A stretch of DNA of 64,000 nucleotides from a virus, in the IMG/VR virus record IMGVR_UViG_3300031746_000003, positions 1-64,000 of that record; one strand, given 5' to 3'. The translations under genes were made by a program, and so were the position numbers. The notes below the pieces were generated by a model. The model was not told the DNA's origin. It saw nothing but the letters and a program-made list of their open reading frames with translations, and searched no databases. How positions within the stretch are numbered: the stretch's first letter is position 1; every line of letters starts with the position of its first letter. This document shows, in pieces, positions 1-64,000 of the stretch.

Positions 1-2
1 TT

Positions 3-173
3 GGTGCCGGGGGGCAGAACACGAACGTCAGTGGAAACGGTGGCGCAGGTTCGGCCGGAACTGGCAACGGCTCAGGCGGTTCCGGTGGCAGCAGCGGCAA
101 CGCCTCGAATCGAGCCGGTGGTGTCGGCACGGTCGGCGCTATCCTTGTGCAAGAATACGGTTACGTCACGTAG
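3..173 (+). CDS. Glycine-rich tail-fibre-like protein, C-terminal end (5' partial)
   Basis: The reading frame is open from the window edge to the TAG at 171-173, and its start lies outside. The 56 visible residues are mostly Gly, Ser and Asn and end in GAILVQEYGYVT. A Gly-rich stretch followed by a short hydrophobic strand ending in E-Y is the usual end of phage tail-fibre or receptor-binding tips. This frame fits better than the overlapping frame from position 1, which has an Arg/Ser-rich product and runs on into the next gene. The next gene starts 9 bases later behind a GGAG site. The role is inferred from composition only. Confidence 0.55.
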   Translation, partial: GAGGQNTNVSGNGGAGSAGTGNGSGGSGGSSGNASNRAGGVGTVGAILVQEYGYVT

Positions 174-182
174 GAGAAGAAC

Positions 183-548
183 ATGCCTTTCATCATCACA
201 GCCCCCGAAACAAAGACCATCAGCCAGCAGTACGTACTCGGCACCGAAGTTCAGGTCGTGAACGCGACCCGAACCATCGACCGCGTGAACATCGAGCACA
301 TCATCACCAGTATGCCGATCAATAACCCGACCGGCGTCTCCATGACGGTCAAGTGGGCGCTCGGCTACATGGACGGAGTCGTATTCTTCCCGACCGAGCG
401 GGGCAGTGCCGAGCTGGCCGGTGAAGCGTTGCTGGCCAAGATGGTCGAGCCGGTGATTCCAGGGGCCACCCACTATGGTGATCACAAGGCCGCCCTATAC
501 GAGCTGCTAATCGAGCTAGGGCACATCCCGGCTGGAACTGTTGTATGA
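183..548 (+). CDS. Hypothetical protein next to the tail-fibre gene
   Basis: This 121-residue protein starts at an ATG preceded by AGGAGAAGAAC. It has no signal peptide, membrane segment or Cys motif that I can see. Alternating hydrophobic and polar residues in the first 70 positions suggest beta structure. Its position directly after the fibre tip suggests a tail or fibre accessory protein. I do not recognise the family. Confidence 0.7.
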   Translation: MPFIITAPETKTISQQYVLGTEVQVVNATRTIDRVNIEHIITSMPINNPTGVSMTVKWALGYMDGVVFFPTERGSAELAGEALLAKMVEPVIPGATHYGDHKAALYELLIELGHIPAGTVV

Positions 549-565
549 TAGTCTAAGATACTCCT

Positions 566-1108
566 ATGGCAGTTTTGCTAGTACAGAAGGTAGCCACCGC
601 TGTCCCACTTGAGCTCAGTATAGAGCAAGAGGGTGTCGGCGGTGTTATCGGTAAAGCTCCAACCGTGTCGCTCCGTGAGGGGGACACCGGAAACAGTTAT
701 TTAGACTGGGCGGACAACACCTTTAAAACGGTTGGTTGGACCATCAAGTTTCAGTCTATGACTGACATAGGAGTAGGTGTTTACCAGCGCCTACTAAATC
801 TATCCCTTGTCACCTCCGTACTGGCCGGAGACTTCTTAATAGCGGAGTATGCCGTGAACGATGGTGGAGATGTCATTGGCAATGACCTAGATACCCTCAT
901 CGTAAACGACACGACTACAGACCTATCTCTTCTACGTAAGTCGGTTACTAACAGACTGGAAGACTACCCAGGCAGCCCTGGGCATCTCATCCTGTTTGAC
1001 GACGATGGCACTACCCCGCTTAAGAACTGGGAGATACGCGACGCTTCTGGTGGAGCTGTGATAGCCACAGTGGGCTCCCCAGCTAAGAGGTCTGCGTCTA
1101 TCATATGA
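566..1108 (+). CDS. Putative baseplate/fibre-associated structural protein
   Basis: The product is 180 residues. Its C-terminal third follows a layout seen in many phage baseplate or fibre-associated proteins: VTNRLE, then LILFDDDGTTPLKNWEIRDA, then a small-residue tail ending in ASII. The link to that group is from memory of the pattern, not from a search. The stop overlaps the start of the next gene (ATGA), so the two are translationally coupled. Base composition is more AT-rich than in the preceding gene. Confidence 0.7.
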   Translation: MAVLLVQKVATAVPLELSIEQEGVGGVIGKAPTVSLREGDTGNSYLDWADNTFKTVGWTIKFQSMTDIGVGVYQRLLNLSLVTSVLAGDFLIAEYAVNDGGDVIGNDLDTLIVNDTTTDLSLLRKSVTNRLEDYPGSPGHLILFDDDGTTPLKNWEIRDASGGAVIATVGSPAKRSASII

Positions 1109-1332
1109 GCACTAGGACTGGCTTCTTAGCCCGTGGTGGCAGCATAGGGGTTGGTATCCTCAGCGTGACGCATGGGTACGGCCCACTGTCTGACACCCCG
1201 TTAATCTTTGAGGGAGCTCCCAAAGCTAAGGAAGGTGGGATAGGCCCCCTCACTGCTATTGCTAGGCAGCCAAAGCCCACGATCTTGTCTCTACATCGAG
1301 AAGTCGTACGTAGAAAAAGAGTACCTAAATAA
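1105..1332 (+). CDS. Small basic hypothetical protein
   Basis: This 75-residue protein starts in an ATGA overlap with the gene before it. The C-terminus is very basic (HREVVRRKRVPK) and the N-terminus is Gly-rich. It is the last plus-strand gene before a strong hairpin and converges on the minus-strand replication block. Function unknown. Confidence 0.6.
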   Translation: MSTRTGFLARGGSIGVGILSVTHGYGPLSDTPLIFEGAPKAKEGGIGPLTAIARQPKPTILSLHREVVRRKRVPK

Positions 1333-1337
1333 AAGCA

Positions 1338-1359
1338 TGGGGGGCCCGTAGGCCCCCCA
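1338..1359. terminator. Bidirectional terminator hairpin
   Basis: A perfect 9-bp stem (T + G6 + CC paired with GG + C6 + A) encloses a CGTA loop between two converging genes. It is preceded on the plus strand by an A-rich run, which becomes a T-run for minus-strand transcripts. It is well placed to stop transcription from both sides. Confidence 0.8.
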
Positions 1360-1362
1360 CTG

Positions 1363-1746
1363 CTAGTGCATCTTATCTACGTAGTCCCCTAGTCTCTCAG
1401 GGTGTTGTACAGCGGCATAGCGTAGAGCTACTCCGATGGTGAACAACGCCTGACTTATGGATAGGGTTATCGGCACCTGTTGCTCTTGCCGCTTTGACAT
1501 GTAGAACATCACCGCCTTGATGAAGAACATGTAAGGATTGTGGGCAGGGTGATGCATGGGGTGGCTAAGCTTGCTGGTATGGCCGCAAGTTGTGCACATC
1601 CACCATTTACTCATACCCTCCCACCACTGTTCTCCAGTACACAAGACTTGGTCGTTTATGTCCCATGTCGGGTCAAGCGCATTTAGGGCTTTGCCGTAAC
1701 CGGTACGCCAGGGTTCTAACTTAGCTAGTGTGCTTAGGTCGTGCAT
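1363..1746 (-). CDS. Hypothetical protein with Cys/His cluster
   Basis: The product is 127 residues from the ATG at 1746, which has AAGGA seven bases upstream. A longer GTG start at 1782 is open but lacks a site. Residues near the middle, CTTCGHTSKLSHPMHHPAH, carry a C-x-x-C and several His and could bind a metal. A hydrophobic segment follows (FFIKAVMFYM). It is the last gene of the minus-strand replication block. No family recognised. Confidence 0.7.
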   Translation of the reverse strand: MHDLSTLAKLEPWRTGYGKALNALDPTWDINDQVLCTGEQWWEGMSKWWMCTTCGHTSKLSHPMHHPAHNPYMFFIKAVMFYMSKRQEQQVPITLSISQALFTIGVALRYAAVQHPERLGDYVDKMH

Positions 1747-1778
1747 AGGTTGTCCTTCTGCAGTCGACCTTCCCTCGG

Positions 1779-1940
1779 TCACGTGTCAAAGACAGCAGCC
1801 CGAAGCTTTGTTCTGATGGCACTGTCTGAATCATCTGGCACATAGACCCCAAGCTCTTGGGCCAGTGCCCTCGCTTCGACTGGTGACATGCTGCTGATGC
1901 TCCCAGGTATCTCTACCAAGTCGGATACATCAGGCAGCAC
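1779..1940 (-). CDS. Small SAP/HeH-like protein
   Basis: This 53-residue frame starts at a GTG (1940) with AGGT just upstream; an internal ATG would give 36 residues. It fills an otherwise empty 180-base gap in the block. The segment MSPVEARALAQELGV, an acidic turn, then SAIRTKLRAAVF has the helix-turn-helix layout of SAP/HeH-type nucleic-acid-binding folds. The match is by eye and short, so the domain call is tentative, but coding periodicity and placement favour a real gene. Confidence 0.5.
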   Translation of the reverse strand: MLPDVSDLVEIPGSISSMSPVEARALAQELGVYVPDDSDSAIRTKLRAAVFDT

Positions 1941-1963
1941 GCTACCTGGCCAAAGCGAGCTTA

Positions 1964-2734
1964 CTATTTTCCCTCTTCTTCCTCGCTGTCTTCAGCGAGC
2001 TTCTCCATGACAGCCTGCACCCCTCCGTCGTCTAGCTCACTCAAGATGAGTGCAACCAGTGCCTCTCTGCTGATGTTCATCTGGCCCTCGACCAGCATCA
2101 ACAGCAGAAGACTCTGCACCTGAAGCATCTTTGCTTGTCCCAGCACGATATCGTAGAGCTCTGCTACCGTATCTGGGGTCTCTTCCAGTGCCTTGTCCAG
2201 CTTAGCCGTGGTGGCATGTAGGGAGCTCAGTATCTTGAGAACGACTCCTGGGTCTGACGGTGCCTGTGCTGCCTGAGGTGGCTGAAAGGCTACCATCTGC
2301 GGTGGGCCTTGATGCCCATTACCCGCCCCACCGATGTTACCTGGGTCACTAGCGGTGACTGGGGTACGCTGTACAGCAGGTGCCATAGGAGCTGGCATCC
2401 CCATGGGTGCAGGCTGTGGTGGCATTCGGGCCATCATCTGCGGTGCCATCATCGGCTGTGGTGGCATCTGCTGTGGCATCATCTGTGGAGGCTGTGGAGG
2501 CTGTGCTGGGCTCATCATGGACACTTGTGGAGCTGCTGGGGCATTCTGCAGCGCCGCTGCCAGCACAGCACCCTGCTCTGCGGGAGTAGCCAGCAGAAAA
2601 GTCTTCTGCCCCTCTGAATCGGCAGCATTGAGAACACCAAGCTGCATAGCCAAGCGGTACTTAACTGGCTTGGGTAGCAGAGCTAGGGAAGCTGGGTCTC
2701 TTGGCAGGGTCGACGGATCTGAAAATTGGTTCAT
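1964..2734 (-). CDS. Pro/Met/Gln-rich hypothetical protein
   Basis: This 256-residue protein has three parts. The N-terminal part (about 1-70) looks helical. The centre (about 70-165) is low-complexity and rich in Pro, Met and Gln. The C-terminal part (about 165-250) is helical and ends in the acidic tail EDSEEEEGK. Its ATG lies at the stop of the upstream gene (CTAGATG). Such a linker-plus-helical-end layout is typical of phage assembly or scaffold-like proteins, but here it sits with replication genes. Function unknown. Confidence 0.75.
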   Translation of the reverse strand: MNQFSDPSTLPRDPASLALLPKPVKYRLAMQLGVLNAADSEGQKTFLLATPAEQGAVLAAALQNAPAAPQVSMMSPAQPPQPPQMMPQQMPPQPMMAPQMMARMPPQPAPMGMPAPMAPAVQRTPVTASDPGNIGGAGNGHQGPPQMVAFQPPQAAQAPSDPGVVLKILSSLHATTAKLDKALEETPDTVAELYDIVLGQAKMLQVQSLLLLMLVEGQMNISREALVALILSELDDGGVQAVMEKLAEDSEEEEGK

Positions 2735-3094
2735 CTAGCGGGCACCTTTTCTGTACATTTTTAGTGAGCGTTCGCTGCCTCTATTTTCAACGAGGCACGT
2801 TACAACCTGTGTATCCAAACAGCCAAAACACTGACGTGGATCTCCAGATCTAGCTGGGCACTCTAACTGAGCTTCCAACTTCTTCCAGTGGTCCAGGATG
2901 TACCCCATCAACCCATGTCTCCAGGAATCAATGGGGTGCATCTCCTCAGTAATAGGTAGTGGAGCTATGCTGCCCCACAAGAAGCCTATTAACTCTTCGC
3001 GGGTGGTACTTGGCAGTACTGGTATCCCTTGTGTTCTACAGAGCTGGTAAAGCTCTGTGTCATTGCAGCTATCGAAGATATTCTCCGAGGTCAT
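2735..3094 (-). CDS. Hypothetical protein: SAP-like N-terminus and Cys motif
   Basis: The product has 119 residues. The N-terminus (TELYQLCRTQGIPVLPSTTR then EELIGFLW) resembles a SAP/HeH-type two-helix unit. The second half has CPARSGDPRQCFGCLDTQVVTC, a four-Cys arrangement that could hold zinc. The gene overlaps the end of the RusA-like gene by 26 bases, and AAGGAGG lies about 13 bases before the ATG. DNA binding is plausible but not shown. Confidence 0.65.
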   Translation of the reverse strand: MTSENIFDSCNDTELYQLCRTQGIPVLPSTTREELIGFLWGSIAPLPITEEMHPIDSWRHGLMGYILDHWKKLEAQLECPARSGDPRQCFGCLDTQVVTCLVENRGSERSLKMYRKGAR

Positions 3095-3518
3095 TCGGTA
3101 GCAACCCCTCCTTTTCTATGTCCCAGATACATAGGATAGTATTCTCACCACCCCACTCTACTTGGGCTTTTGTAACGGCCACTAGCAGATGTTGACTGTC
3201 ATCTGTGCCTGCGGCAGTTATGAAGGCGTCCTCTAGTAGCTTAATGCGATTACTGGCGTCTATTCGCTTATACCTACTTTCTGCTTTTTCTGGCCAAGTG
3301 TCATTCAGTATCTTTTCGAAGTACAGCTTAATGGCGACACCATAAGCTACGTTCTTCTTCAGCTGCTGGAGCTCAGCTGGATACGTGCGCACTAGGTACG
3401 CCGCCGTTTCTACCTTGTACTTCTTGCCCTCTTTACTGAGGGTCCTACCACCACGAGGTAGATTGAAGTAGGCGTGGTTAACGGTGGGAGGTACACCATT
3501 GATACGAAAGCACAGCAT
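3069..3518 (-). CDS. RusA-like Holliday junction resolvase
   Basis: At 149 residues this is close to the usual RusA length. RusA dimers cut four-way DNA junctions during phage recombination and packaging. The N-terminal 'INGVPPTVNHAYF' and the block RIDASNRIKLLEDAF (85-99) followed by TDDSQH (105-110) match the RusA layout R-x-D-x-D-N-x-x-K. The second Asp of the D-x-D pair is a Ser here (S89), while D87, N90, K93, D97 and D106/D107 are present. The family call is therefore good, but activity may rest on altered ligands. It sits next to two further nuclease genes. Confidence 0.8.
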   Translation of the reverse strand: MLCFRINGVPPTVNHAYFNLPRGGRTLSKEGKKYKVETAAYLVRTYPAELQQLKKNVAYGVAIKLYFEKILNDTWPEKAESRYKRIDASNRIKLLEDAFITAAGTDDSQHLLVAVTKAQVEWGGENTILCIWDIEKEGLLPNDLGEYLR

Positions 3519-4102
3519 TAGCGTGGGTACCCCTTGCCGGGCATTCTATTGGGCAAGTTACCACCCTGCCGCTCATCGTTGAACTCCATCTGCTTGATGA
3601 CTAGCACCCTGGAGATCATCTTGAGTTCCCTATCCAGTGTCTCGAAGTCGCTAGAGAGAATACCCTCACGTTGCTTTGCTCGCTGTAGCAAGATCTTCAG
3701 CTCTTTGTAGCGTGGGTCTAGCTCCACCAACTCCTCTATCTCTTTGTCCGTTGGCTTCTTTACACCAGAAGAGGTAGCCGCCATCTTGGCGCCAGTACGT
3801 AGAGAGATTTGGATGTAATCCATCTCGTTCTCTACCTGCAGTCTCTCCCCCTTAGTCCTAGCTAGCGTGTCTGACGTATAGGCTAGCCAGGCACACTTGC
3901 TGGTGTACAGCTGTGTGTACTTGTCATTGTCCTGCGTGGTGAGTTGGTCAGCCGTGATGCGCTGACAGGCTACCCTTGGCAGCTCACTGGGCATGAACCC
4001 CTCTCGCATCAGCTGCACCTGTACGTCATCAAAGGTGTTCCATTCATCGTGTGTACGAGCTTGTTCGCTAGAGCTCATACCTGCGTTAGCTGGTAGCTTC
4101 AC
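3518..4102 (-). CDS. Coiled-coil hypothetical protein of the recombination block
   Basis: This 194-residue protein is largely charged helix. Residues 75-165 read as a coiled coil (KGERLQVENEMDYIQ, then KELKILLQRAKQREGIL). The tail is basic and Gly/Asn-rich. It overlaps both neighbours by 1-4 bases, between a resolvase and a Cas4/RecB-like nuclease, so a helper role in recombination is likely. I do not recognise the family. Confidence 0.7.
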   Translation of the reverse strand: MKLPANAGMSSSEQARTHDEWNTFDDVQVQLMREGFMPSELPRVACQRITADQLTTQDNDKYTQLYTSKCAWLAYTSDTLARTKGERLQVENEMDYIQISLRTGAKMAATSSGVKKPTDKEIEELVELDPRYKELKILLQRAKQREGILSSDFETLDRELKMISRVLVIKQMEFNDERQGGNLPNRMPGKGYPR

Positions 4103-4971
4103 TTTAGCTTCCTCGGTGTTAGTGCCCTTGAGACCTGGGTCGGGGCGTTCTTTGGTTTCAGGTAGTTAGGTTTGCACTCATGCCCAAAGGGGCACCAACC
4201 ACAGGGCTGACCCTCTTCTCTGTCTGGCAACACACCAGTTGCCGTGGCTACGTCAGCCAAGGCATGGGCATTCGCAAATCTATGTTCCAGTGTCTCCCAC
4301 AGCTTAGGGTCAAACTTGCTGAGGTACGGGGGGGAACAGTCTGTGTAGTTCTGGTTAGACTTATTGTAGTAGAGCACCCACATTAGAGGGACGTCTAAGC
4401 AAGCCATGTATAGGCATGTCTGCTCCTTGTGGTCCTTCTTAGGCTCGTTGGTTTTCTCATACTCTCCGGCAGATGCTGTCTTTATCTCAACACCGACGCG
4501 CATTACTGGTACGCCGTCATCGCAGAATGTGAAGATACCGTCACAGCTAGAGTGGATGTTCCACTCTTTTGCTAGCTCTTGATGCTCTGGGGAGATGCGG
4601 GCTTCGTCTTCGAACAGCAGTGCCCCGTTGCTAGCAGCAGCCATCCTGTGGAAGTCATTCTGCAGCATGGAGTGAAGCGCGTTACCTACCCTGAAGCGCC
4701 TCGTCATGCCGACGTTTCTGGTGGCCGGGTCTACCCAGCGTTTAGTGTTGGTGAGGGAGTACACCACCTTCCTAAAGCAGCCAGATATCTCTGAGGCGTG
4801 AAGGCCCGCTGCTCTACCTCCTTCACCACCAATGTCCACCTTGTACTCAAAGCCACCAGGGTCAGCAGCTAAGAAGGTATCGTACATATCTCCTAGCTGC
4901 ATTGCCCTCTTTATCAGTGGCTCTAGGTCAGTGGCAGGTCTAGTTAGGTCACTGATTGACAGTAGCTGCAT
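4099..4971 (-). CDS. Cas4/RecB-like PD-(D/E)XK exonuclease with Fe-S cluster
   Basis: The 290-residue protein carries the full RecB-type nuclease motif set: H100 in GNALH, D144 in SSCDG, E162-I-K164, and Q184-x3-Y188. It also has the four Cys expected for a 4Fe-4S cluster: C65 in SEISGC near the N-terminus, and C257, C260 and C266 near the C-terminus. That split arrangement is the signature of the Cas4/AddB group. These enzymes resect DNA ends to give single-stranded tails. Next to a RecA-like recombinase, end processing for recombination or replication restart is the natural reading. Confidence 0.85.
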   Translation of the reverse strand: MQLLSISDLTRPATDLEPLIKRAMQLGDMYDTFLAADPGGFEYKVDIGGEGGRAAGLHASEISGCFRKVVYSLTNTKRWVDPATRNVGMTRRFRVGNALHSMLQNDFHRMAAASNGALLFEDEARISPEHQELAKEWNIHSSCDGIFTFCDDGVPVMRVGVEIKTASAGEYEKTNEPKKDHKEQTCLYMACLDVPLMWVLYYNKSNQNYTDCSPPYLSKFDPKLWETLEHRFANAHALADVATATGVLPDREEGQPCGWCPFGHECKPNYLKPKNAPTQVSRALTPRKLK

Positions 4972-5299
4972 TTACTAGGTTCTCCCAGTCTGAGAAGGGT
5001 ATCAGTACCCAACGTTCTTCTGTACGTAGAGTACCCGGATCTTTGAAGTCGATTACGAAGGCAGGAGTCTCAGACCCGTAGCACTCGCTACGTATCTTCA
5101 GGAGGTCAGCGCGTGTGACCGAGTAAGATTTGTTAGAGGTGTACTTAGCCTCTATTCGCAACTTACCCTTCACTCGCACATCACCCTTAAGGCCTGGGAT
5201 AGCACCAGACCCTGGTTGACGCCTACCACCCATGCTGGTCGCTATCTCTGACTCTTGTTTGGCAGAAGCTCGCTTTGTGCGCTTACCTGTAGTCTTCAT
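4949..5299 (-). CDS. Small PD-(D/E)XK endonuclease (Holliday-junction-resolvase-like)
   Basis: The 116-residue product starts at the ATG of a TAATG overlap with the RecA-like gene. A GTG at 5314 is an alternative. Motifs are E16, the G-D pair at 39-40 (LKGD), E50-A-K52, and the following S/T-rich strand with 'ADLLKIRSE'. This is the core of small archaeal Hjc-like and phage nucleases of the PD-(D/E)XK superfamily. It could cleave junctions or flaps. Its presence beside RusA means the phage carries two junction-type nucleases. Confidence 0.75.
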   Translation of the reverse strand: MKTTGKRTKRASAKQESEIATSMGGRRQPGSGAIPGLKGDVRVKGKLRIEAKYTSNKSYSVTRADLLKIRSECYGSETPAFVIDFKDPGTLRTEERWVLIPFSDWENLVNAATVNQ

Positions 5300-6606
5300 T
5301 AGCGATACTGACACTGAAGCCCACTGGCTGCTAGTACTTCACGTCGGACATGCAGTTCGAACTCGAAGTCGACCTGCATCATCTTTCTGAATGCAGGCAT
5401 TCCCGGTATGTCTTTCACACCGGTTATCTGTCCAGTCTCAGGGCTAACCATACTGATCTTCTTGTTATGCTCCACAATCAGGCCGAGCATTATTGCCTTC
5501 TGGATTACAGACTCAACCAGGTCAACGCCTATGGAACCACTGGTTGGGTAGTAGAACTCAGCCTCACCACGGACGTTGTCAGTAGCGCCTGCTTTGCCCT
5601 TCTCTAGTTCCCAGTGCATTACCTTACCCACGATGTGCTTCTTACCATCTGTGGTTTTCCAGATACGCTCACCATCGTTTAGAGCAATGTCTAGAAGCTT
5701 ACCGTGCTTACCAGCCCAGGCTCCTACAGCAGCGTGTGGCTTGATGTACTTCTGCATGTGCGCAGGAGCATTGGCTCTGTCCTGGTTAGCCCTTACCTGC
5801 GCCAAGAAGATCAATGTGGTCTCTATCAGACCGTTTAATCCAGTGGTGAGCGGGTAGTAGTGCAGTAGGAACTTCGTGATGAGGGAGGCGTTAGCAGCCC
5901 TCTTAGACTCATCGTCTAGGTCTTTAGCTGCATCAGCTCCTGGGAGCAGGGCACTAACAGAGTCTAAACCGATGATGTTGAACACGTTGAGCTTAACTGA
6001 CTCTAGTACGGCGTTAAGAATCTCCTCACCGGTACTGCCACGTATGATGACTACCTGGCCAGTCTGCTCCTTGAAACTCGCGTACTCATCTGCAGTGTAC
6101 TCCGGGATACCTCGGTCAGACCTGAATCTGTTCCAGCCACTTATGATGTCGTCTGGGATGGCTATCTTCATTCCAGCTAGGATAGCTAGAGAGTAGTCAG
6201 GGGCAGACTCTACGGGAACTATGCCTACGCAAGAAGCATCCCCGTAAAGCCGTTGGCACATAGCCATGTAGCGGTACATCAGGTACGTCTTACCGGCATT
6301 GTCAGGGCCAGAGATGTACGAGATGCCACCGGCTGGAAGACCACCACCAGTGTCTAGGTCCAGTTGCATGATGCCAGACGGCCTACGTAGCCCGTAGGGG
6401 TTGGCCACGTCACAGGCGAAGGCCAGTGTGGTCTTCTTGTTGTCTGAGTTGAGCTTCTGCATCAACCCCCTCACAACCATCAACTTGTGGCTGGCTGTGG
6501 CACCAGTTATCCCGGTGTGATGACTAACGGGGTCGGCTTTTTCAACCGGCCCCGCTGTCTTATCTTTACGCTTCTGAATCTTCTTCTTAGCTTTTTTAGC
6601 CGCCAT
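5299..6606 (-). CDS. RecA/UvsX-like recombinase
   Basis: I chose the ATG at 6606 (435 residues) because AAAGGAAAAG lies just upstream; a longer start at 6645 lacks a site. Walker A is G100-PDNAGKT107 and Walker B ends at D215 in NIIGLDSVSAL. The N-terminal 35 residues are Lys-rich. The hydrophobic strand before each motif and the 'FLAQVRANQDRAN' segment fit the RecA core. RecA-type proteins coat single-stranded DNA and drive strand exchange. It is longer than bacterial RecA (about 350 residues), with extra C-terminal sequence. Nuclease genes follow directly. Confidence 0.88.
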   Translation of the reverse strand: MAAKKAKKKIQKRKDKTAGPVEKADPVSHHTGITGATASHKLMVVRGLMQKLNSDNKKTTLAFACDVANPYGLRRPSGIMQLDLDTGGGLPAGGISYISGPDNAGKTYLMYRYMAMCQRLYGDASCVGIVPVESAPDYSLAILAGMKIAIPDDIISGWNRFRSDRGIPEYTADEYASFKEQTGQVVIIRGSTGEEILNAVLESVKLNVFNIIGLDSVSALLPGADAAKDLDDESKRAANASLITKFLLHYYPLTTGLNGLIETTLIFLAQVRANQDRANAPAHMQKYIKPHAAVGAWAGKHGKLLDIALNDGERIWKTTDGKKHIVGKVMHWELEKGKAGATDNVRGEAEFYYPTSGSIGVDLVESVIQKAIMLGLIVEHNKKISMVSPETGQITGVKDIPGMPAFRKMMQVDFEFELHVRREVLAASGLQCQYR

Positions 6607-6760
6607 TCTTTTCCTTTTCAAACGGTTCAGAACCGTGTTCCTCACAGAGAAGTACGTTGCCGTGCTTTACTGGCGTTTTGCCACAGATGGGGCAGCCTTT
6701 GGCTGACTGCTTTTCCATGGCTTCTTGATCGATGTTTTCGTTGACGCCGAACTTGTCCAT
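6596..6760 (-). CDS. Small zinc-ribbon protein
   Basis: A 54-residue frame starts at the ATG at 6760 and ends at a TAA at 6596, overlapping the HU-like gene by 94 bases and the RecA start by 11 bases. It contains CPICGKTPVKHGNVLLCEEH, a compact C-x2-C/C-x2-H ribbon. AAAGG lies just upstream of the ATG. The clean ribbon and overlap with the downstream start argue for a real gene in a different frame from both neighbours. An internal ATG at 6718 would give 40 residues. Likely a small nucleic-acid- or protein-binding zinc ribbon. Confidence 0.7.
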   Translation of the reverse strand: MDKFGVNENIDQEAMEKQSAKGCPICGKTPVKHGNVLLCEEHGSEPFEKEKNGG

Positions 6761-7080
6761 CTGCCTTTGTATCCTTCGTGCAGCTGCTGCTTGAATGCAG
6801 GAGCTTTGGCAAAGTGTACTCGTAGGCGTACTGGAACGTCTACTACTATTGTTCCAGTATTCTGGCCCTTCTTGAAGTTGCCCTTCTTGAGCACGGCCCT
6901 CTTACCGCCTACCTCTGCCGTGAGCTTGAAGCGGCCTAGGCTATCTACGTAGGCCACCCCATCCTCCATGATGGTGTTCTTCAGCTCTTGGACGAAGGCA
7001 GCGGTAATGAGGGCGACCTGCTTTTTGTTTATTCCCAGGTCTGCAGCAACGGCTAGGTCCAGCTCAAGCTTCTTCTTCAC
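6667..7080 (-). CDS. HU/IHF-like DNA-binding protein
   Basis: The 137-residue product starts with GTG in a GTGA overlap with the polymerase stop. Residues 1-95 follow the HU fold: two N-terminal helices with 'INKKQVALITAAFVQEL', 'LGRFKLTAE', then a basic beta arm and 'VPVRLRVHFAKAPAFKQQL'. The tail past residue 100 is Lys/Ser/Pro-rich and overlaps the zinc-ribbon gene in another frame. HU-type proteins bend and compact DNA. Here it would assist replication or recombination. Confidence 0.78.
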   Translation of the reverse strand: MKKKLELDLAVAADLGINKKQVALITAAFVQELKNTIMEDGVAYVDSLGRFKLTAEVGGKRAVLKKGNFKKGQNTGTIVVDVPVRLRVHFAKAPAFKQQLHEGYKGRWTSSASTKTSIKKPWKSSQPKAAPSVAKRQ

Positions 7081-9020
7081 TTGGCTTCCATCCAGGATTT
7101 ACCACTACCGATATCCACCGTGAGTGGGACGGCCAGGTCTGAGAACATGGAGTGTTCCATCCACTCTTTGATCTCCACCTTAGCTGCCTCAACTGTATCC
7201 TTAGGACATTGGAATACTAGCTCGTCATGAATGGCCAGTAGTGGCCTTGCCCCATAGGTACCTTCTACGTCGGCTACGTCACACATGATCTGTGCCATCT
7301 TTGCCACGTCGGCAGCTGACCCTTGAATCTGCGTGTTCACGGCTACGCGCTCTCCCCTGTTTCGCTCATCACCACGATGAGAGAACAGCTCTGGGACACT
7401 ACGCCTGCGGCCTAGTACAGTGAAGGAGAAGCCAGTTTGCTCAGCTTCTTCTATGGCTGCAGCGTAGAACTGCTTAACTGCAGGGTACGTCTCGAAGTAC
7501 CGAGCTACCTTCTCTTCAGCTTCTTCTCTGTCACAGCCAATAGCTACAGCTAGCTTTTTAGTGCCCATGCCGTAGTTCAGACCGAAGCCAATAGCCTTAG
7601 CCGCCTTTCTGGCGTCTACACATTCCTTGAGGTACGGGGTGAACTCAGACGGGTCCATCTCGCCAGCCTTAACCTTCTTGTTCACTTTGGTAGCATTCTC
7701 TATATCGTCGTACGGGATGTTAAACATGAGTGACGCATTACCCATGTGAATATCCCAGTTCTTTAGGAACACGCCGATCATGCCCTCTTCTTCAGCTGCA
7801 GCGGCCAGTAGACGCATCTCTAGCTGTTGATAGTCAGCTGCTATCAGGCAGTCACCATCGTCAGCAATGAAGGCATCTCTGAGCTTCCACTTGTCGTTCT
7901 CCACAGTGGGGATGTTCTGCAGGTTGGGCCCCGAGCTAGATAGACGGCCTGTACGAGCTACGTCCTGGTTGAACCGTGTATGGATACGGTCAAACGGGTC
8001 CATGAGGTCATAGAGGTTGTCTAGGTAGGTGCCTTCCAGTTTAGACAGATCACGATGCTGCAGTATCAACCCTATTATGGGGATGTGCGCGTAGTACTTC
8101 AGAACGTCCTCATCAACAGAGTTCTTACGTACGCCCGTCTTACCACCCTTAGTCTGTTTAATAGACTTGAGTTTCAGCTCTTCAAAAAGTAGCTGCTCTA
8201 GCTGCTTAGCACTCTTTGGGTTAAAGAGCTTACCGCGCAGTTTAGAGATATCACGCTCTAGCTGTTCTAGGTCAGCACGAACGATAGGTCTGACCTTCTC
8301 TAGGCGCTCTCTATCTATCTTGATACCATTACGTTCGTTCTTCCAAAGAACCTTCGTGTACGGCACCTCTATCTTGTCGAACAGGTCCCATAGCGTAGCT
8401 ATCCTGGGTCCTGTGGTCTTGTACAAGCTGTGCGTTACTGCATCCTGTAGCTCTGCTTTTAGCTTGTTGTAAGCGCACCAGGTGCCCCAAGCGTCGTTGC
8501 TGGCGTACTCGACAAGGAGATTGAAGTTCTCCTTCTCTGCCCTGAGAATGACGTCAGAGGCGCTCACGCCCTTCTTCACTGATATCTTACCGAAGGTATC
8601 TTGGAAGTCTTTCCAACGCCAACCAAGGACGTGGGCTGCTATCTCCTTCAGACCATGTGGCCGGTCCTCATAAAGGAGGGAGTGCATCACCTGTATGTCA
8701 GCCAACCTACCCTGTATATTGATACCTACGTTGGCCAGGATATGCGTGTCGTACTTGGCGTTGGCGAAGATCCAAGTCCTAGTCTTACTAGCGAATACCT
8801 CTGCGAAGTAGGGCAGGGTAGAGGCATTGAGCGCCATCTTCCTACCAGCCCAAGCCATGGACCAGTAGAGAGGTATGTCCTTCCAGGTGACTAGACCGGT
8901 GGTCTCAGTATCGATAGCAATCTCTGGCTGGTCGTTAGCCTCAGCCACGAGTTTAGCTAGTCGTTCTGTATGCGTGTGATCGTAGTACTCAGCATCTGGA
9001 GTTTCTACATTCCATGCCAT
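7077..9020 (-). CDS. Family A DNA polymerase with 3'-5' exonuclease
   Basis: The 647 residues hold a complete proofreading domain (D37-x-E39; N87-x3-D91; Y172-x3-D176) and polymerase domain: motif A with D396 in AADYQQLEMR; motif B R471-x3-K475-x3-F479-x3-Y483-G; motif C H598-D-E600. 'SSSGPNLQNIP' (361-371) is also typical. There is no 5'-3' exonuclease domain, as is usual for phage replicative Pol A. Tyr at the Y483 position is the normal residue. The start codon follows an unusual leader in which a hairpin separates AGGAG from ATG. Confidence 0.96.
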   Translation of the reverse strand: MAWNVETPDAEYYDHTHTERLAKLVAEANDQPEIAIDTETTGLVTWKDIPLYWSMAWAGRKMALNASTLPYFAEVFASKTRTWIFANAKYDTHILANVGINIQGRLADIQVMHSLLYEDRPHGLKEIAAHVLGWRWKDFQDTFGKISVKKGVSASDVILRAEKENFNLLVEYASNDAWGTWCAYNKLKAELQDAVTHSLYKTTGPRIATLWDLFDKIEVPYTKVLWKNERNGIKIDRERLEKVRPIVRADLEQLERDISKLRGKLFNPKSAKQLEQLLFEELKLKSIKQTKGGKTGVRKNSVDEDVLKYYAHIPIIGLILQHRDLSKLEGTYLDNLYDLMDPFDRIHTRFNQDVARTGRLSSSGPNLQNIPTVENDKWKLRDAFIADDGDCLIAADYQQLEMRLLAAAAEEEGMIGVFLKNWDIHMGNASLMFNIPYDDIENATKVNKKVKAGEMDPSEFTPYLKECVDARKAAKAIGFGLNYGMGTKKLAVAIGCDREEAEEKVARYFETYPAVKQFYAAAIEEAEQTGFSFTVLGRRRSVPELFSHRGDERNRGERVAVNTQIQGSAADVAKMAQIMCDVADVEGTYGARPLLAIHDELVFQCPKDTVEAAKVEIKEWMEHSMFSDLAVPLTVDIGSGKSWMEAK

Positions 9021-9028
9021 GAAAAAGA

Positions 9029-9052
9029 AAAGGGGCCCGTGAGGGCCCCTTT
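9029..9052 (-). terminator. Hairpin after the zinc-rich gene, inside the polymerase leader
   Basis: A perfect 10-bp stem (AAAGGGGCCC / GGGCCCCTTT, loop TCAC on the minus strand) is followed by TCTTTTTC, so it can act as an intrinsic terminator for the upstream gene. It lies between an AGGAG (9053-9057) and the polymerase ATG (9020). Folding would leave 8 bases between the stem and ATG, giving an effective SD spacing near 8-9. Confidence 0.75.
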
Positions 9053-9066
9053 CTCCTGTGGGTTAG

Positions 9067-10290
9067 TTAGCCGTAGTTCTTGGTGAAACCAGCGGCCGGT
9101 GGTGCATACACCGGAGGTGCAGCACCAGCAGCCCCGTACTGTGGCTGAGCCACGTTAACTGACGGTCCTGTGGGTGTAGGCGGACCAAAGAGAGCCACCT
9201 GCTCATCGTAAGGAGTTGGAGCGTAGCGGGCAGCCAGATCTAGAGGCTTTGCTATTTCCACGAACCTTGGGTCGATAGGCTTAGGGTCACTGGTAGCCAG
9301 CACTACTAGCTGAGTGCCCTTGCTATCACCACCGCCACGGCGCTGTACCTGCATGTCAACGTCGAACAAGGAAGCCCTGACAGGCTGTACCCCAGTTGGC
9401 GTGCAGTTAGCGCAGTAGACGGCCTCAATAGGTAGAGCTGACGTCTGACACTTACGGCAGTGGTACTGCCCAGCTATCATCTCCTTCACCTGTTGAGCAT
9501 TCATGGTGGTGTTGCGTAGATCTACGATCACCTCACCACACCCTGGGTTGGCACAGTGCCAAGACACCGTGCTTATGCTGCCCCGTCCACCACAGCTGAG
9601 ACACCCATTGGCGATGTACTCGGCGTACCCGTTGATGGTTTCGAAGTGCTGCTTACCCATCGGCCAAGGCATCATGTGCCCCTGCTTGCTCTCTACGCCG
9701 GTGCTGCAACCAGGACACCCAATGCCTATGCACTTGACCCAGTTCCAGATGGGCAACCCACTGTTCCGGTTGATCAAGGGCTGTCCATCAGGCTGCAGTA
9801 CGTTCGTCTTGTGGAACACACCCATGTCCAACCAGTTGAAGGCGAACATCTCACGGCGAGATACTCGGTTGGGCCCCTTGACTCCCTTACCTAGGCGCTT
9901 CCTCTGCTCGTAGTCCTCCCAGAAGATGTCGCAACCACGGCAAGGATTCCGCTTGTTGCGCATTCGCCAGAACGGACCAGCAGAGCAAATCGTTCCACGC
10001 TGCAGTGTGCCATGGAAATGCTCGTCGTATGTGACGTACGAAGTTATGATATCGTACGTGTTCCCGTCGTCTCCCAGGTTGGTAGAGACGTAGCTACCGG
10101 GGATGATACGCCCCGTGTCTACGTTGACGTCACTGGGCTTGAACTGATCGCGGTAACTGAAGAACTTACCGCCACCACCTCCACCAGCCTGCTTCTTGGG
10201 CCTACGCAGAGATGCAGCTGCCTGCTGCTGGAAGGAGGCACCACCTTGAACTACACCAGCCAGATTGTTTGGGTCTTTACCGAATGACAT
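9067..10290 (-). CDS. Multi-zinc protein, possible gp32-like ssDNA-binding protein
   Basis: The 407-residue protein has at least six Cys pairs: C117-x2-C120, C187/C192/C195, C230-x2-C233, C246/C251, C278-x2-C281 and C293-x2-C296, so several zinc sites are likely. The N-terminus has a Gly-rich linker and the last 60 residues are Pro/Ala/Gly-rich and flexible. The layout of an early Cys cluster followed by 'MFAFNWLDMGVFH' recalls the zinc core of T4 gp32, and the position between primase and polymerase fits an ssDNA-binding protein. I found no OB-fold signature by eye, and a zinc-rich replication cofactor is an alternative. Confidence 0.5.
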   Translation of the reverse strand: MSFGKDPNNLAGVVQGGASFQQQAAASLRRPKKQAGGGGGGKFFSYRDQFKPSDVNVDTGRIIPGSYVSTNLGDDGNTYDIITSYVTYDEHFHGTLQRGTICSAGPFWRMRNKRNPCRGCDIFWEDYEQRKRLGKGVKGPNRVSRREMFAFNWLDMGVFHKTNVLQPDGQPLINRNSGLPIWNWVKCIGIGCPGCSTGVESKQGHMMPWPMGKQHFETINGYAEYIANGCLSCGGRGSISTVSWHCANPGCGEVIVDLRNTTMNAQQVKEMIAGQYHCRKCQTSALPIEAVYCANCTPTGVQPVRASLFDVDMQVQRRGGGDSKGTQLVVLATSDPKPIDPRFVEIAKPLDLAARYAPTPYDEQVALFGPPTPTGPSVNVAQPQYGAAGAAPPVYAPPAAGFTKNYG

Positions 10291-10314
10291 GGATTACTAC
10301 CTTTTGGTTAACGC

Positions 10315-11313
10315 TCAAGCCAGCCTGTGCCATTCGTTATAGTTGATGGCATTGCTCTTGGCTTCGAGCACTTCTTCACTAGTTAAGTTATCTGGTTGCG
10401 CGGTCTCATCGTCTAAAAGCCTTGGCGGGTAGCACATGACTTTTACAGGTAAGCTACGAACTAGTTTGCTGGCTATGTTGTCTACCCCCATGAGCCCAGC
10501 GTCATTATTGTCCAGGAAGATATACACCGTAGCGCCCATGCGCTCAAGCATCCATTGCTGCTCCTGTGACATATACGTACCTAGCAGGGCTACCGTGTCG
10601 GTTATACCCGATTGGTGAACCCACATGCAGGCATTGAAGCCCTCAACCAGCACGATCTCACCACCCAGTGGATTGAAGAACAGCCCTGGGTAAACCGTGT
10701 GAGCGTTCCACAGAATGGTTCTTTTGTTCCAGTTGTACCTAGGGGCTAGGTCCCATGTCTTGTACTCAGCGTCGTATATCTTGTACCTAGGGTGCTCCCC
10801 GGTAACTGTCCTACCGCTGATACCTACCAGCTGGCCAGATAGGTCTCTGAGAGGATAGGTTATCCGCAGGTTGTCCCTATCAAACCCTATCTCAAACCTG
10901 GCTAACGTTTCTTCTGAGAACCCCTGGTCTACTAGCTTTAGTGGGCAGTAGTCGAACAGTCCTAGCAGTCCAGCAGGTAAGGGATCTAGATGCACCACCC
11001 CTGGGTTAAGGGGGTCTACTGGTGGAGCTATGTTCTTAGAGAGCTCCTCTAGGAGTGGAGCGTACTCGTTCTGTACTCTGGCGGAGTCGTAGCCAAAGAG
11101 CTTTAAGAACTTCTGTAGGGTACCTTTCTCTCCACAGGAATGGCAGAAGAACAACCCATTGGTGAGGGACATCGCGAATGACGGTGTCTTCTCTTCTGAG
11201 CCGTCTGCCTTCCTGTGGAAGGGGCAGGCGGCCATGATGTTGTTAGACCCGCTCTTCTTGATCTTGTGTAGGTGCTTCCGTGCGACAAGCAGTACTTCGT
11301 CTGTGGTGTCCAT
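10315..11313 (-). CDS. DNA primase (zinc-binding plus Toprim)
   Basis: This 332-residue protein (ATG at 11313 in TGATG coupling; GTG at 11316 is equivalent) has the CHC2-type zinc ribbon at C30-x2-H33 and C57-x2-C60 and a Toprim core with E224 in VLVEG and D268/D271 in FLDNNDAG. It makes RNA primers for lagging-strand synthesis. It follows the helicase gene with overlapping stop and start, as expected for a primase-helicase pair encoded separately. Confidence 0.92.
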   Translation of the reverse strand: MDTTDEVLLVARKHLHKIKKSGSNNIMAACPFHRKADGSEEKTPSFAMSLTNGLFFCHSCGEKGTLQKFLKLFGYDSARVQNEYAPLLEELSKNIAPPVDPLNPGVVHLDPLPAGLLGLFDYCPLKLVDQGFSEETLARFEIGFDRDNLRITYPLRDLSGQLVGISGRTVTGEHPRYKIYDAEYKTWDLAPRYNWNKRTILWNAHTVYPGLFFNPLGGEIVLVEGFNACMWVHQSGITDTVALLGTYMSQEQQWMLERMGATVYIFLDNNDAGLMGVDNIASKLVRSLPVKVMCYPPRLLDDETAQPDNLTSEEVLEAKSNAINYNEWHRLA

Positions 11314-12695
11314 CACAACCGTGAGGTTACTCTTCTAGTAGCTTGCACCAAAGCGTTGCTTTCTGTTGGCTTCTTTGCGCCGCGCTTTTTACCAGTGGTA
11401 GTCTTGCTGGTCTCTTTAACTTCCTCATCACCATCGGAATCCTGCTCTTTGGCTTTCTCTATCTCCTTGTCCGTAAGCATGGAGTGGAAAGTAAAGTCAG
11501 TAGCTGGCACGCCGTTCATACGGAAGCCACTTAGGTTGAACTCTCTAGACCCACCAATGACCAGGGAGATGGTAGAGGAGTTCTTATCGTTGATAACCCT
11601 GGCAGCAATCGTAGCGTCCTGCCCGATAGCATCAGAGAAGGCGATCTCGTCTAACTCAGCACGTTCATGTCCGGCAGCCTTCCTGTTAGCCTGGATAGTG
11701 GCTATTACTGGCTTCTTAATCTCCAGGACCATCTGGCGGATACCACGAGAGATGTTCATCACCCTCTCATGGTCTTTCTTGGCGTTCTTGACGTCGCTCA
11801 TCAGGTACATACCATCTACGAAGATGATATCTGGCTTGTAGTGTTCCACCTTAGACTTGAGCCACGGTACCGTATCTCCACCCTCTGGAGCGTCTTGCCC
11901 CGATAGGCAGACTACATTCTCTGACTCTATCATCTGCCCGAAGACAGCCAGATCGTTCTCTTGCTCACCACTCAGCAAGCCCATCCTAAACTCGTGGTAG
12001 GGGAGGGAGAGCATACACGCTATGGATCTCTGGAAGATGTTGTCCGCCGTCATCTCCTTGGTGTACAGCAACATGCTCTTGTTGTTGTGGTACGCCCAAG
12101 CAATGATGGAGGCCAGCACCCAGGTCTTCATAGACTTGGGACGCCCGTACAAGATGACGTAGTCTTCGTGGTCTAGCCCCCCAGTAACAGACTGTAGCGG
12201 TTCCCAAGGCCATGACATAGCGGACATGTCGACACCAGACTTACGCAGATTGTAGTTCTGCATAATGTTGATGTAGGAAGACTGTATTCGTACGTCGTTA
12301 CCCTTGCTGGCCCCTAACCTCAGTATGTGGTTAGAGACATTCTGCATCTCTGCAGCTGCCTTCATCGGGTCAATGGCCGCTAGACTCTCTATCCGCTGGT
12401 TAGCCAGGGTAAGGTCTATACGTAGGCGGTTCTTTCTGACTTCTGCGCACAGCGCATCTGTAGTCATGCTGTGGTCATCGCATGGCTGAAAGTTGGGGTA
12501 ACTAAGGCGCGCTGAGTGCTCACCTATCACTGACCCCAAGCTATCCGGCATCGAGTAGTACCCCAGGATGCCGTTAAACATCGCTCGACCTTCGTTAGTT
12601 ACGAAGTCATCTGACGTAACTCCCCACTCTAGTATCCGTGGCAATTCTCCAGTACGGATAACCCTGGAAATCAGCTGCATTTCTCTAGTAGACAT
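11313..12695 (-). CDS. DnaB-like replicative helicase
   Basis: I chose the ATG at 12695 because TAGGAG lies four bases upstream; the frame stays open to a GTG at 12728. The 460-residue protein has a RecA-type core with Walker A G184-RPKSMKT191 and Walker B D294 in IIFVDG, followed by 'KPVIATIQANRKA', which is typical of DnaB/gp41 hexameric helicases. The N-terminal 150 residues are helical and probably bind primase. The C-terminus has a low-complexity acidic and basic linker. A promoter of the shared minus-strand type sits just upstream. Confidence 0.9.
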   Translation of the reverse strand: MSTREMQLISRVIRTGELPRILEWGVTSDDFVTNEGRAMFNGILGYYSMPDSLGSVIGEHSARLSYPNFQPCDDHSMTTDALCAEVRKNRLRIDLTLANQRIESLAAIDPMKAAAEMQNVSNHILRLGASKGNDVRIQSSYINIMQNYNLRKSGVDMSAMSWPWEPLQSVTGGLDHEDYVILYGRPKSMKTWVLASIIAWAYHNNKSMLLYTKEMTADNIFQRSIACMLSLPYHEFRMGLLSGEQENDLAVFGQMIESENVVCLSGQDAPEGGDTVPWLKSKVEHYKPDIIFVDGMYLMSDVKNAKKDHERVMNISRGIRQMVLEIKKPVIATIQANRKAAGHERAELDEIAFSDAIGQDATIAARVINDKNSSTISLVIGGSREFNLSGFRMNGVPATDFTFHSMLTDKEIEKAKEQDSDGDEEVKETSKTTTGKKRGAKKPTESNALVQATRRVTSRL

Positions 12696-12727
12696 ATAGC
12701 TCCTAGGCACGAAGTAGCGCTGCAGCA

Positions 12728-12756
12728 CTTATGCCGCACAACCCGGTAAGCTTGCA
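12728..12756 (-). promoter_or_regulatory. Minus-strand promoter P3 (helicase-primase-polymerase)
   Basis: TGCAAG (12756-12751), 17 bases, then CATAAG (12733-12728), read on the minus strand. It has the same geometry as four other minus-strand sites in the window. The helicase ATG is 33 bases downstream, with a good ribosome binding site between. Confidence 0.6.
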
Positions 12757-12820
12757 AAAGGGGGGACGCACCCTGCCCTACCGCTTGCAAAGCTGTCAAC
12801 AAAATATCGATGTGCACAAT

Positions 12821-12854
12821 AGCTTGGGGAGCCAGCTGCCTAACTCCCCAAGCT
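12821..12854 (-). terminator. Hairpin closing the 13-17 kb genes
   Basis: A perfect 10-bp stem (AGCTTGGGGA / TCCCCAAGCT) with a 14-base loop lies directly after the gene ending at 12861. No clear T-run follows, so termination may be partial. It separates that gene from promoter P3. Confidence 0.6.
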
Positions 12855-12860
12855 GTAGGG

Positions 12861-13178
12861 CTACACGGATGGAGCTTCACCTAGGTGCTCTGCTAGACCG
12901 CTGGTGTCTAGGTCGAGGCCCGTCTTGTTGGTTCCTGTGGCCCCGTCACCTAGGTGCATCTTTGCTAGGTCTCTCTCCATGGAGTCCTTCAGCACCTGAA
13001 GGTACTGCATGGTCTCCTGCGACCAGACCTGCGCCTCTCCTTTAGTCCAGCCGTGGGTATAGCCCGTCTTGGAGCTCACGAAACCAGCTACAGCTTTCAG
13101 TTGAAGCGTAGTGCCCATGAAGTCCACTTCTAGGCTACCGATGGCTAGGCCATCAAACTTAGGAGTTCCCAGTATCAT
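12861..13178 (-). CDS. Hypothetical protein of the replication block
   Basis: This 105-residue protein has an N-terminal beta-like part (residues 1-35, 'GLAIGSLEVDFMGTTLQLKA') and a helical centre 'SQETMQYLQVLKDSMERDLA'. It overlaps the upstream gene by four bases (ATGA) and is the last gene before a hairpin. No family recognised. Confidence 0.7.
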   Translation of the reverse strand: MILGTPKFDGLAIGSLEVDFMGTTLQLKAVAGFVSSKTGYTHGWTKGEAQVWSQETMQYLQVLKDSMERDLAKMHLGDGATGTNKTGLDLDTSGLAEHLGEAPSV

Positions 13179-13465
13179 ATGTCGCCCGCATCGGGTGCTA
13201 GCAGCTTCATACCCGCGTTAGTGAGTTCTCTAGCTTTGTTAAAAGCCATTACGCCAGCTTGGTGAACTGTGTCGCTGCTCTGCGCGCACTGCAGCGTGAC
13301 TGTCGTAGAGCACTTCAGTTCACCGTAGGCCAGTGACCTACCAACCACAGAGCTCACGGTAGCTAGCACCGGGCAGTCAGCTGCTATCAAGCTGAGTGGG
13401 TCGTCTGCGTACCACTCATCATGCTGTACCGATTTAGCGTCCTCTATAGTCCTAGTTGTCTTCAT
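13175..13465 (-). CDS. Hypothetical protein of the replication block
   Basis: The product has 96 residues and overlaps both neighbours by four bases, which makes translational coupling likely. It has a segment of small hydrophobic residues around 30-55 and three scattered Cys. No domain recognised. Confidence 0.68.
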   Translation of the reverse strand: MKTTRTIEDAKSVQHDEWYADDPLSLIAADCPVLATVSSVVGRSLAYGELKCSTTVTLQCAQSSDTVHQAGVMAFNKARELTNAGMKLLAPDAGDI

Positions 13466-13887
13466 GGTATCTCGATCTTCGAGGGTCTGTGAAACTTGTT
13501 GGTAGTCTTAGTGAAGTGCTCAAGAGACTCTGCTGGTATGTCCTTCTTAGCAATAGCCGCCCGCACCCTGGTCTTATCCAAGTTGTAAACTCGTTGTGTG
13601 CTAACAGTGCCCCCGACTGATAGGAATTTGTCATTACCTAGCAGGTCATATAGAGCTTGTGCGTCGTACGCGACGGTCGTCTGGAACAGTTCGAATGACC
13701 CGCAAGACACCCCCAGTGCTTTGGTGGCCTTCTCAGCAGCTTCTAGTAGGTCGTTGTACTCGTTGGCTAGCGCGCTAAATTCCTCGAACACGCTGCTGTG
13801 CTTCTGCTGAAAGTCTCTCAGGCGAGTGGCAGCCTCCTCAAAGTGAGCCACCTCCTTCAGGTCTTCCACGTTTACTTTCTTAGCCAT
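13462..13887 (-). CDS. Coiled-coil hypothetical protein
   Basis: The 141-residue protein starts with a long helical region (residues 5-60, with 'FEEAATRLRDFQQKHSSVF' and 'EYNDLLEAAEKATKALG') that reads as a coiled coil. A compact C-terminal part follows. It overlaps the glycosylase gene by 8 bases. The helix plus small domain layout suggests a protein-protein adaptor. Confidence 0.7.
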   Translation of the reverse strand: MAKKVNVEDLKEVAHFEEAATRLRDFQQKHSSVFEEFSALANEYNDLLEAAEKATKALGVSCGSFELFQTTVAYDAQALYDLLGNDKFLSVGGTVSTQRVYNLDKTRVRAAIAKKDIPAESLEHFTKTTNKFHRPSKIEIP

Positions 13888-14713
13888 TGGGGTCTCCTAG
13901 AACATCAGACTTGTTGACGTCACGCTCACTGGGGATGATCCCCAGGGCTTCTTGCATGTACTTGTCGTACACGTTGGCTGCTAATCGCAGGTCTTCTAGA
14001 AATAGGTCTAGTGGGTTGTCGGGTCTTTTATCGGCCCACATTCTGAGTGCGTAAGCTGGGTGCAGTGTTGGCAGCACCAGGTACCCAACAGTGTTCTGCT
14101 CTGACGGCAGGGTAAGTACACCTTTTACTTTCCTAGCCCACACCTGCTTCTTGTCAGTACGTGAGGGCAGGTACCAAGATCCAGGGATGTCTAGCTGTCG
14201 TGTCTTACCCCGCTCTGACGTTATCGATATGCTCTTGCCCATGACCGCGCTAGTAGCCTCTGCTCCTAGGGTCACTATGAGGATGGGGTCTACCAGATAG
14301 ATCTCCTCCAGTAACCTAGGCCTACAGGCTGCTATCTGAGGTGGTGATGGTGTCCTGTCACGTATCATGGGGAGAGCTACACCCCTGCGATCTTTTCGGT
14401 ACATTGGCGCACCAGCGCCATCAACTGCGTGCTCACAAGATCTACAAGCAACAGTGTACGTGAAGTAAGTAGTGGGTAGACCTAGCTTACCTATAGTGTT
14501 TCTGAGAAGTGCTCCAGCCTTGTCACTGAATGGTCCCTCAGCTGCGTCATCTTCTTCTACTGGTCCATCCCCGATGAACATGATGCCGCGTCGGTCACCC
14601 TGCCCAAAGATGAGTGGCCCCTCCACGTCTTGCCTACGAACCCCCAAGTCGCAGGCTGTGCAGCTCTCCCACTCACCACGTAGCTCCCCTAGAGACTTGC
14701 GTATGTCAACCAT
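13880..14713 (-). CDS. Family 4-type uracil-DNA glycosylase with Fe-S cluster
   Basis: The 277 residues match the family 4 (Fe-S) UDG pattern. C18-x2-C21, C90 and C130 are placed like the four cluster ligands. 'FIGDGPVEEDDAAEGPFSDK' (46-65) corresponds to the GEAPG...G-x-PF motif and H218-P-A-Y is the second catalytic motif. The enzyme removes uracil from DNA. The usual GEAPG is GDGPV here, and there are insertions around 95-125 and 170-205 relative to the compact bacterial enzymes. This may protect the phage genome from deamination, or serve in nucleotide exclusion. Confidence 0.85.
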   Translation of the reverse strand: MVDIRKSLGELRGEWESCTACDLGVRRQDVEGPLIFGQGDRRGIMFIGDGPVEEDDAAEGPFSDKAGALLRNTIGKLGLPTTYFTYTVACRSCEHAVDGAGAPMYRKDRRGVALPMIRDRTPSPPQIAACRPRLLEEIYLVDPILIVTLGAEATSAVMGKSISITSERGKTRQLDIPGSWYLPSRTDKKQVWARKVKGVLTLPSEQNTVGYLVLPTLHPAYALRMWADKRPDNPLDLFLEDLRLAANVYDKYMQEALGIIPSERDVNKSDVLGDPNG

Positions 14714-14734
14714 GTACTAGTGGCCTCCCACCAA

Positions 14735-16501
14735 CTACGGGAATATCTGAGTCGGTTGATTCTGAGCTTTCCATTTACTTATTCCTGGGTGTCCTAGGTT
14801 GTCATAATCAAGAGGACCACCTTCTTCTACAGGCCAATCCCGTAGTGCAGTCTTCAGTTTCTTACACATGCCTATCAGTGGTCCGATGTTGTCTTCGTAG
14901 AACACCACCACTGGTAACTTCTCAACTACCCCTACTCTTGTGGGCCTACCAAGAAGTTGCTGTAGACTATTCCTGCTAGAGAACGGTTCACATACGAGCA
15001 CGGTATCTAGCTCTGGCCAGTCCATTCCTTCTTTGCCGTACTTGGTGATGGCGAAGATGACCTCACGGTTCTTGAGAAACCAAGTTCGCTTGTCTACAGG
15101 TACAGCATGGATCATGAAGCCCCCAGTACTAGGCTTGTCTGTTAGCTCCCTGATGTACTTCTTTTGACGCCTAGCTAGTTCCCTAGCTATCTTATCCGCT
15201 ACTTCACACTGTTTTAGCGTCTGGTTAAGTGTATCAAGTCTGTCCCGCATCTCTTGCACCTTCATGGGGTGCATACCGACTATCTTTAGCTGGCTGTCTA
15301 ACCCAGCTACCTGTAGCCCAATCCTCTTCACCTTGGTAGGCGGGAGTACCACAGGGTTTAACGTCTCGCCAACGTCCTGTGGTGTAGGTATCGGTATATC
15401 AGAGTACAGCTGAACACAGTTGGGGTCAGCCCACAGCGCCGCCAGATTTACTGTCTCATCCACAGAGTCGGAGAGCACCAACACTTTCCTGCCGGACGCT
15501 CGGGCAGCTATGACGTCAGCCAGGATTATGTCTAGTCGCTGTCTCCATTGACCGAAGTAGCCAGCCAACATTGCCCTGTGCTCTTTACCATTCTTGTCCC
15601 TAACCCTGGCTCTTGGGTTCGTCTCGTCTACGGCTAGGCCAGTCCACTTGAAATAGATCTTGGGCTTCAGTGTCTGCGTTAGATCTTTGTAGAGCACCTT
15701 GCCTATGTGGAAGTCATGGATGATGTGTAGACCATCTGCTCTGATGGGGGTGGCTGTCAGCCCGTAACGACTACCGTAGAAGATGTCAGCACTCTTGGCG
15801 AAGGTAGGTGCTGAGATGTGGTGCGCCTCATCCCAGATGATGATACCGAACCATCTACGTACTTCTTCTGGTAGCGTGTCTGCTTGAATAGCTAGTGTCT
15901 GATATGTGGCTAGGACAAGAGGTTTTTTCCAATCGAATTGGTCCGCTTGTATCAGCCCCAAGTCTTCTCTAGCAATTCCTAGTAGCTCTACTGCCTGATC
16001 TGCCCATTGGCTAAGCAGCTGTGTGTTGTCCAGTACCACTAGCGCAGGTACCTGAGCCCTAGCGATTAGCTCCAGGGCAACTACAGTCTTACCCTTACCA
16101 CAGGCTAACTGCAGCACCCCACCAGGCTCACGCTGTAGGGCACTCAGCGATTTGGCCTGGACGTTGTCCCCCGTGGGGGTGAGCTGTCTCACCCCCTGGG
16201 TCTCCTTCCATAGATGGTCTAGCTTGATTTTGCTGTTGAAGGTTACTGCTGTGTAGCTAGTAGGCCTGCAATCGACAACGTCGAATGGTAGTTCTCCAAC
16301 ACCCCAGAAGGCTCTAGGTACCAGTAGATGGTGCTCCATCTCTTTCCACAGGTAGAGCATGCGGCTCTTAGTAGGAGAGTAGGCATCTACGAAGCTGAAC
16401 GTGAGGGCAGCTTTTGTGCCCTCCACGTTCACGTAGCTTTTCGGTACCCACAAGTAGTTGTCTATGTATCCCTTGGTGGGCTGCCGTTTTAGTAGCTTCA
16501 T
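14735..16501 (-). CDS. SF2 DEAH helicase (UvsW/RecG-side repair type)
   Basis: The 588-residue protein has SF2 motifs in order: Walker A A133-CGKGKT139, D224-E-A-H227, T249-A-T251-PIRADG, and motif VI 'QQLLGRPTRVG' near residue 525. Residues 1-110 form a separate N-terminal domain. This layout is shared by T4 UvsW and by phage helicases that remodel branched DNA at stalled forks. The DEAH core is also used by type I/III restriction motors, but no restriction partner is nearby. The start overlaps the upstream stop (ATGA). Confidence 0.88.
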   Translation of the reverse strand: MKLLKRQPTKGYIDNYLWVPKSYVNVEGTKAALTFSFVDAYSPTKSRMLYLWKEMEHHLLVPRAFWGVGELPFDVVDCRPTSYTAVTFNSKIKLDHLWKETQGVRQLTPTGDNVQAKSLSALQREPGGVLQLACGKGKTVVALELIARAQVPALVVLDNTQLLSQWADQAVELLGIAREDLGLIQADQFDWKKPLVLATYQTLAIQADTLPEEVRRWFGIIIWDEAHHISAPTFAKSADIFYGSRYGLTATPIRADGLHIIHDFHIGKVLYKDLTQTLKPKIYFKWTGLAVDETNPRARVRDKNGKEHRAMLAGYFGQWRQRLDIILADVIAARASGRKVLVLSDSVDETVNLAALWADPNCVQLYSDIPIPTPQDVGETLNPVVLPPTKVKRIGLQVAGLDSQLKIVGMHPMKVQEMRDRLDTLNQTLKQCEVADKIARELARRQKKYIRELTDKPSTGGFMIHAVPVDKRTWFLKNREVIFAITKYGKEGMDWPELDTVLVCEPFSSRNSLQQLLGRPTRVGVVEKLPVVVFYEDNIGPLIGMCKKLKTALRDWPVEEGGPLDYDNLGHPGISKWKAQNQPTQIFP

Positions 16502-17127
16502 GTTACCGGTGTACGTGGTTTAGTGAATGTGACGTGGTCGAATGAGTTGGCCACGGTATGCCCAGCTGATTTCCCCATAGCTCTGATTATCTCAAAGCCA
16601 AGCCTCTTCCACCACGGTACATCTTCTAGCACCGGTTCTGGTACTGCTAGGTAAGAAAGCATCTGCATGCCGGGCTGCTGATGACTGACCGGCACAGTTG
16701 GTGGTCCATAGTAAGCTATATGCGGGGGAGCCGTGAGTGGCGCGTATTGCCATGGTTGGTATTGCGGCGGCTGCTGCTGCACATACTGCGGTTGGTACTG
16801 CTGTGGCTGCGGTGGTGCGAAAGGGCGGGGTGGTTGAAGCTGTACACCACCTGCCATAGCTGGAGTAACAGTTGGCCGAACAAGCGCTTGGCTAGGGATA
16901 AACTGTGGCTGGTATTGTTGAGGCGGCTGCTGTTGCTGCACCTGCTGTTGCGGTGGTTTATTCTTTTCTAGGTTGCTGGCACATGTCCTTGGGGCGCACT
17001 GTGCATACCAGCTACACTTCTCCCTCAGTCTACTATTGTCCTTGGGGTTCACGTAGGCCGGGTCATACCCTCCTTTGCACTCCAGAGCTGTGGGTGACCA
17101 TTGTAGACCGAAGCATTGTGGCGTCAT
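16498..17127 (-). CDS. Cys-headed, Gln/Pro-rich hypothetical protein
   Basis: This 209-residue protein is the first gene after promoter P1, with AAGGAG nine bases before the ATG. The first 55 residues hold six Cys and may bind zinc. Residues 55-150 are an extreme Gln/Pro/Tyr repeat region. The C-terminal 45 residues (PWWKRLGFEIIRAMGKSAGH and onward) look like a folded amphipathic domain. The zinc head, flexible linker and helical tail suggest an adaptor. No function assigned. Confidence 0.72.
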   Translation of the reverse strand: MTPQCFGLQWSPTALECKGGYDPAYVNPKDNSRLREKCSWYAQCAPRTCASNLEKNKPPQQQVQQQQPPQQYQPQFIPSQALVRPTVTPAMAGGVQLQPPRPFAPPQPQQYQPQYVQQQPPQYQPWQYAPLTAPPHIAYYGPPTVPVSHQQPGMQMLSYLAVPEPVLEDVPWWKRLGFEIIRAMGKSAGHTVANSFDHVTFTKPRTPVT

Positions 17128-17163
17128 CTTTGCGATCTCCTTGGCTATTTGAGCCTCAATTCC

Positions 17164-17192
17164 CTTATCACCGTTTATTGTCTAATCTTGCA
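17164..17192 (-). promoter_or_regulatory. Minus-strand promoter P1 (replication block)
   Basis: TGCAAG (17192-17187), 17 bases, then GATAAG (17169-17164) on the minus strand. The gene starting at 17127 follows after a leader of about 30 bases. This is the divergent intergenic region (17128-17231) between the replication block and the virion block. I could not pick out an equally clear plus-strand promoter in it. Confidence 0.62.
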
Positions 17193-17231
17193 GTTGTAAA
17201 TTCGCGCTGTTACGTCTATTCTCGGAGGCCC

Positions 17232-17696
17232 ATGGAGAAGCTCAGCGGACTGATATTGGACTTCTACGACGATAAGAACCGTGAGATAGCTCTCCCTCTG
17301 GAGCGCCTATCAGATCTTACAAAAGAAGCGCACGCTCTTACGGCTGAGGAGCACGCTAGGCTTCCTGACGATCTCTACGCGTTAGTCCTCATGGACGGAG
17401 ACGTCACACTTCGGAAGTTTGCCTGTGTAGACCCCGGTAATACGGCGGTCTCTATAGAGTACTTCTTGAAGACAGCACATAAGCTGCCGGTAGAAGCACA
17501 GAAGGTAGCTGCTAGGAACCTGATTACCGCCTGTGGCTGGTACGGCATAACTCCAGCAGCTGAGTTAGAGAAAATCGCCTTGCCCACTATTACTGGTGCT
17601 CTTAACCTCGCTCAAAATGTTCTTACAGCTAAGAACGTTGCGGGTGAAGTCCGCAGTGGTTTTCAGAAGGCTAAGAGCGGGGTTATCCAGTCATGA
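17232..17696 (+). CDS. Conserved-looking phage protein opening the virion block
   Basis: I chose the ATG at 17232 (154 residues) because GGAGG lies four bases upstream. The frame stays open much further to the left, but that part translates into an unlike, Trp/Arg-rich shadow of the minus-strand gene. The protein begins MEKLSGLILDFYDD and has a compact helical body with 'LPDDLYALVLMDGDVTLRKF' and 'ARNLITACGWYGI'. It is the first gene of the plus-strand operon and overlaps the next by four bases. Role unknown, probably virion-related by position. Confidence 0.8.
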   Translation: MEKLSGLILDFYDDKNREIALPLERLSDLTKEAHALTAEEHARLPDDLYALVLMDGDVTLRKFACVDPGNTAVSIEYFLKTAHKLPVEAQKVAARNLITACGWYGITPAAELEKIALPTITGALNLAQNVLTAKNVAGEVRSGFQKAKSGVIQS

Positions 17697-18601
17697 CTAC
17701 CAAACTTTCTGAGGCATCTGGTACAGACCTAATGCCTTTGAGTGGCCCAGCAGATAGATCTGTAGGTAAGGAGAAAGCAACTGTGCAGAAGTCCGCCTCT
17801 GGTACTGGTAATGAACTACCGCCTGGCGTGGCTAGCGCAGTAGCTGGGGAACAGCCACAGCGGTTACCGCAGGCTTCTAAGATGCATCCACACGTGGACG
17901 TATCTACACAAGAGCCGCCAAGGGTGATAGCTAAGCAGGCTCAGCGCTATGCTCTACCGTCACAGAACAAGTACCCCATAGACAACTATGAGCAAGTTAA
18001 GATGGCCAACTTCTACTTCGAAGAGTGGAGTAAGAGGATGGAGCCTGAGACTCGACGTGAGTACTGTGCCAACCTGGTGAAGAGAGCCTCTGAACTTGCC
18101 TTCGAAGTTACCAGTGATATTGCCAAGTACGGTTCTGCTTCTTACGCAGAGCCGTCTGAGTTTCAGACAGCTATAGACGGTCGCAGAAGTGTTCTGTCAG
18201 ACGACGCTGCTCGTGAGGTACTCAGCAAGTTAGCCGAGCTACGCCCGACTATGCCTGCAGAGGCTTTCGCTATTGCTCTGAGCGAGTTCGATAAGCTATC
18301 GGGGCTAGAGCAGTTCTATGATCAGTACATACCTGACCCGTACTACTCGACATACGGTGTTAAGACAGCTGCTGACGAGGACATGTCGGTTATCGTCGGT
18401 AACGACTACGTCAGCTCAAAGACACTCAAAGATTTTGCTAAGACTCGCTACCAGATGCTGAAGAAGACCTTCGGAGACGATCTGGCTGACGAGTTCCGTA
18501 AAGACCCAGTAGCTATTTTTAGTAGTCTTCCGTTAGACCAGAAGAAGATGGTTATGCGGATGGCTAATGAGAACGCTCCTAGGGATGAAGCGTCAGCTTA
18601 G
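17693..18601 (+). CDS. Hypothetical virion-block protein
   Basis: The 302-residue protein has a disordered N-terminal third (rich in Ser, Pro and Gly) and a helical remainder from residue 95. The segment 'YGVKTAADEDMS' contains the K-x-A type peptide that recurs in this gene block. It is coupled to its neighbour by an ATGA overlap. No catalytic motif is visible. Confidence 0.72.
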   Translation: MTTKLSEASGTDLMPLSGPADRSVGKEKATVQKSASGTGNELPPGVASAVAGEQPQRLPQASKMHPHVDVSTQEPPRVIAKQAQRYALPSQNKYPIDNYEQVKMANFYFEEWSKRMEPETRREYCANLVKRASELAFEVTSDIAKYGSASYAEPSEFQTAIDGRRSVLSDDAAREVLSKLAELRPTMPAEAFAIALSEFDKLSGLEQFYDQYIPDPYYSTYGVKTAADEDMSVIVGNDYVSSKTLKDFAKTRYQMLKKTFGDDLADEFRKDPVAIFSSLPLDQKKMVMRMANENAPRDEASA

Positions 18602-18603
18602 CC

Positions 18604-19416
18604 ATGGATGAGCGTACGGAGATCGAAGCTAACCTCGACTTCGAAGGCCATTTCTTAGATGCGCTGAAGCGCATAGGTGTAAAGCCTAGTCCTAAAGCTC
18701 GGCCGTCTTACGACGAGTCCGACGAGTACACAGAGACGATAGACACCACGCTACCTGATGAAAAGAAGGTGGCAGAGGTACTACCCACACCTATCAATCT
18801 TTTTCAGCACCCAGATGCCCATCCAGTAGTTTTAGATCTGGCCTTGCTTCGTAAGTACGGGCCAGAGTGGATGACCTGGGAAGCTGAGACGTTGGTCTGG
18901 CGGATACCACAGGACTTTAGGACGGCTACGGTGAGCGATCTAAATCTATCTAAGATCATGGCCGTTAAGACCATGCACTTCGTAGATACCTTTTGGAAGA
19001 AGTGGGAAGTTTTTGTGTGGTGCGCTATGCCACTGAACAACTTATTTCCTGACTTCAACCATATGCAGGTACCAACTGCAGCTCAGTGCACAGTCGCTGT
19101 AGACATAGCTAACAACATACGTACCGACGTTGAGTGGAGCGACGAGCTCAAGGCGTATCTAGTTACGGTATTCCAGCATGATGACATCTACTATCCGGTA
19201 GACCCTATTGACTTTTTGACTGTGCCCTCTTTAGGCGTACCCGTTGACACCGCAGAGATAGCTACCAAGTGGTCGAAGGTCAGAGCTGCTAAGAGTGCCC
19301 CATCTGGTAGAACTGTGGTGGATGAGCAGCTGCGTCGGTGCCTCACTATAAAAAACTACGTGGACGAGGCTAGGGGTAGGCTGCACAGCCAGTTAAGGTT
19401 TATGCCTAATGTCTAG
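18604..19416 (+). CDS. Hypothetical virion-block protein
   Basis: This 270-residue protein has an acidic first third and a folded centre with many aromatics ('KYGPEWMTWEAETLVWRIPQ' and 'FWKKWEVFVWCAMPLNNLF'). It follows the previous stop by two bases and overlaps the next gene by eight. No family recognised; a head or connector component is possible from position. Confidence 0.72.
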   Translation: MDERTEIEANLDFEGHFLDALKRIGVKPSPKARPSYDESDEYTETIDTTLPDEKKVAEVLPTPINLFQHPDAHPVVLDLALLRKYGPEWMTWEAETLVWRIPQDFRTATVSDLNLSKIMAVKTMHFVDTFWKKWEVFVWCAMPLNNLFPDFNHMQVPTAAQCTVAVDIANNIRTDVEWSDELKAYLVTVFQHDDIYYPVDPIDFLTVPSLGVPVDTAEIATKWSKVRAAKSAPSGRTVVDEQLRRCLTIKNYVDEARGRLHSQLRFMPNV

Positions 19417-20236
19417 GTTGCACTACCAGATGGCTGGGTTTAACGACGAACTGTTAAAGCTAGCTGGAAGATCACCTAAAGCTATGAGTAACTTACTAGC
19501 TGGCACTGGTAAGTTTCTAAAGAGACAGGTACACAGTGTTACTGGCTGGACACCACAAGGTTTCCTGAACCCAGCTGGGGCAAGAGAACTTGGTGCGGGG
19601 GATATCGACAGTTCTCTGCAGGCGGTAAGTGCCGCTCGTAAGAAGCTACAGGCGGCTAGGACTATGCAACCTGGTATGTTAGACCAGTTGATAGGTAACA
19701 CTACGGCTGACGTTCGACGGAAGGCTAAAAGCAAAGCTACAGAAGAGCTAGCCCAGCACAAGAAGGGGTTAGAGCTATCTCATAAAGCCACTAGTATGGG
19801 GCTTACTAGTATCCCAGGGTACCTTAAGTCCCTGGCTACTAATGGCGTTGGAGACACGATAGCTACTGGGGCGCGACAGCAGTGGCACACTAGTGGCCCA
19901 GTCGGTAAAGGCCTTATGTTCGGATTACCAGCTGCCGGTGTAGCTAGTGCGATTGCCAAGAAGCCAGAAGAGGGGCACACTAGACTTGGTGATACTGCGC
20001 TAGCAGCTTCTATGGCACCAATGGGCCCTATACCCTTTGGTGGGCAGATAGCTATGGGGTTGGGCGCTGACAAGTTGTTCAAGCGTAAGCCCAAGGCGCA
20101 GCAGGTTAGGACGCTACTTCCTGAGTACACGCCACCAGCTACGTCTGAAGCCATCTCTCCTGGAGTGGAGCGGTCTGTAAGCCACTCTGCTGCAGGTATG
20201 CCACCGGGTGACATGCTAGGAGGATCTCCAGGATGA
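19409..20236 (+). CDS. Virion-block protein with F-x-x-x-L-x-K-L-A peptide and Gly-rich centre
   Basis: The 275-residue protein carries FNDELLKLAG at residues 11-20, one of the recurring K-[LV]-A peptides. Residues 150-235 are rich in Gly and Ala ('GKGLMFGLPAAGVASAIAKK') and could insert into or cross a membrane. Such proteins are common among ejected internal virion proteins, but that role is inference. It overlaps the next gene by four bases. Confidence 0.7.
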   Translation: MSRLHYQMAGFNDELLKLAGRSPKAMSNLLAGTGKFLKRQVHSVTGWTPQGFLNPAGARELGAGDIDSSLQAVSAARKKLQAARTMQPGMLDQLIGNTTADVRRKAKSKATEELAQHKKGLELSHKATSMGLTSIPGYLKSLATNGVGDTIATGARQQWHTSGPVGKGLMFGLPAAGVASAIAKKPEEGHTRLGDTALAASMAPMGPIPFGGQIAMGLGADKLFKRKPKAQQVRTLLPEYTPPATSEAISPGVERSVSHSAAGMPPGDMLGGSPG

Positions 20237-20772
20237 CTCTTGAACAGCTAGTTGTAGAGACGCGCAAGGAGTTTCCTGACTTCGTTGTTAAGGCGAAGGT
20301 GAATAGCAAGTTGATGCTGCTCATCAACCGCTTCCTGCTCATCCTAACGTTCGGTGGGATGAAGACGTTCATGACTACGTACACCACTACGATGGGTAAC
20401 ACTGTGTACGTACCTAGCCAGTGGGCTCTGTGGACTGAGCAGTCTAAGGTGCGCATCTTGAGGCATGAGCGTATTCATATGCGCCAGGCTAAGAAGTACA
20501 CGCGACTTCTGTTTTCTTTTTTGTACCTGTTCGTGCCACTGCCAATAGGCTACGCGTACTTCCGAGCTAAGTTTGAGATGGAGGCCTACGAGGAGACCAT
20601 CAGAGCCGCATTCGAACAGGGTGGTATTAAGGCAGTAGAGGACTCGGAATTTAGAGCTCACATCATTAACCAGTTTACAGGCCCAGCGTACTTGTGGATG
20701 ATGCCAGATCGTGTGAAGATGTTCTCTTGGTACACCAAGACGGTGGCTAAGCTAGAGAGTGAAACCACATGA
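20233..20772 (+). CDS. Membrane protein with HExxH metallopeptidase-like motif
   Basis: The 179 residues contain H78-E79-R-I-H82, the zinc ligand and general base pattern of gluzincins, followed by a hydrophobic segment (about 91-110, 'RLLFSFLYLFVPLPIGYAYF') and the acidic stretch FEMEAYEE, whose Glu at 115-121 could supply the third ligand. An earlier hydrophobic stretch is at 27-41. It lies directly before the portal gene with a four-base overlap. A processing peptidase or a wall/membrane-acting virion enzyme are both possible, and activity is unproven. Confidence 0.68.
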   Translation: MTLEQLVVETRKEFPDFVVKAKVNSKLMLLINRFLLILTFGGMKTFMTTYTTTMGNTVYVPSQWALWTEQSKVRILRHERIHMRQAKKYTRLLFSFLYLFVPLPIGYAYFRAKFEMEAYEETIRAAFEQGGIKAVEDSEFRAHIINQFTGPAYLWMMPDRVKMFSWYTKTVAKLESETT

Positions 20773-22697
20773 GCTTTGTAGGCGGCGGGTTTGGCATAGG
20801 TACTTCCGGCGGCTCTGGAGCATCGCGCTTCTCCAGTACGCGTGGGCGTATCAATGGGTCACCGGTACAGGGTGTTAACTACCCTAGTCCGTTCTTCGAT
20901 GTCGCCCACACGTACCTGCCCGTCACGTTCAAGCAGATGTTCCGGTGGTGCCGGTACTACTTCTTAACGAATCCACTCATCAACGCCACGGTCTTTAAGC
21001 TCTCTGAGTACCCCATCACGGAGCTGGTTATTGACCATGAGCGTGCTGACGTAGCTGCCAGGTGGACTGAGTACATGCAGGACCACCTGAGGTACCGCGC
21101 ATTCCAGGTAGAGGTTGGTCTCGACTACCACTGTTATGGTAACGCCTTCGTATCCATAGCCTTCCCCTTCAAGAAGTACTTGAAGTGTTTGTCTTGTGGT
21201 AGCTCTGAGGAAGCGCAGAAAACTAGGGCACGTTGGACCTTCACCAACAACGCCTTCAGGTACAACTGCCCAAAGTGTGGGACCACCACAGAGGCTGAGG
21301 CGAAGGACGAGTACTTCAAGAACGCTAGTGGCATTCGGCTACTACGTTGGAACGCTGAGTATGTGGAGATCACGTACAATGAGGTCAGCGGTGAGTACAT
21401 CTACTTCTACACGATCCCTCCCACGCTACGTAATGACGTAGTGATAGGTAAGAAGGACGTAGTAGAGAGCACCCCGCAGGTGTTCCTACAAGCTATGCGT
21501 GAGGGTAAGGGAGTTGTCTTCTCGAAGGACAACTTCTTCCACCTCAAGCGCCCGACACTTGCACAGCAAGATCGTGGGTGGGGTATCCCACTGATTCTCC
21601 CGGTACTTAAAGACACTTTCTACCTGCAGCTAATGAAGAAGGCTCAGGAGGCGATTCTTCTTGAACATATTGTCCCTCTACGCGTGCTGTTCCCACAAGC
21701 TGGGTCTGGGTCCAGTGACCCGTACACAACTATCAATCTCGGGGAGTGGCGTGACCAAGTAGCTTCTGAGATTGGCCGTTGGCGTATGGACCAGAACTAC
21801 ATACCCATCATGCCTTTGCCTCTTGGTAACCAAACCATTGGTGGCGACGGTAAGGCCCTGCTGCTGACGCAAGAGATACAGCAGTGGAGTGAGCAGATCA
21901 TGGTGGGCATGGGAGTACCACGTGAGTTCCTCATTGGTGGTATGAGCTACGCTGGTACCAACGTCTCCATGCGTATGTTGGAGAACGCGTTCTTCGGCTA
22001 CATCCTGCGCCACAAGCAGATGGCTAAGTGGGTCATGAAGATGGTGTCTGGCTACATGGAATGGCCGGAAGCCAACATCCGCTTCAAGCCGTTCAAGATG
22101 GCTGACGACATTCAGCGCAAGGCTCTGATGCTGCAGCTGAACCAGGCACAGAAGATCAGTGACACTACCCTGCTAGCCGACTCTGACCTTAAGCAGGATG
22201 AAGAGAACGGCATCATGCTCCGTGAGACGGACATGAGAGTTGCTGCCACTAAGCAGCAGCAGTTGGCCATGGCTCAGATTCAGGGTGAGGTCCAGGTCAT
22301 CATGGCCAAGGCGCAGGTGAAAGCGCAGCAGGTAGCCATGGAAGCTCAACAGGGTGCTGTTGCTCCTGGTGAACCTGGTGAGGGCTTTGGCCAACAGGTA
22401 CAGAGCCCTATGAACGCCGGGCAGAGTTTGCAGCAGGGTGGGCAGCAGCAAGCTGGTTTGGACATTAACCAGATGGCACAGAGCTACTCTAAGCAGATTC
22501 AATCAATGCCTCCAGGTGACCAAGAGATGGCGATGCAGAACATCACTACTCAGAGCCCAGAGCTCGGGCAGCTAGTTAGGCAGCTGGTAGCACAAGATCG
22601 AAAGAGCGGGCAGCAGGGTACTCCACCAGCACCTGGTGTTGACATGCGCCCTATGCCTGAGCAGCGTGCTCCACGGCGTGCTGCTGGTATGGTGTAG
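20769..22697 (+). CDS. Portal protein with a zinc-ribbon insertion
   Basis: The 642 residues fit a portal: a Gly/Ser-rich N-terminus, 'FRWCRYYFLTNPLINATVFK' (58-77), a long central domain with 'GMSYAGTNVSMRMLENAF', and a Gln-rich helical C-terminal third (about 470-640) matching the barrel and tail of portal rings. A four-Cys ribbon (C140-x2-C143, C167-x2-C170) is inserted in the early clip-side region. The portal is the dodecameric DNA entry channel at one capsid vertex. The identification rests on pattern and on its place in the virion block. The terminase lies 19 kb away. Confidence 0.78.
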   Translation: MSFVGGGFGIGTSGGSGASRFSSTRGRINGSPVQGVNYPSPFFDVAHTYLPVTFKQMFRWCRYYFLTNPLINATVFKLSEYPITELVIDHERADVAARWTEYMQDHLRYRAFQVEVGLDYHCYGNAFVSIAFPFKKYLKCLSCGSSEEAQKTRARWTFTNNAFRYNCPKCGTTTEAEAKDEYFKNASGIRLLRWNAEYVEITYNEVSGEYIYFYTIPPTLRNDVVIGKKDVVESTPQVFLQAMREGKGVVFSKDNFFHLKRPTLAQQDRGWGIPLILPVLKDTFYLQLMKKAQEAILLEHIVPLRVLFPQAGSGSSDPYTTINLGEWRDQVASEIGRWRMDQNYIPIMPLPLGNQTIGGDGKALLLTQEIQQWSEQIMVGMGVPREFLIGGMSYAGTNVSMRMLENAFFGYILRHKQMAKWVMKMVSGYMEWPEANIRFKPFKMADDIQRKALMLQLNQAQKISDTTLLADSDLKQDEENGIMLRETDMRVAATKQQQLAMAQIQGEVQVIMAKAQVKAQQVAMEAQQGAVAPGEPGEGFGQQVQSPMNAGQSLQQGGQQQAGLDINQMAQSYSKQIQSMPPGDQEMAMQNITTQSPELGQLVRQLVAQDRKSGQQGTPPAPGVDMRPMPEQRAPRRAAGMV

Positions 22698-22699
22698 CC

Positions 22700-24028
22700 A
22701 TGTCTATAAGTATTGTACAGTTTCGTAGTTTTGCTATGGATTTGGAAAAGACTGCTCTTTCTCGCTGGCAAAAGGCATTGTCTGAGGGGCTCGTGAAGCC
22801 GCGAGAATTGGGGATAAGAAGAGCTCTACCAGAGGCTGTACCTACGGCTGTAAAGGCGCTTCAGAACCCTGAACTTGTGGCAGCCAGAGAGAACTTCAGG
22901 AAGATGGCTCCTGTAACCGGTACAGTAGATGTGAAGGGGTTTGATCCTATGCGTAGGATAGACCTTACTAGGAAGTTGAACGAACATAAATATCATGCGT
23001 TGATGACCAACCCAGGGGCAGTTGGTGGTGTGCCTAGTAATCAAGTATCCGCTATAGACCCTGGACCATCAGCGCGTATGCTTGGGTTGCCAGAGGCCGG
23101 TACGCTGCCTTTAAGTCGCGTTGGGGACAAACCAACAGCTGCGGTGCTGCTGAACCCACAAAGACTACAAAGATTTTTGTCACAACACCTATACCCAGGA
23201 CGCGGTGCATTGGCTGTAGCTGGTAAGAAAAACGTGATAAAGGCAGAGCCAACTATTAGGAATGCAGTAGCTAGACATGAATTGGGTGAGGCACAAGGAT
23301 TTATCAGGGGCGAGAATATGCCAACTTCTAGTCATGTCGGTAGAGGTCCTATAGAACAGGAGTTGCAGGCTGTTGCTGGCGACCCAGCGGCGTATAGCGT
23401 AATGAAGGATCTACGCACAAAGAAACAACCACGCCAGTTTGCCAGTAACTCAGCAAATCTTCAGGACGCTAGCTACTTCAATAAACTTACGCAATTTGGT
23501 GTCACACCTGATTCACCTCCAGTTATTGGCGGTTCAGGGCACATTATGTCTAAGGGTAAACAAGTACCTGTAGAGTACGGTAGACAGCATAAAGCTATGA
23601 GGGAACACCTGGTGAACACTGCTGGGAGAGATCCCGCTACGATACAGCAGACTTTATCAAGATGGTCGCCAACTCCCAGTCCTTACGTAGCGACATCACC
23701 GACTTATAAAAAGAACAGAGCGGCTATCACTAAAGCTACGGCACTTTACAGCAATGCTGGCGCAGATGCTGGGCGTAGGTCATTGAGCGATGCTGGGTTT
23801 GGTGAGAGTTTCCCTGCGGCTACAAAAAAATACAAAGCTACTATTCCAGAGGACATCAGTAACTGGCCGCGTGCAAGAAAAAAACTTTTGTATAAGCAGC
23901 TGGACCGCCAATCTGACGATTTCGAAGCAGCGGCGAACGTACTAGATAGAAACGCGACGGCAATAGCACGGGAAAAGAACCCTGGAGATCCTAGGTTTGC
24001 TAATAGAGTTGTTGCTAGTAGGGCTTGA
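22700..24028 (+). CDS. Hypothetical protein with RHELGEA motif
   Basis: This 442-residue protein begins two bases after the portal stop. A second in-frame ATG gives MDLEKTALSRW, which resembles the N-terminal peptide of other virion proteins here. Residues near 195 read AVARHELGEAQGF, an H-E-x-x-E arrangement that could be metal-binding but is not a standard protease motif. Base composition is more A-rich than the portal gene, which hints at separate acquisition. Repeated PTPSPYV and basic stretches suggest an extended protein. Confidence 0.65.
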   Translation: MSISIVQFRSFAMDLEKTALSRWQKALSEGLVKPRELGIRRALPEAVPTAVKALQNPELVAARENFRKMAPVTGTVDVKGFDPMRRIDLTRKLNEHKYHALMTNPGAVGGVPSNQVSAIDPGPSARMLGLPEAGTLPLSRVGDKPTAAVLLNPQRLQRFLSQHLYPGRGALAVAGKKNVIKAEPTIRNAVARHELGEAQGFIRGENMPTSSHVGRGPIEQELQAVAGDPAAYSVMKDLRTKKQPRQFASNSANLQDASYFNKLTQFGVTPDSPPVIGGSGHIMSKGKQVPVEYGRQHKAMREHLVNTAGRDPATIQQTLSRWSPTPSPYVATSPTYKKNRAAITKATALYSNAGADAGRRSLSDAGFGESFPAATKKYKATIPEDISNWPRARKKLLYKQLDRQSDDFEAAANVLDRNATAIAREKNPGDPRFANRVVASRA

Positions 24029-24033
24029 TAGCT

Positions 24034-24058
24034 AGAGAAGATTGGCAGTCTCTTCTCT
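24034..24058. terminator. Bidirectional terminator between convergent genes
   Basis: AGAGAAGA pairs perfectly with TCTTCTCT across the loop TTGGCAGTC. It lies between the plus-strand virion gene ending at 24028 and the minus-strand methyltransferase ending at 24064. A hairpin with almost the same nine-base loop lies at 39183-39201. The palindrome GCACTAGTGC (24061-24070) overlaps the methyltransferase stop. Confidence 0.65.
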
Positions 24059-24063
24059 GGGCA

Positions 24064-24612
24064 CTAGTGCTTCCTCTTCCCCACGTAGAGGTAGTCGTGG
24101 AGACCTGGCCACCGCGGTATCCAGTAGCTTTTGGTGCACTCGAACAGCTGGTCCCTCAACTCGAAAAACGCATCGTTCCCCGTGCAGCCGCCCTTGCCCT
24201 CACCCACGAAGATGAGGGTGTTGCCTTCGTAGGCTTTCAGGCAGTCGATCGCCAGACTTGAGTTGTACGGCGGCCAGCAGAGAAACAGTGCCCGGTGTTT
24301 CTCTCCCACCAACTTCTCCGGTCCCCCCTGCAGCACAGGGAAATACTCCGTCTTGGACCCCCTGTGCCAGAGGTTCTCCGCGATGGTCGGTGGGTCTTTG
24401 TCGTATGCTACGACATCGACCCCCTGCTTGGCGATGAGGTGGGCCCAGTACCCACGTCCTGCTCCCACCTCCACAAGGCAGTGGGTGTGGGAGCAGATTA
24501 TGTCAATAGCCCCCTTATCCGGTATCGCCCAGCTGTACCGGTCCACGCACTGCGCGCGAGAGCTGTATGTACCATCCGAGATTGCGAACTCCTGCAGTAA
24601 TGGGTTTGACAT
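24064..24612 (-). CDS. SAM-dependent methyltransferase-like protein
   Basis: I chose ATG 24612 (182 residues) because AAAGG lies seven bases upstream; 24627 is an in-frame alternative. The class I core is visible: strand and glycine loop 'LVEVGAGRGYWAHLI' (46-60), D71 ending beta-2 ('VVAYD'), and the acidic/aromatic loop with W113-PPY116 in the motif IV position. The target is unknown; the P-P-Y form recalls N-directed enzymes (DPPY). The gene has its own promoter and terminator inside a plus-strand block, so it is expressed independently, like a moron. Composition is GC-richer than its neighbours. Confidence 0.75.
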   Translation of the reverse strand: MSNPLLQEFAISDGTYSSRAQCVDRYSWAIPDKGAIDIICSHTHCLVEVGAGRGYWAHLIAKQGVDVVAYDKDPPTIAENLWHRGSKTEYFPVLQGGPEKLVGEKHRALFLCWPPYNSSLAIDCLKAYEGNTLIFVGEGKGGCTGNDAFFELRDQLFECTKSYWIPRWPGLHDYLYVGKRKH

Positions 24613-24648
24613 GCTGTAACCTTTCATAGGGTGGATTCCCTCATCTCT

Positions 24649-24677
24649 ATTATCCCCAAAAACAGCCTAAAATTGAG
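24649..24677 (-). promoter_or_regulatory. Minus-strand promoter P4 (methyltransferase cassette)
   Basis: CTCAAT (24677-24672), 17 bases, then GATAAT (24654-24649) on the minus strand. The core CAATTTT...GGGATAATAG is identical, with identical spacing, to that at 39918-39946. The methyltransferase start is about 37 bases downstream. Confidence 0.68.
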
Positions 24678-24687
24678 CTAAAGAAAA

Positions 24688-24705
24688 GGGTGGCCTAAGC
24701 CACCC
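24688..24705 (-). terminator. Intrinsic terminator of the AAA+/VWA operon
   Basis: GGGTGGC pairs with GCCACCC across a four-base loop, followed on the minus strand by TTTTCTTT. It lies 8 bases past the VWA gene stop and ends the operon just before promoter P4. Confidence 0.8.
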
Positions 24706-24712
24706 CTCCTCT

Positions 24713-26020
24713 CTAGTCCACTTGGTTATACGGCTCTCTGAGCTTGAGGTCGTCACTGACAACTACCAAGTGTCCCCAGTCAGCTGGCTTCCTACCCCAA
24801 CCTGACGGGACTACACACCAGACAACCTCTGTCCCTACTGGTGGAGTAGCTGGGGCATCTCCATCTCCGTCAGTTAGGTAGATGATAACGTCTGGCTTTG
24901 GTCTCAGCTTTAAGGCAGCTGCTATAGCTGGCTTGAAGCTAGTGCCCCCTCTGCCATACAGCTTCAGGTCCGGCACCTCATGAACACTGACTCTTCTTGG
25001 CTCACAAGCTACCTCGGCGTCAGCATCTAACAGCCAGGCGCGTTCTACTCCTAGCTGTTTCAAGATGGCTATGATCTCTGAATTAACAGAGTTGATCTGA
25101 ACATCTCCCATTGACCCTGACGTGTCACGTATCAGGCATATCTCAATCTTGCGGTCTATCATCCCAGGCCTGAGGATGCCTGTGAAGTAAGACCTCTTAG
25201 CTGGGCGACGGAAAGAGTAATCGCGTGTACCAGCAATCGCACGACCACTGGTACGTCTAACTACCCTACCTAGCTTAGTACGCCACGGGATGATGGAAGG
25301 CTGCTCTTCGAAGTCCACCAGGTCTTCTAGACCAGCTGGCATGTACCCACGGTTACTGGCAGTTAGCGTAGACGTGGCTTTCTTAACGTCCTTAGCTGTC
25401 TCCTTCTTGATACGAAGGACATCTGCCGGAGCACGCCCATGCTCTTTAGCTTCTTGGGATGTTCCCTCACCAGCGTGTGGGTTACCAGCACAGCTACCAC
25501 ACTGCCCGTTGGTTACCTGTGGTTTACCGTGGCCCTCACCATCCTTCGTATCGCCATCCTTAGCAGCACCAGCGGTCCCCTCACCTTTCTTACTCTTCTT
25601 TGCTCTGGTCTCTAGCAGATCGTAGTACTGCTCCAGAGAAAGATTAGTAGGGAAGCCGTATTGTTCTGGGTATGCTCCTCCAGCAGGCAGTTGCCAACCA
25701 GCATTTCTGAGGTCCTGGTTTATGGCTATGTCCCCAGCCAGATTAGCCTGGTAGTGGTCTGGTAGTGCATCCAACCTGGCTACGTCGCGCAGAATATGCA
25801 TGCACTCATGCACGAGTAACCCAGCAGCTTCTTCTGCATTGTGCTTCGTGTACCACTCAGGGTCTACGGTCAACACCATGCTTTTGGAAACTCCTAAGGT
25901 ACCTATAGGAGCAAGTACAGGCACTAACCCATAAAGGGTTTTGGCGAAGTACGGTGCGCGAGATACTACTAGAGCCCTGGCTGTTGCCAGGGCCTCCAGG
26001 CATTGCTTTTCTTTATCCAT
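24713..26020 (-). CDS. VWA protein with N-terminal metallopeptidase-like domain
   Basis: The 435-residue protein has two domains. The N-terminal one contains H71-E72-C-M-H75, a zincin-like HExxH. A low-complexity linker (about 138-200) follows. The C-terminal VWA domain carries the MIDAS sequence D299-T-S301-G-S303 and later 'GRGGTSFKPAI' and 'IIYLTDGDGD'. This two-part layout matches DUF2201-type proteins that pair with MoxR ATPases. VWA partners usually select the client that the ATPase remodels. It is the last gene of a six-gene operon, overlapping the ATPase stop (TGATG). Confidence 0.85.
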   Translation of the reverse strand: MDKEKQCLEALATARALVVSRAPYFAKTLYGLVPVLAPIGTLGVSKSMVLTVDPEWYTKHNAEEAAGLLVHECMHILRDVARLDALPDHYQANLAGDIAINQDLRNAGWQLPAGGAYPEQYGFPTNLSLEQYYDLLETRAKKSKKGEGTAGAAKDGDTKDGEGHGKPQVTNGQCGSCAGNPHAGEGTSQEAKEHGRAPADVLRIKKETAKDVKKATSTLTASNRGYMPAGLEDLVDFEEQPSIIPWRTKLGRVVRRTSGRAIAGTRDYSFRRPAKRSYFTGILRPGMIDRKIEICLIRDTSGSMGDVQINSVNSEIIAILKQLGVERAWLLDADAEVACEPRRVSVHEVPDLKLYGRGGTSFKPAIAAALKLRPKPDVIIYLTDGDGDAPATPPVGTEVVWCVVPSGWGRKPADWGHLVVVSDDLKLREPYNQVD

Positions 26021-27243
26021 CAGAGGTACTTGGACGCATCACTGAGTCCAACCTTAAGAACGACTTTGGCGGCTACGGCTTCTAGGCTCGCATGGTCTTT
26101 ACGCCCCAGCTTCTTGTTTATCAGAATCTTCACAGCTATACCTGCGATGTCTGTCAGGCCAGCCTCTGTCATGTCGAACAAACGTTCCCATGCTAGGGCA
26201 GCTAGGCGTACACGCTCACTCTTATCGGTAGTCCCCACCACCAGGGCCGTGAAGCTTCCACAGACTGCGATGGACCTATCCAACCTCTTGGAGTCTACCT
26301 TCCAGCCCTTCTCTAGGACGTCAAGGGGATCTGGGAGGTCTGCATCTGCTTCCCACGCGGCCCACTCTGTAGACGCACCCTCACCTACCAGCCCTTGCAC
26401 GAGGATGGTCTCTAGCTGCTTAGGCAGACCTAGACAACGCACTGTGGCGATGGCTCGGCCAGCCATGTACCAAGTGCGTGGTGAAGGCCATGGCAACCCA
26501 GCAGCAGGGCTACCAGGGGCTGGCTGACTGTGGAAGACACTGTTGTTACTGCGCATGAACGCATAGAGGGAGCCTTTTACAGCAGCCCAGTGCCTGTTCC
26601 AGTTCTTCTTAACCAGATCTTCCCCGTTAGTTATGGGGGTTACTGCCACGTCGTCGTCCTCTGACATGAGGTACTCACCCCACTTGTCCACAGGCATCAC
26701 ACCAATATTGAAGTGTGCCATCCTGTTGGCGAACGCAGCTTCTAAAGCCCAACCACCTGCTGCGTGCTCTGGTGGGTTCGCTGCTAGTAGGATTCGGATG
26801 TTATTGGACATCTTCATGTCCCCTACCTTGCGCTCGTACACGGTACTCATAGCAGCACCCTGGACAGCCGGTGGTGCACAGCTGGCCTCATCAATGACCA
26901 GAACACCAGAGCCCACCTCCATAAGCTTACGGATGGCGGGCATCATGCACTCTATCGTGATCCCCTTGGGCCCAGGAACCAGCACACCTGAGAAGTCCTC
27001 AGGCTGCTTAGTAGCCGGGTACACCACCTCGCAGTGCAGCCCAGCCTTGGCTGCACCCAGTTCTATTCGCCCAGTCTTAGCGATGCCGCTAAGCCCCCAG
27101 AAGATGCAGGGCAAACCCCACATGCAGTCTGGACTATTGGGGTCGCCTCTAACCGGTACCAGCAAGGAGCAGTACACGATATCCTCGAAGTACGGCTCTA
27201 CGTCCGGCAGACTGTCCTTCTTCACTACTGTATCTTTGCCCAT
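26020..27243 (-). CDS. MoxR-type AAA+ ATPase
   Basis: The 407-residue protein has Walker A G50-LSGIAKT57, Walker B ending D118-E119 ('GVLVIDEASCAPPAVQ'), sensor 1 N156 ('ILLAANPPEH') and an arginine finger candidate at R174 ('FANRMAH'). These features and the adjoining VWA gene place it in the MoxR/CobS group, whose hexamers remodel or insert cofactors into protein complexes. The family is known in phages, often labelled CobS/CobT-like. The substrate here is unknown. The start lies in a TAATG overlap with the upstream Cys-rich gene. Confidence 0.87.
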   Translation of the reverse strand: MGKDTVVKKDSLPDVEPYFEDIVYCSLLVPVRGDPNSPDCMWGLPCIFWGLSGIAKTGRIELGAAKAGLHCEVVYPATKQPEDFSGVLVPGPKGITIECMMPAIRKLMEVGSGVLVIDEASCAPPAVQGAAMSTVYERKVGDMKMSNNIRILLAANPPEHAAGGWALEAAFANRMAHFNIGVMPVDKWGEYLMSEDDDVAVTPITNGEDLVKKNWNRHWAAVKGSLYAFMRSNNSVFHSQPAPGSPAAGLPWPSPRTWYMAGRAIATVRCLGLPKQLETILVQGLVGEGASTEWAAWEADADLPDPLDVLEKGWKVDSKRLDRSIAVCGSFTALVVGTTDKSERVRLAALAWERLFDMTEAGLTDIAGIAVKILINKKLGRKDHASLEAVAAKVVLKVGLSDASKYL

Positions 27244-27815
27244 TAGTATTTCCCGTTCGGTGCGTTAACCATGCAGAATTCAGAACACCCATAGCGCCAA
27301 CACCTGAAGTGGGTACCTTCAGCGCACTCGTTACCCTGTGAGATATGCGGCCACAGCCGGAAGTCCTCACTCAGCCTTTTTAGGCAGCTGATACAGATGA
27401 CTGTTGGTGAGTCATCTAAACTACTAAAAGTAGGAGTGCCTTGGTCTTCCGGGGAGCGCTTAGAGCAGTGGAGCTCGCCGTAGGTGGCGAGCCCCATTAC
27501 TTCCACTTCCCGAATGCCACTGGAGCAGCAGCTGCACTCCAGTACAGCGTAATCATCTATTAGTGGTGGGAGGTCTTCTACAGTCTCCCTCAGCTCTTCT
27601 ATCACGTGCTCCCAGCAAGTGAACTCAAAGAAGTGTGGGTTGTAGCCATCTATCGGGCATACCTCGATACCACTAGGTTGTATTGCTGCGTAGCCAACCT
27701 GTAGTAGGTATACCTCATCTGCATACAATATTGTGTCTAGGCAGCTTCTGCAGACATGCCCACTCTTGTACACCTCCCGTTCTAGCGCAGCGTCTATCTC
27801 TAGACTCTCTTCCAT
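27243..27815 (-). CDS. Cys-rich zinc-binding protein of the AAA+/VWA operon
   Basis: From ATG 27815 the product is 190 residues; a GTG at 27845 gives 200 with a longer overlap. It has many Cys in pairs: C22-x2-C25 (HVCRSC), a C-S-C-C cluster near 103-106, C-x2-C (VICISC), and a C-terminal group CWRYGCSEFC. At least two zinc sites are likely. The acidic stretch around 50-95 may be a binding surface. Placed directly upstream of the ATPase, it could be an adaptor that links clients to the MoxR-VWA pair. That role is inference. Confidence 0.72.
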   Translation of the reverse strand: MEESLEIDAALEREVYKSGHVCRSCLDTILYADEVYLLQVGYAAIQPSGIEVCPIDGYNPHFFEFTCWEHVIEELRETVEDLPPLIDDYAVLECSCCSSGIREVEVMGLATYGELHCSKRSPEDQGTPTFSSLDDSPTVICISCLKRLSEDFRLWPHISQGNECAEGTHFRCWRYGCSEFCMVNAPNGKY

Positions 27816-28381
27816 AACACGGTCTCGCGTTCGACTCTTAACCACCTACGGTTAATCGTTTCGATCCTCATGTCTGGGTAAGCACCTGTATCCATGTCCA
27901 TGTCCCTCAAGAGCATCACTAGTTCTGTGGCGTCTGCCCCTCGGTCCATATGTAGCCTCCTTGCGATCTCGGTAGACTCCGGTATGAACTCCGGGTACTG
28001 CTGCCGAAGTAGTAGTTCACGCTCGTACAGGTCGTCTGTCAGATCTTCAGTGTCTAGACACAGTCCATACCAGCCAGTATCCGTCGTAGATAGATACTCG
28101 CTATTGAGCCAGGGACACCAATCCCCAGGCTCAGCAATCTCCAGTAGCACCTCCAGATCACGCTGGTTGCAGAACGTGAAGAAGTCCTTCTGGTCCACCA
28201 GTTTTGCTCTAATGCCACCCAGAGCTCTTCCAGGTATAGGTGCGTACAGACTCTGTATTGTCCAGAGCCTACTGCTTATCCCTGGGTCGGCTATTTGATA
28301 GCCTATGATCCCAAAGGATTCCTGAATCATTCTGGTGCCAGGAAATGTGAATAGTGGGTCCTGGGAAGGATTAACCAGCAT
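27800..28381 (-). CDS. Hypothetical protein of the AAA+/VWA operon
   Basis: The 193-residue protein starts behind AAAGGGACAAC. It has an aromatic- and Asp-rich middle ('FFTFCNQRDLEVLLEIAEPG' and 'CPWLNSEYL') and a helical, acidic C-terminal third ('ELVMLLRDMDMDTGAYPDMR'). No catalytic motif is visible. Its stop overlaps the next start by 16 bases, so it is translated with the zinc-binding protein. A candidate client or co-factor of the ATPase, family unknown. Confidence 0.7.
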   Translation of the reverse strand: MLVNPSQDPLFTFPGTRMIQESFGIIGYQIADPGISSRLWTIQSLYAPIPGRALGGIRAKLVDQKDFFTFCNQRDLEVLLEIAEPGDWCPWLNSEYLSTTDTGWYGLCLDTEDLTDDLYERELLLRQQYPEFIPESTEIARRLHMDRGADATELVMLLRDMDMDTGAYPDMRIETINRRWLRVERETVLWKRV

Positions 28382-28398
28382 GTTGTCCCTTTGTTTTG

Positions 28399-28476
28399 TT
28401 ATCTTCGTCTAGAACTCACCCACAGAAGTAGTCCGTTGAACACCCCGGTGGTAAACGCCCAGAAGAACAAACCCAC
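28399..28476 (-). CDS. 25-residue single-pass membrane peptide
   Basis: A GTG overlapping the TAG of the upstream gene (TAGTG) opens a 25-codon frame: a hydrophobic stretch (GLFFWAFTTGVFNGLLLWV) ending in SSRRR. This is one membrane span with a positive end. It fits tightly between two genes of the operon, so it is probably translated by coupling. It is short enough that chance remains possible. Confidence 0.42.
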   Translation of the reverse strand: MGLFFWAFTTGVFNGLLLWVSSRRR

Positions 28477-28613
28477 TATTTCTCTGAGTCCTCACCATCG
28501 TCGGAGGGTGTCTCCTCAGGTATGCCGAATAGTTCATCTACGTCTTGTTCAAAAGAACGCCCAGAGTTGTCGTCGTCACTTTCAGAGTCAGGTTTAGCAC
28601 CTGGACCTATCAT
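28476..28613 (-). CDS. Small acidic protein, first gene of the AAA+/VWA operon
   Basis: The frame encodes 45 residues from an ATG with GGAGG five bases upstream. It is extremely acidic (about 16 Asp/Glu) with the short hydrophobic motif 'DVDELFGIP' in the middle. Acidic peptides with one such helix often act as DNA mimics or as docking partners. It is directly behind promoter P2, and a leader of only about ten bases is expected. Confidence 0.65.
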   Translation of the reverse strand: MIGPGAKPDSESDDDNSGRSFEQDVDELFGIPEETPSDDGEDSEK

Positions 28614-28628
28614 GTTGCCTCCATTGCA

Positions 28629-28657
28629 CTTATCCCCGATACAATTAGATACTTGCT
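28629..28657 (-). promoter_or_regulatory. Minus-strand promoter P2 (AAA+/VWA operon)
   Basis: AGCAAG (28657-28652), 17 bases, then GATAAG (28634-28629) on the minus strand, matching P1 and P3 in geometry. It lies in the divergent gap (28614-28700) between the operon and the RNA polymerase gene. No matching plus-strand site was evident in this gap. Confidence 0.6.
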
Positions 28658-28700
28658 TGATTGTTATGGGGACCTGTAGTCTGCTAGGATAGGTACAGAA

Positions 28701-31700
28701 ATGGCCTATCTAGACCACGCAGAGGCGTATCGACACTTCAGGGACCGTACCCTTGAGGGGATAACTGAGTACTTTCCAGTACACGGTAAAATCCAGAGCC
28801 TTCATCTAGACCATCTAGAGGTGGACGAGGGAAAGCTAGGTCCTGACGATATACGGGCACAGTTAGCTGCGAAGAACTCAGGAGTAAGTTGGGCTGCCCC
28901 GGTCTACGCGACGATGTCGCTAAAGAACAATGCAACTGGTCATGTCATAGACAAGAAGAAAATACGTATTGCTGAGGTACCCATGGTTACTCAGCGGTAC
29001 AGCCAGATCATTGACGGGCAAGAGTACCAGGTAGGCAACCAGTGGCGCTTGAAGCCAGGTGTCTACGTAAAGCGTGGTAGGTCTGGTGAGCTGGCAGCCA
29101 AGTTTAACGTCCCTAACAAGTCGTCATTCGACATATCGTTTAAGCCGGACACAAAGTTATTCATGATAAAGCGTGGTAGCTCTGAGGCTATCAACGCGTA
29201 CCCCATAATGAAGACTATGGGGGTCACTGACGACCAACTGTCTAAGAGCTGGGGTCATGACGTTTTCATAGCTAACAAGAACGCTCGGGGCACACAAACA
29301 GCAGTAGACCGGTTCTTCAAGGTAGACAAGAAGCGCGCACCGGTGGACAAAGAAGAAGCTGAGAAGCACGTATACGACGTACTGACGGCATCCATTCTGC
29401 GTCCTGAGGCCACCAGTATATCTTTAGGTAAGCCGTTCTCTAACGTGACCGGAGAAGCGCTACACTTAGCAACTCAGAAGATACTTAAGGTACAGGCTGG
29501 TCACCCAGAGGATGATCGTGATTCCCTGGTGTTTAAGGATCTACATACAGCTGGTGACTTCGCCTATGAGAAGATCACAAACTGGAAGACTAAGAATGCC
29601 ATTACTGGCAAGTTCGCACGTAAGGTCAACACGGCTACTGGCATACGTGACGTTGTAAAATTCGATACGTTTAACAAGCCTATTAGAGAGACCTTTACCA
29701 AGAACAGCGCAGCTGAGGTACCCGACCAGATAAACCCAGTAGAGATGATGGCTGCCGCTCAGCAAACAACCATCATGGGTCCAGGTGGTATTCAGAGCAC
29801 CCAGCAGGTTAACGAGGAAGCAAAGTTTATCAATCCTTCTAGCCTTGGGTTCATAGACCCTGTGCGTACGCCCGAAGGTGAGAAGACTGGCATCAATTCT
29901 CACTTACCTATGGGGGTACGTAAAGTCGGGCATGAGGCGAAGATACCTTTGTATAACCTACGCTCTCATCAGACAGAGATGATTGGGCCAGGTATCTTCG
30001 TTAACTCTAGGGTCGTCTTGCCAGATCAGGTGTCGTGGAAAGACGGCAAGCCGCAAGCTAGGTATGCCAGCACTAAGATGTCTGGACCTAAGAACGCTAT
30101 TGAAGAGGGTAAGTTCTCTAGCGCTGACTATGTACTAAAGCACCCGTCGCAGCTGTTCAACATCACCACTAACTTGATTCCCTTTCTAGGGAACAACTCT
30201 GGTAATCGTGCGACGTATGCCACCTACCACATAGAACAAGCCATACCTCTTGTGCATCGTGAAGCACCGTTGGTTCAATCAGCTACGGGAGCGAGCAAAG
30301 AAGGCATCAGAACTTTTGAAGAGATAGCTGGTAAGAAGGCTAGCCACGTAGCCCCAGTGGCTGGTCATGTGCACTCTGTTAAGGATGACGCTGTAGTGGT
30401 GCGTGATGCCGCTGGTAAGATGCATGAGGTACAGCTGTACCGGTACTTCCCACTTAATGACCCTAAGAGCTACCTGCACTCTACCCCAGTAGTGAAGGTG
30501 GGGGACAAGGTGGCTCAAGGCCAGGTGGTGGCTGATACTAACTTCACAAAGGGTGGTGTGCTCGCCCTGGGTACAAATTTGCGTGCTGCCTACCTACCTT
30601 ACCGTGGGTACAACTTTGAAGACGGTGTGGTCATCAGCGCAACAGCCGCCAAGAAGTTAACTAGTGAGCACATGCACAAGCCGACTATTCGGCTTGACGA
30701 TAAGATCGTAACATCCCCTGAGCACTTTCAAGTAGAGCACCCTGGCTCTTTTACGCAGGAGCAGTTCAAGAAATTGGACAGCTCTGGTGTTGTCAAAGTT
30801 GGTCAAACAGTTACTACTGGTGACCCACTTGTCATAGCCATGCGGCCGTTCAACATGAAGGACAGGACCGGGGCATCAGCTATCCGGCGTAGTCTTTCTG
30901 GCTCACACACGGATGTTAGTCTCAGGTGGACATCCGACCACCCAGGTGAGGTAGTCGGGGTGCACAGGAAAGACAAGGACAGCGTAGTTCATGTACGCAC
31001 TCTCGAACCTATGCAGGTGGGGGACAAGATAGCTGGTAGGTACGGGAACAAGGGTATCGTTACGCTCATCGTTCCTGACCATAATATGCCCCATACCAAA
31101 GATGGTAAGCCCACAGAGATTTTGCTTAATCCCTCCGGTGTTCCTGGTCGTATGAACATTGGCCAGGTGTTAGAGACGGCTGCTACAAAGGTAGCTAAGA
31201 AGACTGGTAAGCCCTACTTAGCGCAGAGCTTCGCCCCGTTAGACCAATTGGAGCAGGTGAAGCGCGAGCTACACACTCATGGGATAAGTGACACGGAAGA
31301 GTTGCATGATCCCATATCTGGTAAGTCATTAGGCACAGCTCTAGTGGGGCAGCAGCACATACTAAAACTAGCTATCCAGATAGATAAGAAGATATCTGCA
31401 CGTTCTGGTATGGGCCTACCAGGTACTGGGCATGACCTTGAGACTTACGACATGAATCTCATGCCGGTGTCCGGGGCTAAGACTGGTGGTCAAAGTATTG
31501 GTATGCTGGGGCTCAATGCGTTACTCGCGCATGGGGCTAAAGCCAACATCCGAGAGATGCAGACTTGGAAGAGCGAGGGCGTAGACCCACAGACTAATCC
31601 AAGTAAGCGGTGGGAGTCACAGCACCTGGATGTGTGGGGTGCTATCCAAAACGGAACACCGCTCCCAACTCCAAGGCCCACGTTTGCTTTTCACAAGTTC

Positions 31701-34700
31701 ACAGAGATGTTGAAGGCTGCTGGTGTCAACATCGAGAAGAAGGGTAATCAGTTTCAGCTGAGCCCGCTTACCGACAAGCAGGTACTGTCGATGTCCAAGG
31801 GTGAGCTGCCTAGGCCTATGGACCTTACGCATGCCAAGCTAGACGACAATGGTGAGCCTAAGCCCAAGACAGGTGGTCTGTTTGACCCTAGGTTGACTGG
31901 TGGGCACGGCGGTAAGAACTGGACACACATCAAGCTAGCTGAGCCTGTGCCTAACCCGGTATTCGAGGGGGCTATCCAGAAGGTACTTGGGCTCTCTAAA
32001 ACTGACTATCAGTCCATAGTCTCAGGTGACAAAGCCATCAGTAGGTCTGGAGCTATAGTAGCGCTGGGGGCCATAGGAGCAGACACTGGTGGTGCCGGTA
32101 TTAAGAGGTTGCTGCAGCAGATAGACGTTAAGAAGGACTTGAAAAAAGCAGAAGCTGAGTTGGGGTCTATCAGCATACCTAAAGGAACTACGTCATCTGG
32201 CATCACGCAGAAGGTCGACAAGCTTGTAAAGAAGGTGAAATACCTTCGTGCTCTTGACGCCTCTGGTGTTCACCCAGCAGACGCTTATGTGCTGCACAAC
32301 CTGCCAATACTACCGCCAGCACTGCGTCCAGCATCAGTACTGCCTGACGGTACTATTAGTTGGGCGGATATGAATGGTCTTTACTCTCAGTTTGCTCAGG
32401 TGAATGAGCAGCTAAAAGACCCGGTGATCAGCAAGAACCTTTCTGACACTGCTAAGAAGCAGCTACGTGCTGACCTGTACGATGGTATGCGGGCTATCGT
32501 GGGGCAAGGGTCTGAGGAGAGTGACCAGAAGGGTGTGCTGTTACAGATACACGGGTCTCAGCCTAAGAAAGGGTTCTTCCAACAGACCCTACTTAGCCGC
32601 AAGCAAGACTTGTCTATGCGCTCGGTTATCGTACCAGAGCCATCTCTCAGCATCGACCAGGTGGGTTTACCTAGGTCTAAAGCTACCACCCTGTTCAGGC
32701 CATTCGTAGTTAGGAAGTTGGTTGAGATCGGTGCTGCTAGGTCGCCAATACAAGCGCAGGAGTTGATAGCTAAGAAGGACCCTAGTGTAGACCGAGCACT
32801 AGACTTAGTGATGGAGGAACGTCCAGTTCTTATGAAGCGTGACCCCGCGCTACACAGGCACAGCGTCATGGCGTTCAATGCCAAAGCAGTGCCCGGTAGA
32901 GCTATACAGATTCATCCACTAGTTACTACGGGGTACAACGCGGACTTTGACGGCGATACGATGAGCGTGTACGTCCCTATCTCTAACGAGGCGGTGGCCG
33001 AAGCTCGTAAGATGATGCCGTCTAACCATCTCTTCAATGAGGCCACTGGGCATGTCATGTTCGTACCAACGCTGGAGAGCGCACTAGGTATGTACAAGAT
33101 GAGCTTGGTGAACAAGAAGGTTGGTAACCAGTCTTTCGCTAAGACATCAGATGCACTGAAGGCCGTACAGTCAGGAACGCTGCACATCAATGACTTGGCG
33201 ACTATTGCCGGCACCAAGACTACTGCTGGCAGAGTTTTGCTAGCAGACTCCCTACCCAAGGAGATGCAGAAAAAGATCTTGGAAGACCACTCGCACATAC
33301 TAGACGAGAAGAATAGGTCAGCCCTCTTTACTCATCTAGCCAAGAACCACAGTGGTAACTACGGCGCAGTGGCAGACAAGCTTAAAGACCTAGGCACTGG
33401 TATGTCCATGGGGGTAATTACTCTCCCACACCCGGATGGCTCAGGTCCAGCTGTTATAAAGTCAGCTGAGAACTACAGCAAAGATAGGTTCCACATATCG
33501 GTAGGTGCGCACAGCTTGTCTTTGAAAGATATTGAGACTGACAGAGCTGTGAGAGACCCCATACTCAAGGCAGCACAAAAAGAGGTAGATGCTATCAACA
33601 GCAGCACGTCTATACCGACCGCCGACAAAGAGCGAAGAGCCATACTGGTATGGACTACAGCAGCAGACAAGCTGAAGAAAGACCATCTAGCCTCAGACTT
33701 CCAAAGCAATTTGCTAACTATGCAGCGGGCTGGTGTTAAGCCCGGCTGGACACAATATAAGCAGTTGGTGCTAGCTCCGCTATTAGTAGCAGATGCCTCT
33801 GGGAAGATCGTGCCGGTACCCATTCGAAGGTCTTACTCAGAAGGCGTTGATGTTGGTGAGTATTGGACCCAGATGCAGGGTGCCCGTGCTGGTAACCTCA
33901 AGAAGGTCCAAGAGGTTAGAGAGCCTGGGTTCTTTAGTAAGAAGCTAGTAAACTCTACTATGAGCCTAGTGATAAACGTCGATGACTGTGGCACCCACAA
34001 TGGTATAGCGTTACCAGCTACTAGTAATGATGTGCAAGATCGCACGTTAGTTAAAGACTTCTCAGCTAAAGGAATGACTATACCGGCTGGTACTCTTCTC
34101 AGCCCGGACATGATCAGTCAGATCAGAGCAGCTGACAAGGACGCCCATGTAGTGGTGCGTAGTCCCCTTAAGTGCGAGCAGGAGAAGGGTTTATGTCAGA
34201 AGTGCACAGGCCTATCAGCTACTGGGGTACCTTACCCAATTGGTACAAACATAGGACTGTTGTCTGCCCAGGCTCTTGGTGAGCGGTCTGTTCAGCTTAC
34301 TATGAAGGCGTTCCATACTGGTGGCGTCGTAGCCGGTGGCGCTAAGACACTGTCCGCTTTCGCGAAGGTAGACCAACTCACAAAGCTACCAGATGTCATA
34401 CCGGACTCGGCATCGTTAGCGATGCACTCTGGTAAAATAGATAAGATCGAGAAGGACCAGACAGGTGTTAAGGTTTGGATCGGCGGGCATGCCCACCATG
34501 TTGGTAAGGACCGTACCGGTATGCCGCTACACGAAATCCTAGCGCACTCACAAGAGATGGAAGGTTTTATCCCGTGGAAAGCGCCGAAGGTAGGAGAGCA
34601 TGTAGAGGCAGGGGAGTCGTTATCAGACCCTAACCGCACCACAGTTAATCCTCACCAGCTCTACAAGGCCACAGGGAGTATAGAACGAGTACAGAACTTC

Positions 34701-35153
34701 TTAACTAAGGAGTTGCATGGCTCGTACTCTTCTGAAGGTATCCGTAGGCAGCACGTAGAGTTGCTGGTCAAGTCTATGAGTAACTTGACCAAGGTACGTG
34801 ACCCAGGAGATTCCGAAGGGATCATCAAGGGAGAGTTTCACCCCACGTCTGTTATCAAGGCACTCAACGCGAAGCTTGTTAAAGAGGGGAAACAGCCAGT
34901 GGAGCACTCACCAGTACTGATGGGTGTTGACATGATGCCACTTAAGGTACAGGAAGATTGGATGGCCAAGATGTACCACAACCGTCTGAGAGAAACGGTT
35001 ATGGAGGCTGCCGCTACTGGAGCTCGCTCAGACATCCACGGTATTCACCCGATACCTGGGGCTGCCTACGGAGCGGAGTTTGGCTACACGGAAGCACAGA
35101 AGTTGGAACCTGGGCTACACCATCTGAAGGACGTACCGCGCTACGCGTACTGA
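28701..35153 (+). CDS. Single-chain multisubunit RNA polymerase (beta-beta' fusion)
   Basis: One 2150-residue frame carries both large subunits of a cellular-type RNA polymerase. Beta motifs: FIDPVRTPEGEKTG from F384; YLPYRGYNFEDG from Y631 with E640-D641; G774-DKIAGRYGNKG with K776 and K784; 'NPSGVPGRMNIGQ'; and the beta C-terminal 'GGQSIGMLGLNALLAHGAKA'. Beta' motifs: 'LPILPPALRP'; GYNADFDGD with Mg-binding D1415/D1417/D1419; a zinc site from C1825 (C-x6-C-x2-C); and QALGERSVQLTMKAFHTGG from Q1857 (bridge/trigger region). The junction lies near residues 960-1010. No alpha, omega or sigma gene is in the window. At 2150 residues it is shorter than E. coli beta plus beta' (about 2750). Its place among virion genes suggests it may be packaged. 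Confidence 0.95.
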   Translation: MAYLDHAEAYRHFRDRTLEGITEYFPVHGKIQSLHLDHLEVDEGKLGPDDIRAQLAAKNSGVSWAAPVYATMSLKNNATGHVIDKKKIRIAEVPMVTQRYSQIIDGQEYQVGNQWRLKPGVYVKRGRSGELAAKFNVPNKSSFDISFKPDTKLFMIKRGSSEAINAYPIMKTMGVTDDQLSKSWGHDVFIANKNARGTQTAVDRFFKVDKKRAPVDKEEAEKHVYDVLTASILRPEATSISLGKPFSNVTGEALHLATQKILKVQAGHPEDDRDSLVFKDLHTAGDFAYEKITNWKTKNAITGKFARKVNTATGIRDVVKFDTFNKPIRETFTKNSAAEVPDQINPVEMMAAAQQTTIMGPGGIQSTQQVNEEAKFINPSSLGFIDPVRTPEGEKTGINSHLPMGVRKVGHEAKIPLYNLRSHQTEMIGPGIFVNSRVVLPDQVSWKDGKPQARYASTKMSGPKNAIEEGKFSSADYVLKHPSQLFNITTNLIPFLGNNSGNRATYATYHIEQAIPLVHREAPLVQSATGASKEGIRTFEEIAGKKASHVAPVAGHVHSVKDDAVVVRDAAGKMHEVQLYRYFPLNDPKSYLHSTPVVKVGDKVAQGQVVADTNFTKGGVLALGTNLRAAYLPYRGYNFEDGVVISATAAKKLTSEHMHKPTIRLDDKIVTSPEHFQVEHPGSFTQEQFKKLDSSGVVKVGQTVTTGDPLVIAMRPFNMKDRTGASAIRRSLSGSHTDVSLRWTSDHPGEVVGVHRKDKDSVVHVRTLEPMQVGDKIAGRYGNKGIVTLIVPDHNMPHTKDGKPTEILLNPSGVPGRMNIGQVLETAATKVAKKTGKPYLAQSFAPLDQLEQVKRELHTHGISDTEELHDPISGKSLGTALVGQQHILKLAIQIDKKISARSGMGLPGTGHDLETYDMNLMPVSGAKTGGQSIGMLGLNALLAHGAKANIREMQTWKSEGVDPQTNPSKRWESQHLDVWGAIQNGTPLPTPRPTFAFHKFTEMLKAAGVNIEKKGNQFQLSPLTDKQVLSMSKGELPRPMDLTHAKLDDNGEPKPKTGGLFDPRLTGGHGGKNWTHIKLAEPVPNPVFEGAIQKVLGLSKTDYQSIVSGDKAISRSGAIVALGAIGADTGGAGIKRLLQQIDVKKDLKKAEAELGSISIPKGTTSSGITQKVDKLVKKVKYLRALDASGVHPADAYVLHNLPILPPALRPASVLPDGTISWADMNGLYSQFAQVNEQLKDPVISKNLSDTAKKQLRADLYDGMRAIVGQGSEESDQKGVLLQIHGSQPKKGFFQQTLLSRKQDLSMRSVIVPEPSLSIDQVGLPRSKATTLFRPFVVRKLVEIGAARSPIQAQELIAKKDPSVDRALDLVMEERPVLMKRDPALHRHSVMAFNAKAVPGRAIQIHPLVTTGYNADFDGDTMSVYVPISNEAVAEARKMMPSNHLFNEATGHVMFVPTLESALGMYKMSLVNKKVGNQSFAKTSDALKAVQSGTLHINDLATIAGTKTTAGRVLLADSLPKEMQKKILEDHSHILDEKNRSALFTHLAKNHSGNYGAVADKLKDLGTGMSMGVITLPHPDGSGPAVIKSAENYSKDRFHISVGAHSLSLKDIETDRAVRDPILKAAQKEVDAINSSTSIPTADKERRAILVWTTAADKLKKDHLASDFQSNLLTMQRAGVKPGWTQYKQLVLAPLLVADASGKIVPVPIRRSYSEGVDVGEYWTQMQGARAGNLKKVQEVREPGFFSKKLVNSTMSLVINVDDCGTHNGIALPATSNDVQDRTLVKDFSAKGMTIPAGTLLSPDMISQIRAADKDAHVVVRSPLKCEQEKGLCQKCTGLSATGVPYPIGTNIGLLSAQALGERSVQLTMKAFHTGGVVAGGAKTLSAFAKVDQLTKLPDVIPDSASLAMHSGKIDKIEKDQTGVKVWIGGHAHHVGKDRTGMPLHEILAHSQEMEGFIPWKAPKVGEHVEAGESLSDPNRTTVNPHQLYKATGSIERVQNFLTKELHGSYSSEGIRRQHVELLVKSMSNLTKVRDPGDSEGIIKGEFHPTSVIKALNAKLVKEGKQPVEHSPVLMGVDMMPLKVQEDWMAKMYHNRLRETVMEAAATGARSDIHGIHPIPGAAYGAEFGYTEAQKLEPGLHHLKDVPRYAY

Positions 35154-35154
35154 T

Positions 35155-36489
35155 ATGAGCAAAGACATAGCCGAGAAGTACGACCAGAAGGATGGTCTCA
35201 GTCGCCAAGGTGGTCGTACATTCCCGTTCTACCCAGCTGGTGGTGTTGGTGCCTTCGTGCATGAAGGAAAGATCATCAACATAAACATGACGAACTGGAC
35301 TGTGGATTTCGTCACACAGTTTGACTACAAGTTCTACTTAGGTGTGCAGGTAAGCTCACCATACCTACACTCTAATACTGGTGAGGGCTTCAGTGCATTT
35401 CCAGAGGTTGGGGCTAAGTGTCTACTCTGCATTCCCAGTGATGGCCCACCACCATTCATCCTGGCGTACATCATGCCGATGGAGACCATAGGTGATACAT
35501 CTTCCGAAGAGTCACCAGCTGGTACGGCCTCGAATGGTGGTGACATACCGAGCACTACCGCAGCTACGTTCTCTGGTGGTCGCAGTAAAGCGAAGCCAGG
35601 TGACATAACTGTGCGAGGCCGGGATGGTAACTTCGTAACGCTACACCGTGGTGGTGTCCTACAGATAGGCGCTACAGAGTTGGCGCAGCGAATATACATT
35701 CCTCTCGACAACCTGATTACAGACATCTCCGAGAACTACCACCACCATAATACAGCTGGGTCAATCAATTGGGGTATACAGCAGGGGGCTGCTACTTCTG
35801 ACCATGCCACGTACCACAAGCAGACCTACCGGTTGTTCGCAGAGGACCAGAAGGCCACCATACGCGTGCTGTCTAGCGGTAACAACGATGACTATCTAGG
35901 GGAGCCTACGGGAGACGCAGGCCAGACGTCTAATCTGAACCAGCTCAACATCGGCATCCCAAAGGTTAGCCCTATCGTTTACGAAGTGGTTGTCTCACCA
36001 GAGCACTTTGATGCTGAGAGTGGTGACCCAGATGATAAGGCCAAGGAGTCTAGTGTCCTTAGGTTCTTCTTCGACAAGCAGGGTGGAGCATTTCTACGTA
36101 GTGAGTCTAGCGTACTGCTCGCTATAGAGAAGAAGCTGAAGGTGACTGTGAAGGGGGACATTCTGCTAGAGACTAAAGGGAGTTTCTCTCTTACAGCCGC
36201 TGGTAGGATGTCTATCAATGGGTCTACTGGGGTAGCTATAGATTCAAACGGCAAGGTAGTGTTTAAGGGTGGTAAACAGCCCATCGGTAGGGTGGGTGAC
36301 ACTGTTATAGTTCCAATACCTGCTGCTACCTTAATGGTTACTAACCTAGGTCCTATCATGGGTAACCTAAACCCTGACTTGGCGACAATTACAATACTTC
36401 CAGGCGCACTACAGCTGGGGATGACTCAAGTAGTCCCAGTAAACATCAATGCGATTATCTCTACAGGTAATCCGGATATACTGGCCTAA
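35155..36489 (+). CDS. Baseplate hub/central spike protein (gp5/gpV-like)
   Basis: The 444-residue protein starts two bases after the polymerase stop. An OB-like N-terminal half ('LGVQVSSPYLHSNTGEGFSAF' and 'GAKCLLCIPSDGPPPFILAY') is followed by a Gly-rich strand region and a C-terminal segment of short regular beta repeats ('KLKVTVKGDILLETKGSFSL' and 'GRMSINGSTGVAIDSNGKVV') as in beta-helical membrane-piercing spikes. 'QPIGRVGDTVIVPIP' at the end resembles a PAAR-type tip strand. No lysozyme insert is visible. Confidence 0.7.
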   Translation: MSKDIAEKYDQKDGLSRQGGRTFPFYPAGGVGAFVHEGKIININMTNWTVDFVTQFDYKFYLGVQVSSPYLHSNTGEGFSAFPEVGAKCLLCIPSDGPPPFILAYIMPMETIGDTSSEESPAGTASNGGDIPSTTAATFSGGRSKAKPGDITVRGRDGNFVTLHRGGVLQIGATELAQRIYIPLDNLITDISENYHHHNTAGSINWGIQQGAATSDHATYHKQTYRLFAEDQKATIRVLSSGNNDDYLGEPTGDAGQTSNLNQLNIGIPKVSPIVYEVVVSPEHFDAESGDPDDKAKESSVLRFFFDKQGGAFLRSESSVLLAIEKKLKVTVKGDILLETKGSFSLTAAGRMSINGSTGVAIDSNGKVVFKGGKQPIGRVGDTVIVPIPAATLMVTNLGPIMGNLNPDLATITILPGALQLGMTQVVPVNINAIISTGNPDILA

Positions 36490-36491
36490 CG

Positions 36492-37109
36492 ATGGCTACC
36501 GTAACTCCTGTTGTTGGCGGTACCCTGGGTAACATAAATGTTGGCCTAGCCGCTGCAGTTGCGTTCCTTAATCCGTTGGGTGCGCAGATAGACGCGCTTA
36601 TCTCGCTAGGGCTAGGCCCCTTTCAGCTGAACCTCAATGCCCAGCTAAACGCCATGATAGCGTTACAGGTAAACCTACCGCTACCAGCTGTGGCTATCCA
36701 AGGGGCCATTGATGCTGCTGCTAGTTTAGTGGCCTCATTAACTGTCTCACTAGAATTACCCTTCCCCAGCATCGCTCTTTCAGCTGATATAAGCGGTGAC
36801 ATCTCACTTCAAATAGGTGGGCTAGACCTACTGATAGAGGCCGCACTAGCCATAAAGATACCCGCCATTAATGCTGCTGCAGCTCTGTCTGCTGCGTTGT
36901 CTGCGGGGCCAGCAATACTACTTACGTTCGACGGCATCAGTACTGCTACACCTATGTCTGCAGTAGGTGGGTTAATAGCCAGTACATTTGCTGGTCCTAT
37001 AACGGCAGATGCAGTTACTATCCAGCCCTTCCAGCCGGTGTCTGGTATCATCATCGTTACTACAGGGGCTTCTGTTTACACTAGTTTATCAGCGATAATG
37101 GCGTTCTAG
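36492..37109 (+). CDS. Ala/Leu-rich tail-associated protein
   Basis: The 205 residues are almost only Ala, Leu, Ile, Gly, Pro and Asn with very few charges. Repeated segments such as 'GPFQLNLNAQLNAMIALQVN' alternate helix and strand character. Such low-charge proteins occur next to baseplate genes in myoviruses. It follows the spike by two bases. Membrane insertion during ejection is a possibility, not shown. Confidence 0.68.
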   Translation: MATVTPVVGGTLGNINVGLAAAVAFLNPLGAQIDALISLGLGPFQLNLNAQLNAMIALQVNLPLPAVAIQGAIDAAASLVASLTVSLELPFPSIALSADISGDISLQIGGLDLLIEAALAIKIPAINAAAALSAALSAGPAILLTFDGISTATPMSAVGGLIASTFAGPITADAVTIQPFQPVSGIIIVTTGASVYTSLSAIMAF

Positions 37110-37117
37110 GAGAATCA

Positions 37118-39175
37118 ATGGACCTCTTCCTCAGTTCTGAGCAGGTTTTCGAGAAGGTTGCTGGCGAGACTACTCTTCCAGACGACCCGAATGTTTGGCC
37201 ACGGGAAATCCTGCAGGAGCTGTACAAGCAGGTCCCGTACGTAGCTGACTTCCACCCGCATGTGTCTATGGACAAGGTGGACGCGGAGAAGGGCTACGGC
37301 ATGGGGCACATTGAGGTGGCCAACCAGACTGAGATTCAGTCGGGTGCTGACCCCGTGCAGGTAGCTGCAGCTGGTGTGCGCACTGTGCGCATTCCCATCA
37401 TCGTGAAGAACAAGAAGATGAGCCCGCTGGACATCTTGATCACGGACTCCTCCAAGGTAGTTCCGTTGACAGAGTCTAGGCTACGCCAGGCCATCTTCCG
37501 TCCCCAGGCTTTTGATATCACCAGCAAGACACCGGGTGATCAGAGCATGATTGGACAGCTCTACCCGCCTTTCCGACAGAACATGGGTATGGGCGGTGGT
37601 GGCGGTGGTCTTTCTATGAACGCTGGTATGGGCAAAGAAGGCGCCGAGAAGTGCGCTGAGTGCGGTAAGACGGACTGCTCTTGCCCAGCCATGAAGAAGA
37701 AGGCCTCGGTACTCAACGCCATTCTTCCAACCATCAACACCACAGACTACCTTGCGTTTGTTGACGCGCTCAATGACCCATACACGCGTACAGCCTTTGT
37801 AAAGAACGCAGCTTCGACACAAGCAGCGTTGACTACGTTACTTAACCACGACCCAACTAGTGTTAAGCACGCTAGTGTAGGTAGCTTGGTGCACCCAACA
37901 GTCACTCAGATATCGAGAGATGTAGACGGGTACAAGGTCAAGTCAGCTAGCCACCACTACTGGGCTCCTACAGAGGAGATTGTAGATCGCGGAGAAGTCG
38001 TACGTCGTTATGGTACGAAGGTAGCTCTTGCTGCAGATATGTCTGGTGCTGCCACTCTTACCGAGGGTGCCACGGCTATGTCTGAAGAAGCACCTTCTGA
38101 GGAGCCCCGTCCGATAGAGGCTTCTGGTATGTACAAGGTGCGTGACGAGCAGGGTCGCGAGTTGCTTGGTGCTGTCATTACAAACCTGATTGATACTGAT
38201 GGTACTGAGCTCCCACTAGCGCTATTTACTAATGGTTCTCAGTCAGCTGTGCAGGCTGACATCGTGGGTATACCAGCTGGTGGCACACCAGATCTACCTA
38301 GTGACCTACAGGTACACGGTGATGGTGCGTTCTACTCGGTAGAGGACGGGGTACTTAAGGCTACTATCCCGATGACCTTCGGAAGTGGCTACACCTCTAG
38401 CCCTGATGAGCCAGACGTGCATGTAGGTTCCACCTTTGATGGGCGTGAGGTTGAGGTATCTCAGCAGCCGAACATTCAGATGGTTATGGGCACTGAGGAG
38501 GGCAAGATGCTAGTTCCAGCTCACTGGAAGTGGCTGCCATTGACGTCCTCAGAGTCAGTAAAGCTAACCACTACGGAAGGTGACGAAGAGAAGAGTGCAG
38601 CTGCCCGTGTTACCTACGCCTCTGTGGAGGTTCGTTGTGGTGGGCAGGACAGCTTCTCGGTCTCTGGGCCAGCTGTTGAGAAGCTAGCATCAGAAGACAG
38701 GTCATTCCTCAGCTTGGACGACACCATGTTCCTACTCTCTGGGCTTGGTGTAGACCAGGCTTACGGGGTGAAGAAGCTAGCGCAGTCGATGGGTGCTGGT
38801 GCACCAGTGATGGTGCGTATTGGGCGCAGCATCAAGATGGCTAGCGACCGAGATGAGGATGCTCTGGCGGCAGCTGCTGAGAAGCTGGCGTCTATACCTA
38901 GCCTGAAGTGTTACCTCTTCAAGGAGGCAGCCAGCATCCCAGACCCCACTGCGGTAGACACTATTCTTTCTCTGGGTTTCATTAACCCGGAGAACATGAT
39001 GACCTTCATGGGGTACCTCCCGGTCATAGACGACGCTCAGTCCAAGATCTGTGAGCTCCTGCTGGCTTCTCGTCTAGGACTACAGGACGTGCCTACCTCC
39101 GCTCTGGAGAAGGCTGTCCGGTCCACGGAAGAGATACTAGAGGGCCTTAAGATCTTGGCCTTCCAGGGTAACTAG
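37118..39175 (+). CDS. Large virion-block protein with Cys cluster
   Basis: This 685-residue protein carries VFEKVAGETTL near its N-terminus, one of the recurrent K-[LV]-A peptides, and repeats related forms later (KKASVL, KHASVG, EKLASED, EKLASIPS, KEAASIP). Residues around 170-195 are Gly/Met-rich and lead to CAECGKTDCSC, a likely metal site. Central residues 270-500 look beta-rich. AGGAG lies before the ATG. A structural or internal virion role is likely from position and size. No family recognised. Confidence 0.72.
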   Translation: MDLFLSSEQVFEKVAGETTLPDDPNVWPREILQELYKQVPYVADFHPHVSMDKVDAEKGYGMGHIEVANQTEIQSGADPVQVAAAGVRTVRIPIIVKNKKMSPLDILITDSSKVVPLTESRLRQAIFRPQAFDITSKTPGDQSMIGQLYPPFRQNMGMGGGGGGLSMNAGMGKEGAEKCAECGKTDCSCPAMKKKASVLNAILPTINTTDYLAFVDALNDPYTRTAFVKNAASTQAALTTLLNHDPTSVKHASVGSLVHPTVTQISRDVDGYKVKSASHHYWAPTEEIVDRGEVVRRYGTKVALAADMSGAATLTEGATAMSEEAPSEEPRPIEASGMYKVRDEQGRELLGAVITNLIDTDGTELPLALFTNGSQSAVQADIVGIPAGGTPDLPSDLQVHGDGAFYSVEDGVLKATIPMTFGSGYTSSPDEPDVHVGSTFDGREVEVSQQPNIQMVMGTEEGKMLVPAHWKWLPLTSSESVKLTTTEGDEEKSAAARVTYASVEVRCGGQDSFSVSGPAVEKLASEDRSFLSLDDTMFLLSGLGVDQAYGVKKLAQSMGAGAPVMVRIGRSIKMASDRDEDALAAAAEKLASIPSLKCYLFKEAASIPDPTAVDTILSLGFINPENMMTFMGYLPVIDDAQSKICELLLASRLGLQDVPTSALEKAVRSTEEILEGLKILAFQGN

Positions 39176-39182
39176 TAGCTAA

Positions 39183-39230
39183 GAGAGTTTGCAGTCCTCT
39201 CCCCACGTACTACCAGGAGTTGGTAGTACG
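39183..39230. terminator. Tandem hairpins between convergent genes
   Basis: The first hairpin is GAGAG / CTCTC with loop TTTGCAGTC (39183-39201), nearly the same loop as at 24034-24058. The second is a perfect 10-bp stem CGTACTACCA / TGGTAGTACG with loop GGAGT (39206-39230). The second overlaps the stop of the minus-strand gene at 39210. Together they can stop transcripts from both sides. Confidence 0.65.
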
Positions 39231-39380
39231 CCAGCCACGTGGCTTGCCCCGAGGTGCAGGAGGCTCAGGCCTTTCGACCTGGCACCTCACGTCCACTCGG
39301 ACTGCCACGGGGGGCGGGGGGTAGTCATCCGAGAAAGGTTCTCGGGCGACTATCTCCAAGGAGGTGTGTACCGAGTTCAT
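39210..39380 (-). CDS. Small Pro/Arg-rich protein of the GC-rich cassette
   Basis: The 56-residue frame starts in an ATGA overlap with the stop of the upstream gene. The first half is acidic and Pro-rich, the second basic (RPEPPAPRGKPRGWR). GC content is visibly higher than in the flanking virion genes. It is the second gene of an independently transcribed two-gene cassette. Function unknown. Confidence 0.6.
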   Translation of the reverse strand: MNSVHTSLEIVAREPFSDDYPPPPVAVRVDVRCQVERPEPPAPRGKPRGWRTTNSW

Positions 39381-39820
39381 CGGCACATCTCCTCGGATAC
39401 CCTGAGGTCCTCTTCCGAGAGCAGCCAGCACCCTAGGGCTGCCAGGTCCTCCTGGCGGTCCATCAAGGCAACGTGGTCGTCCTTTCCACCCACGCCCCCG
39501 CCCTCACCCCACAAGGCTTGCCCACCGTAGGGCGCCCCCTCGATGAGCTCGGAGATATCCTTCAGGACTGCATCCGGCAGTCCATGAAGAAGCTCCAAGG
39601 CCTTATCAAAGGCCTCGTCATCGTCGGGGTGGTAGCTACACCCATCCGGACAACCCACAAGGTGATCGGCAGCGAGCTCCACCGCCTGGAGGCGGTGTCC
39701 TTCCGGCTCACCGTAGCCACTAGACGCGAGGAACTCCAACATCGGCCTTGACCTCCAGTAGGCGCAGGACCTGAGCATCGTGACGACAGCCAGGGTCATG
39801 ATAACCCTGACTTTCGTCAT
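39377..39820 (-). CDS. Hypothetical protein of the GC-rich cassette, two possible starts
   Basis: From ATG 39820 (AAAGGAG upstream) the product is 147 residues with a hydrophobic N-terminus, 'VRVIMTLAVVTMLRSC', that could be a signal or lipoprotein-like anchor. A second in-frame ATG at 39742 has GGAGG nine bases upstream and would give a 121-residue soluble form starting MLEFLASSG. The body is acidic and helical ('DEAFDKALELLHGLPDAVLK') with C-x3-C near 57-61. Composition is GC-rich. It is flanked by promoter P5 and a terminator, so it is a moron-like unit. Confidence 0.62.
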   Translation of the reverse strand: MTKVRVIMTLAVVTMLRSCAYWRSRPMLEFLASSGYGEPEGHRLQAVELAADHLVGCPDGCSYHPDDDEAFDKALELLHGLPDAVLKDISELIEGAPYGGQALWGEGGGVGGKDDHVALMDRQEDLAALGCWLLSEEDLRVSEEMCR

Positions 39821-39917
39821 TATGCTGTGGCTCCTTTCCAGTGCTTCGCACTTGGTTATCGTTACGTTGAGGGGCACAAATCCCTCGCCTTGTGCATTGA
39901 TGTTCGGCATCAATACT

Positions 39918-39946
39918 ATTATCCCTAAAAAGACTTGAAAATTGCC
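39918..39946 (-). promoter_or_regulatory. Minus-strand promoter P5 (GC-rich cassette)
   Basis: GGCAAT (39946-39941), 17 bases, then GATAAT (39923-39918) on the minus strand. It shares the CAATTTT...GGGATAATAG framework with P4. The start at 39820 is about 90 bases downstream. An in-frame ATG lies only a few bases from the expected transcript start. Confidence 0.68.
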
Positions 39947-39971
39947 AGGGTAAGTACCATTCTCCTAGGCC

Positions 39972-40919
39972 ATGGTCAGGAGAAGTACTGCTGAGTATTA
40001 TCTTAAGTTCCTGGTGGTGCACCCAGATGGGTATCCCAATGGGCAGATAAAAGAGATCTGTAAAGACCTCCAGCTGGACTTTATCGGGGAACCTTACCTT
40101 GAGAGATTAAGGGCTTCGTGTATCCCACCTATCCCTTTTTACCCTTCCGATAAGAACCACCGTAAGTCCCAGAGGTTCCTGCAGAAGGAACAACTGCAGA
40201 CTATCTTCCTGCAAGATGAGCATATGCAGGCAGCTAACAAACTGTTAGCTACCCCCAAGGTCAAAGAGATTGTAGAGACCCTGCTGATAACTGGGTCAAG
40301 TAACTCTTGGATCAGTGCGATCATTAGGAAGAAGGGCTTTCGTACTAGCCCTGCGGCTATCCAGGCGTTCAAGCATTATTACTACAACGTGGATTTGGTG
40401 GATTCTCTTGAGCTTAAAGCACTGACTCACCACAGGGCAGAAGGCTCTTCCACATCAGACCCAGATGAGCAGGCCCTCACCATATCGCTGATGAAGGCGA
40501 ACTACACCGACCCGCGCAGGTCTGCAGCCTACTCACCTATCAGTCCTTTGGCAGGCATCAAGACCATGATGCGCATGGGAATTCTACCGTCTAACACAGA
40601 GCTGGCGAGACTAGCCTCTGCTGCACGTGTGGCTGCCACTATAGGCGTTCTAGAGTCGTCACTTAACGGAGACGCTGAGAAGGGCAGAGATTTCTCTATC
40701 ATCGCAGCCAACATGACTACTATGCTTGAGGCTGTAGAGACCCCCGACAAGGACCTCAAGGAAGGCCTTGCGTCCATGACACTACGTACAGACAGCCGGG
40801 CTATTCCGCACATAGACCAACTTGGTCTAGGTGGTCACACAGTAGAGATGGCTCCAGACGAACAGCGTGAACCAGACTTCTCACCCATGCCTGACGATAT
40901 AGAAGGAGAGGACGAATGA
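39972..40919 (+). CDS. Hypothetical protein upstream of terminase; candidate small subunit
   Basis: The 315-residue protein is helical, with a possible helix-turn-helix around 105-140 ('SSNSWISAIIRKKGFRTSPA' and 'AIQAFKHYYYNVD') and an acidic C-terminal tail. It lies two genes before the large terminase. Small terminase subunits combine DNA-binding helices with an oligomerising helical region, so this is a candidate, but length and sequence do not settle it. It overlaps the next gene by four bases. Confidence 0.6.
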   Translation: MVRRSTAEYYLKFLVVHPDGYPNGQIKEICKDLQLDFIGEPYLERLRASCIPPIPFYPSDKNHRKSQRFLQKEQLQTIFLQDEHMQAANKLLATPKVKEIVETLLITGSSNSWISAIIRKKGFRTSPAAIQAFKHYYYNVDLVDSLELKALTHHRAEGSSTSDPDEQALTISLMKANYTDPRRSAAYSPISPLAGIKTMMRMGILPSNTELARLASAARVAATIGVLESSLNGDAEKGRDFSIIAANMTTMLEAVETPDKDLKEGLASMTLRTDSRAIPHIDQLGLGGHTVEMAPDEQREPDFSPMPDDIEGEDE

Positions 40920-41341
40920 CCGCCAACGAAAACACAGTGTATCTAGGTGAGGTCCCTGCGCAGGACGCAAAAGATCACTTGGATGCCGAGCTATCCTCTG
41001 TCTTTGTGGGTGTGGAAGATGCAGTCCCGAGGTTCACTCAGGTAGACAACTACACTACGTTTAGGGCTGAGTACACTTTCCTGGGGGAGGATATAGTTGT
41101 TCATTTCTTTGCGACGCCAGAGAACAACAGCGTGGACTACTGGTTAAAAACGTTCCCAGCTCTTCTGGACGTTTGCGCACGAGAGTACTTTCAGGCAGAT
41201 CACCCACGGCTAGTAGCCAAGTACACTGAGGAGGTTAAGTCCTGGTGGTTCAAGGCACATGGGTACGCGCACACTCTTGCCCCAGACAAACTTATGCTTG
41301 GGTTCTTCGAGGCACTTGACCGTGACCTGGAAGGCAAGTGA
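40916..41341 (+). CDS. Hypothetical protein in the terminase region
   Basis: This 141-residue protein has a beta-rich middle ('FRAEYTFLGEDIVVHFFATP') and helical C-terminus ('EEVKSWWFKAHGYAHTL'). Its last 50 bases overlap the end of a minus-strand gene, a tail-to-tail overlap. No family recognised. Confidence 0.7.
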   Translation: MTANENTVYLGEVPAQDAKDHLDAELSSVFVGVEDAVPRFTQVDNYTTFRAEYTFLGEDIVVHFFATPENNSVDYWLKTFPALLDVCAREYFQADHPRLVAKYTEEVKSWWFKAHGYAHTLAPDKLMLGFFEALDRDLEGK

Positions 41342-41588
41342 ACACCAGGCGTAACGGTTTCTTCTCTAGGCGTACTCCGCCCACAGTCCAGCCGTTATCC
41401 TTTGCACGTTCTCTGATGTACGCGTGGATGGGCTTCTTAGCCTTAGCCGGGAACTCATAGTTCATATACAAGTTCACCTCCACGCAATCGTCATGCATGG
41501 TAACTTCCCCGTGTGTGAAGTGATCTCCAGCCCTCTGCAACGACCACAGTAACTCTTTCCCCCACTCTTCCAGCTGATTGAACGACAT
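41292..41588 (-). CDS. Antisense gene between two terminase-region genes
   Basis: The frame gives 98 residues from ATG 41588. Its sequence has clear protein character: amphipathic 'FNQLEEWGKELLWSLQRAGD', a beta segment 'DDCVEVNLYMNYEF', and 'KKPIHAYIRERAKDNGWTVG'. It fills the 245-base stretch that has no plus-strand gene. Its start codon shares the CATG with the start of the terminase, and its end overlaps the preceding plus-strand gene. No ribosome binding site is obvious. Function unknown. Confidence 0.58.
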   Translation of the reverse strand: MSFNQLEEWGKELLWSLQRAGDHFTHGEVTMHDDCVEVNLYMNYEFPAKAKKPIHAYIRERAKDNGWTVGGVRLEKKPLRLVFTCLPGHGQVPRRTQA

Positions 41589-43350
41589 GGCCGCAGAACC
41601 AGCTCTAGACGTATGGGGAGACGACGATGAGTTGTGGGACCCAGAGCCAGCGTTAGAGGAAGATCCGTTAGTCATAGAGCACGCTGTAAAAGCTTTAACA
41701 GATATACCCAGTGCTATGCCATCTCAGTTTACTGAGTTTGCATTCATGATGCCCACTGAGAGGGATAATAGCCTGGGGTTTGATAGGTTCTCTTTTGATA
41801 AGCGGCCACATCTGAGAAGGATGTACGACACGCCAGCTAAGCGTGTCCTTCTATTCTGTGGTCGGCAGGTTGAGAAGAGCACACTGCTTGGTAACATAGC
41901 CCTCTGTTACACCTGCATGGTGCCGTCGTTCAAGACGCTCTATGTCTCTCCGTCTGCATCACAGACAAAGACGTTCTCTAACGACCGTATCAAGGAGCCT
42001 ATCGAGACCAGCCCGATACTAAAGAAGTTCACTACTACCATGCTCTCTCAGAACATCTTGGAGAAGCAGTTCGTGAACCGCTCTAAGATAACTATGCGGT
42101 ATGCCTTCCTTAATGCTGACCGCGTTCGAGGTATTCCTGCCTGGCTGCTAGAGCTCGATGAGTTTCAAGATATTTTATCTGACAGCATCCCCATCATTGA
42201 GCAGTGTCTTTCTCACGCACCTGAGCGATGGAAGCGCTTTATCTACGCTGGTACCCCTAAGAGCCTAGACAACACGCTGGAGGAGTACCGCTCTAAATTC
42301 TCTACTCAGGGAGAGTGGGTAGTACCCTGCGATAGACACGGTGGTGAGGGCGGTCGATACTGGAACGTGCTGGGTGAGAAGAACATAGGTAAACGCAGCT
42401 TGGTGTGTGAGAAGTGCCACAAGCCAATCAATCCACAGCACCCAGATGCACAGTGGGCCAACATGGTGAAGGAGGCGGCCTTTGAAAGTTACCGCATCCC
42501 TCAGCTCATGGTTCCGTGGAAACCATGGGATGAAATCTACCTAGACTATGAGCGCTACCCTAGGGCTCGTTTCTATAACGAGGTCCTTGGTATCTCGTTT
42601 GATTCAGGTGTACGCCCACTAACACTGGGGCAGGTTCGGGATGTCTGTAATCCTGAAGTGCACATGGCTGATGCTGACAAGTACCGTTCTAGGTCGTACG
42701 CTCAGCCGTTCTTTGCCGGTATTGACTGGGGTACTGGTGAGGGCAGTAGCTATACGGTCATCGTTATCGGCACGTACATAGACATGAAGTTCCGGGTCAT
42801 CTACGCCCATCGGTTTACTGGAGAGGACGTAGACCCGACGCCGCAGCTTGAGAAGATCTGCGAACTCATCGACTTCTTCAACATCAAGATCATAGCTTGT
42901 GATTACGGCATGGGCTTCGGTATGACCGACCCATTGATACGCAAGTACGGTATCCAACGCATCCACAAGTTCCAGTACTTAGGTAAGGCTAAGAAGAAAG
43001 TGGAGTGGGACGGGCGTATCCGTAGGTGGAAGGTTCACCGGACTGAGGTGATGAGCGACATCTTCAGTGCCATCAAGCGGAAGCAGCTCGAGTTCCCTCG
43101 CTTTGAGGACTTCGGTAGTCCTTACGCGGAGGACATGATCAACATCTTCAGCGAGTACAGCGATGGTCAAAAGATGATCTTGTACAAGCACGCTACCGAC
43201 AAACCGGATGACACATTCCATGCGATTGTGTTCATGCTGCTTGGCTCAATGATCCTCAGGCCTCGCCCGGATATCATTGCTCCTATGCGTGAGGACCCAC
43301 GTACCGGGAAGATAATAGACACTTACTCAGGCCCCACAAATCAGGGCTAG
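41587..43350 (+). CDS. Terminase large subunit
   Basis: From ATG 41587 the protein has 587 residues; a TTG at 41578 is also open. The ATPase has the Walker A-like G92-RQVEKST99, with Glu where Gly is usual, and Walker B L-E-L-D191-E192. The RNase H-like nuclease has D380 ('GIDWGTGEG'), D439 ('IIACDYGMG') and the D541-D542-x-F-H545 region. A zinc-like C-x2-C lies in the link between the domains ('LVCEKCHKPINPQH'). TerL drives DNA into the prohead and cuts it. It is placed between the small-subunit candidate and the head genes. Confidence 0.9.
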   Translation: MAAEPALDVWGDDDELWDPEPALEEDPLVIEHAVKALTDIPSAMPSQFTEFAFMMPTERDNSLGFDRFSFDKRPHLRRMYDTPAKRVLLFCGRQVEKSTLLGNIALCYTCMVPSFKTLYVSPSASQTKTFSNDRIKEPIETSPILKKFTTTMLSQNILEKQFVNRSKITMRYAFLNADRVRGIPAWLLELDEFQDILSDSIPIIEQCLSHAPERWKRFIYAGTPKSLDNTLEEYRSKFSTQGEWVVPCDRHGGEGGRYWNVLGEKNIGKRSLVCEKCHKPINPQHPDAQWANMVKEAAFESYRIPQLMVPWKPWDEIYLDYERYPRARFYNEVLGISFDSGVRPLTLGQVRDVCNPEVHMADADKYRSRSYAQPFFAGIDWGTGEGSSYTVIVIGTYIDMKFRVIYAHRFTGEDVDPTPQLEKICELIDFFNIKIIACDYGMGFGMTDPLIRKYGIQRIHKFQYLGKAKKKVEWDGRIRRWKVHRTEVMSDIFSAIKRKQLEFPRFEDFGSPYAEDMINIFSEYSDGQKMILYKHATDKPDDTFHAIVFMLLGSMILRPRPDIIAPMREDPRTGKIIDTYSGPTNQG

Positions 43351-43352
43351 TG

Positions 43353-43604
43353 CTATTTCTTTCCTGGGTTAAAGTCGGTAGATAGTGTGAAGGCCCTCAG
43401 AGCGTCTGTTGACGCTGGGCGAACTGGAGTTTTCTCCTCCTCAAGCGGGTAGAGTAGCTGCTCCAGTCTGGCCTTCATCATGTAGATAATGGGCCGTTCT
43501 TTAGCTAGAGAGTCCAGCAGTACAAGCGTAACGGTTAGCTCTTTTAGTATCTGAGCTAGCTCACTGCGACGGATCTGTACGTAGTCTGCACTAGGTGGGG
43601 CCAT
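43353..43604 (-). CDS. Small helical protein next to the regulator
   Basis: The 83-residue product starts at ATG 43604 with AGGTGG just upstream; a GTG at 43610 adds two residues. A single long helix is visible ('SELAQILKELTVTLVLLDSL'), followed by a basic tail. It converges on the terminase stop with a gap of two bases. It sits downstream of the MerR-like gene on the same strand, beyond an ordered repeat. It could be a small regulator or antitoxin-like partner, but nothing shows this. Confidence 0.62.
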   Translation of the reverse strand: MAPPSADYVQIRRSELAQILKELTVTLVLLDSLAKERPIIYMMKARLEQLLYPLEEEKTPVRPASTDALRAFTLSTDFNPGKK

Positions 43605-43617
43605 CGCCACCTAGTTT

Positions 43618-43697
43618 ACTACAGGTAAGTGAGCTCGCCCAACCGCGCTACAGGAGAGGGGGGTACTGCTACCTCAGTTGAGCGAGCTCGACTACAG
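43618..43697. repeat. Operator-like inverted and direct repeats
   Basis: Three direct copies of CTACAGG lie at 43618-43624, 43648-43654 and 43691-43697. Two arms of an imperfect inverted repeat (AGTGAGCTCGCCCAAC at 43628-43643 and its near complement at 43677-43693) flank the centre copy. The stretch between the two minus-strand genes (43605-43707) has no gene. It is a candidate binding site for the regulator encoded next to it, or an RNA structure in the shared transcript. Confidence 0.55.
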
Positions 43698-43707
43698 GAT
43701 AGACGAG

Positions 43708-44418
43708 TTACCCAGGAAACGCCAAAGCAATGATGTCCTCATGGACGTCACCTTTACTAGCTGGGAACAGGCTCTCAGCTAACTTCTGTCCCTTACTGTG
43801 GCGCACATAGAAGTAAGCTACGTTACGTACATTCCTGTGGGCCATCATAAAATAGCTGTTCACTACAAACATCTCAGTGTCATGTAGCTGAATAGTTTGG
43901 TGATTGATCTTGTTGCCCAGATCTAGGAAGACCTTCCACGGCTCAGTACTTTCTGTGTACTGCTCGACTAGCCCTAGGTACTCTTCTGTGACTACATAAA
44001 ACACCCTGGCCCACTCCAGTATCTTAGAGCTGCTAAGGGGGAGCTCGCTCTCTATAAGCTCTTCAGCTTCAGCGTACAGCTGTAGGATAGCGAGTTCTGT
44101 TAGTACCAAGGGCTTGGTGTCCACGCCTAGTACCGTCAGTAGCTTGGACAGTAACTTCTCTGTATTCTGGCTAGACACGTAGGCTTGCTTGGCCATGGTG
44201 GCTACCGCTGCAAGGCTGGTGTCCTTTGACTTGGCCTCAACCAGCGCAGCTACATCGTCTATTTTGTAGAGCCTAGGAGATCTGGATGAGCGCCCAGGCC
44301 TGACGAATGGTAGAATACCTGAGCGGGTGTACCCCCGTACCATACTGACACCTACCCCTAACATCCTCCCAGCCTCCTTGGCGGTCAGTAGGTCAGCTTC
44401 GCTTTCAGGTATAGCCAT
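43708..44418 (-). CDS. MerR-like winged-helix regulator with large C-terminal domain
   Basis: The 236-residue protein opens with a MerR/excisionase-type winged helix: 'LTAKEAGRMLGVGVSMVRGY' (10-29), then 'SGILPFVRPG' and 'PRLYKIDDVAALVEA'. The C-terminal 150 residues are helical and unlike classic effector domains. It faces the plus-strand virion gene at 44443, leaving a 24-base gap, and transcribes toward a repeat-rich gap. It may control the switch of neighbouring genes. The DNA-binding call is firm by pattern; the target is inference. Confidence 0.75.
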   Translation of the reverse strand: MAIPESEADLLTAKEAGRMLGVGVSMVRGYTRSGILPFVRPGRSSRSPRLYKIDDVAALVEAKSKDTSLAAVATMAKQAYVSSQNTEKLLSKLLTVLGVDTKPLVLTELAILQLYAEAEELIESELPLSSSKILEWARVFYVVTEEYLGLVEQYTESTEPWKVFLDLGNKINHQTIQLHDTEMFVVNSYFMMAHRNVRNVAYFYVRHSKGQKLAESLFPASKGDVHEDIIALAFPG

Positions 44419-44442
44419 GATACTTTTTTACTGGAGAGTTCA

Positions 44443-45681
44443 ATGAGCGACCTACCTTCTTCTCTACTTTTACAGCAGTCCCACGCTCGAAGTATCTCTG
44501 GCGAGGACCTAGAGACCTTCGGTCGTCAAGCCGCAGAGAAATATGCATCCGGTACCCCACTAACACAAGCTGTAGTGGAGACGGTGAAGAAAGCTGGGCT
44601 TTCTCCCGAGCAGGTACGGAGAGTAACAGAGTTTGCTAACACAGAGACGTTCCTCCGGGAGTTCAAGAAGGAAGGCTCTGAGCACCGCGTTGTGAACTTC
44701 GACGGTGGCCCAGCAGACTACTCTCGGGTTCTTCAAGATCTAAACGATGGTGGTGGGGGAACCGTATTTGACTACGGTAACTCTGACTACTCACATGAGC
44801 CGTCTAAGAAGGCATCTGTGCGTGATGATTTTGAAGTAAAGCTAGCCTCCATGTTTGAGGTGGGGAGCACGGCTCTACCATATGCTGAGCCTCTTCGAGA
44901 TGCGATGGACTTGAAGGACAAGCTAGCAGCTGCCTATGACGAGATAGCTCATGAGCTATCCACTGGAGAGAACGTATTCGGGGACATCTCGGACTACCTC
45001 TACAACCAGGTTAAGCAGGCAGCTCTTAATGGGGTTAGTCTAGGAGATGTGGTCCAGGTTTGGAGTTTACTATCTCCAGATCCCATCTTCATCAAGACCG
45101 CCTTCCAGATGGTAACCCCACGGCTAGTGAGCGATGGGGTCATGTCTAGGGCTGACCTGAACGACTCTATTGCTAAGACAGCCCACAACGTTACGCCTAA
45201 CCCAGAGCACCCACTGGTAGATGGTTTTCAAGCGTACTGTGAGTCGCTGAATAAACTAGCGGCTCTACGACAGGTACAGGGGGAATTAGAGGCTGGCTTG
45301 GACAGTATCTCTACGTTCCTAAAGGCTGCCGCTGAGGAAGTGGTAGTCAAGGATAACAAGCCTATATCTGAGGTCATTAAGAAGGTTTGGCACGGCTCAA
45401 AAGAGTTATCTGAAAAAGCTGCGCCACATACCGCTGACTTAGCTAGGGCCGCAGTCGGCGGGGTACTAGGTCATGGCGCTGGTGAGACGGCTAGCAAGGT
45501 AGTGGGTGGGATCACTAAGAAAGCGCCGCATATTGCGGCTGCCCTAGCGGCAGAAGCTGCGTACCAAAGAGCTAAGTACAGCCCTACAGTGCAGGGAACT
45601 AAGAACTTCGTCCTATCTAGAGTTCCGTATACGAATCAGAATATGATTCGGCAGTACAACCTACAAAATTCGAATCCCTAA
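44443..45681 (+). CDS. Virion-block protein with FEVKLAS peptide
   Basis: The 412-residue protein starts behind TGGAGAG. It is mainly helical and has DFEVKLASMFEVG around residues 128-140 and KKASVR just before, forms of the peptide shared across this block. Residues 325-385 are Ala/Gly-rich ('ARAAVGGVLGHGAGETASKV'), a glycine-zipper-like pattern found in membrane-active ejection proteins. Candidate internal head protein. No enzyme motif seen. Confidence 0.7.
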   Translation: MSDLPSSLLLQQSHARSISGEDLETFGRQAAEKYASGTPLTQAVVETVKKAGLSPEQVRRVTEFANTETFLREFKKEGSEHRVVNFDGGPADYSRVLQDLNDGGGGTVFDYGNSDYSHEPSKKASVRDDFEVKLASMFEVGSTALPYAEPLRDAMDLKDKLAAAYDEIAHELSTGENVFGDISDYLYNQVKQAALNGVSLGDVVQVWSLLSPDPIFIKTAFQMVTPRLVSDGVMSRADLNDSIAKTAHNVTPNPEHPLVDGFQAYCESLNKLAALRQVQGELEAGLDSISTFLKAAAEEVVVKDNKPISEVIKKVWHGSKELSEKAAPHTADLARAAVGGVLGHGAGETASKVVGGITKKAPHIAAALAAEAAYQRAKYSPTVQGTKNFVLSRVPYTNQNMIRQYNLQNSNP

Positions 45682-45682
45682 A

Positions 45683-46156
45683 ATGACTAACAAGCTAGAC
45701 AGCTATATAGACAAGCGAGCGTCCTACAAGGTGACTCCTATGAGTCAGATCCTTAGGCAGGCTGCGCCACACATAGGTGCTCAAGTTGCTGTCGGTGTTG
45801 CAATGATGGGTGTAGGTGCGGCTGCTAGAGCATCCTATCAAGCAATAACGAAGCGCCGTGACTTCCGTACTATGCTGCAGTCGAACCCAGACTTGCAGGA
45901 TCACATGAGCGCAAACCCAGCGCAGTTCAATAGACACTACAACTCTCTTAGGTCTATGAACCCTGACTTTGCTACTGACCCCATAGTGGCAGGTAGCTAC
46001 ATGCGCCAAATGAGCCTTAACCCGCGCACTGCGGGTAACGTCATAGTTGAATCACTGCAGGCCGCTAAGGGGCAGCGTGGTCCTTCACACGTCTCCATGG
46101 GCTGGACTGAGGGTGAGAAGCCGTCTGGGAAGCTCGAAGGTAAGTTCGGCTTCTAA
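45683..46156 (+). CDS. Small virion-block protein with one hydrophobic segment
   Basis: The 157-residue protein has YIDKRASYKV near the N-terminus and an Ala/Gly/Val segment at 30-55 ('GAQVAVGVAMMGVGAAARAS') that could span a membrane. It begins one base after the previous stop and overlaps the next by one base (TAATG), so the three genes are coupled. Likely an internal or assembly protein by context. Confidence 0.65.
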   Translation: MTNKLDSYIDKRASYKVTPMSQILRQAAPHIGAQVAVGVAMMGVGAAARASYQAITKRRDFRTMLQSNPDLQDHMSANPAQFNRHYNSLRSMNPDFATDPIVAGSYMRQMSLNPRTAGNVIVESLQAAKGQRGPSHVSMGWTEGEKPSGKLEGKFGF

Positions 46157-47892
46157 TGATCAAGCTCAGCCACTTCAGAGGAGAATCTGAAGCTGGGCCT
46201 ACGGTAATACCGCTCTTTGGTCCCGCTGATTCTACGTTTGAGAAGGTTGCTTCTTACACCCTTCTACCAGACGTAGTCCGTTACATTGGGGACCTAAGAC
46301 CCTCGCACAACTCTCAGTACGTTCTAGTGAACGCCATGGGAGCTACGGAGTGGTGGGGGTCTAACGTGAACGGGGATAGCTTCAAAGAAGCCTCCTTGAT
46401 TCATCGCCCTGAGAACTGGACTGGTAACCCCCTACTAGACAAGGTGGTAGCCAGGGACTGGGCCTATGGTTTCCCCACGTTCTACAACGCCCACGCCTTC
46501 GCTCACCATAAGAACAAGGATGCTGGCAGGGCTTACGGTAATGTAGAGCTAGCTGCCTGGAACCCGCACATGAAGCGGGTAGAGCTGGTCATCAGGGTAG
46601 ACAAGGACAAGTGTGAGCAGTTCGGTGGTACTGCTGTCTGGGATAGGCTTCGAGCAGGGCAGTACCCGGATGTCAGCATGGGATGTCGGGTCAAGTTTGA
46701 TACCTGTAGTATCTGTCTAGACCGCGAGCTCTACAACAAGGCCATTGCTAGCTTCAACCCGAAGACACAGAAGGCCCCTGACGACGCGGTTATAGCTATG
46801 CATGAGCGGCTGAAGGCTCATGACGGCGTCGGTATTCGTGGGGTATCGAAGACACGCGTTGACTACTGTCAGCACGCGTTAAAGCAGATGAACAAGATCT
46901 TGCCCGATGGGCGCAAGGTCTGGGTAGACAATGACTACCCCAGGTTCTTCGACATCAGCTTTGTATTCATCGGGGCAGACAAGACTGCCAAGGTGATGAT
47001 GTTCATCCATGGTGGGAAGATGAAGACATCTTCTCAGCTAGCTGATGAGCTAGGTTACATAGAGCTTGTCGGCGGTACTGAGAAGGTAGCTTCAGTAGAC
47101 GATGAGATCTTGAAGATGGCTCTGCTTGGTAAGAGCGCCAAGAGCAAAAAAGGAGAGATGAAGAAGGACATCGTACCTAGCCAGTTCGCTGGTAAGGCGG
47201 TGCCTATCATCTCCGGTAAAGAGAAGGACCTTCCTGACGAGGTTCTAGAAGCTATGGCTAAGGTGCCACTAGAGAGGTCCCTAGCTACAGCTTCTGGGTT
47301 AGGCATGGTTCTGAAGCCGAGAGAGTTTCAGAGGATCACTCTTATCAGTATTTCTCAGCGCCCCATGGCAGACCAGTTAGACAAGGACAACAAGGTCTTT
47401 AGCCACTGCGATGAAGAGCACCCAATAGGGATGTCCCCTAAGGACTTCATGCCAGCATTGGCTCGTTTACTGCTGCCATTGATGGCTTCTAGGTCTGCAC
47501 TTGGGGAACATGTAGAGAAGCGGGCGATGGAGGCTTTTAGTTCTCCAGCAGAAATTAAAGATCCCCCTTCTTCCCATAGTGCGGAGATACTACGTAAGAT
47601 TAGTTCTGCCTATAACGGTTACCGTAGAGAACTAATGGACTTGGCCGCACATTCTCAGGAGCTCATACCTAAAGCAGCAATGGTTGCTGAGGTAGAGTTG
47701 CACAAGCTGGCTAATGCTACGGTAGAAGATACCTTTACCCCACTGTCTATTGAGTATCTACAACAAGCCTTCTTGAATGAGAGGGGTGTTGGACATACAA
47801 CAGCAGAAGTGGTAAAACAATCAACAATCAGGCTAACGCCGGCGTGTAGAGAGGTTCCCCTCTCAGTGAGCACGTGGAACCATCGTACGTAA
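46156..47892 (+). CDS. Putative prohead maturation protease
   Basis: The 578-residue protein has an N-terminal domain with the layout of phage prohead proteases: 'NGDSFKEASLI', H113/H117 in 'FYNAHAFAHHKNKD', a beta core 'RAYGNVELAAWN', then G-x-Y-P-D-V-S174-M-G with a candidate Ser nucleophile. 'FDTCSICLDR' adds a possible metal site. STFEKVASYTLL lies at residues 27-38. The C-terminal 300 residues are helical and could be a delivery or scaffold-like part. The position before scaffold-like and capsid genes supports this. The catalytic pair is inferred by pattern. Confidence 0.6.
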   Translation: MIKLSHFRGESEAGPTVIPLFGPADSTFEKVASYTLLPDVVRYIGDLRPSHNSQYVLVNAMGATEWWGSNVNGDSFKEASLIHRPENWTGNPLLDKVVARDWAYGFPTFYNAHAFAHHKNKDAGRAYGNVELAAWNPHMKRVELVIRVDKDKCEQFGGTAVWDRLRAGQYPDVSMGCRVKFDTCSICLDRELYNKAIASFNPKTQKAPDDAVIAMHERLKAHDGVGIRGVSKTRVDYCQHALKQMNKILPDGRKVWVDNDYPRFFDISFVFIGADKTAKVMMFIHGGKMKTSSQLADELGYIELVGGTEKVASVDDEILKMALLGKSAKSKKGEMKKDIVPSQFAGKAVPIISGKEKDLPDEVLEAMAKVPLERSLATASGLGMVLKPREFQRITLISISQRPMADQLDKDNKVFSHCDEEHPIGMSPKDFMPALARLLLPLMASRSALGEHVEKRAMEAFSSPAEIKDPPSSHSAEILRKISSAYNGYRRELMDLAAHSQELIPKAAMVAEVELHKLANATVEDTFTPLSIEYLQQAFLNERGVGHTTAEVVKQSTIRLTPACREVPLSVSTWNHRT

Positions 47893-47914
47893 CATCCCCG
47901 GAGGATTAAATTCC

Positions 47915-48559
47915 ATGAGCACATTGCACGGTAACGAAGATATGGAGAAGGCGGCGGCAGCTGAGCTATTTGTTAAGCTCGCCCAGGAGAACGGCATCAA
48001 TCTTAACCAGATGACTGATGCGGATATCAGCAGTCTCTGGCAGGAGACGTTCGGTGAGAAGACCGCTGAGGCAGCAGTAGCAGTAGAGCCCACGGTTGAC
48101 CCGACGATTGAGGCTGCCGAGCAGGAGCACGCTGAGAAGCAGGCTTCGCTAGCTAAGTTTGCTGAGGCGGAAGAGCTTGGTCGTCACATGGCCCGTAGCT
48201 ATGTGGATGAGCTCCAGAAGATAGGCTCTGCGGCTAAGACAGCCGGAGACGACGAGAAGAAGGATGAAGCCAAGGACGAGGACAAGAAGGACGACAAGGA
48301 CGCCGACGACAAGGGTGGCTTCCCCTTCAAGAAGGCTTCCGCCATCGACCAGCTCTCGGCATACAAGGCTGTAGAGAAGGCTGCGTCTATTGGGTACAGC
48401 AGTGAGGAAGCGGCAGACCGGATCAGTGCAGTGCTGACTCTTGGTCTGGCGAACAACGACGGTGTCAAGGTCGCGTCTGCCCCCAACGTAGAAACGGCCA
48501 CTGAGATTCGCTCGCTAGAGCTTCTTGAGGCGGCTGGTTACCCGGTCACTTGGAACTAA
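47915..48559 (+). CDS. Charged scaffold-like protein
   Basis: The 214-residue protein starts behind CCGGAGGATT. It is very rich in Lys, Asp, Glu and Ala, with an unbroken K/D/E stretch near 112-133. It begins with 'DMEKAAAAELFVKLAQENG', an extended form of the shared peptide. Helical, charged and located between protease and capsid genes, it fits a scaffolding or internal head protein that could be cleaved during maturation. Inference from composition and place. Confidence 0.62.
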   Translation: MSTLHGNEDMEKAAAAELFVKLAQENGINLNQMTDADISSLWQETFGEKTAEAAVAVEPTVDPTIEAAEQEHAEKQASLAKFAEAEELGRHMARSYVDELQKIGSAAKTAGDDEKKDEAKDEDKKDDKDADDKGGFPFKKASAIDQLSAYKAVEKAASIGYSSEEAADRISAVLTLGLANNDGVKVASAPNVETATEIRSLELLEAAGYPVTWN

Positions 48560-48579
48560 GTGGATGCTAAGAGGTACTG

Positions 48580-50076
48580 ATGTTCAAGCTATCGGACTCC
48601 AACTCGATAGCCCTCCCCGACCCAACTGCTGGGTCGGCGGAGGATGCACCAATAGCTCTTACGCACGTAGCAAACAAGCCAGCTCCAGGACTCAAGGGAC
48701 CAGCAGGTCTTTCCCCCCGAACTTCCTACTCCAGAGTGAACACAGGATCTCCGCCTATCCCCGACGCAGGGGCATCAGGGCAGAAGAGCATGTCACCAGG
48801 AGGCTTGGAGTTCTTACCCAAGACAGCCAGTGAGGATTTCATGCACACTATGATCGAGCGTCCTACTCTCCAAGACATGCTGAAGGCAGCCATGGAGGGC
48901 ACCATCAACAAGGTGGACATCACCAATGAGGCTGCCCGTCAGCTGTACAACCAGGGTGATGACGAAGCCCCAGTAGCTGAGAAGATGGCTTCCACTACGC
49001 ACTTTTCTACTGACTACATCGAGAAGCTTTCCGATGCTATCGGCTACATTGCTGAGAAGCTAGCAGAGGACAGCAAGAAGGAAGCTGCTACTGGCCATCA
49101 GCAGAAGCCAGGTGAAGGTCCGGGTGCTCTACATGTCATGCAGGCTACGTCCAGCATGAGGAACGTGGATGCTGGTGAGCAGGGTCAAGCTAAGACTCAG
49201 CTGCCGGTTAACCCCGGTACAAAGAAGCTACCTGGGCAGAAGCAAGATCCAGGTACAGCGATGGAGACCAACGTGCACATGCAACATGGCGAGCAGCCTG
49301 TTGACCCGTGGCACAATGAGAAGGCCAAGCTATCAGAAGCTGCTGACCAATCGCTGGTAGAGCGTCTGAAGAAGCTTGCTGCTGGACTGCCTGGCGCTCC
49401 TACATTTGCTGGACGTGCCGGTGGTGTGAGCTCGGCTCTAGTTAAGCCCACAGGAGCTCAGTGGGCTCCAGGTCATAGCGCAGCTGGCAGAGATCCCTTC
49501 CATGGAATGGCTCTACCGAAGTCGCCGATACCTGCCCCACCAGCACATGTTTACCAGGCTGCTGGTATGGCTCAGCCAAAGGTGGCGGCAGCTCCTGTCG
49601 CTCTTCTTCGCAAGCTAGCTGGTGAGGATGAAGCTCCGGCTACCATCAGTGCTGGTCCAGCAGTACCTCCTGACGCCAGCTCTGCTGAGCAGGGTGTCCC
49701 TGTGCAGCCTTCTGACGTCAATCGTCAGACCAATATGGTTGACTCTAATATGTCGGCCATTAACTACACCAAGGGGCAGGCCAAGGCAGATCCCAAGACT
49801 GACGTGAACAAGGTCCTCGTCGAGAAGGCTCTTTCGTCGGCTACTGACAAGACACTTGAACGTGCCTTCGCCCATACGGGACAGGCTGGTGTGAAGATCT
49901 CTGCCGCTGATACTTCTGATGCGTCTATTAAGGTAGCTGCAGCTCGTGCACTACTCTCTAAGATCGCATCGGAAGTAGACGACAAGCGTAAGAACAATAA
50001 AGAGAAGGACTCCGCCTTTGGAGGTCCTACACCACAGGCAGCTACTGGTGTTAATGCTGCCTCTATGGGTTCCTAG
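48580..50076 (+). CDS. Large disordered head-region protein
   Basis: The 498 residues are Ala/Pro/Gly/Ser-rich with short helical islands such as 'TDYIEKLSDAIGYIAEKLAE' and 'LVERLKKLAAGLPG'. Repeated K-[LMV]-A peptides (EKMAST, EKLAED, KKLAAG, RKLAGE, IKVAAA) are spread through it. The spacing suggests a chain of similar binding or cleavage sites. Located before the capsid gene, it could be a scaffold or an internal protein bundle. No enzyme motif. Confidence 0.65.
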   Translation: MFKLSDSNSIALPDPTAGSAEDAPIALTHVANKPAPGLKGPAGLSPRTSYSRVNTGSPPIPDAGASGQKSMSPGGLEFLPKTASEDFMHTMIERPTLQDMLKAAMEGTINKVDITNEAARQLYNQGDDEAPVAEKMASTTHFSTDYIEKLSDAIGYIAEKLAEDSKKEAATGHQQKPGEGPGALHVMQATSSMRNVDAGEQGQAKTQLPVNPGTKKLPGQKQDPGTAMETNVHMQHGEQPVDPWHNEKAKLSEAADQSLVERLKKLAAGLPGAPTFAGRAGGVSSALVKPTGAQWAPGHSAAGRDPFHGMALPKSPIPAPPAHVYQAAGMAQPKVAAAPVALLRKLAGEDEAPATISAGPAVPPDASSAEQGVPVQPSDVNRQTNMVDSNMSAINYTKGQAKADPKTDVNKVLVEKALSSATDKTLERAFAHTGQAGVKISAADTSDASIKVAAARALLSKIASEVDDKRKNNKEKDSAFGGPTPQAATGVNAASMGS

Positions 50077-50109
50077 GCATCCTGAGTGTAGAATACTAAG
50101 GACTACTTC

Positions 50110-50475
50110 ATGGAAAAGCTAAGTAACGAAAAGATCTCTCAGGTTCTACAGGACACTCAAGTTGTTCTGATGAGCGTCGCGGCCGAGCGTGACTCTGCTG
50201 TTGAGAAGCTTGCTCATCTAGAGCGGCGTCTTGATGCCGAGAAGCTTGCTGCCATGATGCACCACAAGGGTCTGGAGACAGACACAGATTTTGCTTCGCT
50301 AGCTGACCATCTTGAGAAAGAGGCAGAGCGGGGCAAATTCGAAGTAATCAAACAAGCGGTTGAGATGGTCGGTCCCAACATGGGATTTAAGACCGCAAGT
50401 GTTCACCACGACTCGGTGACCCAAGGAGCCGGACATACCGACTTCGAAAGGTTCCTAGTCGGGGACGTAGGCTGA
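50110..50475 (+). CDS. Small coiled-coil head-region protein
   Basis: The 121-residue product begins MEKLSNEKISQVLQDTQ and forms a coiled coil to about residue 55 ('AAERDSAVEKLAHLERRLDA'), then a short folded tail. It lies two genes before the major capsid gene. A scaffold or core peptide role fits. An upstream TAGAATACT at about 50090 resembles a promoter box but lacks a matching upstream element. Confidence 0.65.
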   Translation: MEKLSNEKISQVLQDTQVVLMSVAAERDSAVEKLAHLERRLDAEKLAAMMHHKGLETDTDFASLADHLEKEAERGKFEVIKQAVEMVGPNMGFKTASVHHDSVTQGAGHTDFERFLVGDVG

Positions 50476-50497
50476 CCAAGGATTCAGGAGGATATTC

Positions 50498-51022
50498 ATG
50501 AGCACCGTGCAGCGAATCAATTTTGAACCGGTCAGTGACATACTACCGGTTCAGCGTAGGGACTTCCCACTTAACGATCCGACCCTAGCTGACCCACTGA
50601 ACTCAGTGGCGCTAGTGGATGGTGAGTGGGCAACCATCAACAGCGCCTATAAGCTAGTGCGTGGCAGCGATGTCACGGCCACTGGTGACCCGGCGCTCAT
50701 CAAGACCTTCCCGGTTTTCATGGAGCGTGGTCGTTACGATGTGCAGGCGATGTCACAGCGTAAGACGATGATCCTCTGGCGTGGAGATTACGAGTTCGAT
50801 ACTCGTATCTTTGATGCCTCGGTGACAATTGGCGGAGGAGCTCCTATTACTACGGTTATGCAGCCACTCAAGGTTGCGACCATTGTGATTGGCGCCCGTA
50901 AGTTCACCGGGCTAGTTGGCCATGGTGGAGCTGCGGATACTAACCCCGTTGTAGGCTTCGTTTCTCGGCTACCCGCCAGCAACGGTGGCAAGCTTCGGTT
51001 CATCAACGGTAGCCGGGTCTAA
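50498..51022 (+). CDS. Putative head decoration protein
   Basis: The 174-residue protein is beta-rich with few charges and starts behind CAGGAGGATATTC. It lies directly upstream of the major capsid gene, the usual place for decoration proteins. Segments 'FPVFMERGRYDVQAMSQRKT' and 'TVMQPLKVATIVIGARKF' alternate in strand pattern. Codon use shifts toward that of the capsid gene, as in highly expressed proteins. The role is inferred from position and fold character. Confidence 0.6.
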   Translation: MSTVQRINFEPVSDILPVQRRDFPLNDPTLADPLNSVALVDGEWATINSAYKLVRGSDVTATGDPALIKTFPVFMERGRYDVQAMSQRKTMILWRGDYEFDTRIFDASVTIGGGAPITTVMQPLKVATIVIGARKFTGLVGHGGAADTNPVVGFVSRLPASNGGKLRFINGSRV

Positions 51023-51056
51023 TCCCGAGCTCTGACAAGGATTAGGAGAAGAACAA

Positions 51057-52181
51057 ATGAGCGTCCCGGCACGTATGCTGAATGAGCTCTTTACCCAGAA
51101 GCTTTCATCGGCTGAGGGTAAGGAAAAGATCGCGGAGTATGGTGGCTCGTACATTCGAGACCGTCTTCGTGAGGTTAGCTTTGCGCGGAAGATCCTTCCG
51201 CCTGAGCAGGTCACACGGGCGGATTGCCAGCGGTCGGTTAATCACGACACGCTAGTGAAGATCGTCGATGTTGAGCCGAAGAGCCGAGCGATGTCGATCA
51301 CGTTCCGTGGACAGCCCACGGCACGGTTCATTCGCGGGGCGAAGGCCGAGATCGCGTTCTACACGATCAGCTCTGAGATCTTCCAGAAGACAGAGCAGGA
51401 GCTTCTCGCCTACGAGATGCCCATCACCAAGATTATCGAGGAGAACTCGGTAAAGGATATCCAGGAGATTGAGGACCGTGAGTTCCTCATCCACATTGAG
51501 GCGGCCTGCCAGGCGCTACAGACAGAGGCCAACGGTGGCGTGTCTACGGCGCTCAACTGGACGAACATCAATGCGGCTTCCGTGGTCGAGTTCTCGATCA
51601 TCAAGGGTGAGCTAGCTCGTACGGCTGGCGTCGATGACGCCACTGTCCGTCCGATCCAGCGCCCGGATGTGGTCAACCTGTTCAAGCTTCTTGACGGGAA
51701 CCGTCTCCGTGCCGAGCGCATCCTCATGACGGAGGTCGACTGGGACGACATCCTTCAGTGGACCCTTGAGGACTTCGGTGATCGCATGCAGTCCGAGACT
51801 GCAGTTGACGGCTACAAGTACAACACGCTGCTCGGTCGTCCGTACATCCGTACGATCAAGACGGACATCCTCCGTCGCGGCAACGTGTACGTGTTCACGC
51901 GTCCGGAGTTCTTCGGTAAGTTCTACGTGCTTAACAACACGAAGTTCTACATCGACAAGATCGCGAACACGATCACCTTCCAGGCCTGGGAAGACATTGG
52001 TATGGGCATCATCAACATCGCGTCTGTTCGTAAGCTAGAGCTCTACTCTGGTGACGCGAACCCGACGACGAATGCTGACTCGCTGCTCGCCAACTTCATC
52101 CCAACGGATGAGGACCAGCTCGGCGCGGTGAACAACCGTGTTGACCAGGGCCTCAAGTTCCCGCAGGTCAGCCAGTTCTGA
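51057..52181 (+). CDS. Major capsid protein
   Basis: The 374-residue protein fits a HK97-fold capsid subunit. It has an N-terminal helix ('RMLNELFTQKLSSAEGKEKI'), an E-loop-like strand pair ('RAMSITFRGQPTARFIRGAK'), a long spine helix region with 'DIQEIEDREFLIHIEAACQA', the A-domain 'RAERILMTEVDWDDILQWTL', and C-terminal strands 'VYVFTRPEFFGKFYVLNNTK'. Its codon use is the most C-ending and uniform in the window, as expected for the most abundant protein. AGGAGAAG precedes the start. Two hairpins follow the stop. The fold was not computed. Confidence 0.82.
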   Translation: MSVPARMLNELFTQKLSSAEGKEKIAEYGGSYIRDRLREVSFARKILPPEQVTRADCQRSVNHDTLVKIVDVEPKSRAMSITFRGQPTARFIRGAKAEIAFYTISSEIFQKTEQELLAYEMPITKIIEENSVKDIQEIEDREFLIHIEAACQALQTEANGGVSTALNWTNINAASVVEFSIIKGELARTAGVDDATVRPIQRPDVVNLFKLLDGNRLRAERILMTEVDWDDILQWTLEDFGDRMQSETAVDGYKYNTLLGRPYIRTIKTDILRRGNVYVFTRPEFFGKFYVLNNTKFYIDKIANTITFQAWEDIGMGIINIASVRKLELYSGDANPTTNADSLLANFIPTDEDQLGAVNNRVDQGLKFPQVSQF

Positions 52182-52197
52182 TCTGAGAGAACAAGAA

Positions 52198-52259
52198 CAC
52201 TGTACTCTGTACAGTGGACTGCTCGAAGGGCGTCGGAGCCGGATGGCCCGGCGCCCTTC
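52198..52259 (+). terminator. Two tandem hairpins after the capsid gene
   Basis: CACTGTAC / GTACAGTG with loop TCT (52198-52216) is followed by GAAGGGCG / CGCCCTTC (52225-52259) with an inner GCC/GGC pairing. The second is terminator-like but has only a weak T-rich tail. The pair could end or stabilise the capsid transcript. The rest of the 52182-52305 gap holds the next gene's leader. Confidence 0.7.
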
Positions 52260-52305
52260 AAGTTTAAAGTGACCAAGATTTCCTTCCACTCGGAGAAAAA
52301 AACAA

Positions 52306-52977
52306 ATGACTACTGGATCTGGATTGTTTAGCACGCAGCAAGCCCGCCTAGCCCATCTCGTGAGGGGCGCTGGTGGTTTACCTGGTGAGATAGCGGACGT
52401 TCGTAATGACGTACTGGTCACCTTGGCTCCTTTGGCTGCCATAGGGGTTGAGGAGTTCACCAACGCGGCAGCGGCTGGTGCTGCTGACCTTGCGGCTGCG
52501 GCTGCTACAACCGTGGCACCTCAGACGGTCTCGACGTTCCTGGCACCTGGTATCGCCAAGTTGGCGGCGTTCCCCCGCAACATCACCCTGACGACGGCTG
52601 GGGTAACCCCTGCTGATGCACCGGCCACCGCCGTGGTGACTGGTACCTACCGTGGTAAGGCCCAGACCGAGACCATCACGGTGGCTCAGACCGCTACTAT
52701 CGCGACTGGCGTCAAGCCGTTCTCGACGATCGCGCGTGTGGTCTATGCCGCTGCCGATGGTACTGCCGCGACGATCTCCATCGGTGTTGGAGCTGGTCTT
52801 GGTGTATCAGAGGTTCCTAAGAGCAGGGCTGGCTTGGTTGCTCCTATCCGTGAGATTGCTGTCGGTGTGGTTGTGACCACCGGTACCCTAACCACTGCTG
52901 GTCTTTACACCCCGGCGGCTGCGCCAGATGGTGTCAAGGACTACGCGGTGTACTACGAGTACGACGGGGCCCTCTGA
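52306..52977 (+). CDS. Ala/Thr-rich virion protein
   Basis: The 223-residue protein has an Ala-rich helical stretch (50-80) and an Ig-like beta region with TTAGVTPADAPATAVVTGTY, 'GKAQTETITVAQTATIATGV' and 'IARVVYAAADGTAATISIGV'. Such repeated beta modules are common on the surface of phage heads and tails. It follows the capsid hairpins. Role as a head surface or neck protein is inferred. Confidence 0.65.
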   Translation: MTTGSGLFSTQQARLAHLVRGAGGLPGEIADVRNDVLVTLAPLAAIGVEEFTNAAAAGAADLAAAAATTVAPQTVSTFLAPGIAKLAAFPRNITLTTAGVTPADAPATAVVTGTYRGKAQTETITVAQTATIATGVKPFSTIARVVYAAADGTAATISIGVGAGLGVSEVPKSRAGLVAPIREIAVGVVVTTGTLTTAGLYTPAAAPDGVKDYAVYYEYDGAL

Positions 52978-53006
52978 GTTTACCTAGCTAATACAGGAGA
53001 GAAGTG

Positions 53007-53522
53007 ATGGCAGAATACCTATTGGTCAGTATGACCAAGTCCAGGCACACCAGACTACAGCGTATGAAGGCTGCACAGCACCACTCTGCTGTACAGAAGA
53101 TGGCTGGTGGCAAGTTCCTCGTAAAGCCCAGTAGGACTCTGCAGATCACAGAGGCCAACCTGTTGCTACACCTGGCGGAGTTCAAGCAGGCTGTCGCTGA
53201 CGGCCGCCTCCAGGTGTTGACGGTTGTTGGTAGGCGGGTCGTAGATCTAACTAATCTACAGCCCGCCCCACTCACCCCCACTCTACCCCTCCCCAACCCA
53301 CCTCTCGATACAGCGGCTACTGATACGCCGTCTGGTGAGAAGATGCGGCCATACCTGACTGGTAAGGCCCTGGATGAGGCCTCGGTGATCCCTTCTGTCA
53401 TTGCTGCTCTAGCTAAGGAAGAAGCAGACGAGAAGGATGACGACGAAGAGACCGAAGAGACAGACGAGCCTGACGATGTGCCGTTAGACCCGGCTACCCT
53501 TCGGCGTAATACAAGGAAGTAA
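53007..53522 (+). CDS. Hypothetical protein with acidic tail
   Basis: The ATG at 53007 has GGAGAGAAG upstream; a GTG three bases earlier is open. The 171 residues have a basic first third, a Pro-rich linker (about 90-105) and a strongly acidic C-terminus (EEADEKDDDEETEETDEPDD). The segment 'LHLAEFKQAVADGRLQVLTV' looks folded. Possibly a connector or assembly factor by context. Unrecognised. Confidence 0.66.
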   Translation: MAEYLLVSMTKSRHTRLQRMKAAQHHSAVQKMAGGKFLVKPSRTLQITEANLLLHLAEFKQAVADGRLQVLTVVGRRVVDLTNLQPAPLTPTLPLPNPPLDTAATDTPSGEKMRPYLTGKALDEASVIPSVIAALAKEEADEKDDDEETEETDEPDDVPLDPATLRRNTRK

Positions 53523-53527
53523 CACTC

Positions 53528-54028
53528 GTGGCCCTTCAGGGTATTACAGGTATGAGCGCCACCATGCAGGACTTTGTCCAGATGGTGCGCTTGTACATAC
53601 GGGACTTTCCTGAACTGAATCGAATCATCGCTGGTGAAGAGTCCAGCGATCGTATGATTGCTTGGGCTGTCCTGGATGCCATGTCGGACTTCAACGGTAC
53701 GCCCCCACTGGGGAGTATCAGCCTAGAAGATCTACTCCAGCGGCAGCAACATCACCTGCTCCTACGCATGACGGTGGAATCACTGATAGAATCAGTGGGT
53801 CTACTGCAGACGCGTAACCACATCAACTACTCCAACGGTGGCATCAACGTAGGCGTTAATGACAAGACTCCATTACTCATGAACTGGCTGCAGTACTTCA
53901 AGTCGACTACTGAACAGCAGAAGCAGAGAGTAAAAGTTGCCATGAACATAGAGCAGATCTTGGGTCCCAATAACCCAGGTGTGCACAGTGAGCTCTGGGC
54001 AGTTAACGCAACCTACCTCAGTTACTAA
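53528..54028 (+). CDS. Putative head-tail connector/neck protein
   Basis: The 166-residue protein starts with GTG at 53528. It is helical, with 'IIAGEESSDRMIAWAVLDAM' and 'LLRMTVESLIESVGLLQTRN', the alpha-helical bundle character of head-completion proteins. The gene order capsid, surface protein, small gene, this gene, then tail genes agrees with that. Exact family not established. Confidence 0.58.
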   Translation: MALQGITGMSATMQDFVQMVRLYIRDFPELNRIIAGEESSDRMIAWAVLDAMSDFNGTPPLGSISLEDLLQRQQHHLLLRMTVESLIESVGLLQTRNHINYSNGGINVGVNDKTPLLMNWLQYFKSTTEQQKQRVKVAMNIEQILGPNNPGVHSELWAVNATYLSY

Positions 54029-54036
54029 AGGTCTAT

Positions 54037-54504
54037 ATGCCCAAGATAGTTATCCGTAAGGCCTCTAAGAACATTCGTGACGTAGAGCTACTGCTTCAGG
54101 GCGGAGTTACCGGTGGTGCTGGGTTACCTGCCCTAGGTATCTATGGGTTGGATGGGCTGACACTGAAGTTTCTGAGCCCGTCAGTGACTACGGTTACCCT
54201 AGATACGAATCCTGAGGGTGCCCAGCAACTGCTGTCCCCAAAGGAGATCAAGACTCAGATAGAAGCAGCGGTGGCCACTGTCCGCGTGAGCTTCATAGCC
54301 GATGGTAATACTAACCGTATGTCTATAGTTGAGGTAACACCCACATCAGGTGTCTCACTAGACAAGACAGGTACGGCCAACGCAGCGCTGGGGTTCACCA
54401 CAGCTGTGAACACCGTGGGTGTTAAGTATGGTCTTGCTGCAGCCCCTAGGTTGGTACAGATGCTGCCCACCGATGATGGTTTTCTAGTTATCACGGAGGA
54501 GTGA
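54037..54504 (+). CDS. Tail-associated protein with one beta module shared with the sheath
   Basis: The 155 residues contain one copy of a module of about 90 residues (25-120): a strand pair with 'LTLKFLSPSVTTVTLDTNPE', the helix 'SPKEIKTQIEAAVATV', a strand 'RMSIVEVTPTSGVSL', then GTANAALGFTTAVNTVG. Three related copies occur in the large sheath protein. The G-x-A-x-x-x-L-G end is diagnostic by eye. Probably a virion beta protein interacting with tail components. Confidence 0.65.
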   Translation: MPKIVIRKASKNIRDVELLLQGGVTGGAGLPALGIYGLDGLTLKFLSPSVTTVTLDTNPEGAQQLLSPKEIKTQIEAAVATVRVSFIADGNTNRMSIVEVTPTSGVSLDKTGTANAALGFTTAVNTVGVKYGLAAAPRLVQMLPTDDGFLVITEE

Positions 54505-54505
54505 T

Positions 54506-56956
54506 ATGAACGCTTTTGACCGGCTCAGTTACTCTATCCCACTGGCTGATGCTTCTTCTTTTTTCATCAAGTTGAAGACAGCAGCAGTTACAGACCCGCC
54601 TGACGAGACTGGTATGCTTGAGGGCGAGTTCGAAGCCCCAGTAGAAGAAGTCATAGGGGTCATGAAAGAGCTCGTTGAGAACGAGTTCAAGACCATGGTG
54701 GCTTACCACGTCTATGCTAATAGCCTTCGTGATTTGGCTCACAGCAGTATTGCTGAAGAGTTTGAGGAGCACGCTGAGAAGGAACTAGAGCATGCGAATT
54801 ATCTTCTTCGCCGCATGTCTGTACTTGGTGGGCCGATTCAGATCGGGGAGATAGAGCCACCTCCTGCCTCCTCTGAGGCTACTGACATCATCCAGACAAT
54901 GATTCGGTACGAGCAAGAGGGTATTGCCAAGTGGAAGATTCTCCACTCCATGATGGGGGAGAACCCATCTAAGTACGACATCGAGCAGTTCCTCACCAAT
55001 GAGCTTCATCATCTTGATGAGCTCTGGCAGCTACTGCCGCAAGAGGCTCACCAGCCGGTACTACATGGTAAGGCCCTCCCAGGTATGCCAGGTGACCCAA
55101 TGGCTCAGCCACTGGCAGCACCAGTTGAGCCAGCTAGCACTGAAAGTATTCCTGCGCCTACTGATCAGGCGGGTAAGACAGCTGCTAGTATAGATTGGGC
55201 AGATAAGAAGTTAGTAGCTGCTGCTGACAAGGTGTTTAAGCGTACTGGTAAGAAACCCTATACGTTAAACATGGCGGAAGACGCCTCCAAATTAACAGGC
55301 TCGTTGAAAGCGCAGCATACTCAGGCGGGTAAGACTCATCGTACGTCATCTCCACATAATCGTTCGGCTATTCGTGCACAAGTAAAAGAGATACGTGAGA
55401 AGAGCGCAGCTGCTGTCAAGATGCGCTTTAGTTTAGCGCTCCATAAGCTGGCTGATGGTGAGATTGGTGGAGCAGCTACTGAGGGTGCGCAGATGTCTGC
55501 GCCCACACCGGCTAAGACGATGCCCACAAACTACCTGGCAGCAGAGCAGATAGCTCAGCAGGCCCAGAATATGAACGAGTCTACGTTCTACCGCCAGCAA
55601 CTAGAGACGCAGAAGCTGCAGGCTCAGGCAGCTCAGCAGCAGGCAGAGCAGCAAGCTCAGCAGCTATCTGAGATGCAGAATCAGGTAGCTATCAGTGGTA
55701 CTGAGGCTCAGGCGGCATCACAGCAGGCGTTGCAGTCTCAGCAGGAGGCTACTCAGTCAGCTCAGATGTCAGCCAACATGCGGCTAGGGCTAGAGCGTAT
55801 GAGGACCCAGCTTATGGATCTGGCTGCTCAAGATCCGGCTACTCCTCAGACCCCAGTACAGGGACAATCCATGCAGCAACAGCAGGTTGACCAGGCTGCT
55901 GCAGCTGGTGACCCTAATGCTGTCGCTCAGCAACAGGCTAACCAGGGCATGGCTCTAGACCCAGGCACAGCTCAGTCCGGTGTTGATAGCGGCATCGGTG
56001 GTGAGAGCTCTGGTGGTACTGGTGGTTCGCAAGGACCAGCTGTAGCTGCTGAAGGCGCACAAGGAGCTCCAGGTGCAGCTCCACCAGCTGGTGCAGCTCC
56101 ACAGAATGCCAACGCTACCGGCACTCCGCCTACGGCAGCTACGACAACGCCAGCTACTAACCTCAGCGTCAAAGTAGGCTCTGCTCTTACAGAAGCAGCC
56201 AGAGACAAGATCAAGACTAAGAACTTTGCGCTCTCTGCAAAGCAGTCAGATACCGGTGCACCTAAGTACCCGATTGAAGATCGCCGTCACGCAGCCAATG
56301 CCCTTAGCCGTGTAGGTCAATTCGGTTCTCCTAAGGAGAAGGCTGAGGTTTACAAGGACGTGGCCAGGAAGTACCCAGACCTTGCTCGGCACAGTGATAT
56401 ACCAGCAGTGAAGGCAAAGGCTAAGCACGCTAGTAAGTACCACGCTGGTTACCCCAAGTTTCTTAAGAGGTATAGTGAGGGGCTAACCGGTGAGAAGGTA
56501 CGCGATCTAAAGGGTACACGGGACACGGTTAAGAACAAGCTAGAGAAATCCCACGTACTAAAGACTAGAGGTGGTACTGCAGCAGCTGTAGTTGCGCCTA
56601 TTGTTGGGAAGAAGCTACACGATAAGCGTAAGGCGAATAACGACAAGCTCGCTGGTGTAGCGGGTGCTATCGGTGGAGCAGCTCTTGGTGGTATGGGTGG
56701 CTTACTAGAAGCCCACACGGCTAACCCAGAAGCCATGAACCAACGCGTTCACGAGCTAGAGGCCAGGGACAGAGGCACCTTTGGTGATGCTCTCTCTATC
56801 GCTAAGGCGAAGATGAGAGCTTCCATGGGTGAGCTTTCTCACGCGCATCCAGGGGCAGCTATGCTTACAGGTGCAGCTATCGGTGGGGTAACTGGGCATC
56901 ACATAGAGTCTCAGCTACCTGGGATTATGCAGAACATAAAAGAACTGAGGAGCTGA
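54506..56956 (+). CDS. Ferritin-like domain fused to large internal virion-type protein
   Basis: The 816-residue protein opens with FFIKLKTAA (residues 19-27), then a ferritin-like four-helix bundle (about 45-180). Diiron ligand positions are complete: E60, E93-x2-H96, E136, E166-x2-H169, with 33 residues between the first two Glu as in bacterioferritin. Next come a Gln/Ala-rich helical stretch (about 345-480), a Gly/Pro/Ala linker, and a C-terminal basic and glycine-zipper region ('GVAGAIGGAALGGMGGLLEA'). The bundle could bind iron, while the rest looks like an ejected or membrane-active protein. Fusion of the two is unusual. Confidence 0.8.
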   Translation: MNAFDRLSYSIPLADASSFFIKLKTAAVTDPPDETGMLEGEFEAPVEEVIGVMKELVENEFKTMVAYHVYANSLRDLAHSSIAEEFEEHAEKELEHANYLLRRMSVLGGPIQIGEIEPPPASSEATDIIQTMIRYEQEGIAKWKILHSMMGENPSKYDIEQFLTNELHHLDELWQLLPQEAHQPVLHGKALPGMPGDPMAQPLAAPVEPASTESIPAPTDQAGKTAASIDWADKKLVAAADKVFKRTGKKPYTLNMAEDASKLTGSLKAQHTQAGKTHRTSSPHNRSAIRAQVKEIREKSAAAVKMRFSLALHKLADGEIGGAATEGAQMSAPTPAKTMPTNYLAAEQIAQQAQNMNESTFYRQQLETQKLQAQAAQQQAEQQAQQLSEMQNQVAISGTEAQAASQQALQSQQEATQSAQMSANMRLGLERMRTQLMDLAAQDPATPQTPVQGQSMQQQQVDQAAAAGDPNAVAQQQANQGMALDPGTAQSGVDSGIGGESSGGTGGSQGPAVAAEGAQGAPGAAPPAGAAPQNANATGTPPTAATTTPATNLSVKVGSALTEAARDKIKTKNFALSAKQSDTGAPKYPIEDRRHAANALSRVGQFGSPKEKAEVYKDVARKYPDLARHSDIPAVKAKAKHASKYHAGYPKFLKRYSEGLTGEKVRDLKGTRDTVKNKLEKSHVLKTRGGTAAAVVAPIVGKKLHDKRKANNDKLAGVAGAIGGAALGGMGGLLEAHTANPEAMNQRVHELEARDRGTFGDALSIAKAKMRASMGELSHAHPGAAMLTGAAIGGVTGHHIESQLPGIMQNIKELRS

Positions 56957-56958
56957 TC

Positions 56959-58632
56959 ATGCTCGATACATTTTTGAAGGTTGCCTACGACCACGAGAAG
57001 ACCGCTGCTGGTAAGGAGTACACGGTTGACCTTCTAAAGCAGCTCCCTAATGACTACCTACAGGCGCTTGCGTCTGGCGAGGTAAAGCTAGCGCATCTTA
57101 GCTGCGGTTCTGGTGGGGACTACGAGTGGCTAGAGAAGTTCAAGGGTTCTCCTCTATTCGACCAGGCGCTGCAGCTAGAGCAGAAGACCTTGGAAATGGA
57201 CCTACAGAAGCAGCAGACGAACAACGAGCGTCGTCAGATGTGGGACCAGCAGGACCAGGAGATGGACCAGCTGCGCATCCAGAAGAAGCTGCTAGATCTA
57301 CAGCTCGTTCAACAAGAGGGTCAGACTGCCGCCGGTGGTATGCCCGCAGCTGAGGGTGCACCTCCTGAACTCCCAGTAGAAGCTGCTCCACCCGAGGCAG
57401 CTCCTCCTGGTCCACCAGCAGCTGCCGCTAACCCTGTTTCTGTGAAGGTGGGCTCCATAAGTAAGACAGCTCTAACTGCTGCTGATGTGTATCGTCGGGT
57501 GAATAATGCAGCCATTAACGCGAGTCCAAAGCGTCTTAATAACTTCGGCAAGAGGATGGATATCGCACACGATATGGCTGTAGGAGATAACGTAGCTAAA
57601 GGGCTAGCGCACCCATCGTCAGCAGGCTCTGCTTCTAAGTATTGGGATGCTGGGACCGCTGCTAACTATGCGGAAAGAGCAAAGAGGCAGGGTTTACCGG
57701 TAAAACGGATGGAGAAGGGTGGTGCCGCTAGTTCTAAGGACAAAGTTACGGCGAAAGACCGTATGCACGCTGGCGCTCGGGGGGCAGCAGTTGGCGGTAC
57801 TCTTGGGGCTGTTGCACATGAGGTTAACCGACGTATTACGGGGACTAAATCTCATAAGGGGTTAGTCCCAAACGTTGCTGAAAAAGCCATTGTCATTGGG
57901 GGTTTAGCTGCTGCCCTAGCTAAGTCACGTAAGGAAAAGACCTCCGCTGAGCACGAGAAGCACCGCGCAACTAAGCAGGTAGCTTCTTTAGCTGCTCTCC
58001 CTGCCCTAGGAGCAGCGACTGGCGCAGGTGGCAGGGCACTTCTTTCCTTAGGAGTCAAGGATACCGAGCCGTTAACTGCCAAGGCGGTCAAAGCACTTGG
58101 TGAGGCTGTGCCTTCTGCTAAGGAGCAGCTCAAGAACCTTCTGAAGAACCAGAAGGCGAAACCAGGAGACCTGGCGCACAAGGTCATTCGTGGGGCTGGT
58201 GTTGGTGGTGCTATTGGTCTAGGCGCTGCTGGGGCTATAGGTGCTACGCAGCTGATCCACCATGGAGACACCGAGGGGCATATCACAGGTGCTATGAAGC
58301 GCCGCCGAGAAGCAGCTGAGAGTTTTGCTAAATCTCATAGTGTTAAGGAGGGCAGCAAGGTTGCTAGTAGCCCCATGCTAAACGCCATGCGGAGTCTAAG
58401 AAGTGCGTGGGGTATCGAGAAGGACAGTGCAGCAGCCCCAGCTGTAGACCCGCACCTTGGTATGAAGCTAAAGGACGCACCACAAGCCGCTTTAAATGCA
58501 GTGCAGTACGGCACACATGCGGCTGGTGACTGGGTAGGTAAGAATCCAAAGGCTGCTCTTGGTGGTGCAGCTCTACTTGCTGGTGGCGCGTTGCTGGGAA
58601 GAGCTAGTAAAGACGACCGTCCAAGGTACTGA
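56959..58632 (+). CDS. Glycine-zipper virion-type protein
   Basis: The 557-residue protein begins MLDTFLKVAYDHEKTAAG, again with the shared peptide. A coiled coil (about 70-115, Gln/Asp/Leu-rich) is followed by a Pro/Ala linker and several Gly/Ala hydrophobic segments ('GGTLGAVAHEV', 'GAGVGGAIGLGAAGAIGATQ', 'ALGGAALLAGGALLGRAS') able to insert into membranes. This matches the layout of the preceding gene's second half. A role in membrane passage of DNA is plausible. It ends with a one-base overlap on the next start. Confidence 0.68.
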   Translation: MLDTFLKVAYDHEKTAAGKEYTVDLLKQLPNDYLQALASGEVKLAHLSCGSGGDYEWLEKFKGSPLFDQALQLEQKTLEMDLQKQQTNNERRQMWDQQDQEMDQLRIQKKLLDLQLVQQEGQTAAGGMPAAEGAPPELPVEAAPPEAAPPGPPAAAANPVSVKVGSISKTALTAADVYRRVNNAAINASPKRLNNFGKRMDIAHDMAVGDNVAKGLAHPSSAGSASKYWDAGTAANYAERAKRQGLPVKRMEKGGAASSKDKVTAKDRMHAGARGAAVGGTLGAVAHEVNRRITGTKSHKGLVPNVAEKAIVIGGLAAALAKSRKEKTSAEHEKHRATKQVASLAALPALGAATGAGGRALLSLGVKDTEPLTAKAVKALGEAVPSAKEQLKNLLKNQKAKPGDLAHKVIRGAGVGGAIGLGAAGAIGATQLIHHGDTEGHITGAMKRRREAAESFAKSHSVKEGSKVASSPMLNAMRSLRSAWGIEKDSAAAPAVDPHLGMKLKDAPQAALNAVQYGTHAAGDWVGKNPKAALGGAALLAGGALLGRASKDDRPRY

Positions 58633-59537
58633 TGCCCGTCCCGCTGGTAGTTAAAGAGTTAAAGATCCGCTCGTTAGACGCAGACTTCAACGAAATATCG
58701 TGGAAGCTGGAGTCTACGAGTGAGGACGTGCTCGACTACACCTTTCAGGTTACTCGTTCAGAGGGTGCCGAGGGGCCCTACGACGCAATATCTCCGTTGA
58801 TGGACGACACTTATATCTTCATCGACAATATGGTGAAGATCGGGCATCGCTACCGACATAACTTCTACAAGCTGGTCATCACCCAGAAGTCTTCTGGAGA
58901 CACTTCTGAGTTTGGTCCTGAGGAGAAAGAGGCGGAGCCAGATCTAATAGCTCTAGAACTGCGGAAGCATATGAACCTGCTTTTCCGTGAGTTCGCTGGG
59001 CGTAGGTGCTGGGTGCTGCCTGTTAGAACCTTTGGTCAACGCTGCGGGTGTTGGAATGCCACACTGCAAAAGCGTACGCGTTCCGGTTGCCGTACTTGTT
59101 ACGACACAGGTTTTATTCGTGGGTACATGCACCCAATAGAGACCTGGTTACAGATAGATCCTAGTCCCGCCAACGAGACGACTACTAATGTAGGCCCTAT
59201 CCATCAGAACAACACTACTGCTCGGCTAGGCTACTACCCTTCGTTAAAGCCTCGTGATCTTATCATTGAGCCAGAGAACCGCAGGTGGCGAGTTACTCAG
59301 GTAGGTGCTACTGAGCAGTTACGTTCTCCGGTACACCAAGAGATACAGATTCACGAGGTACCCCAGACCGACATAGAGTTTTTGATACCTCTGCAGTTAG
59401 ATCAGGCTCTACGGGATGTGTTCTTCTCTCCTGCTAGGAACTTCACGAATCCGTACACGTTAGAGAACTTCGAGAACGAAGAGATCCCTAAGATCTACAA
59501 TCTGTACTACTCTAGCTACCCACCAGTGAAGTCATGA
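58632..59537 (+). CDS. Tail/neck protein with zinc knuckle and FN3-like start
   Basis: The 301-residue protein has an FN3-like beta N-terminus (1-95) and a zinc site C138-x-C140-W ... C153-x2-C156 in 'SGCRTCYDTGFIRGY', followed by a beta C-terminal half. The pattern C-x-C-W ... C-x-x-C-Y-x-T-G is one I associate with phage virion proteins of the neck or tail. It is followed by sheath-side genes. Function not assigned further. Confidence 0.68.
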   Translation: MPVPLVVKELKIRSLDADFNEISWKLESTSEDVLDYTFQVTRSEGAEGPYDAISPLMDDTYIFIDNMVKIGHRYRHNFYKLVITQKSSGDTSEFGPEEKEAEPDLIALELRKHMNLLFREFAGRRCWVLPVRTFGQRCGCWNATLQKRTRSGCRTCYDTGFIRGYMHPIETWLQIDPSPANETTTNVGPIHQNNTTARLGYYPSLKPRDLIIEPENRRWRVTQVGATEQLRSPVHQEIQIHEVPQTDIEFLIPLQLDQALRDVFFSPARNFTNPYTLENFENEEIPKIYNLYYSSYPPVKS

Positions 59538-59869
59538 TATCCGTACGTCACTACCTACCAGAGTACGCTGACAGCTTTGCCAAGTTAGCTGGGGTATTGC
59601 CAGCTACCGTAGCTAAGAAGCCTGACAGCCAGCTTAAGCGAACGCTTCAGACAGCGGCTAAGGGAGCTCTTGGTATTGGGCTAGGTACTGCCGCAGGTTT
59701 TGGTATTGGGGCAGCTACTGATGCTATAGCTCGCGGGCTTAGTGGCAAGCCTTCTGGCATACCTGAGTTCAAGTATATCGTTCCTGTGTTAACTGCCGGG
59801 ATGCTGGTGTCTAAGGCTTTGTGGCAAGCTAAGGAACAGGAGGCTCTACGTGGCAGGAAAGATCGTTGA
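59534..59869 (+). CDS. Small membrane-type virion-block protein
   Basis: The 111-residue protein carries DSFAKLAGVLPATVAKK near its N-terminus, the clearest form of the recurring peptide. One or two Gly/Ala hydrophobic segments follow ('GALGIGLGTAAGFGIGAATD' and 'YIVPVLTAGMLVSKALW'). It overlaps both neighbours, by 4 and 20 bases. A small virion or assembly membrane protein is likely. Confidence 0.62.
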   Translation: MISVRHYLPEYADSFAKLAGVLPATVAKKPDSQLKRTLQTAAKGALGIGLGTAAGFGIGAATDAIARGLSGKPSGIPEFKYIVPVLTAGMLVSKALWQAKEQEALRGRKDR

Positions 59870-60755
59870 GACCAACCCGAACAGGGGTTTCCCTGATTCG
59901 AGCTTCAGGTATACACCCCTGCAGCATTTGCGTGTCTTGATGACTGCTTTTGCCCAGGGCATCTTTGCGGAGGCTCCTCCTGGTTTTTACCACTGGACTC
60001 CGGACATGAGCTCTACAGAGATCGTCATCACAGACGAGTCTCCCATCCATGTAGAGAAGGTAGGGCAGCGCCCGGCTATCACGTTCACGCGTGGCCCGGT
60101 GCAGTTCTACTCGCTTGGCATGGACGACATGTATAAGTACGACTTCGACACGGACCGTAAGACAAAGGTTGTCTTGGTCCCTGGCACGATGATCGTTAAC
60201 TGTTGCTCTCGTGTAGATATCGAGAGTGAGAACATTGCCTGGACATTCACGGAGCACATCTGGCTGCTACGTGACCGGCTAATGAAAGAGGGCTTCTTCG
60301 AGATAGGCAGGCAGCCTGGGATAGGCGCCCCTTCTCCAGCTGGTTCTATTGTGGCCGGTGACGGTGGTGACGAGTGGTTTGTTACTGCGGTAACAATCCC
60401 ATTCCAGTTCGGAAGGAAGTCCGCGTTTACCCCACTAGGTCAGCGGATCGTAAAGAACATAGAGCAGAAGCTGGATGTGGTGCACAACAGGGTAGCATCC
60501 CAGGGGTACCCGGATGCCCTCATAGACCTACCGATAAATATTCATACGTGTCCACCACCCCCATTTTCTCCAGCATCTGACGCACATGGGCGATCACCGG
60601 ACCCAGCTGGCGTAGCTGTAGCTGGCCCACAAGCTCAACCAGATCCATTAAACCCCGCTACTAGGCGGGTTATACGCAGTGTTCATCCTAATAGGCCATT
60701 TAGGTCTGCCTCCATGAGAGGTGTGCCTATTCCTATAAAAGACCCATGCGTGTAA
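59850..60755 (+). CDS. Putative tail/neck completion protein
   Basis: The 301-residue protein starts with GTG behind CAGGAGG. A folded beta/alpha domain spans 15-215 ('LRVLMTAFAQGIFAEAPPGF' and 'DEWFVTAVTIPFQFGRKSAF'), followed by a Pro-rich basic tail. It is the last gene before the sheath, where tail-completion proteins commonly lie. Family not recognised. Confidence 0.62.
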   Translation: MAGKIVETNPNRGFPDSSFRYTPLQHLRVLMTAFAQGIFAEAPPGFYHWTPDMSSTEIVITDESPIHVEKVGQRPAITFTRGPVQFYSLGMDDMYKYDFDTDRKTKVVLVPGTMIVNCCSRVDIESENIAWTFTEHIWLLRDRLMKEGFFEIGRQPGIGAPSPAGSIVAGDGGDEWFVTAVTIPFQFGRKSAFTPLGQRIVKNIEQKLDVVHNRVASQGYPDALIDLPINIHTCPPPPFSPASDAHGRSPDPAGVAVAGPQAQPDPLNPATRRVIRSVHPNRPFRSASMRGVPIPIKDPCV

Positions 60756-60817
60756 GAATCTTGTTGTGATTCACCACACTCCGAGCATAGCGAAGTTTTT
60801 CGTGAAAGGAGCCGCCA

Positions 60818-63800
60818 ATGGCTGCTGAACTCCCCCGCCCAGGGGTCGAAGTAATCCAGGTTTTCCGGACCACCTCCCCAACGGTGATCACCCCCACGCT
60901 CACGCCTTGCGTGGTCGGCGTAGCCAAGCAGATTGTTGATGTTCTGGTGCCAACGGGCTCTGGTAGCAACACGCTGAACACGGCGGCGTTGATTAACATG
61001 CCTGGCTTCTTCATCTCGAAGGATGCCGTTGGTGACCCGCCTATCTACAGCATTCTTGACGGCGATGCGTTTAGCATTTCCGTAAATGGTGGTGCAGATA
61101 TCACACTAGAGTTCTCTGACCTAGCGGCAGCTGGTCTTTCCCCAGCAGATATCGTTGCTCAGGTAAACGAGCAGCTGCTGGCGCAGAACGTCTCTAGCAT
61201 TCGCGCTACCCAGGTTGGAGATCTAACTTGGCGCCTAGCCACAGTTGGTCTTGGGGAGTTCCAGTACATCACCATACTAGACGCTGACGCTTCGGTGCTC
61301 AGCGCCTTTGGTATCGGCATAGGCAAGACCTACGCCGGTCTGGACAACTACAACCAGCTCATTGCTGAGATTCCTCAGGCAAACTTTCCAGACCCACGTA
61401 GCAATCTTTCGCAGTTGGCTATCGAGAACGATTCTATCCGAGTCTTTCTAGCGACCGGTAACGGAGCCAACCTACTAGAGACCAGCCGCACGTCAGCGTT
61501 CTGCCGTAATGGAGCTACCAGCAAGGTAGTTGTTACAGGTATTACGGACATTGCACTATTAGCCTTGTACGGCGGTGCGGGTACATTGGACACCACCGTA
61601 CTCAACATGTCCATAAATGGTGCGACGTCACCAACAGCACTGACCTTTGTAGGCCTTACAAACGCCTTAAATGAAGCAGCTATGTTGGCGGCTATCACGG
61701 CTACTTTCCCTGGTGTAGTAGCCAGCTTTGTAGCCGTGGGCCCAGTGCACAACCTTGTACTCACCACGACCATCAGTGGAGCACCTGCTCAGATTCGCAT
61801 CTTTGCTGGTACTGCCAACGCGATTCTGGGTCTCTCAGTGTCTGACACAGTGGGTGGAACTATCTCTGCTGTCGATGACGGCAATGGAGACACAGTTACT
61901 CCATTGATAGAGTTCGGTGGGTACACCCCACAGGCCTTTACGGTTACGCCTACCCAAGCGGTACTAACTGCGTCTTCTGCACTCACACTACCACCAGCAG
62001 CGGGCTCGACACTTATACTGAATGGTGGAGACCAGACACAGACGATCACCTTTGATGGTACTGAGGTACTAGCTGCTGCGGTACATGCGGCTATCAATGC
62101 CGTAGTTGGACCTGCCGCTGGTGGTCACATCACTGCAAGTGGGGCTACTCTAGTTCTTACCCACGACCGTTTTGGGACGGACAGTGTGATCAACATTGTC
62201 GGTGGTACAGCGCTAGCGACTAGCCTAGACCCCGGTGTAACACCGACTATTGTAGCTGGGGCTACGAAGCGCGGAATTGTGTCTAAGCCGGAGGCGGGTG
62301 ACTCGCTCTACTTAGATGGTTCGTTCTACGCGACCATTCTTCAGGTAGCACCTGGCCTTGTTACCAGCCGCGTGAAGATCGACCGACAGGTGCCAATTAA
62401 GGCTGACCTAGCGCAGACCTTCTACATCGTTGCCAACAACCTGCCTGGTATAGCAAGCAGGCCGCTACCGGAGCTAACCATCACCCTAAATGGGGACGTG
62501 GTTATCAAGCAGGAGCTCCTCAGGGAGATCACGGGCACCTCTGTAGGTACTCTACGAGCTCCTATCTACCTGGCGTACAAGGCCGTTCGTAAGGACGTTA
62601 CCTCGGCAGCTACCTCCCCTGGTCTCCTACGGTACGACAACACGACCACGCTTACTCAGGACCTCAGCCCGATTAACGTGTCCAACCCACTTGCCCTTGG
62701 GTTGTTCTTCGCTCTTCTCAATGCCCCAGGTGCTCAGGTTACTGGCATCGGTGTTGACGAGGTTAGCGCAGACTCCCCGTACGGCACAGTCGAAGGGTTC
62801 ACGCGAGCGGCTGAGTACCTTGAGAACTTCGAGGTCTACGCAATCGCTCCGCTGACCCACGACGATACGGTTGGCCAGGTGTACAACACCCACATCACGG
62901 TGATGAGCTCCCCCGCTAACAAGGGTGAGCGCATTGCTATCTGGAACCCGGCTACGCCAACCAAGAAGCTAGACACACTAGTTGCGTCTGGCTCTGATGG
63001 TAATAGCTCAGGTCCCAGCGGTACTCTGTTCGATACTGGTGTAGCTAACCTGTCTGCCCTTCTGCTGAACGCAGGGGTAAACCCGGTTGGTACGATACCG
63101 GTATCGAAGGGTGTGTTCCTGGACATCGCCAGTGACAGCAAGCACTACTCGGTGCAGTCTATCTCGGGCGCTACCGTCACCATCAGGACAGTGTTTGGTC
63201 CTGGTGAGAACACGGATGCTTTCTACTCCACTACTGACCTGAACACTCCCCCTCTGCCAGCCTCGCTTATAGAGGAAGCGTTTAGTGTTAAGGTCCGTGG
63301 AGCAGCACTCGCTACGGTATCAGGTATGCCTGACCGTAACGGTATTGCGGCCACCGTAACCGGCATTGGCCAGTCCTTCCTGAACCGCAGGTTCTGGATG
63401 ACCTTCCCTGACAAAGCGGGTGCTGTCATAGAGGGCACTGACCAGATCGTGGAGGGCTTCTACATGAACGCGGCTATCGCGGGCATGATTGGCCAGCAGC
63501 CTCCTCAGCAGTCCTTCACGAACTTCCCGATGACTGGGTTCACCCGAGTCATTGGATCGAGTGAAGTCTACTCGGAGCGTCAGCTGAACCAGATGGCTGC
63601 AGGTGGCGCGTACATCATCGTGCAGGACTTCATCGGAGCTCCGCTCATCGCCCGGATGGCTCTCACCACGGACCTCACGTCTGTGGAGACCCGTACGGAC
63701 TCCATCACGAAGGTTGTCGACTTCACCGCGAAGTTCCTGCGCAAGTCGCTCAAGAACTTCATTGGTAGGTTCAACATCACCCAGGGTCTACTGGACAGCC

Positions 63801-63973
63801 TTGGTACTGTTATCCAGGGTTCTCTAGGGTTCCTCATCGAGCACGGCATCCTCATCGGTGGGCAGCTGAACAACATTGTTCAGGACGAGACTGCTCCTGA
63901 CACGGTGCTTATCGATATCACCCTGGATGTTCCATATCCCTGCAACTACATCCGTCTGACCCTATTCATCTGA
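60818..63973 (+). CDS. Contractile tail sheath protein, enlarged with beta modules
   Basis: The 1051-residue protein starts behind AAAGGAG. The N-terminus (PGVEVIQVFRTTSP) and the C-terminal 250 residues (GTDQIVEGFYMNAAIAGMIG, 'SERQLNQMAAGGAYIIVQDF', 'FIGRFNITQGLLDSLGTVIQ') have the polymerising strand exchange ends and core fold of myovirus sheaths. Most sheaths have 400-700 residues. The extra length is largely three copies of a beta module of about 90 residues (roughly 70-170, 265-350 and 385-485), each ending in a G-x-A-x-x-x-L-like stretch. It proves a contractile tail. Confidence 0.86.
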   Translation: MAAELPRPGVEVIQVFRTTSPTVITPTLTPCVVGVAKQIVDVLVPTGSGSNTLNTAALINMPGFFISKDAVGDPPIYSILDGDAFSISVNGGADITLEFSDLAAAGLSPADIVAQVNEQLLAQNVSSIRATQVGDLTWRLATVGLGEFQYITILDADASVLSAFGIGIGKTYAGLDNYNQLIAEIPQANFPDPRSNLSQLAIENDSIRVFLATGNGANLLETSRTSAFCRNGATSKVVVTGITDIALLALYGGAGTLDTTVLNMSINGATSPTALTFVGLTNALNEAAMLAAITATFPGVVASFVAVGPVHNLVLTTTISGAPAQIRIFAGTANAILGLSVSDTVGGTISAVDDGNGDTVTPLIEFGGYTPQAFTVTPTQAVLTASSALTLPPAAGSTLILNGGDQTQTITFDGTEVLAAAVHAAINAVVGPAAGGHITASGATLVLTHDRFGTDSVINIVGGTALATSLDPGVTPTIVAGATKRGIVSKPEAGDSLYLDGSFYATILQVAPGLVTSRVKIDRQVPIKADLAQTFYIVANNLPGIASRPLPELTITLNGDVVIKQELLREITGTSVGTLRAPIYLAYKAVRKDVTSAATSPGLLRYDNTTTLTQDLSPINVSNPLALGLFFALLNAPGAQVTGIGVDEVSADSPYGTVEGFTRAAEYLENFEVYAIAPLTHDDTVGQVYNTHITVMSSPANKGERIAIWNPATPTKKLDTLVASGSDGNSSGPSGTLFDTGVANLSALLLNAGVNPVGTIPVSKGVFLDIASDSKHYSVQSISGATVTIRTVFGPGENTDAFYSTTDLNTPPLPASLIEEAFSVKVRGAALATVSGMPDRNGIAATVTGIGQSFLNRRFWMTFPDKAGAVIEGTDQIVEGFYMNAAIAGMIGQQPPQQSFTNFPMTGFTRVIGSSEVYSERQLNQMAAGGAYIIVQDFIGAPLIARMALTTDLTSVETRTDSITKVVDFTAKFLRKSLKNFIGRFNITQGLLDSLGTVIQGSLGFLIEHGILIGGQLNNIVQDETAPDTVLIDITLDVPYPCNYIRLTLFI

Positions 63974-63980
63974 GAGCCCA

Positions 63981-64000
63981 ATGGACATTGAGCACATCAG
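63981..64000 (+). CDS. Start of the next tail gene (3' partial)
   Basis: An ATG seven bases after the sheath stop, with GAGAG upstream, opens a frame (MDIEHI) that runs off the window. In myoviruses the tail tube gene usually follows the sheath, but six residues cannot confirm that. Confidence 0.35.

Follow-up and report, generated by a model that had tools for sequence, protein, structure and literature searches.

The window analysed here is the first 64 kb of the 120,344-bp viral record IMGVR_UViG_3300031746_000003. It contains five minus-strand sites that share one layout, NNCAA[GT]-N17-[GC]ATAA[GT], and the question is whether these are promoters and, if so, which enzyme reads them. A first-pass annotation, made from the sequence alone, proposed that they are promoters, perhaps of two subclasses, and did not identify their reader. 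We consider it very probable that the five sites are real promoters of a single class, common to a family of large bacterial viruses whose genomes code for a single-chain RNA polymerase and a sigma factor of bacterial type. Transcript, binding and in vitro data are lacking, and we regard it as likely that an injected phage RNA polymerase, guided by the phage's own sigma factor, uses these sites as early promoters.

All five 29-mers were confirmed on the minus strand with the layout exact (Table 1), and a search for CAAK-N17-SATAAK on both strands of the window returned these five and no others. By chance 0.65 strict matches would be expected in the window, and none of 100 dinucleotide shuffles gave five or more. 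Alternative spacings from 10 to 25 gave only 0-2 matches per strand. As the pattern had been derived from these very sites, a fairer test is the remaining 56 kb of the record, which the first-pass annotation had not seen. It contains two additional strict matches (84873-84901 and 107106-107134), each on the minus strand and closely upstream of minus-strand genes.

When the seven strict sites are aligned, the -10 box is extended to GGGGATAAt/g, and six of the seven have T and G at six and seven bases past it, which is the expected start position. This TG step played no part in site selection and had not been used in the first-pass annotation. With every dinucleotide and all 15 offsets allowed, only 39 of 200,000 random sets showed a comparable alignment. 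A profile scan adds intergenic sites near positions 69393, 83647, 98380, 107742 and 108694 of the record. At 108683-108733 (L003:4883-4933) two copies of the motif overlap in opposite directions, the flanking genes ending at about 108656 and starting at about 108798.

The earlier claims can now be compared with these sites. The -35 element was said to be unlike TTGACA, and this holds: there is no TTGACA-like -35 in the alignment. The -10 was said to be one base from TATAAT, which holds in part, GATAAT being present in two of the five sites and the other sites differing by two bases. The absence of plus-strand copies is true in the window, and a few weaker ones lie outside it (69431, 98380 and 108722). 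The division into two subclasses is not supported, because the two additional strict matches fall between them (CAATTTA...GGGGATAAG and CAATATT...GGGGATAATAG); further profile matches carry GGTATAAT.

Table 1. Features of the locus. Coordinates are those of the window unless stated; promoters and their starts are predictions.
Feature	Coordinates	Strand	Remarks
Promoter TGCAAG-N17-CATAAG	12728..12756	-	Exact match; upstream of dnaB (11313-12695) and a primase/DNA polymerase/UvsX-like run
Promoter TGCAAG-N17-GATAAG	17164..17192	-	Predicted start ~17157; upstream of 16498-17127 and helicase/uracil-DNA glycosylase genes
Promoter CTCAAT-N17-GATAAT	24649..24677	-	Strongest match; predicted start ~24642; upstream of 24064-24627
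Promoter AGCAAG-N17-GATAAG	28629..28657	-	Predicted start ~28622; divergent from the RNA polymerase gene; heads minus-strand run 28613 to 24713
Promoter GGCAAT-N17-GATAAT	39918..39946	-	Predicted start ~39911; upstream of ORF 39377-39913
DnaB-like replicative helicase	11313..12695	-	First gene after promoter 12728; PHROG 19 E=3.5e-40, Pfam DnaB_C
DNA helicase	14735..16501	-	In the run served by promoter 17164; PHROG 16 E=5.6e-35
ORF of 209 aa without known function	16498..17127	-	First after promoter 17164; conserved in relatives
Gene run after promoter 28629	24713..28613	-	phrog_1297 ATPase (26020-27243), DUF2201/VWA protein (24713-26020)
Single-chain beta-beta' RNA polymerase, 2150 aa	28701..35153	+	One open frame; NADFDGD intact, residues 1413-1419
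Divergent sigma factor, 247 aa	99906-100649 of the record, outside the window	virion strand	Sigma70_r3 above cut-off

A megablast search of positions 12000-30000 of the window against phage records gave no match. Through DNA polymerase homologues 44-61% identical we found related contigs, the largest 196 kb long, and these contigs carry the same motif, again mainly on one strand. Several sites are conserved in position among these relatives, while their spacer sequence is not. The place orthologous to site 17164 is occupied in L005 (88-123), G003 (12479) and G004 (32408), and the equivalent of site 24649 follows the orthologue of 24713-26020 in G003 (19336) and G006 (150990). A divergent site adjoins the polymerase gene, as site 28629 does here, in G001, G003 (23751), G004 (22968), G006 (146747), L095, L100 and L101; none was present within 400 bp in L091-L094, L098, L099 and L102. 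Site 39918 is kept in the closely related contig G001, and no orthologous site was found in more distant relatives. Site 12728 is the weakest of the five, and with a leave-one-out rank of 86 it must be considered individually weak; the dnaB orthologue of G003 has a similar site at 7602, 32 nt upstream.

Two features of the genes themselves may be mentioned. The DUF2201/VWA protein and phrog_1297 ATPase (24713-27243, minus strand, in the window) are also neighbours in G003, G004 and G006, where the pairing is conserved, and resemble a phage MoxR-VWA-type module. Within the replication run, 13880-14713 (minus strand) encodes a protein of the uracil-DNA glycosylase superfamily, which PHROGs weakly assigns to a DNA polymerase family.

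When the octamers found upstream of genes are counted without bias, the -10 of the motif ranks first or close to first in G000, G003, G004, G006, Salmonella phage Arash and Vibrio phage D69. The top words are GGGGATAA, GGGATAAC and GGGATAAG, with GGTATAAG in Arash and GTTATAAG in D69; the form in G006 is GGGCATAA. No such word was recovered by this count in G007, which is an incomplete contig. We also searched 21 unseen records, selected solely for encoding the polymerase or the sigma factor, with CAA-N16-GGGATAA. There were 53 matches, compared to 0 for the backward pattern. The motif was found in 15 of the 21, its copies within a record lying nearly always on one strand, and was absent at this strict stringency from the other 6.

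The spacing was scanned in six genomes with CAA-N(k)-G[GT]NATAA[GCT] for k = 10-24, where k = 16 equals the 17-bp spacing defined above. There is a sharp peak at k = 16, where 37 noncoding sites lie on the opposite strand to the polymerase gene; k = 17 gives 10, and most other values give 0-6. In coding DNA k = 16 gives 8 and 3 on the two strands, and the reversed control 6. Matches to iterated profiles are likewise mostly noncoding (14/21 in G000, 28/36 in G003, 24/29 in G004, 13/23 in G006, 9/19 in G007, 31/37 in Arash and 27/34 in D69), although noncoding DNA makes up only 9-15% of each profiled genome. The profiles were refined on their own matches, so these fractions describe the set and are not a test of it, and the gene calls behind them are approximate, having come from a simple caller. 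The first-pass annotation had said beforehand that its proposal would be refuted if the motif were as frequent inside genes as between them. It is commoner between genes, and the proposal is supported.

A pair of boxes lying upstream of genes, at a constant distance of about 17 bp from each other, matches the layout of a bacterial-type sigma-dependent promoter. It could be objected that the motif is a signal of another kind conserved between genes, for instance an operator or a processing site, given that transcription data are absent. Against this are the fixed two-box layout, the -10-like box with the TG step six bases on, and the position of the translation start, which usually lies 20-60 bases downstream of the motif. 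We regard this alternative as all but excluded. The promoter reading is supported for the five sites, the TG step in six of the seven strict sites being indirect evidence of a start in place of transcripts.

A second objection is that these are ordinary host promoters, read by host sigma-70 or sigma-28 with the host core enzyme, the phage sigma factor being unrelated to them. In favour of this, the -10 is TATAAT or GATAAT at some sites, and the motif resembles the sigma-28 consensus, the strongest sites having TCAATTTT-N11-GGGGATAA where the consensus is TAAAGTTT-N11-GCCGATAA (PMC2859248). However, a -35 of the TTGACA type is not present in the site alignment, and the noncoding upstream regions of G000, G003, G004 and G006 contain no sigma-70 match with two or fewer mismatches. 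The motif is moreover kept across divergent phages of differing GC content and differing hosts (Arash and D69), while its -10 shifts by phage group. Host promoters are therefore a very unlikely explanation.

One candidate for a component of the reader is the product of the gene divergent from site 28629. In Pfam order this product has Rpb2 domains 3 and 6 followed by Rpb1 domains 1, 2 and 5, with a beta/beta' match in NCBIfam, and it aligns to solved beta' chains, the beta' clamp region being shortened and diverged. It thus has beta and beta' domains together with NADFDGD, as required of a multisubunit-type RNA polymerase.

The second candidate is the sigma factor. Its Sigma70_r3 match scores 35.8 bits against a cut-off of 25.3, and the profile of its family matches SigA chains with E=9e-17. 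No match to Sigma70_r2 was found anywhere in the record. Evidence for the domain 2 fold comes from a predicted model of the G003 orthologue, which is 53% identical (pLDDT 85, pTM 0.46). The top Foldseek list for this model consists almost entirely of sigma factors, and the model superimposes on SigA domain 2 at 2.2 Å over 91 residues (Z 9.6), which is modest for a helical fold. Through this orthologue we consider the fold of sigma domain 2 to be present. Superposition of the whole chain is poor, possibly reflecting a different domain arrangement. The best curated matches are to FliA/WhiG, and the sigma-28-like sites described above agree with these nearest families, the -35 likeness being confined to the strongest sites. 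Membership of the FliA/WhiG subfamily itself was considered and rejected (TIGR02479, 35.4 bits against 189.6).

A search of viral contigs with the single sigma sequence found nothing, and an alignment query was needed to obtain 25 contigs with the sigma factor. The polymerase is present in 22 of these, there as one chain of more than 2000 aa. The three without it are 66, 111 and 113 kb long, are among the shorter contigs, and are probably incomplete. The motif class and its conservation, the two genes, and their co-occurrence are thus shown directly; recognition of the motif by the sigma factor, and its working with this polymerase, are inferred.

Homologues of both proteins were found by tblastn in Salmonella phage Arash and in Vibrio phages D69, D148 and D181, and the polymerase is split into two ORFs in Arash and D69. 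The virion proteome of Arash contains the polymerase and the sigma factor: detection is highest for the beta chain Gp206, with 3516 spectra, the beta' chain Gp216 has 1210, and the sigma factor Gp10 has 467 with 100% coverage (PMC10585845). The authors caution that abundant enzymes in virions may be carry-over, and their paper does not contain the word 'promoter' (PMC10585845). On the basis of the presence of both proteins in the virions of a cultured relative, these promoters are probably the first that the phage polymerase reads after infection. Packaging is known for the Arash homologues only. Arash and D69 also encode a second sigma factor (Gp196 and VPHD69_0246, respectively) with a clearer region 2, and the assignment of motif to sigma factor is therefore unproven in these two phages. 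Gp196 is not in the virion table across its Gp194 to Gp197 rows (PMC10585845), and BLAST did not find a Gp196-like second sigma factor in the present record.

It might be argued that the motif is read by the phage sigma factor bound to the RNA polymerase of the host, and that the phage polymerase serves, for example, late transcription. Phage sigma factors usually work with the host core enzyme (PMC7598289), as do T4 gp55 and SPO1 gp28; the sigma factor and motif co-occur, and the host core would be on hand from the start. However, the sigma factor is found together with a single-chain polymerase in nearly all the contigs that carry it, both are in Arash virions, and the sigma-bearing jumbo phages of two reviews have no polymerase of their own (PMC7598289, PMC13282480). 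We consider use of the host core unlikely.

Alternatively, the promoters could depend on the sigma factor but be middle or late ones, the sigma factor acting only once it has been newly made during infection and not on injection. It is indeed encoded on the virion strand, and the motif is found upstream of its gene in G003, G004 and the loci L067, L069 and L070, so that it could amplify its own expression during infection. The sites nevertheless precede replication and other non-virion genes, in Arash and D69 they hardly ever stand before virion genes, and the sigma factor is already present in Arash virions. A purely middle or late role is thus very unlikely. Self-amplification is suggested by these upstream sites and by the weaker plus-strand copy at 98380, which heads the gene block holding the sigma gene. 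Most sigma loci have no motif site within 600 bp, and autoregulation would therefore be optional and not universal.

We therefore return to early promoters of an injected phage enzyme as the preferred reading, and hypothesise the following. The promoter would consist of a -35-like tCAA(t/g), a 17-bp spacer and an extended -10, GG(G/T)ATAA(G/T), and transcription would begin 6-7 bases further on, at the G in the TG step. Its reader would be the beta-beta' polymerase programmed by the phage sigma factor. Both would be produced late, alongside the virion genes, then packaged and injected with the DNA, and the injected holoenzyme would use the motif promoters to transcribe non-virion genes, those for replication among them, early in the next infection. 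This early use is inferred.

The virion genes would use something other than the motif promoters. The first-pass annotation had found no plus-strand counterpart before them, and this holds; in the cultured relatives 70 of 71 profile sites are on the non-virion strand (37/37 in Arash and 33/34 in D69). In Arash and D69 a TAAAATA(TA) box, which resembles the T4 late promoter, stands before several virion-strand genes, and at 109249, 137631 and 139407 of Arash it lies inside the spacer of a divergent early promoter, forming what may be compact early/late switches. A plus-strand late motif was sought in the present phage and not found. Two genes of the virion block may be noted separately. On the plus strand, 54506-56956 encodes an 816-aa protein whose N-terminal domain is ferritin-like (Pfam E=3.9e-13); on the minus strand, 43708-44418 encodes an HTH_17/MerR/excisionase-like regulator, which is conserved in relatives and has no clear motif site.

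Tailed phages with cell-like beta and beta' have been described before as mReC Caudovirales (Weinheimer and Aylward 2020). They share this feature with the present phage and differ in terminase family, and the 2020 paper makes no mention of sigma factors or promoters. We have not adopted mReC membership, as the large terminase in the window matches PF05876 and not PF03237. A putative capsid candidate (51057-52181), whose identity is not established, has no Pfam match, the mReC criterion being PF07068. The closest cultured phages are those discussed above: Arash, D69, D148 and D181 share the homologous polymerase and sigma factor, and Arash and D69 the same design of promoters on the non-virion strand. 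Arash and D69 differ in their two-ORF polymerase, their second sigma factor and their TAAAATA(TA) boxes before virion genes, none of which was found here.

Among bacterial systems the nearest is that of sigma-28 (FliA) promoters, which share the N11 layout of the strongest sites, the GATAA core of the -10, and the FliA/WhiG best matches of the sigma factor. They differ in that the family-wide phage -35 is only tCAA and the -10 is GGGATAAG, and the phage sigma factor falls far below the FliA cut-off. The non-virion RNA polymerase of AR9 with gp226 is likewise a phage polymerase that requires a specificity subunit, but gp226 has no sequence similarity to sigma factors and recognises a uracil-containing box by its template strand (PMC7598289).

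N4 and phiKZ are known examples of phages whose virion polymerases use early promoters of their own. Like the system proposed here, that of phiKZ (Chimalliviridae) has a virion-packaged, injected polymerase of the multisubunit type with its own class of early promoters (PMC13282480). The phiKZ enzymes, however, are made of several chains and have no sigma homologues recognisable by sequence (PMC13282480), whereas the present phage has one beta-beta' chain, a genuine sigma factor and a bacterial-type two-box promoter. In the open-licence literature searched, no packaged sigma factor was found beyond the Arash proteome.

On balance, and with less assurance than for the promoters themselves, we lean towards a bolder reading: that the tailed phages of a whole lineage inject both their own sigma factor and a beta-beta' polymerase, which most members make as one chain, and that they start infection from private bacterial-style promoters without the host enzyme. 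How a virion polymerase finds its promoters becomes directly testable in a cultured phage, and early genes can be predicted from the motif in over 20 uncultured genomes. According to the reviews, phage multisubunit RNA polymerases come without sigma homologues, and jumbo phages that encode sigma factors come without a polymerase of their own (PMC7598289, PMC13282480). A lineage with both, and with promoters recognisable by eye, departs from each of these statements, and would offer a virus-carried single-chain polymerase that retains the logic of bacterial sigma factors.

Follow-up and report, generated by a model that had tools for sequence, protein, structure and literature searches.

A conserved six-gene unit with an ATPase/metallopeptidase-VWA pair beside the fused RNA polymerase gene of a phage clade

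Why do six genes with a promoter and a terminator of their own run against the strand of the virion genes around them, next to the gene for a fused RNA polymerase (RNAP), and on what would their products act? The window analysed here covers positions 1 to 64,000 of an IMG/VR virus record of 120,344 bases. In it, a portal-type gene and a gene for a fused beta-beta' RNAP, both on the plus strand, enclose six minus-strand genes together with their promoter and a terminator hairpin. Sequence comparison shows this six-gene unit to be conserved, with an intact-looking ATPase/metallopeptidase-VWA core and clade-specific partners.

Gene layout and the ATPase/metallopeptidase-VWA core

The unit is flanked by a portal protein homologue (20769-22697, plus strand; 1e-101 in a profile comparison with gp204 of Salmonella phage Arash, an annotated portal protein) and by the RNAP (28701-35153, plus strand; 2150 residues), which contains the NADFDGD motif. 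Together with a terminase and a tail sheath on the surrounding plus strand, the portal homologue supports the original prediction that the unit sits inside the virion block. All six predicted minus-strand open reading frames were confirmed at their places.

The promoter, GCAAGTATCTAATTGTATCGGGGATAAG (28629-28656, minus strand), is of the class GCAA-N18-GATAAG. Behind it, on the same strand, lie the genes for an acidic protein of 45 residues (28476-28613; net charge -13) and for a single-span hydrophobic membrane peptide of 25 residues (28399-28476; GTG start), followed by orf193 (27800-28381), the cysteine-rich orf200 (27243-27845), an AAA+ ATPase gene (26020-27243; 407 residues) and a gene for an HExxH metallopeptidase-VWA protein (24713-26020; 435 residues; hereafter the VWA protein). 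The acidic/membrane peptide, orf200/ATPase and ATPase/VWA genes overlap by 1 bp each, and orf193 and orf200 by 46 bp; overlap at four of the five gene junctions fits translational coupling. The terminator hairpin lies 3' of the VWA stop codon (24670-24720, minus strand) and consists of GGGTGGC-TTAG-GCCACCC, then TTTTCTTT, with a T-rich tail. Its folding energy is -27.4 kcal/mol (z -4.9), and none of 200 shuffles was equally stable; the hairpin was absent from the output of a simple terminator scan. The view of the locus as a single coupled unit with a promoter and a terminator of its own is borne out.

The VWA protein, a member of PHROG_1314, matches PF13203 (1.6e-27; 97.2 bits, cut-off 23.2) and PF09967 (4.1e-16; 59.6 bits, cut-off 26.4). 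It shows the features of the DUF2201 metallopeptidase-VWA family, namely both Pfam domains (DUF2201_N and DUF2201), an HExxH motif and a MIDAS. Across 35 VWA proteins HExxH is kept in every one and the MIDAS motif DxSxS in 34. PHROG and GenBank label this protein 'HNH endonuclease', a label that we reject, as Pfam finds two DUF2201 domains and no HNH.

The ATPase is a relative of the phage 'ATPase' PHROG_1297 (2.3e-30). The Walker A lysine, Walker B Asp-Glu, sensor-1 asparagine, putative arginine finger and sensor-2 arginine are present in 100% of 35 homologues. When its profile was compared with PDB sequences, it matched the Midasin AAA domains (3.1e-8) and, weakly, RavA (0.027). It falls under the Pfam cut-offs for AAA_3 and AAA_5; because it scores 13 bits with AAA_3, the MoxR-type model (cut-off 27), we term the ATPase 'MoxR-type' and do not assign it to the MoxR family. 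The label rests on the PHROG match, the motifs, the Midasin profile match and the pairing with a VWA gene, which holds in all 35 fused-RNAP phages that have the ATPase. The predicted MoxR ATPase/VWA pair is supported as a MoxR-type pair that looks active in sequence.

Conservation and descent of the unit

Related viral contigs were fetched by searches with the RNAP, orf193 and the VWA protein, and then searched with one profile per gene. Including the window, 35 distinct fused-RNAP phages hold orf193, orf200, the ATPase and the VWA gene in the same order and on the same strand within the portal-RNAP interval, and direct comparison of RNAPs with that of the window gave mostly 50-55% identity. 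In all related loci whose RNAP side was covered, orf193 adjoins the RNAP gene.

The two small genes were expected to belong to the unit, and their conservation agrees with this. The acidic protein consists of a helix-like NSGxxFExxVDxLF segment and an acidic tail, and its profile finds a match in 29 of 39 leaders, 17 of them outside the profile-building set. The membrane-peptide profile likewise finds 29 of 39 (19 outside its building set), against about 1% of shuffled leaders for either profile. The peptide carries the motif FWAFxxGxxNGxLxW, with GxxNG lying within the hydrophobic span, and strong hydrophobicity is seen in 27 of 39 leaders compared with 0.8% of shuffles. In several other leaders that the profiles missed, the peptides are recognisable by eye; another missed leader, L039 (the same as L013), carries an inserted 161-residue HNH-like open reading frame.

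Of the uncharacterised proteins of the unit, orf193 is the best conserved, with 14 invariant columns among 39 homologues. Its AlphaFold2 model has a pLDDT of 95.1 and a pTM of 0.90, and the orf200 model a pLDDT of 88.3. In orf200, Cys32, 35, 77, 104, 107, 151 and 154 are conserved in 87-100% of 39 homologues. On these seven cysteines it is probably a zinc-binding protein, in keeping with the zinc-rich partner that had been predicted. Fold searches of both models against the PDB, and of orf193 against BFVD, gave no significant match (best Z 3.0 and 3.7); the resemblances of orf193 to SH3/Tudor-like folds and of orf200 to PARP-type zinc fingers are at noise level and were set aside. Profiles of the two proteins gave no credible match to PDB sequences, an NCBIfam search gave no match over cut-off, and no cellular relative of orf193 or of the fused RNAP was confirmed in genome contigs. 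The two structures offered no functional lead.

Two fused-RNAP phages, L058 and L060, depart from this arrangement. Both keep the interval, with orf193 and an orf200-like gene beside the RNAP, and L058 retains the membrane peptide and L060 the acidic open reading frame, but the ATPase pair is absent from their contigs; these are partial (35 and 85 kb), so that the pair may sit elsewhere in the two genomes. In an RNAP tree rooted on Vibrio phage D69 and Arash, L058 is the deepest branch (98/93), and L060 is nested beside L047 and L087 (99/98). The simplest reading of the tree is that the pair was gained after the split of L058 and lost in L060; a search for further relatives of L058, which could tell gain from loss, found none. 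A single clade (97/90) unites the VWA proteins of the fused-RNAP phages, with thirteen proteins of other phages as its neighbours, and one acquisition followed by joint descent is again the simplest reading.

Outside the clade the pair has other neighbours. In the sister VWA clade, eleven records, all partial contigs, have the pair and gave no match to orf193, to an Rpb2_6 domain or multisubunit RNAP, or to an N4-type virion RNAP (vRNAP). Conversely, in D69 and Arash a related RNAP adjoins the portal with no such pair, and neither genome holds a DUF2201_N protein anywhere. A VWA relative occurs in 387 annotated phage records, of which none matches orf193 or orf200. The original prediction took the pair and its upstream genes to go together: inside the fused-RNAP clade the pair follows orf193 and orf200 in 35 of 35 phages, whereas outside it the pair is found without them. 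Judged by these gene contents, the ATPase pair is separable both from orf193 and orf200 and from the RNAP.

Promoter class, probable timing and the candidate client

A promoter match of any kind was found in 25 of 39 related leaders, against 5% of shuffles, and the spacer is 18 in 24 of 29 among the matches listed. Sigma-28-type promoters have the same spacing. Of 15 related genomes, 13 contain sites of the form GCAA-N18-GATAAG; a reversed-pattern control was near zero. Outside the locus, five genomes of about 185-190 kb have 17 strict sites, hand-picked and not counting a second in-leader match in two of the genomes; none of the 17 is within 30 kb of the locus, compared with 5.3 expected (P 0.0016). 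In a sample of twenty stretches, the genes that follow the sites gave matches to helicases, phosphoesterases, ProQ-like proteins and acetyltransferases; one site is followed, after about 0.7 kb, by a sigma factor gene. As few structural genes match any library, the lack of structural matches behind the sites says little, and the spatial test carries more weight. One more site (17164-17191) in the window genome precedes a leftward replication cluster. Because the other sites of the class avoid the structural block, early or middle expression of the unit is probable.

This timing counts against a simple late role in virion assembly, in which the pair would act as a chaperone that assembles head or tail parts while the HExxH domain trims structural proteins. 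Such a role would suit the place of the unit between portal and RNAP, within the structural block, and the nearness of the pair to structural genes in the phages S-TIM5 and RM378, and Iyer et al. proposed it for this domain pair in group 2.2 jumbo phages, drawing on the analogy of Acidianus two-tailed virus (PMC7824862). However, the unit is on the opposite strand, its own promoter belongs to a class not found elsewhere in the structural block, the N4 homologues gp24 and gp25 are middle transcripts (PMC4193335), and the relatives D69 and Arash make virions without the pair. We thus regard virion assembly as rather unlikely, and, given the promoter class and the timing in N4, the predicted role in virion maturation is not supported as stated.

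What we favour, if tentatively and at somewhat less than an even chance, is a dedicated ATP-driven remodelling machine, made in the early or middle phase of infection, that acts on a phage-encoded complex, the likeliest being the fused RNAP or its entry complex. The six genes would form one transcription and translation unit for this machine. By analogy with MoxR-VWA pairs, the ATPase would form a MoxR-type hexamer that works through the VWA/metallopeptidase protein, the metal site (MIDAS) of which may bind an acidic ligand; the obvious candidate is the 45-residue protein with its acidic tail. The membrane peptide would position this machine at the inner membrane, with orf193 and the putative zinc protein orf200 connecting it to the client, which would be remodelled or trimmed in early or mid infection, not during virion assembly.

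We infer the RNAP or its entry complex as the likeliest client, since even in L058 and L060, whose contigs lack the pair, the RNAP gene keeps orf193 and orf200 as neighbours. The interval that holds both genes also borders on the portal, so that the association could be with the portal instead. In favour of the reading as a whole are the joint conservation of the four larger genes in 35 phages, the conserved tiny genes, the single clade of the VWA proteins and the intact catalytic residues, together with the distribution of the promoter class, the middle timing of gp24 and gp25 in N4 (PMC4193335), the position of the pair in phage DL64 and a finding in phage DC4 (PMC10638138), the last two described below. 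On the other side are the RNAPs of D69 and Arash, which have no pair, and the eleven sister-clade records that have the pair and no multisubunit or N4-type RNAP. RNAP maturation by the unit, as originally suggested, is possible, although D69 and Arash keep a related RNAP beside the portal without it. Were the RNAP the client, the unit would explain how large polymerases are handled without the usual assembly subunits. A more specific version, in which an unfoldase-peptidase with four adaptors refolds, trims or releases the fused RNAP or its entry complex at the inner membrane, seems to us quite improbable; if true, it would solve the assembly or reactivation in the cell of an RNAP that lacks alpha and omega subunits.

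The unit might instead be a moron-like cassette directed at the host, whose machine, made early and located in the membrane, would serve superinfection exclusion, host takeover or counter-defence. Like a moron it is a self-contained opposite-strand unit with its own promoter and terminator; it also encodes a membrane peptide, has a promoter class used also by short genes that lie outside the structural block, and lacks the ATPase pair in L058 and L060. Variable presence among close relatives, the other mark of a moron, was not found. Unlike variable morons and counter-defence genes, the unit is near-universal and collinear across phages with RNAPs only 50-55% identical, and PADLOC models gave no match (E 0.1) to the ATPase, the VWA protein, orf193 or orf200. 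We consider such a cassette unlikely, and nothing positive was found for the counter-defence role that had been offered as one option. Least probable, and in our judgement very doubtful, is a role of the pair in the maturation of a replication complex or of some metal-dependent phage enzyme, its place beside the RNAP gene being historical: cellular MoxR-VWA pairs do activate metalloenzymes (compare NorQ/NorD and CoxD/CoxE; PMC9976466), the DL64 pair lies beside replication genes and the replication cluster of the window phage has a site of the same promoter class upstream, but the unit encodes no candidate metalloenzyme, its sole cysteine-rich partner being orf200.

Comparison with known systems

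The nearest counterpart of the core is the gp24/gp25 pair of N4, an AAA+ ATPase and a vWFA protein of unknown function that are Schitoviridae core genes (PMC4193335, PMC7650795). Many of the 387 VWA-bearing records are N4-like, going by size and name. In N4-like phages the ATPase gene lies next to a DUF2201-type VWA gene, as here, and the VWA proteins are about 22-28% identical; in DL64 (Schitoviridae) the VWA match (4e-7) covers 98% of the query and the ATPase gene directly precedes the VWA gene. On this sequence and gene-order evidence the present pair is a homologue of the N4 core pair. The settings differ: in DL64 RNAPII and replication genes enclose the pair, which has helicase and DNA polymerase genes beside it, and here the pair lies between portal and RNAP; in annotated phages, N4-like ones included, no relative of orf193 or orf200 was found. 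N4 has its own virion RNAP, and the fused RNAP of the present phages is, by the position of its gene, a candidate virion RNAP; the N4 vRNAP is presumably unrelated to the neighbouring fused RNAP. A universal link between the pair and a virion RNAP was rejected, as no N4-type vRNAP was found in the VWA carriers S-TIM5 and phiKT1024 or in the eleven sister-clade records.

Further VWA carriers are Thermus phage phiFa and PBS1, an RNAP-carrying Bacillus jumbo phage (PMC7598289). In the Staphylococcus jumbo phage DC4, an AAA ATPase gene, termed MoxR-like by the authors, lies beside a metallopeptidase gene, and virion preparations yielded one peptide each of this ATPase and of a vRNAP subunit, a finding for which the authors want confirmation (PMC10638138). 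The group 2.2 jumbo phages of Iyer et al. (2021) have a MoxR-vWA/metallopeptidase pair of the same two-protein architecture, with an N-terminal metallopeptidase on the VWA protein; the parts of that paper used here mention neither a conserved four-gene lead nor a fused RNAP as neighbour (PMC7824862). RavA-ViaA, NorQ-NorD and Midasin likewise pair a MoxR-type ATPase with a partner that carries a MIDAS and makes the contact with clients, which in their case are cellular complexes. To our knowledge, ViaA, NorD and Midasin have no HExxH domain. Acidianus two-tailed virus p618/p892 is, like the present pair, a viral MoxR-VWA pair, but one from an archaeal virus with tail development outside the cell and no peptidase domain, as cited in PMC7824862.

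The core pair is thus already known from N4-like and jumbo phages, and the conserved partners, the locus and the promoter class are new. The fused-RNAP clade ties a gp24/gp25-type pair to four specific partners and one locus, and so supplies concrete bait proteins for a search for its client.

Promoter class and sigma factor

The GCAA-N18-GATAAG motif defines a phage promoter class of fixed spacing, found in 13 of the 15 related genomes. Two sites occur in the window (17164–17191 and 28629–28656) and one in genome record G000 (84456–84483). Its geometry resembles that of sigma-28 promoters. Some phages of this promoter group encode a Sigma70_r2 protein, for which no match was found in the window's own record.

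Genes in and around the unit

The last gene of the unit (24713–26020) encodes a DUF2201 metallopeptidase-VWA protein. Such proteins widely carry the label 'HNH endonuclease' (PHROG_1314 and GenBank records), apparently a propagated misannotation. Directly 3' of the unit lies a methyltransferase-like gene (PHROG_19090; 24064–24627, minus strand) with its own GGGGATAA element (24650–24657); among the compared loci it recurs only in the near-identical contig L011. A MerR-like regulator (43708–44418, minus strand), adjoining the terminase gene on the opposite strand, is kept in nearly all related loci. In the leader of contig L013, the gene for the membrane peptide is separated from orf193 by an inserted HNH-type ORF of 161 residues (near 9148–9630).

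Some relatives have long in-frame insertions, possibly inteins, in the genes for RNAP, portal and terminase and in orf685 (insertion-bearing loci: L015, 10001–19750; L014, 1837–4740 and 22246–25098; L005, 14253–17126; L011, 18409–20721).

Fused RNA polymerase

The RNAP is a beta–beta' fusion of 2150 residues (28701–35153). In the mReC paper (PMC7481178), the word 'fused' turned up solely in a mention of crAssphage. Vibrio phage D69 and Salmonella phage Arash encode a related RNAP adjoining the portal, but there it is split.

Follow-up and report, generated by a model that had tools for sequence, protein, structure and literature searches.

A single-chain beta-beta' RNA polymerase and a FliA-like sigma factor in a lineage of large uncultured phages

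The 64,000-nucleotide stretch of viral DNA analysed here (hereafter the window; the first part of a longer IMG/VR record) contains one open reading frame that encodes a complete beta subunit followed, in the same frame, by a complete beta' subunit of a bacterial-type RNA polymerase, with the catalytic residues all kept. We consider it fairly probable (about 0.7) that this fused core and a phage-encoded sigma factor form a two-protein holoenzyme that is packaged in the virion and starts phage transcription. The virus would, then, probably inject a ready-made transcription machine, an interpretation that we favour because the particles of a cultured relative, Salmonella phage Arash, contain the corresponding proteins. 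Under this scenario, the two large subunits would make up a catalytically complete core and, being tethered to each other by the fusion, could dispense with alpha and omega; the core would pair with the FliA/WhiG-like sigma via the retained clamp helices and flap; and core and sigma would be made late, packaged and injected with the DNA, whereupon the holoenzyme would start transcription, most likely of the minus-strand replication genes.

A full-length beta-beta' fusion conserved among phages

The domains of both large subunits follow one another on the single chain in the order Rpb2_3, Rpb2_6 (2.1e-58), Rpb1_1, Rpb1_2 (2e-31) and Rpb1_5 (6.1e-21), the protein aligns to RpoB and RpoC along nearly its whole length, and the boundary between E. 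coli beta and beta' maps to residues 1016/1017 (Table 1). AlphaFold models of the polymerase (pLDDT 84.7 and 81.8) agree with bacterial beta and beta' structures, and residues 1290-2150 are predicted to fold like T. thermophilus beta'. A preliminary description of this DNA had recognised the RpoB and then the RpoC landmarks in one frame and had named profile searches and structure prediction as checks; the frame, the order of the Pfam domains and the E. coli alignment bear this out, and both checks agree with it.

In the alignment, the beta lysines K1065/K1073 of E. coli correspond to K776/K784, the acidic pair E813/D814 to E640/D641, and the arginines R678 and R1106 to R503 and R817; in beta', the aspartates D460/D462/D464 correspond to D1415/D1417/D1419 within NADFDGD, R425 to R1380, the trigger-loop residues M932/H936 to M1868/H1872, and C814/C888/C895/C898 of the second zinc site to C1763/C1825/C1832/C1835. 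The protein accordingly combines RpoB and RpoC domains, the DxDxD aspartates, the two beta lysines, the bridge helix and the trigger loop of a bacterial-type core; it lacks the N-terminal zinc site of beta' (E. coli C70-C88) and the lineage-specific insertions of E. coli.

Table 1. Features of the window (positions in the window; residues of the fused protein)
Feature	Position	Strand	Evidence or remark
Family A DNA polymerase, minus-strand replication module	7077..9020	-	PF00476 6e-110
Portal protein, orthologue of Arash gp204	20769..22697	+	31.7% identity, E 3e-91
Promoter-like motif GGGGATAATAG, upstream of minus-strand gene	24647..24657	-	kept in L012
Fused beta-beta' RNA polymerase gene	28701..35153	+	2150 aa from an ATG start; free of internal stops
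Beta (RpoB-like) part, residues 1-1016	28701..31748	+	Rpb2_3, Rpb2_6; E. coli junction mapping
Flap region (approximate), part of sigma-docking surface	30834..30959	+	vs E. coli beta 885-930; divergent but present
GDK...GNKG with catalytic lysines K776 and K784	31023..31055	+	E. coli alignment; invariant among compared sequences
Beta' (RpoC-like) part, residues 1017-2150	31749..35150	+	Pfam, E. coli alignment; N-terminal zinc site absent
Clamp (coiled-coil) helices, residues ~1217-1275, expected docking site of sigma region 2	32349..32525	+	vs E. coli beta' 258-314
NADFDGD catalytic aspartates, residues 1413-1419	32937..32957	+	E. coli alignment
Second zinc site, C1763/C1825/C1832/C1835	33987..34205	+	E. 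coli alignment
Trigger-loop helix motif with M1868 and H1872	34278..34325	+	E. coli alignment
Baseplate-type gene directly downstream of polymerase, orthologue of Arash gp238	35155..36489	+	PHROG baseplate assembly 0.0048; phmmer 1e-4
Promoter-like motif AGGGATAATAG, upstream of minus-strand gene	39916..39926	-	kept in L012
Terminase large subunit, orthologue of Arash gp1	41578..43350	+	PHROG 675 2.6e-57; PF05876
Major capsid protein, orthologue of Arash gp226	51057..52181	+	E 2e-39; no Pfam match

The unbroken fusion is kept in 72 of the 80 best of 312 IMG/VR relatives, at identities down to 36% and in records that reach ~185-199 kb; among these uncultured phages, which form a large lineage, the fusion is the rule. 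Between the window gene and that of its nearest relative (80% amino acid identity), pS is 0.70, with synonymous sites saturated, and pN is 0.13, and this low non-synonymous change against saturated synonymous change indicates purifying selection along the entire frame. The beta/beta' junction appears strongly conserved in comparison with one relative, L012, and an RNA element at this site was considered; the conserved tract is short, common to the window and L012 only and missing in other relatives, and therefore probably reflects local recombination instead.

In phylogenetic trees, the window polymerase is a member of a phage-only clade, sister to Arash and the Vibrio phages D69/D148 (IQ-TREE supports of 99/97 for the fused clade and 100/100 for the fused and Arash sequences together), and a second tree (FastTree, 73 taxa) likewise does not nest it among cellular bacteria; both trees cover phage and bacterial sequences and bear on grouping rather than on the root or the depth of the clade. 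The preliminary description had envisaged a tree that would expose an ordinary host rpoBC copy assembled in by error, and fused rpoBC does occur in some bacteria (L149, L150, L152, L154, L156, L158). Yet the identical fusion recurs across many independent contigs, phage genes flank the polymerase gene on both sides, and all phage sequences used separate from bacteria at 100/100, so that we regard a host copy or an assembly artefact as ruled out for all practical purposes. On BLAST evidence, two relatives with split genes, L004 and L251, would pass for phage polymerases; the tree places them among bacteria, and for this reason they were left out of the comparisons. Scanning with L004 beta' as the query found no relatives.

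The sigma factor and the surroundings of the polymerase gene

The initial impression that there is no sigma homologue, and that promoter recognition must rely on an unknown partner, proved wrong: a FliA/WhiG-like sigma gene lies in the same record beyond the window, at record positions 99906-100649, and is conserved in relatives. Its product matches Sigma70_r3 (8.7e-9, above the Pfam cut-off), FliA_WhiG (8.9e-9) and SigA (2e-5) and has regions 2, 3 and 4 of the sigma70 family, the region-4 stretch being residues 186-246; it appears to be a divergent FliA/WhiG member, divergent because it scores below the NCBIfam cut-offs. Searches of the record with Pfam profiles gave no match for sigma region 2 and only a weak one for region 4 (0.009), which pointed to this gene. 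The phage sigma is orthologous to the Arash virion sigma Gp10 (match at 11907-12335 of Arash, inside gp10, 11892-12596). As the preliminary description had stated, homologues of alpha and omega are missing: profile searches of 14 records yielded no match to alpha (PF01193) and none above the cut-off to omega (PF01192), a result compatible with the use of host alpha and omega. Each record has one beta' DPBB gene and hence one RNA polymerase.

Could the fused core use a host sigma (or host alpha and omega), with the phage sigma redirecting the host RNA polymerase? The clamp helices and flap are bacterial-like, and for the sigmas of many phages the host RNA polymerase is the probable binding partner (PMC7598289), but sigma orthologues accompany a fused or Arash-type core in 18 of 20 records, and Arash particles contain orthologues of both proteins, which makes this arrangement rather unlikely.

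The placement of the polymerase among virion genes, noted from the outset, holds, with the portal gene upstream and a baseplate-type gene directly downstream. The portal gene is upstream of the polymerase in Arash, too, where gp204 sits two genes away, and in L145. A candidate promoter motif, GGTATAAG, was found post hoc in the window record. L012 keeps it; in most of the other fused phages, the sequences on either side of the polymerase gene show no detectable copy, and G011 and G010 yielded no comparable motif.

Phage Arash and the case for a packaged enzyme

The polymerases of Arash, D69, D148 and D181 are homologous to the window enzyme, and in them beta continues into the N-terminal part of beta'. 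In Arash and D69, beta' is cut at the equivalent of window residue 1503/1504, and a second gene encodes its C-terminal part of 606-609 aa, whereas the window enzyme is unbroken, in a single ORF. The window phage shares with the Arash-type phages the portal, terminase, capsid, baseplate and polymerase genes and the virion sigma.

Both polymerase parts and the sigma factor were detected in the Arash virion proteome, where Gp206, with 3516 spectra, ranks first among all proteins, above the major capsid protein, and Gp216 has 1210 and Gp10 467 (PMC10585845); from these published counts we compute ~2.3, ~2.0 and ~2.0 spectra per residue, respectively. The earlier suggestion that the polymerase may be packaged is, therefore, plausible, on evidence from a relative; given that the Arash enzyme is split and only ~30-32% identical, we infer the virion location.

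An enzyme that is made by the host RNA polymerase after infection and serves middle or late genes, with the Arash particle signal representing carry-over, is a possibility of low probability, even if not a negligible one. The 116 proteins of the Arash proteome include replication and nucleotide enzymes, DNA primase and ligase, and its authors allow carry-over of abundant infection proteins as an alternative (PMC10585845). The promoter-like motif, moreover, is compatible with the -10 element of host sigma70, and host RNA polymerase could recognise it. Against such a non-virion enzyme are the top rank of Gp206, the similar per-residue signals of Gp216 and Gp10, and the position of the gene among virion genes downstream of the portal. 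Some phages carry a pair of polymerases, one virion and one non-virion; unlike these, the phages discussed here have a single polymerase per record.

Two observations weigh against the packaged holoenzyme, namely, the 65 kb that separate the sigma and polymerase genes and the presence in Arash of a second sigma, gp196.

Extending the packaged-holoenzyme reading to the entire group, we lean, with somewhat less assurance, towards a widespread lineage of ~185-kb phages that co-package and inject an alpha- and omega-free single-chain core with a FliA-like sigma, the fusion being ancestral and the Arash-type phages having broken beta' again. If so, no simpler bacterial-type RNA polymerase that depends on a sigma factor would, to our knowledge, be described: it would consist of a single core chain plus the sigma, retaining the clamp, flap and trigger loop but having neither alpha nor omega. 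The need for alpha and omega, and the way in which an enzyme that requires sigma gets packaged and injected, would then be open to direct test. Arash, described as an orphan with beta and beta' subunit genes (PMC10585845), would gain a home among hundreds of uncultured genomes, and those genes would really be a fused beta-beta'N and a beta'C piece.

Relation to known polymerases

Like the window phage, the mReC phages (Weinheimer and Aylward 2020; PMC7481178) are tailed, have homologues of RpoB and RpoC that can be recognised as such, and show an NADxDGD motif. Their published markers differ: their capsids matched PF07068 and their terminases PF03237, markers scored in only part of the 97 contigs, and fusion is mentioned only for crAss-like phages (PMC7481178). 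The window terminase matches PF05876, not PF03237, and none of the 15 fused or Arash-type records has a match to PF07068; Cobetia Carin-5, Yersinia GN1 and Rhizobium TM30 do have one.

The phiKZ/AR9 enzymes share with the window enzyme bacterial-type beta/beta' homologues without alpha or omega (PMC7598289) and, if the window enzyme is indeed packaged, a virion role, but they comprise at least five polypeptides, with beta and beta' divided over several genes and no recognisable sigma homologue, as opposed to one chain plus a sigma-family partner. Both double-psi barrels reside in one polypeptide, as in the window protein, in crAss-like phi14:2 gp66, P23-45 gp96/gp64, YonO and QDE-1, a separate, highly diverged clade with virion location in some members (PMC10770324). 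The window protein differs in its strong RpoB/RpoC matches and full set of bacterial catalytic landmarks, and no crAss-like phage is among the 40 tblastn matches listed of 57.

Bacterial rpoBC fusions (NCBIfam PRK09603, PRK14844) have the identical order and junction, and one of them is the best NCBIfam match of the window protein (2.6e-159, 532 of the 5372 bits of the curated cut-off); the window protein is ~700 aa shorter and is not nested among bacteria in the tree, and the two kinds of fusion are convergent. The full-length fusion, called unusual in the preliminary description, is indeed rare in described phages but not unique: with single-chain viral polymerases and bacterial rpoBC fusions known before, the window enzyme adds a variant.

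Architecture and spread of the fused polymerase

The fused polymerase is an ATG-initiated product of 2150 codons with no internal stop, in which the Pfam domains (see the table) follow the same order as in the cellular enzymes. The best NCBIfam models, PRK09603 (2.6e-159) and PRK14844, represent natural beta/beta' fusions, both matches falling far under the model cut-offs. In the alignment with the E. coli enzyme, all catalytic residues examined are retained, and the phage protein is smaller because it lacks the zinc site at the N terminus of beta' as well as the large insertions of the E. coli enzyme. The clamp helices and the flap, the elements of bacterial RNA polymerases where sigma docks, are still recognizable. 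AlphaFold models of residues 440-1560 (pLDDT 84.7) and 1290-2150 (pLDDT 81.8) match solved bacterial beta and beta' structures. The rifampicin pocket of the window protein is altered (H526->A, R529->Q, S531->T, R540->T, N568->K), from which rifampicin-resistant transcription is predicted.

The enzyme is real and common among relatives: an alignment-guided scan of IMG/VR recovered 312, with the identity of the best segment to the window polymerase as low as 36%. In 72 of the 80 best loci, a single unbroken ORF covers the whole query (including one locus that is truncated at the start and unbroken over all the sequence present); most of the others end at contig edges. Several relatives reside in records of 183-199 kb. 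A Deltaproteobacteria bin contains one similar phage contig (54%), and a Bacillus bin contains L145, a divergent fused phage contig with a gene read as portal directly upstream of the polymerase; in the set of 84,980 species genomes, no further phage-type copy is conspicuous within the best 80 loci, which would fit virulent phages.

In some relatives (L016, L051, L064, L082, L084, L085, L089), intein-like inserts fall at those active-site motifs of the polymerase that are most conserved. The three inserts of L016, of 348, 351 and 401 aa, contain LAGLIDADG/Hom_end domains and are located at window residues 392, 1419 (immediately past NADFDGD) and 1872 (trigger loop), and those of the other loci at 777, 786, 1418 and 1872.

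Coordinates of the polymerase, its domains and other features (residues, numbering of the fused polymerase)
Feature	Position	Strand	Basis
Fused polymerase ORF	window 28701-35153	+	
Rpb2_3	residues 341-402		Pfam
Rpb2_6	residues 551-902		Pfam
Rpb1_1	residues 1017-1241		Pfam
Rpb1_2	residues 1301-1439		Pfam
Rpb1_5	residues 1715-2041		Pfam
L012-like tract	residues 1021-1080 (window 31761-31940)		synonymous identity
Family A DNA polymerase	window 7077-9020		
Gene with DUF2201 metallopeptidase-like and VWA-like domains	window 24713-26020	-	
Adjoining gene	window 26020-27243		no match in Pfam search
816-aa protein of the structural region, ferritin-like domain at start	window 54506-56956		PF00210, 3.9e-13
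Sigma gene	G000 99906-100649		
Promoter-like motif TTTT[GA]GGGATAATAG	window 24647, 39916; G000 107104, 107736, 84454, 108688	-	
Arash beta-beta'N and beta'C genes	Arash 130093-141261		
Polymerase with three inserts	L016 10001-19750		

Phylogeny and probable history of fusion and split

In both the FastTree (73 taxa) and the IQ-TREE (31 taxa, 1951 columns) phylogenies, the fused phages form one clade (IQ-TREE support 99/97), with the Arash-type phages, which include Salmonella phage Arash and Vibrio phages D69 and D148, as the sister group (100/100), followed by L145 (91/81). The window enzyme is not a host copy, a possibility that we reject because a branch of 100/100 in the IQ-TREE phylogeny separates every bacterium from the phages.

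In Arash and D69, the first gene encodes beta and the N-terminal part of beta' and the second gene the remainder of beta', whereas the window enzyme is unbroken; the cut corresponds to window residue 1503/1504. The enzyme is unbroken in L145 and throughout the fused clade, and Arash retains the beta-beta' joint; the simplest history would therefore be an early fusion, after which the Arash line acquired its cut inside beta'. The match to the cyanobacterial gamma model ends at window residue 1498, near this cut, and the enzymes of cyanobacteria and jumbo phages share a split after the DPBB domain (PMC7598289).

Approximately nine genes separate the two Arash polymerase genes, and the family A DNA polymerase, whole in the window, is split in Arash (gp152/gp154). 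The Arash-type phages L240 and L250 encode the enzyme in three pieces (about 1130, 380 and 608 aa), and in D148 (L255) a homing endonuclease gene interrupts the beta part. Bins of bacteria such as Omnitrophota, TA06 and Vermiphilus contain natural rpoBC fusions (L149, L150, L152, L154, L156, L158), so fusion arose repeatedly in cells. The tract shared with L012, a relative of the window phage, shows a synonymous identity of 0.86 versus 0.39 overall and is not shared by other relatives; it probably reflects recent recombination.

Probable sigma partner, virion evidence from a relative and possible promoters

The preliminary description saw no homologue of sigma, alpha or omega. For sigma, this does not hold: the parent record G000 (120,344 bp) encodes a 247-aa sigma protein, missed because the gene lies outside the window. 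This protein matches Sigma70_r3 (8.7e-9) and the FliA/WhiG models (5e-9 to 9e-9, region-4 stretch included), and its PDB matches are SigA/FliA. Orthologues are present in 18 of 20 records, the exceptions, G007 (170,766 bp) and G009 (150,234 bp), both being possibly incomplete; the Arash counterpart falls within gp10. The remainder of the claim stands: the complete single-chain core is accompanied by a co-conserved sigma and by no alpha or omega gene (14 records, with no alpha found and no omega match above the cut-off). Each of 15 records contains exactly one beta' DPBB gene, and hence there is no virion/non-virion polymerase pair of this type.

Besides polymerase and sigma, Arash and the window phage have in common the portal, the terminase, the capsid and several structural genes. 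In the published Arash proteome, the polymerase part Gp206 is the most-detected protein (3516 spectra), with 1210 spectra for the other part, Gp216, and 467 for the sigma, Gp10 (PMC10585845). The spectra per residue computed from these counts, about 2.3, 2.0 and 2.0, respectively, are compatible with similar amounts, on a coarse measure that sets capsid and portal only 3-fold apart. The Arash authors consider carry-over of abundant intracellular proteins possible, and replication enzymes were detected as well (PMC10585845). Under the mechanism that we envisage, the fusion would stand in for alpha in assembly, sigma would dock on the clamp and flap of the fused core, and core and sigma would be packaged together and then injected.

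In G000, a -10-like motif, TTTTGGGGATAATAG, lies ahead of several genes of the minus strand; this strand carries the genes for DNA polymerase, primase, helicase and RecA-like proteins. Arash carries 31 copies of GGTATAAG, 22 of them within the 150 nt that precede a gene on the same strand, and 21 of these 22 are on the minus strand. Neither motif is accompanied by an obvious -35 element. These motifs could be promoters of the virion enzyme; they could also be host sigma70 promoters. A short inverted repeat, e.g. GTAGTGAGGGAATCACTAC, often comes after the G000 promoter-like motif, making a 5' hairpin possible; the Arash motif has a longer form, GGTATAAG[TA]AAnGTA, upstream of minus-strand genes (L140-L143, mostly minus strand), and one exact GGGGATAATAG lies near gp207c in Arash.

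Comparison with known polymerases

The window enzyme is predicted to work like a bacterial sigma-dependent RNA polymerase. PF07068, the capsid marker of the mReC phages (Weinheimer and Aylward 2020, PMC7481178), is absent in 15 of 15 fused or Arash records and present in Cobetia Carin-5, Yersinia GN1 and Rhizobium TM30, phages with beta' as a separate polymerase gene. The literature searched, with most subscription journals outside its scope, contains no description of this fused lineage, although one may exist elsewhere; the fused beta-beta' phage enzymes in it are only those of crAss-like and other diverged families. Viral enzymes made of a single chain are already known, as are bacterial beta-beta' fusions. 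The window enzyme differs from the split type of phiKZ and AR9 and lies outside the diverged clade of crAss and YonO.
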